39,330 nucleotides of DNA from a virus (IMGVR_UViG_3300022750_000025:1-39330); one strand, 5' to 3'; shown: positions 1-39,330, numbered from the stretch's first letter. The notes: generated by a model not told the origin, from the sequence alone. A program made the numbers and translations.

Positions 1-100
1 CGGGGGCCGCAAGGCTCCAAAACACGAATTAAGCGAAGCCGAAAAGGCACGCCTGCGCGGCCAGCTTACCGGTGGCCGGCGCAATATAGTTAATGCATAA
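1..100 (+). CDS. possible C-terminal end of an early protein (partial)
   Basis: Frame 2 is open from the window edge to a TAA at 98-100 and encodes 32 residues rich in Arg, Lys and Glu, ending RRNIVNA. No start is visible. If the two window ends are joined directly, the gene starting at 39174 continues in a different frame (frame 3) and stops at 30-32, so this tail may not be translated. The segment is clearly more GC-rich than the rest of the window. I do not recognise a family. Confidence 0.25.
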   Translation, partial: GGRKAPKHELSEAEKARLRGQLTGGRRNIVNA

Positions 101-175
101 TATCAACCCGCACAGAGGGGGCCATTCTGTATTTATTAGTTTTTTGAAATGACAGCCGGGAAAGACCGGCAACCT

Positions 176-255
176 GCGCGGGCGTTACTGGCGAATCAGG
201 AGGTTTCCAACACCTTGGCGAAAGCCCTGCCGGTTCGACTCCGGCCCCGCGTGCA
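176..255 (+). tRNA. tRNA-like element A, anticodon CCA (Trp-like), atypical
   Basis: A 7-bp acceptor stem can form between 176-182 (GCGCGGG) and 246-252 (CCCGCGT). A perfect T-arm (GCCGG, loop TTCGACT, CCGGC) spans 229-245. An anticodon arm at 200-216 has loop TTCCAAC, giving anticodon CCA. Two features are abnormal: the D region (183-199) forms no proper 4-bp stem, and the variable region (217-228) holds a GGC-GAAA-GCC mini-hairpin instead of the 5 nt usual for tRNA-Trp. A hairpin GCCGG/CCGGC (164-170 region) lies just upstream and a T-rich stretch follows. It could be a degenerate phage tRNA or a tRNA mimic; charging is uncertain. Confidence 0.45.
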
Positions 256-284
256 ACTGTTTTTTATCTCGTTTTTGATTTCGC

Positions 285-395
285 AGCCCGGGGAAGCGCC
301 GGGCAACTTTAGGGGTAACACAGGTGTTGACCAGCTGCAAGGAGGAGCGCCTCCAGCCGCAGCTCGTGGCGGGTTCGATTCCCGCGCCCCCGGCT
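285..395 (+). ncRNA. tRNA-like element B, no clear anticodon
   Basis: A canonical T-arm (GCGGG, loop TTCGATT, CCCGC) spans 369-385 and is followed by an acceptor-like GCCCCCG. The 5' partner is poor: either TAGGGGT at 310-316 or AGCCCGGGG at 285-293, which pairs with CCCCCGGCT with one C/C mismatch. The middle folds into two hairpins (GGT-AACAC...ACC at 314-332 and AGCTGC...GCAGCT at 333-364 enclosing GGAGG/CCTCC), and no 7-nt anticodon loop with U33 can be drawn. The upstream GCCCGG/CCGGGC hairpin parallels the one before element A, so A and B look like a related pair. I call it a tRNA-like RNA, not a functional tRNA. Confidence 0.35.
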
Positions 396-500
396 AACAA
401 AATACCCCGCGACGCAAGTTGCTTAAATTCCTGGATGAACCGGGCAGGACTTTTCTTGCCCGTTCGGAAAGGTGATAAAAGGTATAAAACACACACCACT

Positions 501-785
501 ATGATCACTTTTACTAACGAAGTGGATATCCTGCTTAAGCATGCCCCTAAACCGGAGCTTGAGTGGACAGGAACCCCACAAATAAGGTTCTCTATTGCTC
601 AGGATGCCACCGCAAAGGTGGGCGACCGTATCAAGATGGGCAATGTAGTTCAACTTGAAAGCCAAAACGGTAGCAACATTGTAACCGTTTACTATGAGTT
701 GACTGAAATTATAAGCATTGGGCCAAACCCGCAGCTTGTAACAACCAAAAATGTAGTGGCCAACGCTAAACGCATAACGGTATGA
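501..785 (+). CDS. hypothetical early phage protein (94 aa)
   Basis: The 94-residue product (MITFTNEVDI...) is acidic to neutral, with no membrane segment and no motif I recognise. A longer reading frame starts at 324 but would translate through tRNA-like element B, so the ATG at 501 is preferred. The stop codon overlaps the next start (ATGA at 782-785), which indicates translational coupling with the putative replication gene. It opens the early rightward operon after the GC-rich tRNA-like segment. Function unknown. Confidence 0.75.
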   Translation: MITFTNEVDILLKHAPKPELEWTGTPQIRFSIAQDATAKVGDRIKMGNVVQLESQNGSNIVTVYYELTEIISIGPNPQLVTTKNVVANAKRITV

Positions 786-2548
786 ATCAGTTTAACCCCT
801 CCAAGTTACCCGTGCACCCGTCGGTTTACCACCAGGTAGCCCATATTGGTAAAGCGCCGGCACTCGTTACAGAACAGCCAAAGAAACCGGAGTTTAGAGG
901 CTTTAAGCCCTGTATTGATTTTGCCGCGTCTATGACAAATTACCGGCGTATTGCTGCCCAGGATAGGGCTATGGTTAAAAAGTACAATAAAGAGGTAATT
1001 ACCCATAATAGAACGGTAAAGGCGCACATGGCCACAGAGAATGATCCTGCAAAAATTGCCTACAGCATGCAGTTTGCCGCCCTTAATAAAGACCTGGGCG
1101 TAATGGAATATAACGAGGCGGCGCAAAAGGCGTGCGACCTGTATGGCCCCATTATTAAAATGCAGCGTGAGCAGTATCTGGTATATGCCTACGAGCAAAC
1201 ATTTAGCGCAATGCTGTACATGTACTCTAAGCAACTGGAGGCGCGAAATGCCCTGCGCGAAAATTACCCTTCGCGGGTATTGGAGCCGCTGCCACCGATA
1301 GACCTGAACGCACGGAACATTACCAAAATGAAGCGCGAGGAAGATGTTTATAGTGTAGATGTTTGCACGGCCACGGTACGCGCACAGCGGCAAATTTTCG
1401 AACGCAAAGGCGTTTTGACGGATTATGTATACCGGGGCAGTACTTGCGGCGTACACGTGCGCATAAGCCCTGAAATCCTTGTTGTTTTTGATGCCAACCC
1501 CCCGAAAAAATCAGGGCTTGAAAATCACGCCCTTACCTTGGGAAATAGCAAAGAGTTACCTGATAATTTTGTCTCTTCAAGATCACTTAAAAGAGAAGAA
1601 AAGAGGAAACCGCAGGAAACGGTTTCTGTTGATAAGGTGCAGGCCGAGCCTGCCGCTCAGTCACAAGATCACGGCATGCCACCGGCAGGGGGCAGTGATG
1701 AGATGCCCGGCGATATAGGCAAGAGCAACGGGGTCACCCCGCTCTGCAATGTCGCAAAATCCGGGTCAGATTCACCGGGGGCCGCGGCCGAAAATGTTAA
1801 AGTTTCTGAAAGTGAGGCACTTCGCAATGAAATTGAGCTACCGTATGAGTTTGCTACCAACATGGCCAGCGGCATGTATGACGACTACCGACCGATTGAT
1901 ATTGAGGTACTTCGCCGCGAAAGCATCCGGGGTGAAAGCCTGAGCGCTGACCAGTATAAAGCACTGTTTGTACAGATGTTATTGAAAATTATTGCAAGCC
2001 AGTTGTATTATGGCCGCCGCGATATCTACCAGGTAGAATGGCAGCGGGCATACGAGAACTGGATGAAAAATAAATTTGTAACGCCTGGTGGCCTTACCTA
2101 CACCAAAGCGACTGTTTTCAGCTACCTGGAGCAATACGTCTGGCGTATTAACAAGGCCCGCTACTGGTTTGAAGCCCGCCGCCGTAAAGACCCTGCAAAA
2201 GGCACCCCGCAATACCCATCTTTCTACCTTAATACCCATGACAGGGAGGGCGTTCGCTTTGAAACTACGTACAAATTTTGGGATGAGCATTACCAAAAGC
2301 TGCAGCTAAAAATTGATGCCGACTCGCAGTTAAAACGCCGCGCTGAGCTTGATAAGCAAAATCGGAAAGCACGTAACAGCCACAGGCGCAAGCTTGACGC
2401 GGCCGTTAAAAAACATTTCTCCGGAGATATGCCGTTGGCGCAGCTCGAAGATTACGTTAACAAAAACCTTCCGCCGGAATACAGGCAGCAGCTGGTCAAT
2501 ATTTTTATTGAGCGCGCCAAAAAAATAGGAATTACATACACCGCATAA
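782..2548 (+). CDS. putative replication/DNA-binding protein (588 aa)
   Basis: This is the largest early gene. Residues about 190-240 (VYSVDVCTATVRAQRQIFER, then a hydrophobic CGVHVRISPEILVVF strand region) read like a winged helix that binds DNA. Residues about 240-340 are a low-complexity linker rich in Glu, Pro and Gly. The C-terminal half is rich in aromatic and basic residues and ends in a Lys/Arg-rich helix (about 530-560). Its place ahead of a ParB-like protein and a methylase, in an operon with no other replication gene, suggests an initiator or replisome-loading role. I see no Walker motif, helicase motif or DDE triad, so the role is inference from position and the weak winged-helix pattern. 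Confidence 0.6.
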   Translation: MNQFNPSKLPVHPSVYHQVAHIGKAPALVTEQPKKPEFRGFKPCIDFAASMTNYRRIAAQDRAMVKKYNKEVITHNRTVKAHMATENDPAKIAYSMQFAALNKDLGVMEYNEAAQKACDLYGPIIKMQREQYLVYAYEQTFSAMLYMYSKQLEARNALRENYPSRVLEPLPPIDLNARNITKMKREEDVYSVDVCTATVRAQRQIFERKGVLTDYVYRGSTCGVHVRISPEILVVFDANPPKKSGLENHALTLGNSKELPDNFVSSRSLKREEKRKPQETVSVDKVQAEPAAQSQDHGMPPAGGSDEMPGDIGKSNGVTPLCNVAKSGSDSPGAAAENVKVSESEALRNEIELPYEFATNMASGMYDDYRPIDIEVLRRESIRGESLSADQYKALFVQMLLKIIASQLYYGRRDIYQVEWQRAYENWMKNKFVTPGGLTYTKATVFSYLEQYVWRINKARYWFEARRRKDPAKGTPQYPSFYLNTHDREGVRFETTYKFWDEHYQKLQLKIDADSQLKRRAELDKQNRKARNSHRRKLDAAVKKHFSGDMPLAQLEDYVNKNLPPEYRQQLVNIFIERAKKIGITYTA

Positions 2549-2559
2549 CCCTTTAACAA
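2549..2559 (+). promoter_or_regulatory. repeated leader CCCTTTAACAA before start codon (copy 1)
   Basis: CCCTTTAACAA lies 8 nt upstream of the ATG at 2568. The same 11-mer recurs 7 nt before the starts at 4416 and 4711, each time just after the preceding stop codon. It has no Shine-Dalgarno character and probably acts as an A/T-rich translation enhancer. Confidence 0.5.
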
Positions 2560-2567
2560 ATTTATAT

Positions 2568-2780
2568 ATGCCAATCTTACAATTAAACATTGAACTCACA
2601 CCCGAAGAATTTTTAAAGAAATGTTCTCCGGCGGAGCTTGTGGAACTGCAAACGATCCTTAACCGAATACCCTATCAGGCGAGAATGAAAGGTGCCGAAT
2701 TTATCGAAGTTGAAATTGTTGATGATGGAGGAGAGCAGGCTATTAACCACCTTAAACACGTTTTTAATAATGGCCACTAA
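2568..2780 (+). CDS. hypothetical early protein (70 aa)
   Basis: A small acidic protein whose central part (LTPEEFLKKCSPAELVELQ) reads as two short amphipathic helices, followed by a beta-like stretch (AEFIEVEIVDDGG). It starts after the repeated CCCTTTAACAA leader. Its end overlaps the start of the next gene (ATG at 2770), so the two are probably co-translated. No known domain recognised. Confidence 0.6.
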   Translation: MPILQLNIELTPEEFLKKCSPAELVELQTILNRIPYQARMKGAEFIEVEIVDDGGEQAINHLKHVFNNGH

Positions 2781-3012
2781 AGCAATGAACGGGGTTACCT
2801 CCACCAACGATATTAAAATGGTAGGCCTCGCAGACGATAAAAAAGACAATATCTGCTGGTTCAATTTCGACAAACACAACGGCAAGGATAAGCACTGGAT
2901 AATTGAATACATGAAAAATAATTTTTTTAAAGATCCTGATCGTGCGAACAAAATCAAGGTGCTGCAGTTCTACGATAATAAGACCGGCCTTTTAATTGAA
3001 GATATCCGATGA
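2770..3012 (+). CDS. hypothetical early protein (80 aa)
   Basis: An 80-residue polar protein. The ATG at 2770 is chosen over an upstream ATG at 2692 because the latter would overlap the previous gene by almost 90 nt. The stop overlaps the next gene through ATGA (3009-3012). The sequence contains KDNICWFNFDKHNGKDKHW and a Lys-rich helix. No catalytic motif is visible; function unknown. Confidence 0.6.
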   Translation: MATKAMNGVTSTNDIKMVGLADDKKDNICWFNFDKHNGKDKHWIIEYMKNNFFKDPDRANKIKVLQFYDNKTGLLIEDIR

Positions 3013-3416
3013 CACCGGTTTCAATAAAAAAAGTGAGCCGTGGCGATGCCGCTTCACTACAGGAAATGGTAAAGGTGTACAGCGATTCCATACATGAAAA
3101 AATTAATCAGCAGCTCACCATTACATTTTATGACCAGATGTTGGAAACGGATATTTTAAGTGACCTGTGGTTCTTGCTGCGAACCAAAATAGAAGGGCGG
3201 CTGTCGCAGTTCTCATTAAGCCTTAAAGTGCCCCAGGCGGTGGTTTTAGTATATGCACTTAACCATTGTATCAATACCGATAATGAATATGCAATACTGA
3301 TCATAAAAAAGTACATGGCAGCTATAGACGAAGACCTTAAAGGCCGGATAATTATCAAACCCGGTGCAAATGAAGGGCCGTTGCGCCTGTACGCGCAACC
3401 TCCATTACTTAAATAA
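3009..3416 (+). CDS. hypothetical early protein (135 aa)
   Basis: Mostly helical by composition, with a hydrophobic central helix (about residues 75-90, LKVPQAVVLVYALNHCI) and a Pro-rich C-terminus (RLYAQPPLLK). It is coupled to its upstream neighbour by an ATGA overlap. No transmembrane segment is long enough to call. I do not recognise the family; the context is the early replication operon. Confidence 0.6.
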   Translation: MTPVSIKKVSRGDAASLQEMVKVYSDSIHEKINQQLTITFYDQMLETDILSDLWFLLRTKIEGRLSQFSLSLKVPQAVVLVYALNHCINTDNEYAILIIKKYMAAIDEDLKGRIIIKPGANEGPLRLYAQPPLLK

Positions 3417-3421
3417 GCTAC

Positions 3422-3619
3422 ATGGAACTTATAGAAACCATCAAGCTTGCAATAATTGGCCACCGCCGCCAGCGCGGTCCATGCTGCGGCCTGAGCATTA
3501 TTGCACTGCAGCAGGAACTTGGTGTAACGATGGCAAAATTACGACCTGCCCTGCGCACACTGTATGATGACGGATTTTTTACGGTGCGCGAAGGTCTTAA
3601 CGACAAGCTGATTTTCTAA
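3422..3619 (+). CDS. small winged-helix-like protein (65 aa)
   Basis: Residues about 25-65 fit a winged helix: helix (SIIALQQELG), turn, recognition-like helix (TMAKLRPALRTLYDDG), then a beta wing (FFTVREGLNDKLIF) that ends the protein. This pattern is common in small phage DNA-binding proteins and in replication accessory proteins of Bacteroidota elements. It starts 6 nt after the previous stop. It is one of two candidates here for the regulator of the CTGTCCTA late promoters; that link is only inference. Confidence 0.55.
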   Translation: MELIETIKLAIIGHRRQRGPCCGLSIIALQQELGVTMAKLRPALRTLYDDGFFTVREGLNDKLIF

Positions 3620-3652
3620 TATGTACTTAAATAAGCAGCAATTTGACTACAA

Positions 3653-3883
3653 ATGATAAAAAAGAGCGCACATATTAGGCAGTTTAAAGAGGTACAAAAA
3701 GCCCAGCTCGAAAGAATCGCCAAGGAGGAAAAATTAAAAAACGCGACCGACGTACTGCTTTTTGCCCTGGATAACTACCATGATCTAAAATTAAAAAACG
3801 AAATGCTTACCAGGTTTAATGCCCGTAAGCAGGCAAAAATAGAGGAATTACAAACGCGAATAGAAAAGACTAATGAACTTTAA
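3653..3883 (+). CDS. putative ribbon-helix-helix DNA-binding protein (76 aa)
   Basis: The order is a short N-terminal strand (HIRQFKEVQ), helix A (KAQLERIAKEEKL), a turn with NATD, helix B (VLLFALDNYHDL), and a charged coiled-coil tail. This matches the RHH/CopG layout, in which a dimer inserts the strand into the major groove. RHH proteins commonly act as phage regulators. The gene overlaps the next start by 11 nt. It is the second candidate for the late-promoter activator; no direct evidence ties it to those sites. Confidence 0.5.
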   Translation: MIKKSAHIRQFKEVQKAQLERIAKEEKLKNATDVLLFALDNYHDLKLKNEMLTRFNARKQAKIEELQTRIEKTNEL

Positions 3884-4163
3884 AATTATTGAAACTGCAA
3901 CAGAGCTGCCGAATGTATTACTGTACATCGATGAATTAGAAAACGATGAGGGCACATTATGGGACTGCGTGATTGTTCAGGCCATTGGCCAAACACCTGA
4001 GGACCCCGATAAAATTGTTTTTGAAAGAATAGATTTTCCGGACAGGGAAATGTGCCGTCACTTTATAAAGGATTATTCCAAAGAATCAGCTGAAGCTTTC
4101 TGTACTGAAAGAGACATCTTTATTGAGCATCCGAATCACAAAGAAGAGGAGGAGGGTAAGTAA
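3873..4163 (+). CDS. hypothetical acidic early protein (96 aa)
   Basis: A strongly acidic protein ending in a Glu run (KEEEEGK). It is mixed alpha/beta by eye, with alternating hydrophobic residues near the N-terminus (VLLYIDELE, WDCVIVQAIG). It overlaps its neighbours on both sides (start inside the previous gene; last base shared with the next start at 4163). High acidity fits DNA-mimic proteins, but nothing specific supports that role. Confidence 0.55.
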   Translation: MNFKIIETATELPNVLLYIDELENDEGTLWDCVIVQAIGQTPEDPDKIVFERIDFPDREMCRHFIKDYSKESAEAFCTERDIFIEHPNHKEEEEGK

Positions 4164-4390
4164 TGGTAAATAGAAAGAAATACATCATTGCAAATCGTTC
4201 CGGTTGGAAAATCCGCACCGATATCCTTGCCAAAGCAGAAAAGAAATTTAACGAGCTGCAGGCGGCAAATGACCCTTACATTCTATTCTACAAGGCGCCT
4301 GAAGGAATAATGGAAACCTGGACTAAAGATCCCGACCAAAAAAACTACCGTATGCGATCGAGCAAAATAGATGCAGGAACTAAAAATTAA
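4163..4390 (+). CDS. hypothetical basic early protein (75 aa)
   Basis: A small basic protein (MVNRKKYIIANRSGWKIRTD...) with several aromatic residues and no membrane segment. It follows the acidic gene with a one-base overlap at 4163. Charge complementarity with that neighbour might suggest that they bind each other, but this is speculation. No family recognised. Confidence 0.55.
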   Translation: MVNRKKYIIANRSGWKIRTDILAKAEKKFNELQAANDPYILFYKAPEGIMETWTKDPDQKNYRMRSSKIDAGTKN

Positions 4391-4397
4391 TATAAAC

Positions 4398-4408
4398 CCC
4401 TTTAACAA
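4398..4408 (+). promoter_or_regulatory. repeated leader CCCTTTAACAA (copy 2)
   Basis: This copy lies 7 nt before the ATG at 4416. The wider context (CCCTTTAACAAyAGAATT-ATG) is almost identical to copy 3 at 4693, which supports choosing 4416 as the start. Confidence 0.5.
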
Positions 4409-4415
4409 TAGAATT

Positions 4416-4685
4416 ATGACTTTGGAGAAATTACAAAAAATCATTTTACAAAAAGTAAAAGAATTGCATCCCGGCTGTAGTTCATACAGCTGCGGACTCG
4501 AGATAACAGCTTCCAGTCATCAAAAGCAAAAAATCAGAGTGCATGCAATGGGGCATTATCATTATCCCAGTGAAAAAGAAGCCAAAAGCGAATGGTATTT
4601 TGCTACGTCGGTAACCGAAGCCATAAGTGTAATGGATCAGAAAATTCATGATTATTCGAAAACTGAAAAGATTGAATTAACATAA
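4416..4685 (+). CDS. hypothetical early protein (89 aa)
   Basis: The ATG at 4416 (MTLEKLQKIILQ...) is preferred over 4371 because it follows the conserved leader and avoids overlap with the preceding gene. The protein has an amphipathic N-terminal helix, a CSSYSCG pair of cysteines and His-rich patches (HAMGHYHYPSE), so metal binding is conceivable. It precedes the ParB-like gene and shares its leader sequence. Function unknown. Confidence 0.6.
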   Translation: MTLEKLQKIILQKVKELHPGCSSYSCGLEITASSHQKQKIRVHAMGHYHYPSEKEAKSEWYFATSVTEAISVMDQKIHDYSKTEKIELT

Positions 4686-4692
4686 TATTAAT

Positions 4693-4703
4693 CCCTTTAA
4701 CAA
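4693..4703 (+). promoter_or_regulatory. repeated leader CCCTTTAACAA (copy 3)
   Basis: This copy lies 7 nt before the ParB-like start at 4711. See copies 1 and 2. Confidence 0.5.
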
Positions 4704-4710
4704 CAGAATT

Positions 4711-6309
4711 ATGAGTACACATGAAGCCGAATTAATGCATCTGGAAATAGACCAGGTGCATTACGCATCCAATTACCGGGAGGAGTTTAACCCGGCAGAG
4801 CTGCAGGAGCTTGCAGAGAGCATTAAAGAAGTTGGCGTATTGCAGGCCATAACCGTTAGGCCCCGCGTTATCGGCGGGTTTGAACTGGTGTGCGGCGAAC
4901 GCCGGTACCGCGCATCCTTAATGGTAGGGCGAACCACCATACCGGCCAGTATTCGCGACCTGACTGATGACCAGGCTTTCGAGCTGCAGATCATTGAGAA
5001 CCTGCAGCGCAAAGAGGTGCACCCGCTGGATGAGGCAAAAGCATTTAAGCGCATGATTGATACCGGCCGGTACCAAACCGCCGATATTGCCGCTAAGGTG
5101 GCAAAGCACGAAACGTATATACTGCAGCGTTTAAAGCTGAACGACCTTATTGTAGATATTAAACAAGATTTTTATAACCACGACCTGGGCGTAGGCCATG
5201 CCGTACTTATTGCGCGACTGGATGAAGAGCAACATCTGTACATTTTTAAGAGTTATAAAAATTCGTACAACGTGTCCGGATACGGCACCATCAAGAGGTT
5301 AACACAGGAAGTACACAACCAGTCGGTAGACCTGAGCAAAGCGCAGTTTCCGCTCGATAAACTTTTTGACCATGCCCCCGCCTGCGTGGTGTGCCCCAAA
5401 CGTAGCAAAAGCAACCCGTTACTTTTTGCAGATATGCAGGCAACGGACAGCTGCTTTAATAAAACCTGCCATTCGCTAAAAACTGATTTACATATTCAAA
5501 GCCAGGTACAGGAAATTGTAACCACCGCTAAGGATGTGCTAATTGGCAGGCATTTTAGCTATGAAGTTAATCCGGAAATAGCTACTATAGCCAAAGATTA
5601 CAATATACCCATCTTAAAAAGCGACAGCGACTTTTCTACCGTTAAAAAAGAAGGTGCTGTACAAAAAGAAGTCTACCATGTTTCAGGCCCGGACAAAGGC
5701 AAAGTTACTAAGATGTGGGTAAGCGCACCGGTAGCCAAAGAAACGGCCAACGACAAAGAAACCAAAGCCGAGATTTTGCGAATAGAAACCCGCGCAAAGC
5801 GATCGCTTGAGCTTGATGACGAAAAGGTGCATGCGCGTATTATTGAGGCTTTGAAGCCCGAAATATACGAAAAGGCGGCGCTTGATTTCGAACTGGATGA
5901 TGACCTTGTATATACCATGCTTATATATTTTGCAATGCAGCATGTTGGCTTATGGCATCTTCGGACATATTTCAAAAAGATGGGCGTGGTCTTAAGCGAT
6001 AAACACGAGTCGGTTGAAAAATTGCAGATGGAAATAACCGCTTTAACTGCCGAGCAAAAGAAAAGGATTTTAGCAATGATCATGTTTAGTAAAGCGCAAA
6101 ACAGCATGACTGGTCATACCCTTGAGGGCAGAATGATAATCCATCTCGCCAACAACAATAAAAATGTACCGGTATCGGCAATCAGAGCAGAGCAAAATCA
6201 AATAGCTGTAGCGCGGATCGAGCGCACAAAAGAGAAAGTGGCCGCATTACAGAAAGCCGCTGCGCCTGCAGGAGTGAAAACGAGTACTAAGAAAGATAAG
6301 ATAAAATAA
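4711..6309 (+). CDS. ParB/Spo0J-family nuclease-like domain protein with Cys cluster (532 aa)
   Basis: Residues about 10-105 form a ParB N-terminal domain, with the signature boxes GERRYRA (62-68) and IENLQRKEVHPLDEA (95-109) that in ParB bind CTP or nucleotide. A helix-turn-helix-like stretch follows (YQTADIAAKVAKHETYILQRL, about 121-141). Next comes a possible zinc site formed by C225, C228, C248 and C253. The C-terminal half is helical and charged. Chromosomal ParB proteins are near 300 aa; this longer form is typical of phage/mobile-element ParB-like proteins that act in replication or DNA processing rather than strict partition. No parA is present nearby. The last base of its stop is shared with the methylase start at 6309. 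Confidence 0.85.
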   Translation: MSTHEAELMHLEIDQVHYASNYREEFNPAELQELAESIKEVGVLQAITVRPRVIGGFELVCGERRYRASLMVGRTTIPASIRDLTDDQAFELQIIENLQRKEVHPLDEAKAFKRMIDTGRYQTADIAAKVAKHETYILQRLKLNDLIVDIKQDFYNHDLGVGHAVLIARLDEEQHLYIFKSYKNSYNVSGYGTIKRLTQEVHNQSVDLSKAQFPLDKLFDHAPACVVCPKRSKSNPLLFADMQATDSCFNKTCHSLKTDLHIQSQVQEIVTTAKDVLIGRHFSYEVNPEIATIAKDYNIPILKSDSDFSTVKKEGAVQKEVYHVSGPDKGKVTKMWVSAPVAKETANDKETKAEILRIETRAKRSLELDDEKVHARIIEALKPEIYEKAALDFELDDDLVYTMLIYFAMQHVGLWHLRTYFKKMGVVLSDKHESVEKLQMEITALTAEQKKRILAMIMFSKAQNSMTGHTLEGRMIIHLANNNKNVPVSAIRAEQNQIAVARIERTKEKVAALQKAAAPAGVKTSTKKDKIK

Positions 6310-7118
6310 TGACAACACTGATAGGAAAAAAAGTACTGGCCTTTAATTATTTTGGTGGAAAGTATCAGTATCTGGAGGAACTCTATTTAAATTTTCCGGA
6401 GCATTTCCACTTTGTAGATTTGATGTGCGGATCCATGGCTGTGACATTAAACAAAACGCCCAGCAAAATGGATACTGCTAACGATCTTGACGGTGATGTT
6501 GTAAACTTTTTTAGAACATTGCGAGTAGATCCGGAAGGTTTATATCAGGCGATTTATTTAACACCAGTTGCACGTGAAGAGTATAACAGCTGCTTCCCAA
6601 TAAATCTACCTGGCGCAAGTGATATTGAGCGCGCACGTCGCTTTTACGTGCGTTGCAAAATGAGTTTTCAGGGCGCAGGCCTCAAACAACATACTGGCTT
6701 TAATGCCTGCGTAGCTACCAGCGAAAAAGGAATGAGCAAAAACGTCACTAAATTTATCTCTACCCTGGAGAAGCTTCCCGAAATTATAGAACGTTTAAAA
6801 ACAATTCAAATTGAAAGCCTGGACTACCGCGATATGCTAAAGAAGTATGATCGCCCGGACACTTTTTTTTATGTTGACTTTCCGTATGAACTTAAAACCC
6901 GCAATTATAAAAAGTGGTATAACCACGAATTTAGCGATGCAGATCATATTGAAGCTGCAGGTCATTTGCAAAAGATAAATGGCAAGGCCATGGTAAGCGG
7001 TTATGAAAGTAAATTATACAGGGACCTGTATAAAAATTGGCGGAAGGTAAAGCTTAGGCCCCGCGGCCATGCAATGAGCGCCGATAAAAAACAAGAAGTA
7101 ATATGGATGAACTATTAA
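6309..7118 (+). CDS. D12-class N6-adenine DNA methyltransferase, altered catalytic motif
   Basis: It resembles phage Dam-like enzymes that transfer a methyl group from S-adenosylmethionine to adenine. Motif X/I elements are visible: FNYFGGKY (12-19) and FVDLMCGSMAV (35-45), and an ND pair near 58-59. The catalytic motif IV, normally DPPY, reads D190-F191-P192-Y193. The first Pro replaced by Phe is unusual and may lower or abolish activity. Length (269 aa) is normal for the class. No cognate restriction enzyme is nearby, so it would serve as self-protection or regulation. It is the last gene of the rightward early operon and is followed by two terminators. Confidence 0.8.
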   Translation: MTTLIGKKVLAFNYFGGKYQYLEELYLNFPEHFHFVDLMCGSMAVTLNKTPSKMDTANDLDGDVVNFFRTLRVDPEGLYQAIYLTPVAREEYNSCFPINLPGASDIERARRFYVRCKMSFQGAGLKQHTGFNACVATSEKGMSKNVTKFISTLEKLPEIIERLKTIQIESLDYRDMLKKYDRPDTFFYVDFPYELKTRNYKKWYNHEFSDADHIEAAGHLQKINGKAMVSGYESKLYRDLYKNWRKVKLRPRGHAMSADKKQEVIWMNY

Positions 7119-7210
7119 ACCCTAAACATGAAATAACCTAACCCCACCCCGCAGGCAACATTACTAATTTTTAATTTCCTGTATAAAGTTCGGAGCTTTA
7201 ACCTGCAGCA

Positions 7211-7246
7211 GCCGGTAGCGAATAATAGTAGCTACCGGTAAAAAAT
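7211..7246 (+). terminator. hairpin terminator after early operon
   Basis: The stem CCGGTAGC (7212-7219) / GCTACCGG (7231-7238) is perfect over 8 bp and is followed by T-A-rich sequence on the plus strand. It is the first of two tandem stops after the methylase gene. Confidence 0.6.
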
Positions 7247-7272
7247 AAACCCCGCTAATTGCGGGGTTTTGT
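7245..7272. terminator. bidirectional intrinsic terminator between convergent genes
   Basis: AACCCCGC (7248-7255) / GCGGGGTT (7261-7268) with T-rich flank on the plus side and A-rich (U in the minus transcript) on the other. It separates the early rightward operon from the leftward accessory genes. Confidence 0.8.
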
Positions 7273-7273
7273 G

Positions 7274-7504
7274 TTACCCTCTGGGTGGGAACGGATCATC
7301 CTGAAATGTTCGCTCGTCTTCAAAGGTGCCATCAAGTTTATGAATTCGCACAGAGCTGGGCATGTTATGTTTTGCAAGTTCTACGGCAGTTGCTATTGCT
7401 TCATCCTTAGTTTCAGCAGTAAATGATGCCCGAGCTGGATTTTCAATTTTCCCCTGCCATCGCCCATTTACATGGTTTACATGGTAAGTTGTTCTATCTG
7501 ACAT
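7274..7504 (-). CDS. DUF2188-like small protein (76 aa)
   Basis: The order of features fits the DUF2188 family: an N-terminal HVN...GRWQGKIE strand pair, a Thr-Lys-x-Glu-Ala helix start (FTAETKDEAIATAVELAKHN), then a RIHKLDGTFEDERTF hairpin. Members are small standalone proteins of unknown role found in bacteria and phages. The gene ends just before the bidirectional terminator. A leader CCCTTAAAATC precedes the ATG, reminiscent of the plus-strand CCCTTTAACAA leaders. Confidence 0.7.
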   Translation of the reverse strand: MSDRTTYHVNHVNGRWQGKIENPARASFTAETKDEAIATAVELAKHNMPSSVRIHKLDGTFEDERTFQDDPFPPRG

Positions 7505-7591
7505 GATTTTAAGGGTTTAGTGTACTTCAAAATTATGATTATAATTATAACATATTGCAATCATTAACATTAGAATACAATACATTAACAA

Positions 7592-7879
7592 TCATCCCAT
7601 ATTTACTGTTCCTTTTACACGCATTAATGAATCTATACATTTTTTTGCATTGCCCATTATAATTTGTTGAAGCTCCCTTTTATTAACTTCGATATTCTCG
7701 TTAGAAAATTTTGTAACTAATCTATCCTTGAGGTTATTGAAATGCCACTCGATCGAATCAAGAGTTGCCATTAACATAAAAAACTGATACTTCTCGCTCC
7801 TATTCGAATTTTCCTCAATTATTTGTTTGATAATGACCTCGCATTCTTTTTTAATAATTTTAAGATGTGGTGTTTCCAT
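7592..7879 (-). CDS. hypothetical helical protein (95 aa)
   Basis: Mostly alpha-helical by composition, Lys/Glu-rich, with no membrane segment. It is more AT-rich than the late genes around it and sits in its own spacer (AT-rich intergenic DNA on both sides), as expected of an accessory gene. No family recognised. Confidence 0.6.
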   Translation of the reverse strand: METPHLKIIKKECEVIIKQIIEENSNRSEKYQFFMLMATLDSIEWHFNNLKDRLVTKFSNENIEVNKRELQQIIMGNAKKCIDSLMRVKGTVNMG

Positions 7880-8001
7880 AGATGTGGTGCTATTGTTGGA
7901 AACACTAAAATAAAAAAAGCAATATAAAATACCACAGTGGTTAAGATTTCTTTAAGATATACACAGTAAATTAACAAATAATTACTTTTAAATTAAATAA
8001 A

Positions 8002-8370
8002 TTATTTTTCTACTTCACTATCCCTGATCTCCTGCGCGCGTTCACCCATTGTCTTCACATCATCATCGCCACCTTTCTTTCTGTTCAGGCTGGCCAGCCG
8101 TATGGCGCGCTGCTTCGCCTCGATCAGCGGTTGCAACGCCAGGCTAAAATCATAATGCATTCGGGCAAGCAATATATGGGTGTATTCGCCTTCATAAAAT
8201 TTTTCCTGCACAAACGGGCCATCGACTACTTTACCATAAAGTTTGCCCAGTTTAAAGCCCCAGGTTAACTTAACTTTCCATTCTTTAGATAACACTTCAT
8301 TACTTGTTACAAGTTTGCTAAGAGTTCCTAAAGTTAATGTACCGTCTTCAATTTGCCTCGGAATGCTCAT
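8002..8370 (-). CDS. hypothetical phage protein (122 aa)
   Basis: The N-terminal part is beta-rich (WKVKLTWGFKLGKLYGKVVDGP) and the C-terminal half is a charged helix (AKQRAIRLASLNRKKGGDDD). It lies downstream of a strong intrinsic terminator (8405-8438) and has no late promoter of its own, so it may be expressed by read-through or from an unseen promoter. Function unknown. Confidence 0.6.
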   Translation of the reverse strand: MSIPRQIEDGTLTLGTLSKLVTSNEVLSKEWKVKLTWGFKLGKLYGKVVDGPFVQEKFYEGEYTHILLARMHYDFSLALQPLIEAKQRAIRLASLNRKKGGDDDVKTMGERAQEIRDSEVEK

Positions 8371-8404
8371 GACCTCTTTTTACAAAGTTATAAATTTTTG
8401 CAAC

Positions 8405-8438
8405 AAAAAACCCGCCCCGGCTTACAGGCCAGGGCGGG
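8405..8438 (-). terminator. strong intrinsic terminator (minus strand)
   Basis: An 11-bp GC stem (8411-8421 with 8428-8438, one G-U) is followed on the minus strand by six T residues. It ends the leftward late transcript and the short transcript expected from the promoter at 8513-8549. Confidence 0.85.
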
Positions 8439-8508
8439 AAAAATTAAAATACTTACAATGGACAAAAAAAGGATTACTTCATGACTAAAGCATTAGTTAG
8501 TAAAAGAG
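8405..8508 (-). ncRNA. putative late small RNA (about 100 nt)
   Basis: A CTGTCCTA-type late promoter (8513-8549) points leftward and the next element is the terminator at 8405-8438. No open reading frame longer than three codons starts with ATG between them. The predicted product is therefore a roughly 100-nt RNA ending in the terminator hairpin. The transcription start is estimated from the -7 box. It could instead be a promoter whose transcripts read through to 8370. Confidence 0.4.
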
Positions 8509-8512
8509 ATTA

Positions 8513-8549
8513 TAAAAGTAGATCTGATCTGTATTTTTTAATAGGACAG
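8513..8549 (-). promoter_or_regulatory. late promoter P1 (CTGTCCTA-N21-TACTTTTA)
   Basis: The upstream element occupies 8542-8549 and the -7 box 8513-8520, separated by exactly 21 nt. It faces the short interval before the 8405-8438 terminator. It is one of eight copies in the window. Confidence 0.7.
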
Positions 8550-8554
8550 CCTTT

Positions 8555-9070
8555 TTAGGCTCCCACTTCGGGCACTGGGGAGCTTAGTTCCCACTTATCC
8601 GGCTCAAAGCAAAGCGGGTTCCTGCTGCCCAGGGTATAGAGGATATTCCAGCCATACATATTATCCATAATGGGCCCCACCTTTTCCATACGGAAGGTGC
8701 CGGCATCGAATAGCATAAACAGCCAGTGGTTCCTGTCTTTACTGAGGCGGTCGAGCATTGAGGCGATATCGTCGCCAATTTCCTCCATGCGGGAAAGTAC
8801 TTCGTCGTGCTTATCGTAATCATCTGCCTTGCCGGCAAAGTCTAACAGCAAAAAAGAGATATCGCGGTCCTTAAAGTTGGTGCTTTTGTTAGGGTTGGTT
8901 TTTACCTGGCCGCTGTAGCTCTCCAGCATAAGCACCGGCGTTTCTACGCCATTGCGTAGTTCGCCGGCAAGCTCTGCCATATCAAAGCGGTAGAAACCAT
9001 TAATTTGTTTATGCCACTGGGCTAATAGCCGGTGCAGTTCTGTTACCTGGGTGTGGGATATTCTTGCCAT
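8555..9070 (-). CDS. hypothetical phage late protein (171 aa)
   Basis: A soluble acidic protein with alternating helices (DKHDEVLSRMEEIGDDIASMLDRL) and a C-terminal beta-rich part. Its start overlaps the stop of the upstream gene by one base, so the two form a coupled pair at the end of the lysis/tail-fibre transcript. Similar-sized proteins in this position occur in Bacteroidota prophages, but I cannot assign a role; tail assembly or virion accessory protein is a guess. Confidence 0.65.
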   Translation of the reverse strand: MARISHTQVTELHRLLAQWHKQINGFYRFDMAELAGELRNGVETPVLMLESYSGQVKTNPNKSTNFKDRDISFLLLDFAGKADDYDKHDEVLSRMEEIGDDIASMLDRLSKDRNHWLFMLFDAGTFRMEKVGPIMDNMYGWNILYTLGSRNPLCFEPDKWELSSPVPEVGA

Positions 9071-9816
9071 TACTGTTTAGCTGCTTTAATGTTTTCCTCA
9101 AATTCCTCAAGGAAGGTGTAAATATTGGTTTGCCCCGTTTCTTTATGGCTGCCAAACTTGCCACCGGCCATAGTAAGCACTGCTTTACCAAAGCCATACT
9201 GCTTGCCGCCGGTTGCCGGGCCGTTACTTTTAGGGAACGCCACCGGGTAACGTTTTACCAGGGCATTCTTACTGCCATTATAAGCGAGCTCCATGGCCAG
9301 TAATTTGTGCAGTGGTACATTATCAAACTGTTTTGCAAGATGGGGCAACGCGGTATTATCAAATACTGGGCCGCTGCGCTTGTAGATGGTAGCCGCCATA
9401 TATTGTAACGGGTTGCGGTGCCTCTCTTTATCCCACAACTTGGCCATGCTCTCTGTACTGGCAAACTCTGCCGCCGTAAGCGTGCTTAGGCGTGCGCCGG
9501 GTGTACTTAGCTGTTTCCAGAATTTAAAGCGCTCCCAGGGCGTTAATAACGATTTTGGGAATATGGTGCGGTCGGCACTTTTGTAAATAAACTTGTAATG
9601 CTGCCTGAGTTCTGACAGCGGTACATCGCCCAAAACTTTATACACGCGGTAATTTTTAAGCCAGGTGTACCAGCGCAGGTTAACCAGGATAAGGAAAACA
9701 GCCCAGTCGAACGCCGGGCCCTTCCTACCGGAATGCAACAGTGCCGCAATTTTGTACAGCTGGCCATCGCTAAGCTCATCCCAAGATGCGGGTATGCTAA
9801 AGGATATCGCTTTCAT
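9070..9816 (-). CDS. hypothetical phage late protein (248 aa)
   Basis: The start at 9816 (MKAISFSIPASWDELSDGQL...) is preferred to 9927, which would lie deep inside the spanin gene. With 9816 the overlap is 20 nt. The protein is helical with Trp-rich stretches (NLRWYTWLKNYRVYKVL, TPWERFKFWKQL) and a Gly/Lys-rich region near residue 210. No recognised motif. It is coupled to the following gene by overlapping stop and start. Confidence 0.65.
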   Translation of the reverse strand: MKAISFSIPASWDELSDGQLYKIAALLHSGRKGPAFDWAVFLILVNLRWYTWLKNYRVYKVLGDVPLSELRQHYKFIYKSADRTIFPKSLLTPWERFKFWKQLSTPGARLSTLTAAEFASTESMAKLWDKERHRNPLQYMAATIYKRSGPVFDNTALPHLAKQFDNVPLHKLLAMELAYNGSKNALVKRYPVAFPKSNGPATGGKQYGFGKAVLTMAGGKFGSHKETGQTNIYTFLEEFEENIKAAKQ

Positions 9817-10294
9817 TTGTGTTCTTTTTACGCAAAATAAAAAGCCATAGCAGAAACAACACCGCAACGCCTGAAAGTATAATGTATAGCCCGGATTTAA
9901 TTCCTTCCCGCTCTGAAGCCTTTGCAACGGTAGTAGCTTTTGCTATCATTTTTACAGCTGCAGCTTTTGCCGTTGTGGTTGTAGTTTTCTCCTGGCTATT
10001 GCTTTTACTTTTTTCCTGTGTTTTGGTAGAAGTCTTTTTACCGTTGGTTATCGTTTTTATATTGCCTTTACCATCATCTATAACCATAGGCTTGGTGGGG
10101 TCTACAGGCTCATAGGTATCTGTAAAGGTTTCCGACTCGTTTTGCGTTACGGTATTAATAACAGCAAGAACATTGGTATTTTCGGTAGCTACAGAATCCT
10201 TTGTAATTTCAAATTCACTTTTAAGTGTATTTGTTTTGCGTGCACCGCAGCCGAACATGAGCAGCGCTGCGAGTAGTAAGGTTATTATTTTCAT
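9797..10294 (-). CDS. putative unimolecular spanin (outer-membrane lipoprotein with C-terminal TM)
   Basis: The N-terminus is a lipoprotein signal peptide with lipobox ending at C16 (LLMFGC). The middle is a polar Ser/Thr/Lys-rich linker. Near the C-terminus a transmembrane helix (about 135-155, LYIILSGVAVLFLLWLFIL) is followed by RKK. One chain anchored in the outer membrane by lipid and in the inner membrane by a helix is the design of u-spanins such as T1 gp11, which fuse both membranes in the last lysis step. It directly follows holin and endolysin genes (overlap of 4 nt with the endolysin stop), which supports the call. Confidence 0.7.
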   Translation of the reverse strand: MKIITLLLAALLMFGCGARKTNTLKSEFEITKDSVATENTNVLAVINTVTQNESETFTDTYEPVDPTKPMVIDDGKGNIKTITNGKKTSTKTQEKSKSNSQEKTTTTTAKAAAVKMIAKATTVAKASEREGIKSGLYIILSGVAVLFLLWLFILRKKNTNESDIL

Positions 10295-10791
10295 TTAGGT
10301 AAGCGTTTAATTACTGATTGTTTTACTTGTTTCAGGGTCTTGGCATAGTCCGGAGCTGTTGCGTAACCGGCTTTCGCTATTTCTTCAAAGAACCGGTCCG
10401 GGTCCATTTTATATTTTAGCGCCTCTTTATAGCGCGGGTTGCGTTCAAAAAAATCGCAATGATCTTCAAAGCAAAGCTGTACACTGGCGTACTTCCTGAA
10501 CCAGTCTTTAACGGTATACTTAAATAGCTTGCCCACGCGCACTACTTTAATTACTACCGGGAATTTGGCTGTGGCGGTCTTTAAATATTCGGTTGTAGTG
10601 ATCAGCTGCTCATTACCGTTTATACCGTCGGTATCTTTTATACCAAAGTCGTTATTGCCTACAGATTTCTCGCCCCACGCACTCTCCAGTGCGCCCTGGG
10701 TTAAGGGTATCAAATAATGATAGCCTCGTTTTTGCTGCACAGCCTTGGCGTATGGCAGCCTGCTCGATACATATAATTCGGGTGTCATCAT
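10291..10791 (-). CDS. endolysin, glucosaminidase (GH73/FlgJ-like) domain
   Basis: It hydrolyses the peptidoglycan glycan strand between N-acetylglucosamine and N-acetylmuramic acid. The domain occupies nearly the whole protein: LTQGALESAWGEKSVGNNDFGIK carries the likely catalytic Glu (in ALESAWG) and the NNDFGIK box, followed by KYASVQLCFEDHCDFFERNP and AKAGYATAPDYAKTL, all typical of this family. There is no signal peptide, so export depends on the holin. It lies between the holin (10791) and spanin (10294) genes with overlapping ends. Confidence 0.85.
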   Translation of the reverse strand: MMTPELYVSSRLPYAKAVQQKRGYHYLIPLTQGALESAWGEKSVGNNDFGIKDTDGINGNEQLITTTEYLKTATAKFPVVIKVVRVGKLFKYTVKDWFRKYASVQLCFEDHCDFFERNPRYKEALKYKMDPDRFFEEIAKAGYATAPDYAKTLKQVKQSVIKRLPK

Positions 10792-11102
10792 TACTCTGCT
10801 TTTTTTGCCCGGTTAATAAATGCGATAAAAATTGCCTCTACAGATCGCAGGCCTCCGTAGCCAAGCATAAATGCAATGCCGTACAGCGTGTCATCTGAAA
10901 GGTGGAGCCACTGGCCTACAATGGGCGTTAGGTAGTTTGCGGTTAAGCCCCCGGAGAGCACCGATAAAAATTTCTTCCAGGGCGAAAGCTTATTGTCTTT
11001 GCTTAAAAAAACTATACCGCCGGCAATGCCGGCGATAAATAGAATTATATCAAACCCAAAGTACCTGGTGGTAATAGCGAGGTTTAGGAAATAGTTTTTC
11101 AT
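10791..11102 (-). CDS. putative holin (103 aa)
   Basis: The protein has a hydrophobic segment at about 17-34, a second at about 43-60 and a Gly-rich third (about 73-92), with a basic C-terminus (NRAKKAE). The size, multiple membrane segments and place directly before the endolysin gene fit a phage holin that forms the pores through which the endolysin passes. Stops and starts are shared with both neighbours. The exact holin family is not assigned. Confidence 0.7.
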   Translation of the reverse strand: MKNYFLNLAITTRYFGFDIILFIAGIAGGIVFLSKDNKLSPWKKFLSVLSGGLTANYLTPIVGQWLHLSDDTLYGIAFMLGYGGLRSVEAIFIAFINRAKKAE

Positions 11103-11566
11103 TATTTTAGTCCCGCCGCTTTTTTGGCCGCAGCTTCTTTCGCTGCTTTCTTTTTTGCCTTATTCTTAATGTAGTTCTGTACCACCCCAGTAATTTGTAT
11201 AAATGCTAAGAAGCATACACCGGAAGATATTAGTAGCGGTAAATTCCATCTTTTTATTTCAAATAATAAAAACAATGGCACGACTATAAGAATACCTATA
11301 GCCGAACCTATCAGCTTCATTTGCCATTCTTTTACAATCCTCACAGCCGTTTTATGTCCCTGCCCTTGGAACCAATCAACTAAAAATGCTATTACCCATG
11401 TTGCAAACGGCCCTAAAATGCAGAGGACAACATAAATACTATCCGCCGGATCTTCTTTTTTATCGAAACAACCGGCCATAAATAGCAGCACCGATATACC
11501 AAATAGAAAATCGCCGAGGAATCTCTCTTTTTTGAAATCTTTAAAATACTCTCTGAACTTTTTCAT
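11102..11566 (-). CDS. four-helix membrane protein of the lysis cassette
   Basis: Hydrophobic segments lie at about 18-34, 44-65, 84-103 and 108-129, and the last 25 residues are Lys/Ala-rich (KAKKKAAKEAAAKKAA), which suggests a cytoplasmic basic tail. It overlaps the holin start. It may be a second holin, an antiholin or a membrane accessory of lysis. A gap of 27 nt separates it from the tail-fibre associated gene upstream. Confidence 0.6.
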   Translation of the reverse strand: MKKFREYFKDFKKERFLGDFLFGISVLLFMAGCFDKKEDPADSIYVVLCILGPFATWVIAFLVDWFQGQGHKTAVRIVKEWQMKLIGSAIGILIVVPLFLLFEIKRWNLPLLISSGVCFLAFIQITGVVQNYIKNKAKKKAAKEAAAKKAAGLK

Positions 11567-11593
11567 AATTATAATGATTTAAATGTTACGTTA

Positions 11594-11815
11594 TTATTGC
11601 GCCTCTTTCCACTCGTTGTAGTCGTTAGCATCTTCGAAAACCTGTCCAGTCTGTGCTAAAATTTCGGCAGTTTGAGCCGCATCAAAATCATCTTCCAGAA
11701 GAACGAAAGGCAACCTAACGGGGTTATCGTTATTACCGTTTTTAAACACCTGGCTTAGTACTTTATAATACTGCAGCAGCAAGGGAAATTTTGTTATAGG
11801 GACTATTCCGTACAT
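11594..11815 (-). CDS. hypothetical small tail-fibre-linked protein (73 aa)
   Basis: The ATG at 11815 follows the LamG gene stop by 10 nt and is preferred over 11863, which would overlap that gene. The product is acidic with a C-terminal helix (DFDAAQTAEILAQTGQVFED). Its position right after a receptor-binding-type protein suggests a tail-fibre chaperone or accessory protein. No sequence motif proves this. Confidence 0.55.
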   Translation of the reverse strand: MYGIVPITKFPLLLQYYKVLSQVFKNGNNDNPVRLPFVLLEDDFDAAQTAEILAQTGQVFEDANDYNEWKEAQ

Positions 11816-11825
11816 GTTTAATTTT

Positions 11826-12839
11826 TTAATAGTTAATTTGGATTGCGCCTTTGTAGTTGCCACTGGTGGTAGCCCGCAGCCATACCGTTTGCCCCTGGGT
11901 AAGGTTGATAGATACTGTGGCCAGATCGCTTGTAAATGTTAGTGTTGTAAAGTTGGTACCGTCTAAACTGTACGCCGCTGTTGTGGTACCGCCAAAACGG
12001 ATAAAGCTTGTTACCCGCATTGTTTCAGGCGATGCCCATGTTTTTGTTACTGTAGTGTTATAACCAAAAACCACGATGCAGTTTGTGCGCGGATATACGT
12101 ACAAGTCAGACAATGCGTTATTTATCAGATTGGCATTATTGCTAACGCTGCTATAATCGGCCATTGTGCCATCAAAGCCCCAGAAGCCTTTTGCGCCCTC
12201 ATTAGGGATATTTCCCAGTTCTAAAGAGGCAATTTCCTCATTAGTTAAAGCCCTGTTATACACCCCAAATTTGTCAATGTAACCTGTAACAAGAGTTCCA
12301 AAATTAGCACCGGCACCCAGGGTAAACGTGCCGGGGTTATCTACATCATCCGGCACCATACCCGATGGCATGGTAGCCCAGTTTACGGCGGCTCCATTTA
12401 TAAATGCATGGTAATTTGCAGGGTTGCGTACAGAGGATGGCCAGTTTGCAGTATCGGTGTTAGCAGCATTATTGCTTCCTGTTCTTGTTATTACAAACGT
12501 TGTAAAGCCGTCCTGCACGAAATAGGATATAGGCAGTGTAAACGTAAATGAGGTATTGCCATTATCTACCAGGACCAGCTGAAAAGTAGTGGTGCTGATT
12601 ACGTTCATTACAAATCTTTTAGTTACACCCCCCGCTGCATTTTTTCGTATGAAAGACGTTGCAAAACTCGTGGTACCAGCACCACCGCCTAACCAAATAA
12701 CCCGCATCATAAATGTAAATGGCAAAATACCGATGTTGTAAAAACTGTTACCGGGTATATCTATATAATCGTTAGCCCCGTCGAGGCGTATGCATCGTTC
12801 TTTAATTTCGAAAGAGCTCTTTAAATGCTGGTAGCTCAT
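11826..12839 (-). CDS. LamG/concanavalin-type lectin fold tail protein (337 aa)
   Basis: Residues about 15-235 show a laminin-G-like jelly roll: RLDGANDYIDIPG near the start, alternating strands, then the characteristic DKFGVYNRALTNEEIASLE followed by GFWGFDGTMADYSSVSNNAN. The last 100 residues form another beta-rich domain. Such modules on phage tails bind host surface glycans. It overlaps the 604-aa putative fibre gene by 4 nt and likely forms the tip of that structure. Confidence 0.75.
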   Translation of the reverse strand: MSYQHLKSSFEIKERCIRLDGANDYIDIPGNSFYNIGILPFTFMMRVIWLGGGAGTTSFATSFIRKNAAGGVTKRFVMNVISTTTFQLVLVDNGNTSFTFTLPISYFVQDGFTTFVITRTGSNNAANTDTANWPSSVRNPANYHAFINGAAVNWATMPSGMVPDDVDNPGTFTLGAGANFGTLVTGYIDKFGVYNRALTNEEIASLELGNIPNEGAKGFWGFDGTMADYSSVSNNANLINNALSDLYVYPRTNCIVVFGYNTTVTKTWASPETMRVTSFIRFGGTTTAAYSLDGTNFTTLTFTSDLATVSINLTQGQTVWLRATTSGNYKGAIQINY

Positions 12840-14650
12840 ATCGTGTGTGCTTTAAGTGTTGCCATACCTATACTCTCGCCGGCTGTAATAACACATTTTA
12901 TACGGATGGTAAACCCGGCATTTCCTTGTGATGTAGTAAGAGCATTGATATCAGCGTTGATGGCTGCCAATGTGGTTCTTACAATACCAATAGCTGTAGG
13001 GGTGTACATTTGATATTCCGCTACCGATGTTATGGCACGGATAAGAAGTATACCATCAATAGCTACCTTAGCATTAAATGATATAAACAAGACCGGGTTA
13101 AGCTGGCCAAACTCTAATGAAAAATTTAGCGCCCCGATATCTGCAACGGTAGCAACGTCTACACCGTTTTTTTTAAGGCTGCCCGTAAAGTTCCAGCCTC
13201 CGGAAATAGTTGCAGCCTGTGTTTTAAACCATGCTAACAGGTTAAACATCCTGATACTGTCTACATATTTGTTTTGTGTTATTGGCGCGGTGGTAACCTG
13301 CAGGTCGCTATCTGCGGCCCTGCTGCCTATAAGGCGATCGTTTAACCAGGTAACCAAATTGGGTATATCTCCCATTTGCGTGCCATGCGGGTTGCCGGTA
13401 GCTAATGAATGTGTATAAGCTGCCGCGCCTCGATCTCCCCTGTATGCTGTGGTATCGGTTTCTCCCAAAATTAAGGTAGTTGGATTTCCGGTTTCGCTTT
13501 CGCTAAAAATCTGAAAATCTAATTCGCTACTTTGCAAGCGGCCGGAACCGTAAATACCGGATACGCCTGTCCATAAATAAGTAGTAGCGTCGCCGTTAAC
13601 CGTACCTTTAAATAAGGTATAGCCCTCATTTTGCGGCTGTATAATTAAAGGAGATATTTTTGTATTAAGCCATTGTGAAATGGTAAGAGACGTTAAATTA
13701 CCAAACTGAAAAGTATCTGTTTCAGGGTCATCTGCTACATCTGCAGGGGTTGCCGGTGTTTCCCAGAACAACTGTAAGTCGCCGGCAGCAATAGTTTTGT
13801 TACCAAGCAGGCCGTAAGTACCCTTACCCTTATTAAACACTTTATATTTTGCAGTAGTGCCTGGATTATTGAAGGTACCCCGTGTATTAACAAAAATCCA
13901 AAGGCTTTCCTTCTCACTTACGGTGAATGTATCTCCACTATTAACCCTACCTGCAACGCCAGATAAAGTTAGAGGTATACTAGTAATATATGATTGTTTG
14001 ATATCAATGTTATCCTGGTCAACGGGCTCTGCTTCTTGCGTAACTCCCGATGGGATTAAATTTTCAGCCGTAAGCTGGTTTTCGTAGTCGCCGCCATAAT
14101 AACCTTCAGCATCCTGAACTTTGACCAGGTAGTTTTGTCCGTCTTTTATATAAGTGAAAAAATAAATTTTATCAGGGTCGCTCAGGTCGCGCCCTTCGCC
14201 GTTTGCGGCTGTTAGATAGTCACCATCCGGTAAAACTCCTAAATCTATAAACACCGTATTACTGCTGTTTTCTATATCCTGGGTAGTGGTGCCCTGCGTG
14301 GTTATGTAACTAAGATTGCCGTCAACAACGGCTGTACCTCCGCTGCCATAAGTTCCCTTCCCGGCATTAAAAAAGTAAAGCCGGGTAACAGCTTCCACAC
14401 TCCCTGCAGCTAAAGATAACACCGAGTAGGCTACTGTAACCGGAGTTTCTATAGGAGATATACTGAACGAGATACCGTTAAGCCGTTCAACTACCTGAGC
14501 AATGGTTACGTTTTCATCCGGGTTAAGAGTATATCTTGTTAACCTGATCCTGCGGGGAATGTTGTTTTGTTCTATATCGGCACCAGGACCGGGCGAATTT
14601 TCGCCACAGGTACCGCAGGAATTTTGACTATTAGAAGCGTTTACTGACAT
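12836..14650 (-). CDS. putative tail fibre / receptor-binding protein (604 aa)
   Basis: A long beta-rich protein with few charged clusters and repeated GKGTYG motifs (near residues 95-100, 275-280 and related GIYGSG near 365). The middle contains AYRGDRGAAAYTHS and NPHGTQMGDIP, a pattern often found in tail-fibre shafts (HN/NPHGT motif). The C-terminal 80 residues form a separate domain. It is the first gene after late promoter P2. The ATG lies only 4 nt from the -7 box, which suggests a leaderless transcript. Confidence 0.7.
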   Translation of the reverse strand: MSVNASNSQNSCGTCGENSPGPGADIEQNNIPRRIRLTRYTLNPDENVTIAQVVERLNGISFSISPIETPVTVAYSVLSLAAGSVEAVTRLYFFNAGKGTYGSGGTAVVDGNLSYITTQGTTTQDIENSSNTVFIDLGVLPDGDYLTAANGEGRDLSDPDKIYFFTYIKDGQNYLVKVQDAEGYYGGDYENQLTAENLIPSGVTQEAEPVDQDNIDIKQSYITSIPLTLSGVAGRVNSGDTFTVSEKESLWIFVNTRGTFNNPGTTAKYKVFNKGKGTYGLLGNKTIAAGDLQLFWETPATPADVADDPETDTFQFGNLTSLTISQWLNTKISPLIIQPQNEGYTLFKGTVNGDATTYLWTGVSGIYGSGRLQSSELDFQIFSESETGNPTTLILGETDTTAYRGDRGAAAYTHSLATGNPHGTQMGDIPNLVTWLNDRLIGSRAADSDLQVTTAPITQNKYVDSIRMFNLLAWFKTQAATISGGWNFTGSLKKNGVDVATVADIGALNFSLEFGQLNPVLFISFNAKVAIDGILLIRAITSVAEYQMYTPTAIGIVRTTLAAINADINALTTSQGNAGFTIRIKCVITAGESIGMATLKAHTI

Positions 14651-14654
14651 GGTG

Positions 14655-14691
14655 TAAAATTCGGTTTATAGGACTTTTTATAATAGGACAG
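14655..14691 (-). promoter_or_regulatory. late promoter P2 (CTGTCCTA-N21-GAATTTTA)
   Basis: The upstream element is at 14684-14691 and the -7 box at 14655-14662. A partial second copy (GTCCTAT) lies inside the spacer. The -7 box ends 4 nt before the ATG of the fibre gene (14650). It drives the fibre, LamG and lysis genes. Confidence 0.75.
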
Positions 14692-14693
14692 CC

Positions 14694-15659
14694 CTAAAGG
14701 CCAATAACGCTCTGGGTAACTATTGCCTGATATCCGCCTGAGCTATCTGATACGATAATAGGCGCGGCACACTGGTTAAACTCATCAATGTTTTTAGTAA
14801 TAATATCTACTACCATTTTGAGATAGTTATCCCCATTCGCTGTATGATTTGCAACGGTATTGGTAAGCCACTCTGCAGGCTTTCCATAATCAGCGCTTTG
14901 TATTTTATCTGTACTCAGCACGTCAAACTTTAGCATTATGCTCGCGGCATCTATATTAAAAATGCCCTCATTGGCCACTTTGGCAATGGTGTATGCCACG
15001 ATTGCTTTCTGCAAAAACTCTTTTGCCTCAAGCTGCACATCGGTAAGCTCTGCGGTTTTTAAGTGCTTAATAAGTTCAGGGCACAGGAAGGTCCGAATAT
15101 ACTTGTCTTCAACCTGGCTAATGGCAGGCTGTAGTGCCAGGTAGGTTTGGCGGCTTTCGTAAATATTATAGATGGCATTAAATGTCTCGGTGTTATTTAC
15201 TAATAGCTTTTTGCTTTCGGTATATTGGGTAGATGCTGCCCATTCCGGGAACGCTACTTTGTTTTTTTCCATGTAGGCCAGCAGCCTGTCCATTGCCTTA
15301 TGCCCTGCAGATAGGAAAGTGCGCTGCACATCTTTTTTTTCGTAATAAGACAGTGGCGCACGTTTATCTGTGACAGTATTAGTCATACCGGAGCCATCTA
15401 TATTTATAGTGCCTACCGGTGTGTAGATGTACAGGCTAAAATTTGCCAGTGCCGCCTGCAGGTAATGCCGTGCTTTATTTAGCTTGGCCATGTTAGCGCC
15501 TTCAGTTGCTTCATTGGCCAGTATCTCATCAAGCTCGCCTACATATTTGCTTGTAAACTCATCAACCGCCTGCGATATGTACGGCTGCAGGTCATCAAAT
15601 ACAAAGCTTGCGCCTACGGCCACATGCTTTTTTAAATCGGGTGTGCTGTTAAGTATCAT
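14694..15659 (-). CDS. putative head-tail connector / DUF6712-like protein (321 aa)
   Basis: A largely helical protein that follows the portal gene and ends just before late promoter P2. Size, position after the portal and helical architecture (N-terminal FVFDDLQPYISQAVDEFTSKY, a middle SYYEKKDVQRTFLSAGHKAMDRL) resemble uncharacterised Bacteroidota phage proteins that have been grouped as DUF6712. A head-completion or connector role is inferred from position. Stop and next gene's start overlap with the portal at 15659. Confidence 0.55.
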   Translation of the reverse strand: MILNSTPDLKKHVAVGASFVFDDLQPYISQAVDEFTSKYVGELDEILANEATEGANMAKLNKARHYLQAALANFSLYIYTPVGTINIDGSGMTNTVTDKRAPLSYYEKKDVQRTFLSAGHKAMDRLLAYMEKNKVAFPEWAASTQYTESKKLLVNNTETFNAIYNIYESRQTYLALQPAISQVEDKYIRTFLCPELIKHLKTAELTDVQLEAKEFLQKAIVAYTIAKVANEGIFNIDAASIMLKFDVLSTDKIQSADYGKPAEWLTNTVANHTANGDNYLKMVVDIITKNIDEFNQCAAPIIVSDSSGGYQAIVTQSVIGL

Positions 15660-17017
15660 TAATTGGTAACTTTTTCCTGCCCGGTTGGGTTTTTATCCAG
15701 GGTGGTTAGTATTGTATTCTCGAAAGCACCGGTAATGGCCGGGTCCCATCCGTTGTAATCGCGAATGAAATCGAAAACCTCCAACGTAGTTTCGCGGTTT
15801 GTTTTAAAGAGCGCTGACAGGATATTAAAGGCCGCACTCTTATCTGATCCGGAACCGGCTCCAAGTTTGCCACCGGGTATACCTGCGCCCACCAGTGAAG
15901 GGTCTACACCAATAGCAAATAAAATTTCGGAGTTGGCCGCTTCGGCTTCAGGCAGGTAGGAACCATCTTTAAATTTGTCATCGATGGTGGTTATAGTGAT
16001 GGCCGAAATGGTTTCGCCTTTTGCATCTACCAACTTCATTGACTGGATAGACTTGCCGGCATTTGCATTGCCTGATAAGTGATCGTTTATAGAATCGATT
16101 ACTGCTTTACGTATGGCCTTGCGCTCTTCAGGATTGAATTTTATCCACTGATCTAAATACATTTGTTGGAAGTAGCGCTCGTCAATTTCGATGAGATACT
16201 TTATCGATACCTGGTTTTTAAACAGGTTGTTTTTATATTCGGGGATTGAGTTGGCCACATCGAGCCAGCCCGATTTTGTAATGCTGTGCCATTCGGCTTC
16301 AGGGTAGTAGGCCTCATCTATAAGCGGGTAAAATACCGGACGGACAAAATTGTGTATTTTGTTTACCCTGCAGTATTCTTTAACTTCTTCAGCACTCCAG
16401 TAGCTATCGATAACCGGCACGGTGGCCACATAGATGCTGTCTGTAGCTACGCTGGACTTTCCAAACTTCTCTGAGATATAAACATTCTCAATAAGGCCGC
16501 TCTTTTCGTTCATTACCTCAAAGCGGCACCAGGCAGCTTTTTGGCGTTTAACCCTGTTTATTGTGTTGTAATCGTTTGACAGGATATACTCCGGGAACGC
16601 AATAGAAAAATACTCGAGGTCGGTAATCGTTTCTTTCCAGAAACGGTTCATTTGAGATTTATTAAAGAAATCTTTTATGACCGGCTGGCTTTCTGTAGGC
16701 ACTATCTTATGATCATGTTTACCGTCTTCGGTAACACCGTGGGTCATAAGAACAAGGCCATTGCCGTAATGCGCCTTGCGCAGCAGGCGCAGCGCCGATG
16801 TGGCAGCGCCGTTAAGTTTTACACGCTTCAGGATATCCTGAGGGTAATCGTTCGCGGTACCCCACGAGGCTATGGTGCCCACTTTGTCTTTGGTATCGAC
16901 CTGCAGTGTGGTAACGGTATCTTCGCCCTTAGCGGTGGTGTTGGTAAAGGCATACACAGAGCCGCCCCCCTTAAACGAACTCAAAGCGAAGTCGCCTACA
17001 AATATTGTATCGTTCAT
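15659..17017 (-). CDS. putative portal protein (452 aa)
   Basis: The protein forms the ring through which DNA enters the capsid, if the call is right. Evidence is length (450 residues is typical), the middle segment with a long wing-like helix region, and the C-terminal EILFAIGVDPSLVGAGIPGG followed by a Gly/Ser loop and SAAFNILSALFKTNRETTLEVF, a pattern frequently seen in portals (a loop before the long clip/crown helix). It is downstream of the terminase genes and starts with a one-base overlap with the 114-aa gene. No motif is diagnostic. Confidence 0.65.
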   Translation of the reverse strand: MNDTIFVGDFALSSFKGGGSVYAFTNTTAKGEDTVTTLQVDTKDKVGTIASWGTANDYPQDILKRVKLNGAATSALRLLRKAHYGNGLVLMTHGVTEDGKHDHKIVPTESQPVIKDFFNKSQMNRFWKETITDLEYFSIAFPEYILSNDYNTINRVKRQKAAWCRFEVMNEKSGLIENVYISEKFGKSSVATDSIYVATVPVIDSYWSAEEVKEYCRVNKIHNFVRPVFYPLIDEAYYPEAEWHSITKSGWLDVANSIPEYKNNLFKNQVSIKYLIEIDERYFQQMYLDQWIKFNPEERKAIRKAVIDSINDHLSGNANAGKSIQSMKLVDAKGETISAITITTIDDKFKDGSYLPEAEAANSEILFAIGVDPSLVGAGIPGGKLGAGSGSDKSAAFNILSALFKTNRETTLEVFDFIRDYNGWDPAITGAFENTILTTLDKNPTGQEKVTN

Positions 17018-17361
17018 TAATAAATAACTTTTTGGTCGTTAATTGAGATTATGAAATCAATGTTCACTTTGCGGATTTCGCCATTTGGCAGCTGTATGTT
17101 GCGGGTGCGGTTCTCAAAGTGGTTGGGGTTTTTGGCAGTTACTACCGGGTCGAGCAGGTTGTAAATATTGATAGGCTTATCTGCATCCGGATTAGCCGGG
17201 TACATATAAATTGCGCCGTCAATTTCTTTTAGCTTGCCGCCCTTTTTTGTGGTAGCGCTAAACGTCCTGAAAGTGATATTAAAATGTATGAGGCTGCCGT
17301 AAGCATCACGCCGTCTCATAATTTCTAATGCCTGTGAAAGTGTTATCGTGCCATTTTCCAT
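17017..17361 (-). CDS. hypothetical protein preceding portal (114 aa)
   Basis: A beta-rich soluble protein (SLIHFNITFRTFSATTKKGG, GAIYMYPANPDADKPINIYN) with a C-terminal strand pair. It opens the portal operon. The ATG is 4 nt from the -7 box of late promoter P3, so its mRNA may be leaderless. No family recognised. Position suggests a head-assembly accessory protein. Confidence 0.6.
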   Translation of the reverse strand: MENGTITLSQALEIMRRRDAYGSLIHFNITFRTFSATTKKGGKLKEIDGAIYMYPANPDADKPINIYNLLDPVVTAKNPNHFENRTRNIQLPNGEIRKVNIDFIISINDQKVIY

Positions 17362-17365
17362 GCGG

Positions 17366-17402
17366 CTAAATTCATATTTGCCACATCTTTTAAATAGGAC
17401 AG
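17366..17402 (-). promoter_or_regulatory. late promoter P3 (CTGTCCTA-N21-GAATTTAG)
   Basis: The upstream element is at 17395-17402 and the -7 box at 17366-17373, ending 4 nt before the ATG at 17361. It drives the portal and connector genes. Confidence 0.7.
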
Positions 17403-17407
17403 CACTT

Positions 17408-17524
17408 TTAAGGCCTGCTCACATAACCTTTTCCGAACCAAAAAGCCGAAAGTGTTTGATAACCAATTTTATAACCGTCGCGAACCCGCAGATTTTTCCA
17501 TTTTCTCTCTGCCAACCTCGCCAC
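17408..17524 (-). CDS. possible small gene with GTG start between terminase and portal operons (38 aa)
   Basis: A frame open from 17560 to a TAA at 17408 encodes a plausible protein whose C-terminal part (GYKIGYQTLSAFWFGKGYVS) has protein-like composition. There is no ATG. A GTG at 17524 has AAAGGAC directly before it. The open frame extends upstream to 17560 with protein-like residues (NGECRNLKDVARLAERKW), so the true start might lie further upstream or the gene may have lost it. Its end is a few bases from promoter P3. Confidence 0.35.
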   Translation of the reverse strand: MARLAERKWKNLRVRDGYKIGYQTLSAFWFGKGYVSRP

Positions 17525-17577
17525 GTCCTTTAAATTTCTGCACTCTCCATTTTCGAGATTTCAGGATATATGAAATG

Positions 17578-17606
17578 GCACCGCCCCTGGGGGGCAGGGG
17601 CGGTGC
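17578..17606 (-). terminator. GC-rich 12-bp hairpin after terminase gene
   Basis: GCACCGCCCCTG and CAGGGGCGGTGC pair perfectly around a 5-nt loop (17590-17594). On the minus strand the hairpin follows the large terminase gene by about 25 nt. Only a weak T-rich stretch (CATTTCAT) follows, so termination efficiency is uncertain; it may also protect the mRNA 3' end. Confidence 0.55.
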
Positions 17607-17630
17607 GGGTAAGTAGGTAAGGGGAGTGTG

Positions 17631-19145
17631 TTAGCCTAACAATATGATGCCGGACTCGCCTGCAGTAAGGTTGCTTCCGGTAAACAGGTCGTTGTATAGA
17701 GCATAGATGGGCACATCAAAAGCATCGGTTAAGTGGGTGGTGTGTTGCTGCAGCATAGACTTATTACGCTCATGCTTCTTTTCTTTCTCAACGCCACTGT
17801 TGCCCTCCTTGGCCTCGGCATGCTCAAGAGCTACAATAAGATCGGCACAGTTATCCTGGTTAATACGTATCCGTGGCAGGCTGCGTTGTGTCTCCTTCAG
17901 CATAGCATTTATAAGTAAGTACTTAGCATGGTGCCTTGCGGCCTGGCCTCTGGTAAGCGTGTATACACTCCATCCATGGGCGCGCAATAGTGTGGCCACT
18001 TGCTCAAACAATGTCTCAGCAGCGTTAGCCTGGTCATGGTTACCATCATGGCCACCATACAGGTGTATGGTCTTATCGCCGTGGTCTTTGTAGTATGGTA
18101 TAAATTGCTCAAGGAATAGGTCACTAAGAAGCTTAGGGCTTTTAACCCACATGCTCTTAAGCACGCGATATTCATTCAGGTCCTTGTGTGCCTGAGATAC
18201 CACGCAACTATTAAACACACCAAAATCCAGCGATACTATAAGCGGCTCATTGTGCTGCCTATCGTTATCCTGTTTACATGTAAGGCTAATGCCGCCATTC
18301 TTTTCTTTAGGCATCCATATTTGCCCCTCCAGGTAGTTCTGGTCGTAGTCGGTATAATAATGGCGCTTCGTAAGGTTAGGGTAAAAGCCATCAGTAATGG
18401 TTTTGGGGCGTATGTTTAGTATCTCAGCATTATATAATAGCTGCGATACCGCGTTATCCCTCATACGCTTAAACCATAGCTTAGCGTTGTGAGGGTTGCT
18501 TAGGGAGCTGGCCGAACTAAAATAGATCTCGTTTTCATTTTCCGGCAGCAGCGCTTTAGCTTCCTGATCGGTAAACCATTTGCCTGCTTTGGTAAGCGGT
18601 GTCGATGATGCGTACACCTCGGCCTGCAGCATAGAGCACTTTTTAAAAAACTCTTTTTGCGCGCGGTTAGTAGTCTGTACGTTGTTAAATAGTTTTTCAG
18701 GGTCAAATAAGGCAGCCTCATCGCCCATACCGCCATAGGTATTCATACCACGGCCGCTATTTTTGTTATCAAGTGATACCAGGATAAAAATAGCCCCGTT
18801 GCTAAAGTGGATAACATTGTTCCACTGGTTAGGAGCCTGAAATGGCATTTTAAAGCCTTTATCCTTCCCGCAGCGGCCAATAACATAATCTACATCTTCA
18901 AAAATATTGAACATGGCCAAGCCCTCTTTTGTAGATGGCAGCGTGCGCGATAAAATTTGCGAATAGGTAGAGCCCACAAGAAAAAAGGACGCCATAGGCA
19001 TCTGGGTAACAAACTGCAGCATAAAATAGCCCAGGATGGTAGATTTGCCCGCACCACGGCCCCATTCTAAAAACTTAAGTTTTTGAAGGCTTAGTACTGC
19101 ATGGCCTTGCGGACCGGTTAGGACTATTCTTTTAATCTTCTTCAT
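17631..19145 (-). CDS. terL: terminase large subunit (504 aa)
   Basis: The motor protein cuts concatemeric phage DNA and pumps it into proheads. The Walker A is GRGAGKST at 29-36 and an acidic Walker B-like region reads GGMGDEAALFD in the middle of the ATPase domain. The nuclease domain begins near VSLDFGVF with its first Asp. The ATG at 19145 is chosen over 19181 to reduce overlap with the small-terminase-like gene to 14 nt. Length about 500 residues is normal. It is followed by a strong hairpin and preceded by the putative small subunit in the P4 transcript. Confidence 0.85.
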   Translation of the reverse strand: MKKIKRIVLTGPQGHAVLSLQKLKFLEWGRGAGKSTILGYFMLQFVTQMPMASFFLVGSTYSQILSRTLPSTKEGLAMFNIFEDVDYVIGRCGKDKGFKMPFQAPNQWNNVIHFSNGAIFILVSLDNKNSGRGMNTYGGMGDEAALFDPEKLFNNVQTTNRAQKEFFKKCSMLQAEVYASSTPLTKAGKWFTDQEAKALLPENENEIYFSSASSLSNPHNAKLWFKRMRDNAVSQLLYNAEILNIRPKTITDGFYPNLTKRHYYTDYDQNYLEGQIWMPKEKNGGISLTCKQDNDRQHNEPLIVSLDFGVFNSCVVSQAHKDLNEYRVLKSMWVKSPKLLSDLFLEQFIPYYKDHGDKTIHLYGGHDGNHDQANAAETLFEQVATLLRAHGWSVYTLTRGQAARHHAKYLLINAMLKETQRSLPRIRINQDNCADLIVALEHAEAKEGNSGVEKEKKHERNKSMLQQHTTHLTDAFDVPIYALYNDLFTGSNLTAGESGIILLG

Positions 19146-19722
19146 CCGCCGGTAAATCTTCGTGGGAGATATCAACCACATTAAAGCTGTTAAAATTCAC
19201 GACGTTGGTTTTACCTTTAGTGGCAAAATTTTTCATCATTTCCACAGTCTCTTTACCAAATGAAAGCTCCAGAGTGCTGTTTTCGAGTTTTTCAGCATTA
19301 AAGCTTGCCTCGTCCTCATTCTTATCAAGGCCGTTATATTTGGCTATGTCTGCATGTATTTTTGCTGCGAGCTCGTCTTTGCCCTTTTGTTTGGCCCGTA
19401 AATAATCTTCCTCCGCACGCGCAAGCCACAGCACACGCTGGTACTCTTTATCGGCTTTTAAAACACTGCCAAAAAGAGACTCTACATTTTTAAAATCAGC
19501 ATAGGCCTGCGATGTTGACAGGCCATCCTTTTCCAAAATTTTAATTATGTACATGCGGTTATGGCCACGTAGCTGCATGGCGAAAATTGCGCGCCACCTT
19601 GTAACTATTTCCTGTTGCTTATCATTAAGCGGAAATGCGTCCGGGTTGCTATGGTGTGCCAGTATGTGCTGAAATGTATTGTCATCGCGATTTATCACGG
19701 TCATTGCCCTGGTCTTACTCAT
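19132..19722 (-). CDS. putative terminase small subunit (196 aa)
   Basis: The N-terminal 70 residues contain a helix-turn-helix-like pattern (LNDKQQEIVTRWRAIFAMQL, then a loop and DGLSTSQAYADFKNVESLF), as expected for the DNA-recognition domain of small terminases. A charged helical region (about 90-140) could mediate oligomer formation. It sits directly upstream of the large subunit and overlaps it. Assignment is from position and the HTH pattern; sequence similarity to a named family is not evident by eye. Confidence 0.6.
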   Translation of the reverse strand: MSKTRAMTVINRDDNTFQHILAHHSNPDAFPLNDKQQEIVTRWRAIFAMQLRGHNRMYIIKILEKDGLSTSQAYADFKNVESLFGSVLKADKEYQRVLWLARAEEDYLRAKQKGKDELAAKIHADIAKYNGLDKNEDEASFNAEKLENSTLELSFGKETVEMMKNFATKGKTNVVNFNSFNVVDISHEDLPADEED

Positions 19723-20486
19723 GCTTTAGCTTCAATTAATGAGGTAATGTGTAGTAGTTCGTCTTCCTGCTTTATCAGGTTGCCTTCCTTTTTAGCCAAG
19801 GCATTTTTTAGCCTGGCACGCGGTGCCGGTCGCTTTTCGGCTTCATACTGCAGGCGGTTTTGTTCCAGGCGTTTTTTAAGCCGGCTTATGCTGCTAAAAA
19901 GGTTTTGTTGTTTCTTGGCCAGCTGTGCGCCGCCCAGGGTAGAATGTTTGGGTATCTCAAGTGGTGGCACTTTTCTATGTTCCTGCCAGTAGTCTATTTT
20001 CTGCCAGCAGCGCGCATTTTTTTGTGTTAGTGCGTAAATGCGCAGGCACAGCTCCAGCGCTTCACTTTCCATTTCCGGTGCCAGGTCATTAAGTAGTGTC
20101 TTGAGTAAACACTTTTCGGCAAACAGGGCGTTTGCTTCCTGAAGGACCGGGCGCAGCTCTGCCGGTAGGTGATGGAACAGCAGTTTTTGCTTTGCATCCT
20201 GTGCCGGCGGTTCTGCCGGTGCCTGGGGTACTGCGGCCGCTTTCTCCCCTCTCTTTTGGAGAGGGGCCGGGGGTGAGGTCGTTACAACCGGCACTTCTTG
20301 CGCCGGCACAATATTTTGTTTTAAAATCTTCCGGAGCTCATATTTAAGCTTCTCATGATTTACAGGGTTTTGGCCTTCCTGCAGGCGCTTAAGTAATGCC
20401 AGCATGCATCCGGGTATAGCAGCATACAGCGCTACGCCTTCAGGGTATTTGCAACCGGTGTCTAACCATTTTTGGATACTTTCCAT
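19719..20486 (-). CDS. hypothetical coiled-coil protein upstream of terminase (255 aa)
   Basis: The N-terminal 60 residues are helical, residues about 68-100 are a Pro/Ala-rich linker (TTSPPAPLQKRGEKAAAVPQ), and the C-terminal half is a long coiled coil rich in Leu, Lys and Gln (AKKQQNLFSSISRLKKRLEQ). It is the first gene after late promoter P4 and overlaps the small-terminase-like gene by 4 nt. The -7 box ends 4 nt before its ATG. Role unknown; possibly a packaging accessory protein. Confidence 0.6.
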   Translation of the reverse strand: MESIQKWLDTGCKYPEGVALYAAIPGCMLALLKRLQEGQNPVNHEKLKYELRKILKQNIVPAQEVPVVTTSPPAPLQKRGEKAAAVPQAPAEPPAQDAKQKLLFHHLPAELRPVLQEANALFAEKCLLKTLLNDLAPEMESEALELCLRIYALTQKNARCWQKIDYWQEHRKVPPLEIPKHSTLGGAQLAKKQQNLFSSISRLKKRLEQNRLQYEAEKRPAPRARLKNALAKKEGNLIKQEDELLHITSLIEAKA

Positions 20487-20490
20487 ATTG

Positions 20491-20527
20491 CAAAAGTGGA
20501 AAGCGGTATTGCCGAATAATAGGACAG
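20491..20527 (-). promoter_or_regulatory. late promoter P4 (CTGTCCTA-N21-CACTTTTG)
   Basis: The upstream element is at 20520-20527 and the -7 box at 20491-20498, ending 4 nt before the ATG at 20486. It drives the terminase transcript. Confidence 0.75.
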
Positions 20528-20528
20528 C

Positions 20529-20553
20529 AAAAAGCCCTCACATGGAGGGCTTC
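20529..20553 (-). terminator. intrinsic terminator after second methylase
   Basis: AAGCCCTC (minus strand) pairs with GAGGGCTT (20532-20539 with 20545-20552) and is followed by TTTTT. It separates the methylase pseudogene from promoter P4. Confidence 0.8.
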
Positions 20554-20555
20554 AT

Positions 20556-21362
20556 TTATCTAATTGGGTAATTAGCAGTAAGGCATTCAGTTTTACGGCG
20601 GTTATTCTGTGAGACTGATAAGTGCATGTTCTTATCGTCACTGTCCCAACCCTGTTCAGATCGGTACCGGTCTAATACCTCGTTAGGGTAGCTGCTTAAT
20701 AAGAATTTGCCCTTTATCCTGGTCAGCGCATCCAGTAACTGGTTAAAGTGTTCCTGAGTGTAACCACCGTAGTGGCCCTGGTCACTATCTACATAAGGCG
20801 GGTCAAGGTAAAAGAAAGTGTCCGGGCTATCCAAACGCTCAATAAGCCTAATGGCATCAACACATTCAATTTGCACGTGGCGCAGGCGCGCGCTAAGTTC
20901 CGGAGTGATCAGCAGCTTTTTATTCTCACACATCAATACTTCTTTAGATGTGGGGTTGCTCGCCCTCCAGCTGCCTATCTTGTTGCTAAAGCCCTGCACG
21001 GTACCTATCCAAAACGCCCAGGCTTTAACCAGTGGCGTATAAATGTACGGGTGTTCATAAACTACCATTGCCTTTTGGTAGGTCTGCCTGCTGTATGGCG
21101 TAGCATAAATAGCAGCCTTCAGGGCATCATAGTTAAGCTTTAGCTGCTCATAAAAGTTAACCACCATGCCGTTGTAATCGTTTATAATTTCAGCCTCTGC
21201 CGGCTGCTTTGCCCAAAACACCGCCCCACCGCCAAAGAATATTTAGGCGTAAGTTTTATGTTCCGGGATAATTGGTAAAATGTGTTTAAGCATGCTCTGC
21301 TTTCCACCGTAATAAGAAATCGGAGTTTTAAGCCTTCCTTTGGGCGTTGCAATCTTGGTCAT
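20556..21362 (-). pseudogene. second D12-class adenine methylase, broken by in-frame stop
   Basis: From an ATG at 21362 the frame encodes a D12-type N-terminus (TPISYYGGKQSMLKHILP) but reads TAA at codon 40 (21243-21245). In the same frame it continues IFFGGGAVFWAKQP (motif I), ND (near 21180), and the intact catalytic DPPY motif (FFYLDPPYVDSDQG). A single G-to-T change from GAA to TAA explains the break, because Y-A-E-I-F-F-G-G-G-A is the expected family pattern. The part after the stop (221 aa from an internal ATG at 21221) lacks the SAM-binding motif, so it is probably inactive. Unlike the first methylase (6309) its catalytic motif is canonical. Confidence 0.85.
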
Positions 21363-21397
21363 ATAAAAATTAAAAATGTATTTACTATATTTGCCCC

Positions 21398-21487
21398 TCT
21401 CACAGAACGCTTAAAATAACAAAGCTACCTACAAGAAGACTTTTGTCCTCCGGCGGGTAGCTTTGCTATATTTTAAGTTCTGTGAGA
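21398..21487 (+). ncRNA. long near-perfect hairpin, possible small RNA or attenuator
   Basis: Arms 21398-21429 and 21456-21487 pair over about 29 of 32 positions (small bulges in the middle) around a 26-nt loop. On the plus strand a perfect -7 box TATATTTG (21386-21393) ends 5 nt before the left arm, and TTTTT follows the right arm at 21490-21495. This predicts a plus-strand RNA of about 95 nt that is entirely hairpin. No TTTG -33 box is found at the right distance. On the minus strand the same hairpin would lie in the leader of the methylase pseudogene and may act there instead. Confidence 0.45.
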
Positions 21488-21514
21488 AGTTTTTAGAATG
21501 CTGGAGGACTTTAT

Positions 21515-21862
21515 TTACCTGCCCCTCCCTTTTCTTTCTTTTGGCACGTGGAATACATCCGGCTCCAGGTTAAGGTCTGAGAGCATGCACCATCCACTAA
21601 TTAATTTTTTATCAATGGTTGTGATTTCAGCGTCCGGAGTATCTTCAAATGATACTTCATCTTTAGTCCACGTGTGCCTTACATACCCCAACTCCAGCAG
21701 GATATCGTTTAGTTCGTAGTCACTAATACAGCCCTCCGGAAATGTTGCAAACAGGAAAGCCAGCACACCATCGGTAGTGCGCTTAAAGTTTGCCCTGTCC
21801 GGGTCACTGGGTGTAAAGTTGGCGGTAATAAATGCCGTTATCTGTTCTGGGTAGTCTAACAT
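21515..21862 (-). CDS. hypothetical late protein (115 aa)
   Basis: An acidic soluble protein with a winged-helix-like middle (LAFLFATFPEGCISDYELNDILLELGY followed by HTWTKDE), which could be a DNA-binding or interaction domain. The C-terminus is basic (KERKGRGR). It starts 3 nt after the stop of the 29-residue membrane peptide gene, so both belong to the P5 transcript. No assigned family. Confidence 0.6.
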   Translation of the reverse strand: MLDYPEQITAFITANFTPSDPDRANFKRTTDGVLAFLFATFPEGCISDYELNDILLELGYVRHTWTKDEVSFEDTPDAEITTIDKKLISGWCMLSDLNLEPDVFHVPKERKGRGR

Positions 21863-21865
21863 GGC

Positions 21866-21955
21866 CTAACGGTTTTTATCCGGGATAAAACAGTCGATTA
21901 TAGTCAGGACGACGGCTATGGCCAAAAGAATTGTTGCGGTTTCCATGATATCCAT
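21866..21955 (-). CDS. 29-residue membrane peptide
   Basis: The peptide begins MDIMETATILLAIAVVLTII and ends DCFIPDKNR: a single hydrophobic helix with an acidic N-terminus and a charged C-terminus. The ATG is 11 nt downstream of the -7 box of P5, and the next gene follows after 3 nt, so it is placed as a true first cistron. It might modulate lysis timing or another membrane process; nothing specific is shown. Confidence 0.6.
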   Translation of the reverse strand: MDIMETATILLAIAVVLTIIDCFIPDKNR

Positions 21956-21966
21956 TTTTAATAGTG

Positions 21967-22003
21967 CAAAAATGGAAAGTACGCGCACGGCATAATAGGA
22001 CAG
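21967..22003 (-). promoter_or_regulatory. late promoter P5 (CTGTCCTA-N21-CATTTTTG)
   Basis: The upstream element is at 21996-22003 and the -7 box at 21967-21974. It drives the 29-residue peptide, the 115-aa gene and possibly the methylase pseudogene. Confidence 0.75.
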
Positions 22004-22021
22004 TGTAAAAACCATATCTAA

Positions 22022-22915
22022 CTAATAAAAATCACCTTCATATATGTTATGATTTTTCAGAAACCATCTTATGTAGGTAAAATAGGGTTGTGCAGGTATT
22101 CCTGCAGTATCAGTTTTAATGTCGTAAGTATAAAAATTAGAAATTTTAACCAAATTTCCCTTTTGATTTTTACAAGTTCCTTTCAAATAAAAAAAGTAAA
22201 GTTCGTTTTTATTCTCGTCAATGGATACACTTGGCGAAACAATACTACCAACTGTTAAATTAGTTCCTGGAGGAAAAAATGGTTTTGGCAAATAATCTAA
22301 TAATGCACAATTGCCGTGTGAATCGGCTGTTAGAATATACATTTGAAGCTTAACGTCAGTTGCAGACGCAGATTGAGTATGGATACTAATCGTAAATTCG
22401 ATTCGGTTATGATAAATTATTTTCGATTTAATTCCTTTCGTACTGTAAACAGAAATATCTGGATTTAAGGTTGACCTCAATGAATCCGAAGATACAGCTT
22501 TAATGATTTTATCACCACTTTTATCAAGCGTTAGACCATATTCACCTAACTTTTCAACTAAAGTAAGACCATATTTTTTTAAAGAATCATTGTGTTTTTT
22601 ACCCTCTTGAATTATTGCTAATTTGTAAAGACTATCTCGTCCAATCTGATTTTTATTAAAAGTAATGCTGTCTTTAATTTGCTTTATTTCTACGATGTGC
22701 TGCTTGTCTTCACTTAAACGGTTTGAGTAAAAAGATATGATTAAAACCGCTGTACAGCAAATTAATAGAATTATACCTGTACCAGTAATTTCTTTAGCTT
22801 TAGGATTTTCAGGATTTTTAAACAATTTACCGCAAAAGAAAGGTATAGCCAGGATTGCAAATTGTAGAATTATAGTGGTATAAGAGACATATTTAATTTT
22901 ATCATCAATGTTCAT
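22022..22915 (-). CDS. two-helix membrane protein with soluble C-terminal domain, cargo gene (297 aa)
   Basis: Transmembrane helices at about 10-28 and 43-63 are followed by a charged, coiled-coil-like region (about 68-125) and a beta-rich domain of about 150 residues. The gene is AT-rich compared with the structural genes around it and lies between a terminator (22931-22960) and promoter P5, which marks it as an inserted cargo gene. Its start is only about 15 nt from that terminator, so its own promoter must overlap the terminator or expression depends on read-through. A superinfection-exclusion or defence role is possible but unproven. Confidence 0.65.
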   Translation of the reverse strand: MNIDDKIKYVSYTTIILQFAILAIPFFCGKLFKNPENPKAKEITGTGIILLICCTAVLIISFYSNRLSEDKQHIVEIKQIKDSITFNKNQIGRDSLYKLAIIQEGKKHNDSLKKYGLTLVEKLGEYGLTLDKSGDKIIKAVSSDSLRSTLNPDISVYSTKGIKSKIIYHNRIEFTISIHTQSASATDVKLQMYILTADSHGNCALLDYLPKPFFPPGTNLTVGSIVSPSVSIDENKNELYFFYLKGTCKNQKGNLVKISNFYTYDIKTDTAGIPAQPYFTYIRWFLKNHNIYEGDFY

Positions 22916-22930
22916 ATATCAAAAATAACA

Positions 22931-22960
22931 AAAAAAGCCCCACATTGCTGTGAGGCTTTT
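22931..22960 (-). terminator. intrinsic terminator after tail-tube-like gene
   Basis: AAGCCTCACA / TGTGGGGCTT (minus strand, one G-U pair) with loop GCAA, followed by TTTTTTG. It ends the capsid transcript before the cargo gene. Confidence 0.8.
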
Positions 22961-22980
22961 ATATAAATATTAAAAGGTTG

Positions 22981-23532
22981 TTATGCCTCAGGCTCTTCCA
23001 CAACAGTACCGCTGTATATTGGCGCTGGCCATAGCTGTGTATCCTGGATAGTAAAAGAACATGCGTTGTTACCGGTCATGTCTGCCTCGATGGAGTGCTC
23101 CAGGGCGGTAAACTCCGCAAACGATCTGTTAGAACCTAACTGCCTAAGCCTGCCAGAACCTGCCTCTTCAGCCAGGACAATGTAATCGGCATTTTTAACC
23201 ATACGCATAAAGCCCAGTACTACGGCTTCGCTGCCTTGTATCTGGCCTGCAAGCTCGTTAGTGTAAACCCTTCTTTTACGTTCGCCGCCCATGGTACTTT
23301 TTATGGTACCGGTCTTACTGGCAACGGTAATTTTGTTAAAGCCTTTACCTTGTTTAAAGGTGTGCGCAGTGGCAATGGCCGCTTTAGTAGCGTAAGCCCC
23401 TACAGCGCCAAATAACGGAGGGTCTACCACCGTTGTAAAGTCAGAACGCAGCGCATAGTAGATATCAATATTAATACCGCCTACAGGCTCACAGCTTTCG
23501 CCGCCTACGTCTTCAGTGTTTATCGTGCACAT
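22981..23532 (-). CDS. putative tail tube / major structural protein (183 aa)
   Basis: The protein is beta-rich (INIDIYYALRSDFTTVVDPP, AHTFKQGKGFNKITVASKTG) with a helical middle and an acidic tail. It is about the length of siphophage tail-tube proteins and is the last gene of the capsid operon. In Bacteroidota phages a protein of this type often follows the capsid gene. The call is by position and fold pattern; an alternative is a head decoration protein. Confidence 0.5.
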   Translation of the reverse strand: MCTINTEDVGGESCEPVGGINIDIYYALRSDFTTVVDPPLFGAVGAYATKAAIATAHTFKQGKGFNKITVASKTGTIKSTMGGERKRRVYTNELAGQIQGSEAVVLGFMRMVKNADYIVLAEEAGSGRLRQLGSNRSFAEFTALEHSIEADMTGNNACSFTIQDTQLWPAPIYSGTVVEEPEA

Positions 23533-24026
23533 TAGTGTATTTGTTTTATGAAGCCGTTTTCGCCCACAATTAATGTGGTCATGGCTTCGGGATCATTTAA
23601 AAGTTCCTCCAGGGTATATGCCTTGTCATCGTGAAATAAGCGGGCAGGTGTGTCTTTTACAAAGCCATAAGTGCGGCCGTTGTAATCAAAAGTTGTTTTG
23701 GGTTCTGCAGGCGCATCGATTGTTTCTTCAACCGTGCCTAAAACTGTTACGGGGCTAACCTGGTGCGCAAGGTTTAATATAGTGCCTTCAGCCTGGTCAA
23801 GCTCCTGCGTTAACTCTGCAATGGTGTGGTTGGCGGCTCTTATGTCGCCTTGCAACTCAACAACCTCGGCCTCAAGTGCCGCGATCCTAACACCCTGCCC
23901 CTCGGCAATATCCATTGCTTGATTGTATAACTCAAGCGGCACGGTTGCCGGATTTTGTACCTCCGGTGTAGTAGTAACCGAAGCTGCAGGTCCTGCAGCT
24001 TCGGTTTTTTTAATGGCGGCTCCCAT
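23532..24026 (-). CDS. hypothetical coiled-coil structural protein (164 aa)
   Basis: An Ala/Pro-rich N-terminus is followed by a heptad-like coiled coil (residues about 35-90, IAALEAEVVELQGDIRAANH) and a compact C-terminal domain with FDYNGRTYGFVKDTP. It lies between the capsid and tail-tube-like genes with overlapping ends. A head decoration or head-tail joining role is plausible by place. Confidence 0.55.
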   Translation of the reverse strand: MGAAIKKTEAAGPAASVTTTPEVQNPATVPLELYNQAMDIAEGQGVRIAALEAEVVELQGDIRAANHTIAELTQELDQAEGTILNLAHQVSPVTVLGTVEETIDAPAEPKTTFDYNGRTYGFVKDTPARLFHDDKAYTLEELLNDPEAMTTLIVGENGFIKQIH

Positions 24027-25036
24027 TATGCGGCAGCTACTAAGTTTTCGCTATCGTAGTAAAGCGCGTTAAGAGCATTGCTGTTAAGCCCTCTGTTGCT
24101 GGCATCAAACACAGCTACATAAAGCAGCTCATTGATCAAGAAGTCGTAACCAAGGCTAAACTCCATAAAGATTTTTACGGTGTAATCCTGCACCTGGATA
24201 TCTGTAACAGATGGTTTGTCGATCACGTCGATAAGGCGCACCATGTTATCGTTAACCGTTGCAAAAATCAACGTGTCCGGGATGTTATTAAGGCCCACGA
24301 TTTCAATTTTACTAAGTGGTGTCCTTACGGTATCACCCTCTTTAAAGTTCACATGCGTACCATACGCCTGTTGGTAAGCATCAATGTAGGTAAGCAACAA
24401 AGAGTCGCTCATAAAGATGCGTTTTACCTTTTTACGGGTTTTCTTTGGCAGCCCTTTTTCAAACTTCTTAACCTGGTCAAGAATATTTGCAGATGTTATT
24501 ACCGAAAGCGGAATTTTAAACGCCGGGTGCGTTGCGTTAGTAAGTGCTGTAGAAACTTGCTGTACAATACCATTAAGCGATGTGCCATAACTGCCGGCAG
24601 CTGTAGCCGCGTTATACACACCGTCCTGGCTAAGGTCATCTATATCATCAATAACCTTAAGGTTAAGGTCATCCATGATAAATTTAGATATCGGCATCTG
24701 GTCCGGCGTTTTACCTTCAGTGTAAAGGTCTGCAAGCCATGAAGGCAGGATTTGTGCCGGCACAACAGGGAAGTTGACCTTTTGCCTAAAGTTCTCCAGC
24801 TTTTTACTTTTAAACGATTCCGTGCCCAGTGCTTGCCATACAGGAGCAAAGCCTTGTACTACTCTGCTCATTATATTGTGAAACTGCGGGTACTGGCCGT
24901 TAATAGCCGAAAGCGTTTTACAGTATTGGTTTATCTGAACAGAGTCAGAGTAAACACCCGCGCCAATAATAGTCTTGTTATTAACGACGTATTTGCCAAC
25001 TTCTTTGGCGATGTCCTGAATTGATATATCAGCCAT
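24026..25036 (-). CDS. major capsid protein (336 aa)
   Basis: The assignment rests on position after a protease/scaffold gene and on length. The protein has an N-terminal helical arm (residues 1-20) and a long mixed domain. The hydrophobic C-terminal IFMEFSLGYDFLINELLYVAVFDA resembles the axial-domain end of HK97-fold capsids. No cysteines or membrane helices. It overlaps the next gene start at 24026 and begins 5 nt after the protease/scaffold stop. It is expected to be one of the most abundant late products, made from promoter P6. Confidence 0.75.
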   Translation of the reverse strand: MADISIQDIAKEVGKYVVNNKTIIGAGVYSDSVQINQYCKTLSAINGQYPQFHNIMSRVVQGFAPVWQALGTESFKSKKLENFRQKVNFPVVPAQILPSWLADLYTEGKTPDQMPISKFIMDDLNLKVIDDIDDLSQDGVYNAATAAGSYGTSLNGIVQQVSTALTNATHPAFKIPLSVITSANILDQVKKFEKGLPKKTRKKVKRIFMSDSLLLTYIDAYQQAYGTHVNFKEGDTVRTPLSKIEIVGLNNIPDTLIFATVNDNMVRLIDVIDKPSVTDIQVQDYTVKIFMEFSLGYDFLINELLYVAVFDASNRGLNSNALNALYYDSENLVAAA

Positions 25037-25041
25037 AATTA

Positions 25042-25509
25042 TTAATTAAAAATGTTTTTAGCGATTTGGTTGTGCGCAGCATTGGCATCCAGGTAATCCG
25101 GGATTGCATCAGCAGCCGGTTTACCATCAGTTTGCACGTTGGTAGGCTTGGCACCATCGGCTTTGTTAAGCACTGCCTGGTGCGCGCCCAGGGCGGCAAT
25201 TTTCTCGGTAAGTGTACCGGTAGGTGTTAATCCTGCAGCAGTAAGAATTGTTTCTACAGCGCCTTCGTGGGCTGAGATGGTGGTGGTGTGGGTTGTGTTA
25301 GCTTCTGCAAGGTTTGTTTCAGCAGTTGCTTGGGCGGTTGCAGCGGTTGCAGCCTCGGTTGTAAGTGTGGCGATTGTTCCATCTTTTTTAGTTAAGTCGG
25401 TTTCAATAGCATCAAGCTGTGTGGCGTTCAGGTAACTTCCGCCGTCAGTCTCTGCCAGTGGTTGTGTTAATCCCAAAACAGCCTGCAGGTGTGCACGCGG
25501 TGTTGACAT
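25042..25509 (-). CDS. possible nested scaffold protein from internal start (155 aa)
   Basis: The ATG at 25509 (MSTPRAHLQAVLG) lies right at the boundary between protease and scaffold-like regions, after AT-rich sequence. It parallels the nested scaffold genes of lambda (Nu3 inside C). Only position supports it. Confidence 0.35.
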   Translation of the reverse strand: MSTPRAHLQAVLGLTQPLAETDGGSYLNATQLDAIETDLTKKDGTIATLTTEAATAATAQATAETNLAEANTTHTTTISAHEGAVETILTAAGLTPTGTLTEKIAALGAHQAVLNKADGAKPTNVQTDGKPAADAIPDYLDANAAHNQIAKNIFN

Positions 25510-26388
25510 ATTATTTGAGTTTTGATTACTTTTTTGTGCGGCTGATAGTTCGAAAACTTTATCTACAGCCGTTTGCAGGGTGCCTATTGCATCAATAAGC
25601 CCAAGCTTTAGCGAGTCGGTGGCGTTGTAGGTTCCGCCGGTAAGGGTCTCTTCGCTAAGGGTAGTACGTGCCGATTTCATATCGGCGTGGAAATCTTCCA
25701 CAATAGGGTCTAACTGGTTTTTTATGTACCCTTTGCTGTCGCCTTTAAGCAGGTTTTCAAAATCGCGGTTCTTAGCCGTCGATTTTGTAGCATACTCTGT
25801 AATTACCTTTGCGCCCTGGGCTTCATACATGCCTGTGACATCTACAAAGTGTACCATTGCGCCTATGCTCCCTATATGGTCAGCGCGCTTATTGGCCACG
25901 ATGTACTGCGACGCACTGCCTATGTAGTAGGCCGCACTACACATGTAACCATCGGTATAAGCCACTACGGGTTTGCCGTAGTTAAGGAGGTAATCATAAA
26001 ATTCAGGGGTCCCGCTTACCTGGCCGCCGCCACTATCAATGTCCAGCACAACGCCGGCACAGGCAGCATCATTTTTATACATGTCCAGGATGCGCATTTT
26101 TGTCTTGGTACCCTGAGGCCCGCAATCCTGACTGTATTTAAAAATCGGGTCCTTTATATCTAAAACCAGTACATACTCACTTGAGCCACCACCGCTTTTT
26201 GGTCCCGCCGCAAGTGGCATCCCGCCGCGGCCCATGGCCACAGGTTCAGGATGCTTTTTGTCAGAAGCGGAAATGGTGGCAGTTTTGCCATCCATCATTG
26301 CAAAAAGAGAAGGTAGTAAGGCGGTACCGTATGCTTCATGTATGAAGTATCGGCCGTTAAGAAGTGAATGCAGGTTATTTATACTCAT
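25042..26388 (-). CDS. S49-family capsid protease fused to a scaffold-like domain (448 aa)
   Basis: Residues about 70-285 are a ClpP/SppA-like fold with VVLDIDSGGGQVSG and YMCSAAYYIGS carrying the likely nucleophile S151. K202 (TKST) is the candidate general base. It also has the IGSIGAMVHFVD strand. Residues about 290-448 are Ala/Thr-rich and coiled (AAATAATAQATAETNLAEAN), as in capsid scaffolds. An internal ATG at 25509 would yield a 155-residue scaffold alone. Such proteases remove scaffold and mature the capsid. Confidence 0.8.
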   Translation of the reverse strand: MSINNLHSLLNGRYFIHEAYGTALLPSLFAMMDGKTATISASDKKHPEPVAMGRGGMPLAAGPKSGGGSSEYVLVLDIKDPIFKYSQDCGPQGTKTKMRILDMYKNDAACAGVVLDIDSGGGQVSGTPEFYDYLLNYGKPVVAYTDGYMCSAAYYIGSASQYIVANKRADHIGSIGAMVHFVDVTGMYEAQGAKVITEYATKSTAKNRDFENLLKGDSKGYIKNQLDPIVEDFHADMKSARTTLSEETLTGGTYNATDSLKLGLIDAIGTLQTAVDKVFELSAAQKSNQNSNNMSTPRAHLQAVLGLTQPLAETDGGSYLNATQLDAIETDLTKKDGTIATLTTEAATAATAQATAETNLAEANTTHTTTISAHEGAVETILTAAGLTPTGTLTEKIAALGAHQAVLNKADGAKPTNVQTDGKPAADAIPDYLDANAAHNQIAKNIFN

Positions 26389-26415
26389 TTGTACTGTTGC
26401 GTTTTAAGCACGGTA

Positions 26416-26452
26416 CAAACTTATTTTTATGGCCTGCCTTTAAATAGGACAG
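26416..26452 (-). promoter_or_regulatory. late promoter P6 (CTGTCCTA-N21-TAAGTTTG)
   Basis: The upstream element is at 26445-26452 and the -7 box at 26416-26423, which fully matches TAnnTTTG. The leader is about 20 nt before the protease/scaffold ATG (26388). Confidence 0.8.
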
Positions 26453-26487
26453 CCCTTTTTGCTACTGCCGGCAGTAAGAATCGGGCA

Positions 26488-26513
26488 TAAAAAAACCCGC
26501 ACAATGGCGGGTT
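26488..26513 (-). terminator. intrinsic terminator after Acb2-like gene
   Basis: AACCCGC / GCGGGTT (26494-26500 with 26507-26513) and a run of T residues on the minus strand. It isolates the Acb2-like gene from promoter P6. Confidence 0.85.
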
Positions 26514-26534
26514 AATTTATTTAATGTGTGTAGT

Positions 26535-26755
26535 TTACAATTTAGCAGTTGCTAATTTTACTGCCCACATTGAAGCCTCCTCAAATTTTGTTATGGAATA
26601 GCAGCTAAACGAGGATCTAAATCCCTGTGCTCATCTATCACATTAATTATTAGGGCTGTCTTGTCTTTAAAGAAATTTACATTGCCCACATTCGAGGGGT
26701 TAAACGATGTCCTTACAATTTTTTCTCCAATGGTAGGATTTGCTGTTGCGCTCAT
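26535..26755 (-). pseudogene. acb2: Acb2/Tad1-like anti-CBASS cyclic-nucleotide sponge, frameshifted
   Basis: The first frame from ATG 26755 reads RTSFNPSNVGNVNFFKDKTA and DEHRDLDPRLAAIP, then stops at 26591. The shifted frame reads SITKFEEASMWAVKLATAKL and stops at 26535. Joined, these match the Acb2 pattern: FNPS start, a Lys-rich helix, arginine-rich turn, then a K-x-E-x-x-MW helix ending in AVK. Acb2 proteins are short (about 75-95 aa) phage proteins that bind CBASS cyclic nucleotides and block defence. One T missing in ATT(T)CC explains the break. Gene length with the base restored is 73 residues. A host-type promoter precedes it. Confidence 0.75.
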
Positions 26756-26781
26756 ATTTATTAATTGTGTTAAATTATTTT

Positions 26782-26812
26782 ATATTTTACTATATCGGTC
26801 TATTATCTCAAA
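26782..26812 (-). promoter_or_regulatory. host-type promoter (TTTG-N19-TAAAATAT) for Acb2-like gene
   Basis: TTTG at 26809-26812 and a TAnn-type box at 26782-26789 are separated by 19 nt, near the Bacteroidota spacing. The CTGTCCTA late element is absent. This suggests expression independent of late regulation, as expected for an anti-defence gene. Confidence 0.4.
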
Positions 26813-26829
26813 TCTATTATCTAAAAAAT

Positions 26830-27294
26830 TTACTCGGTAAAATACACCGGCCTGCTGCTCAGGTCCCCTTTTATTGCAATGTCAATACCGTGGCTATCCT
26901 GCCGTTTAGTACCGTAAGCATTTTTATACGTCATGTACAGCGGCTCCTGGTCGGTTCCCCATTGCTTGCGGTTGCCATCATTGCCACAACCGCGCACAAT
27001 GCAGGGCTTGTTAGCATACTGCTCCAGCAGTTGCTCCATGGCCGCGTTACGCGCCAGGAAGCGGTACCGTATATCTATTGGCCAAATCTGGCCGCTTGCA
27101 TCAGTTTTAGGGTCATCACTTATAGTAATGCTATCCGGTTCAATAGTGCCGTCTACATCATTTACCTCCGGGTTAAGTGTAATACTGCCGGCATTGGCAT
27201 CGGTTACCACCAGTGGCCAGTCGGCCGTTTCAGATATCAGGAATAATTCTACCGATGCAAACCCGGCCAGCTGCTCTTCTATATTAAAAATCAT
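26830..27294 (-). CDS. hypothetical late structural protein (154 aa)
   Basis: The ATG at 27294 (MIFNIEEQLAGFASV...) is preferred over 27339, because the upstream stretch is part of a repeated non-coding segment (27301-27376). The protein is beta-rich with many Thr, Asp and Gly residues (VNDVDGTIEPDSITISDDP) and possibly a tail component. It lies between the small gene at 27370 and the Acb2-like gene. Confidence 0.55.
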   Translation of the reverse strand: MIFNIEEQLAGFASVELFLISETADWPLVVTDANAGSITLNPEVNDVDGTIEPDSITISDDPKTDASGQIWPIDIRYRFLARNAAMEQLLEQYANKPCIVRGCGNDGNRKQWGTDQEPLYMTYKNAYGTKRQDSHGIDIAIKGDLSSRPVYFTE

Positions 27295-27300
27295 AAGTGC

Positions 27301-27376
27301 AAAATTTATTTTTACGAATGTGTCCGACCGCGCGGCCAATGATATTAAGGTTTGACAAAGATTTTAACATTATTTC
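27301..27376. repeat. direct repeat copy 1 (about 77 nt)
   Basis: This segment and 27613-27689 are about three-quarters identical over 77 nt, including TTTTTAC, TGTGTCC and AGATTTTAACATTATTT. Each copy lies between a stop codon and the next start on the minus strand. The gene 27370-27612 is bracketed by them. Confidence 0.7.
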
Positions 27377-27612
27377 CTGTAACTTATATCAAATTGATTC
27401 TCTTGTAATTGCTTTTGAAATACCGGAAACTTGGCAGCAACTTCTTCCCATCCGGATCTAACTATATCCGGGGTTTGGTAAAATACCGGTAATGGTGTCC
27501 AGGGCTTCCATTTACCCTTAATGTTATATTTAATTCCTAAAGACGGAATATAATATACACGGCGTGCCATGTAGCAAGTCTCGGTAACTTTCAGCTGTAC
27601 TCTATAAGCCAT
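27370..27612 (-). CDS. hypothetical small protein between direct repeats (80 aa)
   Basis: A basic, aromatic-rich protein (MAYRVQLKVTETCYMARRVY..., GKWKPWTPLPVFYQTPDIVR). The ATG at 27612 is used; an ATG at 27630 is possible but lies in the repeated segment. Its stop is embedded in the same 3' sequence (AATAATGTTAAAATC) that ends the neighbouring gene at 27682, so it may have been inserted or duplicated as a cassette. Function unknown. Confidence 0.5.
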   Translation of the reverse strand: MAYRVQLKVTETCYMARRVYYIPSLGIKYNIKGKWKPWTPLPVFYQTPDIVRSGWEEVAAKFPVFQKQLQENQFDISYRK

Positions 27613-27689
27613 AAATTTTATTTTTACCATTGTGTCCCACCGCTACGCTATTGATAGCGCGGGTTAACAGAGATTTTAACATTATTTTG
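27613..27689. repeat. direct repeat copy 2 (about 77 nt)
   Basis: See copy 1 at 27301-27376. This copy contains an inverted element GCGCTATCAATAGCG on the minus strand that is not preserved in copy 1. Confidence 0.7.
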
Positions 27690-28146
27690 CCATCGGGTAG
27701 AAAATTTCCTTCTTTTTACAGTGCCTGGAGTAGCCACGATATAGGCTTTCCACCTTCATATCATCTTCGGTAATACCATAGCGTTCTAAAAAATTTCTCA
27801 GTTCCGGGTACACCTGGCCGCCGCCCCATGCCACGGCATCCAGGTGGTCGTACAGCGCCATATTAAAAAGGTGCGTGCACAGGTCGCCCAGGTGCTGCTG
27901 GGTGTTGCGTGGTAATGTTGCACCCACCCTGTTAAGATAGCCCTGGGGTATCAAAACGCTGTAAGAAAAAAACAGCGGCATTTTCTTATCCGGTTTTTCA
28001 TACGTTTTCTCAAGGCTGCCCAAAACAAGCATGCCCAGGATAGACGTTTTTGTAGCAATGTGGGCGCTTCCATACTGCCTTTGCAGGTATTTTTTAACAT
28101 GTGCCTTTACAGGAAAAGAAACCGAGATAAGGGGTGCTACTGCCAT
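27682..28146 (-). CDS. hypothetical phage protein (154 aa)
   Basis: A basic protein with hydrophobic patches (SILGMLVLGSLEK, LFFSYSVLIPQGYLNR), no clear membrane helix, and a His/Cys-rich tail (YSRHCKKKEIFYP). It is the first gene leftward of the divergent late promoter region (P7). No family recognised; a role in tail assembly or DNA processing cannot be told apart. Confidence 0.6.
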   Translation of the reverse strand: MAVAPLISVSFPVKAHVKKYLQRQYGSAHIATKTSILGMLVLGSLEKTYEKPDKKMPLFFSYSVLIPQGYLNRVGATLPRNTQQHLGDLCTHLFNMALYDHLDAVAWGGGQVYPELRNFLERYGITEDDMKVESLYRGYSRHCKKKEIFYPMAK

Positions 28147-28208
28147 TCAATCAGGATATTGTATGTTAAAGATATGCAAAAATATTACCAAAATTTTGTT
28201 AACTGATA

Positions 28209-28245
28209 CAAATATATTACAGTTTAAAACATACCGGTAGGACAG
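28209..28245 (-). promoter_or_regulatory. late promoter P7 (CTGTCCTA-N21-TATATTTG)
   Basis: The upstream element is at 28238-28245 and the -7 box at 28209-28216 fits TAnnTTTG fully. It faces leftward to the gene at 28146 with a leader of about 55 nt. The upstream element is the left half of an inverted repeat with 28257-28264. Confidence 0.75.
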
Positions 28246-28256
28246 CCTTTTTTAAC

Positions 28257-28264
28257 CTGTCCTA
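28257..28264 (+). promoter_or_regulatory. unpaired CTGTCCTA element (possible operator half)
   Basis: This plus-strand copy has no recognisable -7 box 21 nt downstream (TCTAACAA instead). Together with 28238-28245 it forms TAGGACAG-N11-CTGTCCTA, a palindrome that could bind a dimeric activator. Confidence 0.5.
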
Positions 28265-28321
28265 TCTCCCTGTATTATGCGGCTATCTAACAACCGTCAA
28301 CTAACAACCATTGCCCCGTGC

Positions 28322-28358
28322 CTGTCCTATTTATCGGTTTTTCGTGCGGGTACCTTCG
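28322..28358 (+). promoter_or_regulatory. late promoter P8 (CTGTCCTA-N21-TACCTTCG), plus strand
   Basis: The upstream element is at 28322-28329 and the -7-like box at 28351-28358. It faces the tail operon; the ATG is at 28376. The same 21-nt spacing is used on the opposite strand, which argues strongly for a promoter function. Confidence 0.75.
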
Positions 28359-28375
28359 CTGTTAAATAAGTAATT

Positions 28376-28930
28376 ATGGCGGAACGTAACGCATATAGCG
28401 AAAACCGATCCTTTAAAGATGCTAATGCATACTTCCAGTTTCACGCATCAAATCCAGTGTCCGGATATAAGGGCACAGCGGGGCGCATAGACAGGGAAAT
28501 GGCAGCTGTAAGTTTTGCATCAAGCTTCAGCCTTAAAGACACATCTGTGGAGGAGAAAAAAATAGGTAAGGAAGCTGCTGCCTTGCTATCTAAAGCTTTT
28601 CAAAGGGAATTAAGATTGGCGGTTAATGTAAATGATTCCAGTTCACGTCTCGACAACAAAATGAAGAGAACCATGATGGCCCGGGAATCTAATGTAAAAG
28701 ATAAATATAAAGATGGCAGGCTCGACAGGTTAACATTTACAGCCCCTGATTATATTTTCAAACAAAACTTTGGGTTTGAAGGAAAAAAAAGCAATGGTAT
28801 TAACATGCGCTTAAAGGCTACCGATGTGTTATCTAAGACGGTAGCGAGCTCCGGAGTGATTGAAACTATTGCAGATAAAATAGCAGAGTTAAGGGCAGAG
28901 CAGGTAGTAACAAGAATAACATTTATATAA
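28376..28930 (+). CDS. hypothetical tail protein upstream of tape measure (184 aa)
   Basis: A soluble, basic protein with predicted long helices (KEAAALLSKAFQRELRLAV, GVIETIADKIAELRAEQV). It is the first gene of the rightward tail operon and its last base is the first base of the tape-measure gene's start codon. The position corresponds to tail assembly chaperones or minor tail proteins in other siphophages. No slippery frameshift site was identified. Confidence 0.55.
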   Translation: MAERNAYSENRSFKDANAYFQFHASNPVSGYKGTAGRIDREMAAVSFASSFSLKDTSVEEKKIGKEAAALLSKAFQRELRLAVNVNDSSSRLDNKMKRTMMARESNVKDKYKDGRLDRLTFTAPDYIFKQNFGFEGKKSNGINMRLKATDVLSKTVASSGVIETIADKIAELRAEQVVTRITFI

Positions 28931-31900
28931 TGGCAAATAATGTTGTAAGACAGCTCTCCATCTTTATAAACGATAAAGAAGTAGTAAACTCATTATCGGG
29001 CATTGGCCGCGCCCTGAGTGTTACAAATAAAGAGATCAGAAATCTTGATGCTACGTCAGAAACTTTTAATGAGGATCTTGCCAGGCTTAAGAAACAAAGC
29101 GAAGAGTTGCAAAAGGCCCAGGCCGGCCTTAAACAAGAATTGTACGGCACAACTAAAGCCCTGGAGGTTTCTACTAACAGCCTTGAAGGTGTAGAGCAGC
29201 GCATGAAAGAAGTTGCAAAGGAGTTGCGCCTGTTAGATTCTAATACGGAAGACTATCAGGATAACCTTGCTGCCTTAAAAAATGAGTATTCCGATTTAGA
29301 GAAATTCCAGAAAGCCTATGCGCAGGATATTTCGTTAACCACACAGGCAACAAAAGAAAGTGCCACCGGCCTCGACCGGGTTAAAGAACGCATGCAGGAA
29401 GTTAGTAAAGAACTTAATACACTCGATACATCCTCCGAAGATTACCGTGAGCGCCTTGAGAAACTTGGTAACGAATATAAAGATCTCGAAAAAGAGCAAA
29501 AACACTATCAGCAGGAAATCAAGGCTGCAACTTCCGTGCAGGAAAAACAAGTTAACTCACTTGCCCACGTAGAGAAGCAAATACAAGAGGTAGGCAATGA
29601 AATGCGTAACCTCGACCGCGACTCGGCCAATTACCGTGAGGAAATAAAACGGCTTAAAACTGAAGAGGCAAAGCTTACACAGCAACATGCTAAAATGAAT
29701 CAGGAAATTCATGGCTCAGTTAGTATTTTCGCAAGCCTTAAAAGCGCAATTGGCCCAGTTGGCTCAAGTATACTCGCCGCATTCAGTGTAGCAGGAATAG
29801 TAAGCAAATTTACCGATGGTATTGCCGATGCCTGGCATACCGTAGTAACTTTTAATCAAAAGCAGGCCGATCTTGCTGCGGTTCTGGGCAAAAGCCAATC
29901 AGGCATCCGTAACCTTACAGCCGATGCCATTAAATTCGGCTCCAGTACTGCCTACAGCGCCACAGAGGTTTCAGAACTACAGACAGAGCTTGCGCGCCTT
30001 GGTAAGACCGAACCTGAAATACGAAAGATGACCCTTGCCATCCTAAACAGTGCAACCGCGCTGGAGAGCGGCCTTGGAGAGGCAGCACAACTTGTAGGTG
30101 GCCAGCTTAACTCCTTTCAGGAAGATGCAAGCCAGGCACAAAAGTATGCCGATATCATGGCCAACTCTGTAAATATTTCGGCTACAAGTTTCGAAAGCCT
30201 GTCTACTGCGTTGCCTAAAGTTTCGGCTGTGGCTTTTCAAAGCGATGTATCATTCGAAAAATTGAATGCTACACTTGGAACTTTAGCCGATCAGAATATT
30301 GCCGCCGAAACAGCCGGTACCGGCTTCAGGAATATTTTGCTTACCAGTGCAGAGGCAGGCGTGCCTTACGAAGAGTTGCTGCAGCAAATTAAAGGCAGTA
30401 CTAACCAGCTTAGCACGGCTACCGGTTTATTTGGTAAAGAAAACGCAACCGTTGCCGTTATCCTGGCTAACAGCACAGAGAAAGTAAATGCTAATACTAA
30501 AGCCTTGGAAAACTCAGGTGGCGCAGCCGAAAAACTGGCAAAAGAAAAATTGAACTCTTTGCAGGGATCACTTTCTAATCTTTCCGGTGCCTGGGAGGGT
30601 TTCCTGTTAACAATAGAAAAAGGCGACGGTGCACTGGCAAAATTTGCCCGCAGGACAATTGATGCCGGTACGGCCTTGCTTTCACTGTTAACGCCTACAA
30701 AACAATTATCAGATGAACTTCGTACAGAGCAGCTTGAACTAAATAAACTGGTTTCAAAAATCACATCTTCCAATGTATCGAATCAGGAGCGTAAACAATT
30801 GCTTATCCAGTTAAAGCAGGAATACCCTGATTTTATAAAGAACATTGACATAGAGACCGTGTCAAACAAAGAGTTAAATAGTTCTTTATCTAAAGTAAAC
30901 AATGAGTATGTAAAACGTATAGCCTTACAAAAACAGCAGGAAAAAGTAGATGCCAAAGCCGGAGACAAAGGCTATGCGTTGCAAAGGGAGCTTGAAGCCC
31001 GCGAGAAATTATTTGATATACTAAATAGGATAAAGGCAGAAAGTAACCTTGAGGTTAATATAGACTATTCCAAAATTATAGAATCAGCCCAAAAGCTTAA
31101 AGCCGAACTTAAGGCAAAAGGTTTAAATGGTGTATTAGGTGGTGATTTTAGGGACATCGATTTTTTTTCCGGACAAATAAAAATATTTGAAGTTGCATCA
31201 AAAGCCTATCAAAAATCAATTGATGAAGAGACTGTTAAATTAAACAGGATGGCGGGTGTTTTAGGAGTTGTAACTGAAGCACAAAAAACAGCTACCGAAG
31301 AAACTAAGGAAGCTACTAAAGCAGTCGTGGACAAATCTGAAGTTGAAAACGCCATATTAGAAAAACAAATTAAAGACCTTACTTATTTAAAAAACCGCCG
31401 TGAGGCCGCCGGTAAAGATACTTATAATGCACAGGCACAAATTTTCAGGCTACAACAAAAGCTTTATAAAGATGATAAAGATAAATATGAGGAAGCCACC
31501 GTTGGGCTTATAAAGCTGGATAAGGATAAAAACGACAAAATTGCCGAAGCCAGCGAAAAAGCCAGGAAAGATGAGGCAGATAGATATAAAAAGTTTTTAG
31601 AGGAACAAATCAAAATTGCCAAAGCAAACCTTGATTTATATATAGCCAACAATCAATCCCCAATTAAAGACGGTACGCTCCTCACCCAAAAAATACTTGA
31701 TGAGGAAGCCAAAAGGCTTGAGGGCATTAAGCAGGCCAAATTGCAGGAGTTAATGGTCGAGAAAGGCACTAACGAGGCCGTCATCGCACTTAAACAATCG
31801 CAGGGTATTGATTTAAACGCTCAGGATGTAGAATATTTAACAGCTAAGCAAAACCTTGAGTTAGAAAATCTAAAGGCTACCGACGCGCTTAAAAAAGAAT

Positions 31901-32781
31901 ATGCAGACCAGCAAAAACAATTAGCCTTAGAACAGGCTGAAATTGATTATGAGCTTTCTATTGCCAATGCAGATAGCCTTGAAGAAGAAGAAAGGCTAAG
32001 GCGTGAAAAGTCGTATAAGGATGAAAAAGACCGTTACAAAAAGCTATTAGACGAAAAAAAGATAACAGCACAGCAATTTAGCCAGTTTGTAGACAGGCTT
32101 GATAAAGACCAAAAGGCAGCCGAACGTGCCCGGGAACTGCAACGAGTAGGCGAAAATCTTGGGGCCCTAAATAGCCTGGCAGGAGCAGTAGGTGGTTTGT
32201 TTGGCCAGAGTAAAGAGTTAGCCATAGCGCAGGCAGGTATTAATGGTGCTTTGGCCATCACGTCGATACTGGCTCAATATCCTAAATTCGACGGTGGTTT
32301 TGCCATGTATGCAGCAATAGCAGCCTCCGTTTTAACGACTGCGAAATCGTTAAAAGACATACAAAAGCAAAAAGCCCCAAAGGCTGCCAAATTTTTCGAT
32401 GGTGGTTTTACCGGCGATCAGGCGCTGTACAACGATAAATATGGCAAAGTAACCCAGGTTAATGAATACCACGCTAACGAATGGGTAATGCCTAATGTAA
32501 TGCTGCGCCAGCCCCGCTATGCCAATGTAGCCGGGTGGCTCGAGGCCGAAAGGAAACAACCGGGCTCCGGAGGTGCGCTCACAACCGACAGCCCCTCATC
32601 CACAGGCGGTGGGGCTGAAGCGACCGCGATGCTTATAGATGTAGTTGCCCAGCTCACTGCCACCCTGCAGGGCGGTATTAAAGCCACCACAGTGGTAGGG
32701 TACGAGACGGTAAGAGACATCAATAAGATGAATAATGAAATTAGCGCATCAGGGGCAAACGGCACCCTAAACAAGTCCTAA
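28930..32781 (+). CDS. tail tape measure protein (1283 aa)
   Basis: The length ruler of the tail tube. The N-terminal 270 residues contain four copies of a repeat of about 65 residues (each with a K-E-x-x-x-L-D pattern, then a Y/F-x-x-x-L-x-x-L-K motif). This is followed by a hydrophobic helix (about 280-300, GPVGSSILAAFSVAGIV) and a TP901-type tape-measure core near 315-440 (KFGSSTAYSATEVSELQTEL and TAGTGFRNILLTSAEAG). Further coiled coils and a second hydrophobic region near 1110-1140 (AGAVGGLFG, ALAITSILAQYP) follow. At roughly 0.15 nm per residue it suggests a long flexible tail. Confidence 0.9.
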   Translation: MANNVVRQLSIFINDKEVVNSLSGIGRALSVTNKEIRNLDATSETFNEDLARLKKQSEELQKAQAGLKQELYGTTKALEVSTNSLEGVEQRMKEVAKELRLLDSNTEDYQDNLAALKNEYSDLEKFQKAYAQDISLTTQATKESATGLDRVKERMQEVSKELNTLDTSSEDYRERLEKLGNEYKDLEKEQKHYQQEIKAATSVQEKQVNSLAHVEKQIQEVGNEMRNLDRDSANYREEIKRLKTEEAKLTQQHAKMNQEIHGSVSIFASLKSAIGPVGSSILAAFSVAGIVSKFTDGIADAWHTVVTFNQKQADLAAVLGKSQSGIRNLTADAIKFGSSTAYSATEVSELQTELARLGKTEPEIRKMTLAILNSATALESGLGEAAQLVGGQLNSFQEDASQAQKYADIMANSVNISATSFESLSTALPKVSAVAFQSDVSFEKLNATLGTLADQNIAAETAGTGFRNILLTSAEAGVPYEELLQQIKGSTNQLSTATGLFGKENATVAVILANSTEKVNANTKALENSGGAAEKLAKEKLNSLQGSLSNLSGAWEGFLLTIEKGDGALAKFARRTIDAGTALLSLLTPTKQLSDELRTEQLELNKLVSKITSSNVSNQERKQLLIQLKQEYPDFIKNIDIETVSNKELNSSLSKVNNEYVKRIALQKQQEKVDAKAGDKGYALQRELEAREKLFDILNRIKAESNLEVNIDYSKIIESAQKLKAELKAKGLNGVLGGDFRDIDFFSGQIKIFEVASKAYQKSIDEETVKLNRMAGVLGVVTEAQKTATEETKEATKAVVDKSEVENAILEKQIKDLTYLKNRREAAGKDTYNAQAQIFRLQQKLYKDDKDKYEEATVGLIKLDKDKNDKIAEASEKARKDEADRYKKFLEEQIKIAKANLDLYIANNQSPIKDGTLLTQKILDEEAKRLEGIKQAKLQELMVEKGTNEAVIALKQSQGIDLNAQDVEYLTAKQNLELENLKATDALKKEYADQQKQLALEQAEIDYELSIANADSLEEEERLRREKSYKDEKDRYKKLLDEKKITAQQFSQFVDRLDKDQKAAERARELQRVGENLGALNSLAGAVGGLFGQSKELAIAQAGINGALAITSILAQYPKFDGGFAMYAAIAASVLTTAKSLKDIQKQKAPKAAKFFDGGFTGDQALYNDKYGKVTQVNEYHANEWVMPNVMLRQPRYANVAGWLEAERKQPGSGGALTTDSPSSTGGGAEATAMLIDVVAQLTATLQGGIKATTVVGYETVRDINKMNNEISASGANGTLNKS

Positions 32782-32816
32782 CCAACAACCACCAACTAAC
32801 AATTATCAACTAAAGA

Positions 32817-34163
32817 ATGATACAAGCAATCTCTACACCCGGCAGCGGGGCATTTATGCTGGATGCCAATAACACCGTTATTGCCGTACAAAGCACTAAC
32901 GGCGAGGGCTTTTATTACCGCGCCCAAATATATGTTAACGGGTTTCCTTATGATACCCAGGGCTGGAGCCGCACCACGGCCGATATTGCCCGTAAGGACA
33001 TGAAAGATTTTTACAAGGCTTATTTTACACCGGTTTTCAATCCTGTTTTTACAAACATGCTGCAGGAGCAATCGCACCTGCTGCGCCAGGTAGCTATTTA
33101 TGTAGAAGAGTACCGTATTAGCACCGGCGAATTAATAGACACCCTCTCCCTGCCGCACTATGTAATAATGCATAACATAAAGCCCGTAGAGTTTACAGAG
33201 TATATGGGCACCCAGTTTCTGGGCATGGACACTCATAATATGCTTATACCGCCCACCGGTAAAATTGCATTCCCGTTTTATGCCTGGGCAGATAGTGATT
33301 ATTGCAGGGTAACCCTGGCTACAAATACCGGCACCATTATAGACGAGCAGGAAGTCCTGGTAAAAGGCAAAAAGGTATATTTATACCAGTTTGACCTTGC
33401 CGGTGCCGGTTTATCCTACAGCGCCCTTTACGTAACCGCGACCGTGCAGCTTGGCGACCGCGACCCCATTACATTAACGTATCGCCTTAACCAGTTGCCG
33501 GCATACCCCTGCAACGAAATTGCCTTTATGAATAATTTTGGCTTTTACATATATGCTTACCCGGCCGGCGAAATGGTAGTGCAAAATGCATTTACCCCGG
33601 CAACATATAATACTGCAGATGGGAGTGAGCGTGTGTACGAAATTCCGGAAGAGGCTACTTATACTATTAATAGCGGCTCGCTGCGCCATAATGAGAAGGC
33701 TATAGTAAATATGATAGCAAACAGCCATGATGTGCGCCTGCGCAATGGCAATAAATGGCTTAACCTGGTAACGGCCGTAAAGAAGCAGCTTGAATTTAAA
33801 AGCAGGCAAAACCAGTACGATGAGAGCATGGTTTTTACAGTGCGAAAGGGTACAAATATTGCTAATACTGGGCTGATATACGCCGAAGGCCTGCCTGATA
33901 TCCAAATTACAGATCATACTGTAGATGGGCATACTGTTGTAATGACGGTGGTGTTTAACAATGGCTTTAACCCGGCTTCAGGCGATGTGCAGTTGCAATT
34001 TAAGACACCACAGGCTACAACTTGGATCCTATTCGAACTTTCGACTGTAATAACAGGGCCGGTTACATTTCGCACCAACCAGCGCGGGTCATTACTATTG
34101 CGATTCAGGGAACGCAATAATAACGATAATGTATCTAACCAGATAAATGTATTTTTAACCTAA
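32817..34163 (+). CDS. putative distal tail / minor tail protein (448 aa)
   Basis: Beta-rich with many aromatic residues (FYYRAQIYVNGFPYDTQGWS), no repeats. It follows the tape measure and precedes the 639-aa gene, its stop sharing a base with the next start. In siphophages this place holds the distal tail protein and the hub. The C-terminal part (TVDGHTVVMTVVFNNGFNPA) resembles an immunoglobulin-like module. Role assigned from synteny. Confidence 0.6.
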   Translation: MIQAISTPGSGAFMLDANNTVIAVQSTNGEGFYYRAQIYVNGFPYDTQGWSRTTADIARKDMKDFYKAYFTPVFNPVFTNMLQEQSHLLRQVAIYVEEYRISTGELIDTLSLPHYVIMHNIKPVEFTEYMGTQFLGMDTHNMLIPPTGKIAFPFYAWADSDYCRVTLATNTGTIIDEQEVLVKGKKVYLYQFDLAGAGLSYSALYVTATVQLGDRDPITLTYRLNQLPAYPCNEIAFMNNFGFYIYAYPAGEMVVQNAFTPATYNTADGSERVYEIPEEATYTINSGSLRHNEKAIVNMIANSHDVRLRNGNKWLNLVTAVKKQLEFKSRQNQYDESMVFTVRKGTNIANTGLIYAEGLPDIQITDHTVDGHTVVMTVVFNNGFNPASGDVQLQFKTPQATTWILFELSTVITGPVTFRTNQRGSLLLRFRERNNNDNVSNQINVFLT

Positions 34164-36082
34164 TGGGAGTATTAAAAATTTTTGCCAACGGCATAGAGCT
34201 CGACTACGTTAACGAGACCCTCACCCTTAAAAAAGAGAACAATGCTTTTATACAGGATTTTAAGGTTGCCCATTCGTCGTTTCCTTTCCTCATCATAGAA
34301 AATGCCAATACCAGGCAGGCCCTGGGCACCCGCGACATAACCTCTGTACTTAAAGCTAAGGTGGTGCCGGTCGTGGTTCTTGATATGGGAGAGCGTTTTA
34401 CCGGCGAGCTCACTATACTGGCATACGTGAGCGGCCACCGCAAATGCGATGTAAAGTATGGTAGCGAGGTGCTTACTATATTAGATAAGCCCCTTAGCGA
34501 AATACTCCCGGTACTTTCTATAATACCCGGAGAAACCAATCCGGTTGAGTTCCAGGAGGAATTTCCTTTAGTAGTCGATGGCTATAACAGATGGCCGGAT
34601 TTTGTAAACGGGTACCGGGGAAAAATTTTTCCGGAGGTAGATTTTGCATTCCCTAAAATGCTGTGGGAAAATAAATATGGAGAAACACTGGAGCAGGGCG
34701 ACGAATGGTATAGCTACGGCAAATATGTAAATAACTATGGGGGGCTGTATGCATCGTTTATAGGCAACATTTATAGCGAAGTACCCAATGAAATCAATGT
34801 ATACAATAGCAACGTAGCAGCCCCACAGCTATTTTTGTTAGGCATGTTCAGGCTTGCCTTTGCTTCAATAGGTTATACTATTGCAGGTAATTTTGTGGAG
34901 AGCGATTTTGCCCGGCGCTTGTTGTTGTGGTCTGTCAAGGATAATCTTTGCGCGGTGCCACTGGCACCGGCACCGTATACTATACTCTATTCTAATATGG
35001 CAAGTGTACCAATGGACTCTCCGGGTTTTGTAAAACGCCGGTATCTATTTATTCCGGATGCCGAAGGTGATTATACGTTTGATTATTCTATTAACGAGGG
35101 GTTGAGGCCGCCAAGCCAAAGGCAGCTGCCTACATCAAGATTGTCGTGGGGAGAGGGTGCAGATTCTAACAACAGCGACACCGATGTGTATCAAAATTAT
35201 AACGATCCTAACCGTTTATATTTTCAGGGAACATTTACCATAAATGTAGCTGCAGGGCAGGTAGGGGCCACATTTAATATTACTTACTTGCTTTGGCCAA
35301 ATGCAGAGGGTAGTGCTCCGGTTTCTTTTCAGATTGTAAAAAAGCGTGATCCAAAAATATTTCAGATGATGCACCCTACAATCAAAATCGGCCGTTATGC
35401 GCCCGACTGGAATCTGGCAACCGCCTTAAACGAAGCCAAAAAGCTTTTTAACCTGAATATTATATTTAACGACCGGGCAAGAATAGTAAACTTTGATTAT
35501 GCCCAGGACCTCTTGGTATCCGGGCAAATAATGGATGCCGGTAAATCATTGGCAATATCAGAATATACACCGCCTGCTTTTACGGGCCTGGTCTTAAAAT
35601 ATGCTAATGACCAGGATGGTAATTTATACATTGACCGCACCGGTGTTAGAAGCTATTTTGGTGAGTATAAAGATAATGAAAATATTGAAACTATAGAAAG
35701 TAAATTTAAATTAATTGACCGTTTTCAGGGCGTAGTAAGCTTAGAAACTACTTCGCAAAAGGAAGGCACCGGCCTCATGATCTTTAACCCGGGCGATGGT
35801 ACTGCACCGGGCCTTATTGAGCAATTTGAAGGGCTATCTCTTGATTTAAGCGGTGTAACAGGTATTTACGAAAATTACTTTAGAACGTTTCTGCAATTTC
35901 GCCTTTACGGCTCCCAGTTACAAATGGAGGGGCCATTTACAGAGCACCAGCTGCAGCGCATGGATAAGCTGCAAAAAATTGCTATAGATAACCAGGCTTA
36001 TGTAATCCTGAGCACCGAGTTTAAGCCTACACCCCAGGGCAACTATTTTGTTACCCTGGAGCTGCAAACCATTACTTTTTAG
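34163..36082 (+). CDS. putative tail hub / tail-associated structural protein (639 aa)
   Basis: A long mixed alpha/beta protein. The N-terminal 120 residues (VLKIFANGIELDYVNETLTL, AKVVPVVVLDMGERFTGELT) look like the compact domain of a hub or baseplate protein, and the rest is beta-rich with many Tyr and Phe residues. It is the last gene of the rightward tail operon and overlaps the oppositely oriented integrase gene by 11 bp, so late transcription would run into the integrase antisense. Confidence 0.6.
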   Translation: MGVLKIFANGIELDYVNETLTLKKENNAFIQDFKVAHSSFPFLIIENANTRQALGTRDITSVLKAKVVPVVVLDMGERFTGELTILAYVSGHRKCDVKYGSEVLTILDKPLSEILPVLSIIPGETNPVEFQEEFPLVVDGYNRWPDFVNGYRGKIFPEVDFAFPKMLWENKYGETLEQGDEWYSYGKYVNNYGGLYASFIGNIYSEVPNEINVYNSNVAAPQLFLLGMFRLAFASIGYTIAGNFVESDFARRLLLWSVKDNLCAVPLAPAPYTILYSNMASVPMDSPGFVKRRYLFIPDAEGDYTFDYSINEGLRPPSQRQLPTSRLSWGEGADSNNSDTDVYQNYNDPNRLYFQGTFTINVAAGQVGATFNITYLLWPNAEGSAPVSFQIVKKRDPKIFQMMHPTIKIGRYAPDWNLATALNEAKKLFNLNIIFNDRARIVNFDYAQDLLVSGQIMDAGKSLAISEYTPPAFTGLVLKYANDQDGNLYIDRTGVRSYFGEYKDNENIETIESKFKLIDRFQGVVSLETTSQKEGTGLMIFNPGDGTAPGLIEQFEGLSLDLSGVTGIYENYFRTFLQFRLYGSQLQMEGPFTEHQLQRMDKLQKIAIDNQAYVILSTEFKPTPQGNYFVTLELQTITF

Positions 36083-37400
36083 AATAGCTTTCCATAAGCT
36101 TTGCCAGGGCCGCAGCAAATTCCGCCTCTTTATCTGCCGGAACCTGCGCCCCTATGGTCTTAAAATGTCTATCCTTAACGCTTGGTGCAAATTCGTTGGT
36201 CATACTACGCACATTGTTCATTTCCCTTTGGGAGTGGTCAATATCATAATGTTTTTTTACCATTGTATCGGTAGTATGTCCGGCTGCTTTTGCAGCGCTC
36301 TTACTGTCTGTACGTTCTACTATTTCGGTAAGGTTGCCGTGTTTAATGCTATAAAAATCGGCTTCAATACCAAATTTATCTTTAACGTGCATCTGCCATC
36401 GCCTGGTTATCTGGTCGCGGCGTATAACCCTGTCTCCGGGTATCAGGCCCTCACTAAACAGGTAGTCGCCTTTTTTTGCCCCTATCAAGGCCTTTTCCCA
36501 AAATCTTACCGCTATCTGCTTAATAGGCAGCTCTACTCGTTTTATAACACCGCCTTTTTTTACCACTACCGTTAGAGTAAGAGAAAACAGATCTACATCC
36601 TCATATTTTGCCTTGAGTAATTCTATTACCCTGGCACCGCTGTGGTGGAACAGGTTTGTAAAAACCCAAAAGCTCACAAAATTCATTTTTAAATGCCGGT
36701 CTACCTTACGGCGTTCCTGTAGCGTCATGACCACACGCTTATCCTGGAGCGTTTTTTTCTTTTTAAATCCGTCCATTGGGTTTGCGGTTAGCAAACCATT
36801 AGATTTTAAAAGTGTAAATAGGGGAGAAAGGTATACAGCATGTTTATTATAGGCCTTATCTGTAAATGTTTCATCGGTCTTTTGCCGGTGGTCAAAAATT
36901 TGCTTCAGGTGTATGCCTATAAAGTCGCCTATAGGCAGGCCATCGTAATGCAGTGCTTCTGCAGAACATTTAAATTTGGAAAGTACAGATGTTACCGTTT
37001 TTAGATGGTCACCCTCATAACCTATGGTGGATAGCGCCAGGTCTAAAGCTTTAAACAAAGGCGTTGCCCGGTTATAGACCTGCGGTCCATGATCATCAGC
37101 CTTCGGCGGCGGCGTCATAAAAGTTTTAGTTATAGGATTGTATCCCTCTTTTAGCATTGCCGGCATTTCCTCAAGCATAAATGCAACAGCGGCCTTGCGC
37201 TTTAGTAAAGTTTCATTGCCTTTGTTAAGTTTGCGGCGGTAAGAGAACCCATTAGGGTATTGATCGGCATATTTGGGATCAAAGAAAGTACACTCTACGT
37301 ACCAGTACTTCTTAAGTGAAGCTTTGGCCGTCGTTTCTTTCCAGTTTTTTGGGGACGCCCACGTTTCCGTAAACGAGCATCCAAAGTAAGTTTCAGTCAT
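36072..37400 (-). CDS. int: tyrosine-recombinase integrase (442 aa)
   Basis: It recombines attP with the host attB. The catalytic set is visible: R257 (HSGARVIELLK), K281/K282 (VVVKKGG), K353-H354 in the YSIKH box (the Arg of the usual H-x-x-R is replaced by Lys, as in many Bacteroidota integrases), H375 (GHTTDTM) and the nucleophile Y385 (KKHYDID). The N-terminal half (1-180) would hold the arm-binding and core-binding domains. It starts just beside the attP region and faces away from it, like many temperate-phage integrases, and its arm-site repeats are in its own upstream region. Confidence 0.9.
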   Translation of the reverse strand: MTETYFGCSFTETWASPKNWKETTAKASLKKYWYVECTFFDPKYADQYPNGFSYRRKLNKGNETLLKRKAAVAFMLEEMPAMLKEGYNPITKTFMTPPPKADDHGPQVYNRATPLFKALDLALSTIGYEGDHLKTVTSVLSKFKCSAEALHYDGLPIGDFIGIHLKQIFDHRQKTDETFTDKAYNKHAVYLSPLFTLLKSNGLLTANPMDGFKKKKTLQDKRVVMTLQERRKVDRHLKMNFVSFWVFTNLFHHSGARVIELLKAKYEDVDLFSLTLTVVVKKGGVIKRVELPIKQIAVRFWEKALIGAKKGDYLFSEGLIPGDRVIRRDQITRRWQMHVKDKFGIEADFYSIKHGNLTEIVERTDSKSAAKAAGHTTDTMVKKHYDIDHSQREMNNVRSMTNEFAPSVKDRHFKTIGAQVPADKEAEFAAALAKLMESYSKK

Positions 37401-37425
37401 AACAGTGAGTTTTTTGCTACAGGTT

Positions 37426-37448
37426 TACCATGACGGTTACCATGACGT
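37426..37448 (+). repeat. integrase arm-site candidates, two tandem TACCATGACG repeats
   Basis: TACCATGACGG at 37426-37436 and TACCATGACG at 37438-37447 are 12 nt apart (start to start), upstream of the integrase gene. A third copy lies on the far side of the tRNA fragment (37670-37680). The layout fits arm-type binding sites. Confidence 0.6.
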
Positions 37449-37480
37449 TATCAAAAAACTACACATCTCAAAAGTGGTCT

Positions 37481-37515
37481 AAAAAAAGCAAAACCCCTGT
37501 GGGAGCAGGGGTTTG
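37481..37515 (-). terminator. intrinsic terminator beside the attachment site
   Basis: AAACCCCTG (37491-37499) pairs with CAGGGGTTT (37506-37514), followed on the minus strand by TTTTGC and a T run. After integration it would end transcription of the restored tRNA-Met gene. Confidence 0.7.
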
Positions 37516-37520
37516 CCGTT

Positions 37521-37567
37521 GTAGCGAAGACGGGAGTTGAACCCGTGACCTCAGGGTTATGAATCCT
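37521..37567 (-). other. attP core: 3' half of a tRNA-Met gene (47 bp)
   Basis: On the minus strand this reads as the anticodon loop TTCATAA (anticodon CAT), the 3' anticodon stem, variable loop GAGGTC, T-arm ACGGG-TTCAACT-CCCGT and acceptor CTTCGCT plus A. The 5' half of the tRNA is missing: upstream (37568 and beyond) is unrelated phage DNA. This is the typical phage copy of a tRNA 3' end used as the crossover site. After integration the host tRNA would be restored on the integrase side. Confidence 0.8.
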
Positions 37568-37620
37568 TTCGCCGTAACCCCACTGTTATAACTTAGTATT
37601 GATAATCAGGTAATTACATG

Positions 37621-37638
37621 TTTTGCAAACCTGCAAAA
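37621..37638. other. palindrome near attP (TTTTGCA-N4-TGCAAAA)
   Basis: A perfect 7-bp inverted repeat with a 4-nt centre in the interval between the attP core and the third arm-site copy. It is a candidate site for a host bending protein or excisionase. Confidence 0.4.
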
Positions 37639-37669
37639 TTTATAATTATTGCATATTTTTTAATGTTCC

Positions 37670-37680
37670 TACCATGACGG
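37670..37680 (+). repeat. third integrase arm-site candidate (TACCATGACGG)
   Basis: It is identical to the copy at 37426-37436 and lies on the opposite side of the attP core, about 100 nt from it. Having arm repeats on both sides indicates an uncut attP. Confidence 0.6.
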
Positions 37681-37743
37681 CAGTAATTTTACGTGAATGC
37701 CTTATTTTATTGGGTTTTATTGGATAATAAAAACGATTTTTTT

Positions 37744-38388
37744 TTATAATTGATTTTTTACTTTTTCCTCTGTATTAATATCGTTGATACTATCGGTCGC
37801 AGCTTTTTGCTTCTCAATAGCTAAGTCATATTGCGTTTTTTTCCTTTTACGATAAAGATCCGTATATTTTAAAGTAAGTATGTCATAAGTAGAATCGCGT
37901 GCTACTATGGATATCATCCTATTACCGTCAACCCATGCATAGTCACGAATGTAATCATTTACAGTACTTATGTTAAACTCTAATGGTATGCCGTACTTTT
38001 TAGTTAGCAGATCTACTAAATAAATTGGAGCATCATAAGTTTGATCCTTTACTACTAAATCTATTTGATACAATGAATCTTTAAAATATCCTGTCCGAAA
38101 AAAAGCTTCTCTGTCTTCACCGTGGTTTTTTCCTAAAACATATACAGTGTTTCCATCTTCATCAAGTCTGAAAGTTTTGTTAGCAAGTAATTCTACTGTC
38201 TTTGCACCGGCTTGCTCCATAGTCATCCCAAAGTAATAGCCCAGCAAAATAGAATCATTCTTTTTTCCGGAGGCGAGTTCAGTCTTAATTTTAGCATCTA
38301 AAACCTCTTTTAGTGCTACATTTTTATCTGCTGTAAGACAGGATGTGAAAAGAGCGAAAAACGTTATTAGCAGCATAATTATCTTCAT
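37744..38388 (-). CDS. lipoprotein of the immunity region (214 aa)
   Basis: The signal peptide ends with a lipobox (LFTSC; Cys near residue 17) and the mature protein starts with a polar linker. The remainder is mixed alpha/beta, Lys-rich, with a long C-terminal helix. No enzyme motif was recognised. It is placed downstream of the repressor and on the same strand, so it is likely transcribed in the lysogen and gives the host a new surface or periplasmic protein (lysogenic conversion or superinfection exclusion). Confidence 0.7.
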   Translation of the reverse strand: MKIIMLLITFFALFTSCLTADKNVALKEVLDAKIKTELASGKKNDSILLGYYFGMTMEQAGAKTVELLANKTFRLDEDGNTVYVLGKNHGEDREAFFRTGYFKDSLYQIDLVVKDQTYDAPIYLVDLLTKKYGIPLEFNISTVNDYIRDYAWVDGNRMISIVARDSTYDILTLKYTDLYRKRKKTQYDLAIEKQKAATDSINDINTEEKVKNQL

Positions 38389-38394
38389 ATCATC

Positions 38395-38580
38395 TTAACA
38401 TTTACATTCAGACCTATCTACATAGGTTTTATTTCCTTCAGAGTTGATGTAGTAGCAACCACCTTCAGGCCCCTTATTTAGTGATTTCCCGTTATGTGAG
38501 CCACAGCCCCCGCCACTATCATCACTACCACATGAGAGTCCTGCAATTGCAAAGACCGCAATTAGAATAATTTTCTTCAT
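38395..38580 (-). CDS. small surface lipoprotein (61 aa)
   Basis: Lipobox LSC with Cys at residue 17, followed by GSDDSGGG. The acidic residues right after Cys match the flavobacterial lipoprotein export signal that sends proteins to the cell surface. Four more Cys residues (GGGCGSH, GGCYY, SECKC) suggest disulphides. It lies 6 nt upstream of the larger lipoprotein gene, so the two form an operon with the repressor. Confidence 0.7.
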   Translation of the reverse strand: MKKIILIAVFAIAGLSCGSDDSGGGCGSHNGKSLNKGPEGGCYYINSEGNKTYVDRSECKC

Positions 38581-38601
38581 TTTATTATTGGTGTTTATTG
38601 G

Positions 38602-38952
38602 TTACTTTTTTAAAATCATTTTAATTTTTTCCTGTACGCTTGGCCTATCCAAATAATTTAAAAACATCAATTCTCCTGGATCAGAGATGCCATATTTTTC
38701 CTGAGGCTCAGAAACTTCTAATTGTTCTTCAATAGTAATATTCTTTTGAATATCTCCAAAAAGAAGCCAATTGGTATCCAAATTTGGAAATACATCCTTC
38801 AATTGACGTAAAATATTAACTCCCAACGACCTCTCTCCATTAATTATATTGCTAATTCCACTATAATTAAGCTTATTTACCTCACAAAACTTCTTCAAGG
38901 TAACACCTTGTTTATCAATAAGTTCTCTAAGTCTTTCCGCTGTACCGTCCAT
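38602..38952 (-). CDS. CI-like repressor, XRE helix-turn-helix (116 aa)
   Basis: Residues about 5-60 form an XRE domain: LRELIDKQGVTLKKFCEV, recognition helix around NKLNYSGISNIINGERSL, then LRQLKDVFPNLDTNWLLFGD, the usual ending of Bacteroidota phage repressors. The C-terminal 50 residues contain no S24/LexA-type peptidase, so induction may not depend on RecA cleavage. It faces leftward from a palindromic operator region and is divergent from the early gene at 39174. Confidence 0.8.
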   Translation of the reverse strand: MDGTAERLRELIDKQGVTLKKFCEVNKLNYSGISNIINGERSLGVNILRQLKDVFPNLDTNWLLFGDIQKNITIEEQLEVSEPQEKYGISDPGELMFLNYLDRPSVQEKIKMILKK

Positions 38953-39001
38953 CTCAAAAAAATAAATTATTCATTTTGAGTAAAATATTTACTTCAAAAT
39001 G
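38953..39001. promoter_or_regulatory. putative repressor operators (30-bp palindrome plus half sites)
   Basis: 38972-39001 is a near-perfect inverted repeat with half-sites CATTTTGAGTAAAAT and CATTTTGAAGTAAAT. An additional CTCAAAA (38953-38959) makes a second inverted pair with TTTTGAG at 38974-38980, next to the repressor start. This is typical of autoregulated CI/Cro switches. Confidence 0.6.
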
Positions 39002-39173
39002 TAAACTATATCCAAAAAGAATATATATATTTGTTGTGTACTAATTAAACAAAGATAAACAATTATGTGTAAGTCGAAATAGTACTTATGTATCGTTTTT
39101 ACGATGTGGGCTAAGTATGCCCATTTATAAAGGAAAAAATCTTTGCAAAAAATACACTTTTAAATTTTAGAGT
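39002..39173 (+). promoter_or_regulatory. early promoter and 140-nt leader
   Basis: A -7 box TATATTTG (39026-39033) points to the early gene; no TTTG is found 19-20 nt upstream. The leader to the ATG at 39174 contains three tiny ATG-initiated frames (5, 8 and 17 codons) and a GGGC-N7-GCCC hairpin. No larger gene fits. Confidence 0.45.
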
Positions 39174-39330
39174 ATGATTCCACCCGAAATTTCAGAAAAG
39201 CTTAAGCGTGGTTTAGGCCAAACGTACCTTCAGGCCGTTCAGGACATTGTTGAGTCTAAAAACATTCGCACCCGCACTGGTGGCACTTTTAAAAAAGGCT
39301 ACATAGCAATGGTTATGAATGGTGAGCGTG
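39174..39330 (+). CDS. first early gene, Cro-like or early regulator (partial, 52+ aa)
   Basis: The product begins MIPPEISEKLKRGLGQTYLQ and continues through RTGGTFKKGYIAMVMNGER, a helical pattern like small phage Cro/XRE-type regulators (YIAMVMNGER resembles a recognition-helix end). The window ends in this gene. If the ends are joined without loss it continues into bases 1-32 and stops, giving a 65-residue protein. Divergence from the repressor gene supports the early-regulator role. Confidence 0.6.
   Translation, partial: MIPPEISEKLKRGLGQTYLQAVQDIVESKNIRTRTGGTFKKGYIAMVMNGER

Follow-up and report, generated by a model that had tools for sequence, protein, structure and literature searches.

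The late genes of the phage studied here lie in separate modules on both strands, which raises the question of what could switch these modules on together. The window, by which we mean the whole stretch of 39,330 nt that was analysed, is an IMG/VR virus record and represents a temperate siphovirus of Bacteroidota with an integrase and a repressor. Judged from gene content, the early genes occupy 0.8-7.1 kb on the plus strand, the late genes 7.3-28.1 kb on the minus strand and the tail genes, also taken as late, 28.4-36.1 kb on the plus strand. The early genes are little annotated. Among described phages, Polaribacter phage Leef_1 (Helgolandviridae) is the nearest, with identities to the window phage of 49% in the terminase, 48% in the portal, 46% in the capsid, 30% in the protease and 33% in the neck protein. 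This Helgolandviridae-like gene set is common to both phages; no formal family assignment is made. Helgolandviridae and Duneviridae are the closest described phage families, and Leef_1 has the capsid-terminase-portal set, the promoter element and the candidate protein described below in common with the window phage.

The first-pass annotation of the window had proposed a phage-specific late promoter class, in which the motif CTGTCCTA is followed by a spacer of 21 nt and a Bacteroidota -7 box, in eight copies. Nine exact matches of CTGTCCTA were found in the window, against 0.67 +/- 0.87 in shuffled sequences, and none of 100 shuffles reached nine. The -7 box stands exactly 21 nt after the motif in eight of the nine copies. 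The positions, strands, spacers and boxes given for these eight were all confirmed on recheck. The count of eight thus holds for copies with a box at this distance, but a ninth exact copy (28257-28264, plus strand) exists without one. Both close relatives have kept this copy, which is 65 nt upstream of P8 and faces P7 with 11 nt between them.

Seven of the eight sites are on the minus strand. P1 (8513-8549; motif at 8542-8549, box TACTTTTA at 8513-8520) heads the genes at 8002-8370 and 7592-7879; its orthologue in the related locus L007 lies at 20187 and carries the box TATTTTTG. P2 (14655-14691, box GAATTTTA) heads a 604-aa late protein and the lysis genes. P3 (17366-17402, box GAATTTAG) heads the gene at 17017-17361 as well as the portal and adaptor genes; the portal was identified by PHROG and by its match to the Leef_1 portal. 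P4 (20491-20527, box CACTTTTG) heads the terminase module (terminase PF03237), P5 (21967-22003, box CATTTTTG) small ORFs and then a broken DNA methylase, P6 (26416-26452, box TAAGTTTG) the head maturation protease and capsid genes, and P7 (28209-28245, box TATATTTG) the candidate activator gene. On the plus strand, P8 (28322-28358, box TACCTTCG) heads the neck protein, tape measure and tail genes. The earlier statement that seven of the eight precede structural, lysis or packaging modules was therefore slightly generous. It is clear for P2, P3, P4, P6 and P8, but P1 and P5 head small unknown genes and P7 heads a candidate regulator.

The pairing of motif and box was also recovered by a blind search of the window, in which every 6-mer was combined with 35 spacings to a degenerate -7 box (about 1.4e5 tests). 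GTCCTA-N22-box ranked first, with the box present at 8 of 12 occurrences (p = 2e-11, uncorrected), and ranks 2-6 were overlapping registers of the same motif. All unique TGTCCTWTT cores of the window and of its terminase relatives were then collected blind to the box, which gave a set of 77 sites. The box in this set has A at position 2 in 74 sites, T at position 5 in 73 and T at position 6 in all 77, while position 8 is G in 55 and A in 15 (G or A in 70/77). The first base is relaxed and not restricted to T. No signal comparable to the box was found between core and box in the 77 sites. As to the motif, TGTCCT(A/T)TT(T/A) proved to be the conserved part of what had first been noted; the first C of CTGTCCTA is merely preferred (40/77).

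The element is kept well beyond the window, in relatives whose Bacteroidota hosts are marine, soil, gut and oral. Two IMG/VR contigs, G001 (44 kb) and G002 (34 kb), contain eight copies each of CTGTCCTA, and none lies in the early region of G001 (28.6-44 kb). In these close relatives the motif, the 21-nt spacer and the box are kept at orthologous places, while the surrounding sequence has diverged. Leef_1 has [AT]TGTCCTTTTTT upstream of its late genes, and exactly 21 nt further on stand boxes, among them TATTTTAG and TATACTTG. Loci retrieved through their terminase, from six bacterial genomes (Flavobacterium, Polaribacter, Aequorivita, Thermobacterium) and from additional IMG/VR contigs, show the same element. 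From these relatives, the full element before late operons can be written as TGTCCT(A/T)TTTT with a box [TCG]AnnTTTG at a fixed distance. When IMG/VR was scanned for the element without regard to homology, roughly 50 of about 118 loci among the matches listed were found to encode relatives of the window structural proteins. The element is also found in Bacteroides phage BT-TP2 (at 10590, 17976 and 25810), in Porphyromonas gingivalis prophages, in fecal phages and in the 'Microcystis' phage Mea-Yong924-1; the listed host of the last is doubtful. In Duneviridae, whose homologues of the candidate protein are more diverged, the letters are different and the geometry is nearly the same, namely ATGTCACA-N21-box in laban6-1 and CATGTCTT-N21-box, with the register shifted by one, in 6H.

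Relatives without the motif or the spacing would have spoken against the proposed class. They were not seen; both features are kept at orthologous places at about 50% terminase identity, and they persist in Bacteroidota phages that are much more remote. The pattern first noted is genuine and extends further than it then seemed, and it is close to certain that the promoter class is a conserved functional element.

What binds the element? The gene at 27682-28146 (minus strand, 154 aa) is the only non-structural gene of the window with a clear homologue in Leef_1, and a homologue is present in every long relative locus from the bacterial genomes. A profile built from its close and middle relatives matched proteins of laban6-1, 6H, BT-TP2, the Porphyromonas phages, a fecal phage and Mea-Yong924-1 (E from 7e-10 to 9e-6). 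A homologue in Cellulophaga phage Ingeline_1 was predicted first and checked afterwards; the match was weak (7.5e-4), and TGTCCTTTT, N21 and TAGGTTTG were found directly after its gene. Profile-profile comparison supports the distant groups (hhalign 96.6% and 96.1%). The gene sits at the early/late junction, with early genes on one side and the first head genes on the other, in Leef_1, BT-TP2, the Porphyromonas phages, 6H, laban6-1 and Ingeline; Mea-Yong924-1 is the exception among the annotated phages examined. No known regulator family was found for the candidate in Pfam, PHROG, NCBIfam or PDB sequences. For the window protein Pfam gave nothing even at E values up to 1, and the 13 other members of the family had no match to Mor. 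In a search with the predicted fold, the Leef_1 homologue was the sole significant match, and no solved structure, DNA-binding proteins included, was matched.

The association was also examined in reverse. We fetched 58 loci solely because they encode the candidate protein, and scored every 6-mer at spacings of 8-45 from the degenerate box. TGTCCT-N23-box was the top pair (92/368, log10 p -60), with a single peak at a spacing of 23 (other spacings, 2-18), and the next-best permutation of its letters reached 5% against 25% for TGTCCT. Since the loci are partly related, the p-value overstates their independence; the single peak and the rank are unaffected. The TGTCCT element was absent, and no variant was found either, in two activator-bearing groups (L183/L184/L191 and L197-L202/L206/L208-L210). 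In the LKD-type group the variant TGTGGACC was considered and rejected as a conserved coding stretch, and CCTGGT/CGTGGA in the HERS-type group was unconvincing. The candidate protein family nearly always accompanies the element, and this link could partly reflect shared phage ancestry. In the absence of binding or expression data, late activation by the 27682-28146 family is likely as judged from these comparisons.

It is worth considering that the promoter class may be as described while its binder is another phage protein, such as an unrecognised early gene product or a LuxR-type regulator, the gene at 27682-28146 being a mere travelling neighbour. Association cannot prove binding, the early genes offer little annotation to go by, LuxR-like genes are present in Leef_1, laban6-1 and Ingeline, and the fecal record L218 has two good elements without a detectable candidate homologue. 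On the other hand, no second non-structural gene of the window has a clear homologue in Leef_1, and the reverse test, starting from the candidate protein, recovers the element. An early ParB-like protein was rejected as the binder, since G001 carries the element without the gene for this protein. We regard another binder as unlikely, though less so than the other alternatives.

If the 27682-28146 protein is the binder, its C-terminal helix (residues 132-149; pLDDT 85 in the AlphaFold model) may be the part that reads DNA. Activators of phages with TGTCCTA mostly end in YR[NQSKGA]Y[QS]R[HYF][CSA], and those of phages with TGTCCTT mostly in YRD[FY]KRK. When the columns were ranked by their mutual information with base 8 of the element (A or T), residues 138, 142 and 143 came within the top eight. 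Base 8, however, changes only twice on a protein tree built without these columns. The covariation thus amounts to two independent pairs, with none contrary to expectation, and no significance can be assigned. We therefore did not accept it as proof of contact; it merely suggests that the C-terminal helix reads DNA.

The reading that we consider probable is a single late promoter class in which the host polymerase acts at a relaxed box and a phage-made activator, most likely the 27682-28146 protein, takes the -33 place. Host RNA polymerase with the housekeeping sigma factor would read each site at the -7 box [TCG]AnnTTTG, and TGTCCT(A/T)TTTT would replace the host -33 element; with the A of the ATG that comes after many boxes taken as +1, it would span about -40 to -30. 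The activator would bind TGTCCTW beside or over the place of sigma region 4 and hold the polymerase there, by class II activation or by sigma appropriation. Made in mid-cycle, it would thereby turn on the separate late modules of both strands together, and many late mRNAs would begin at or beside the start codon. The element, its spacing, conservation and phage specificity, the fixed ATG offset and the link to a protein family can be read from the sequences compared. Late timing, binding by the 27682-28146 protein, the mechanism of activation and the start site are inferred, as there are no start-site, binding or expression data. The promoter interpretation of the first-pass annotation is strongly supported in this sense but not proved.

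That annotation had left the choice between an activator and an alternative sigma partner. Its description of a host-like -7 box with an upstream element in the -33 region was borne out. As in Bacteroidota housekeeping promoters (TTTG-N19/20-TAnnTTTG), the box has the core AnnTTTG; unlike in those promoters, the -33 TTTG at N19-20 is absent, TGTCCTWTTTT stands in its place and the first T of the box is relaxed. A phage protein that serves as an alternative sigma factor, or partners one, could read both upstream element and box. An upstream element in place of the -33 box at a fixed spacing, as in sigma-specific promoters, and the relaxed first base would fit such a protein, but the housekeeping core of the box is kept, and neither Pfam nor PHROG showed a sigma domain in the candidate or in those early genes that were scanned. 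For the candidate, a PDB fold search likewise found neither sigma region 2 nor region 4. We favour the activator and find the sigma alternative improbable: the box is of host type, nothing sigma-like turned up in the genes scanned, and the element goes together with a family of phage proteins.

Phage activators of this general kind are familiar from other hosts. At the middle promoters of T4 (MotA/AsiA sigma appropriation), an activator box stands in the -35 place at a fixed distance from the host -10 box. The window sites are similar in that the box of a putative phage activator replaces the host upstream element; they differ in the box itself, in the -7/-33 polymerase of Bacteroidota and in serving late rather than middle genes. 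Activator C of phage Mu (Mor/C family) turns on several separate late promoters from a site adjoining the polymerase; its family uses dyad sites and an HTH activator, whereas the window element is a single directional TGTCCTW. P2 Ogr and P4 Delta are small phage proteins that turn on several late operons; they bind zinc and their sites are near -55, in contrast to about -40 to -30 here. The candidate gave no Pfam match to a MotA/AsiA, Mor or Ogr/Delta zinc domain and no PDB fold match to MotA. A cis element common to several late operons, as expected of a phage late activator system, is present in the window; the activator is a candidate by association only. By analogy, the system may work like T4 MotA or Mu C, with a protein that these searches place outside those families.

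The open-access literature, to which our search was limited, contained nothing relevant on the motif or on late promoters of Bacteroidota phages. Neither a late promoter class nor a late activator was found described there for temperate Bacteroidota siphophages. In the paper that described Leef (PMC8776804), the main text mentions no promoter. A wider proposal, to which we would give an even chance, is that an undescribed late-activator family with a fold unlike solved structures governs late transcription in a large share of temperate Bacteroidota siphophages (marine, soil, gut and oral) through TGTCCTW and a host -7 box, with many late mRNAs starting at AUG and the specificity changed by a few residues of the C-terminal helix.

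The element does not appear to belong to the host. In six whole host genomes, the full element occurs 22 times, and at least 16 of these occurrences are within prophage loci, which argues against a host regulon. The bare 10-mer is scattered over the same genomes at the level of its reversed control. That phages exploit the site of a conserved host regulator would agree with the host-like -7 box and with the presence of bare 10-mers in host genomes, but the full elements are prophage-specific, the 10-mers are no commoner than the control and base 8 differs among phage clades; a host regulator as owner of the element was rejected on these grounds and keeps only very little of our credence.

The position of the start codon gives further information on the sites. 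ATG lies exactly 4 nt past the box in 33 of 76 sites, and every other offset is found in at most 8. This offset is seen at P2 (ATG at 14650, 5 nt on from the box), P3 (ATG at 17361), P4 (ATG at 20486) and single sites in Porphyromonas, fecal and Mea-Yong924-1 phages. The sites with this ATG are not all independent, because many are orthologues of P2-P4. From the fixed offset, leaderless late mRNAs are predicted, at P2, P3 and P4 among others, provided that transcription starts about 5 nt past the box, as the name '-7 box' suggests. With that inferred start, TGTCC would cover about -40 to -36 and WTTTT would follow at -34 to -30, where sigma region 4 would contact the -33 box.

Terminator-like stems stand immediately before the element in 18 of 76 sites. 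One of them (GAAGCCCTC...GAGGGCTTTTT, 20530-20554, minus strand) is immediately upstream of P4, with a dG of -13.9 kcal/mol over the 41 nt ending at the motif. These stems are what could be said for an RNA or terminator-linked signal between operons (processing or antitermination) instead of a promoter, a reading that we think has next to no chance, given that most sites have no stem, that P2 starts 2 nt past a stop codon and that the rigid distance to the -7 box and the ATG is what a promoter predicts. A search of Rfam gave no match.

If the promoter class with its putative activator is as we propose, late gene control becomes testable, with one protein named as candidate and with phages whose hosts are amenable to genetics (Bacteroides thetaiotaomicron, Flavobacterium), and late operons would be readable directly from sequence. 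Bacteroidota genetics would also gain an inducible promoter system. The late mRNAs, predicted to be leaderless, would offer an example from a phylum in which translation starts by rules other than those of E. coli.

The location of P7 before the candidate activator gene may reflect positive autoregulation. As the gene sits behind a late-type promoter, its first expression needs another promoter. Between P7 and the gene, on the minus strand, there are a second -7-like box TATTTTTG (28177-28184) and a near-perfect palindrome TTACCAAAATTTTGTTAA (28185-28202). The palindrome was considered as a repeated operator and rejected, being present in a single copy in the window. Box and palindrome together could form an early promoter with an operator, which may give the activator gene its first expression; this function is inferred. 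The stretch that contains them (28177-28202) is nearly unchanged in two relatives.

A ninth copy of the phage motif, CTGTCCTA, was found between the putative late promoters P7 and P8, at 28257-28264 (plus strand), without a -7 box at the 21-nt spacing. This copy is separated by only 11 nt from that of P7, the orientations of the two being inverted, and P8 lies 65 nt downstream of it. The same layout relative to P7 and P8 was observed in both close relatives. Inverted pairs of back-to-back elements, a few nucleotides apart, were also found in other phages (L025, 3092/3100; L027, 9357/9366; L030, 476/485). Judged from sequence alone, these pairs would drive divergent late operons in the three phages.

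A second -7-like box, TATTTTTG, and a palindrome, TTACCAAAATTTTGTTAA, are located between P7 and the gene of the candidate late activator (28177-28202). Both are almost identical in two relatives, and it is possible that they represent an early promoter with its operator. Downstream of P7, two 75-nt direct repeats (27301-27375 and 27613-27687; 79% identity to each other) precede the ORFs at 26830-27339 and 27370-27630.

The late DNA methylase gene is broken by an in-frame TAA at 21243-21245 (minus strand), its C-terminal part being 20556-21221; the second, early methylase gene (6309-7118) is uninterrupted. The tRNA-Trp gene at the left end of the window (176-254, plus strand) is possibly linked to the integration site.

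Another compared phage, L152 (MZ447863), was deposited with Microcystis as its host and carries promoters and structural genes that are both of Bacteroidota type. An attached Bacteroidota bacterium may be its true host.
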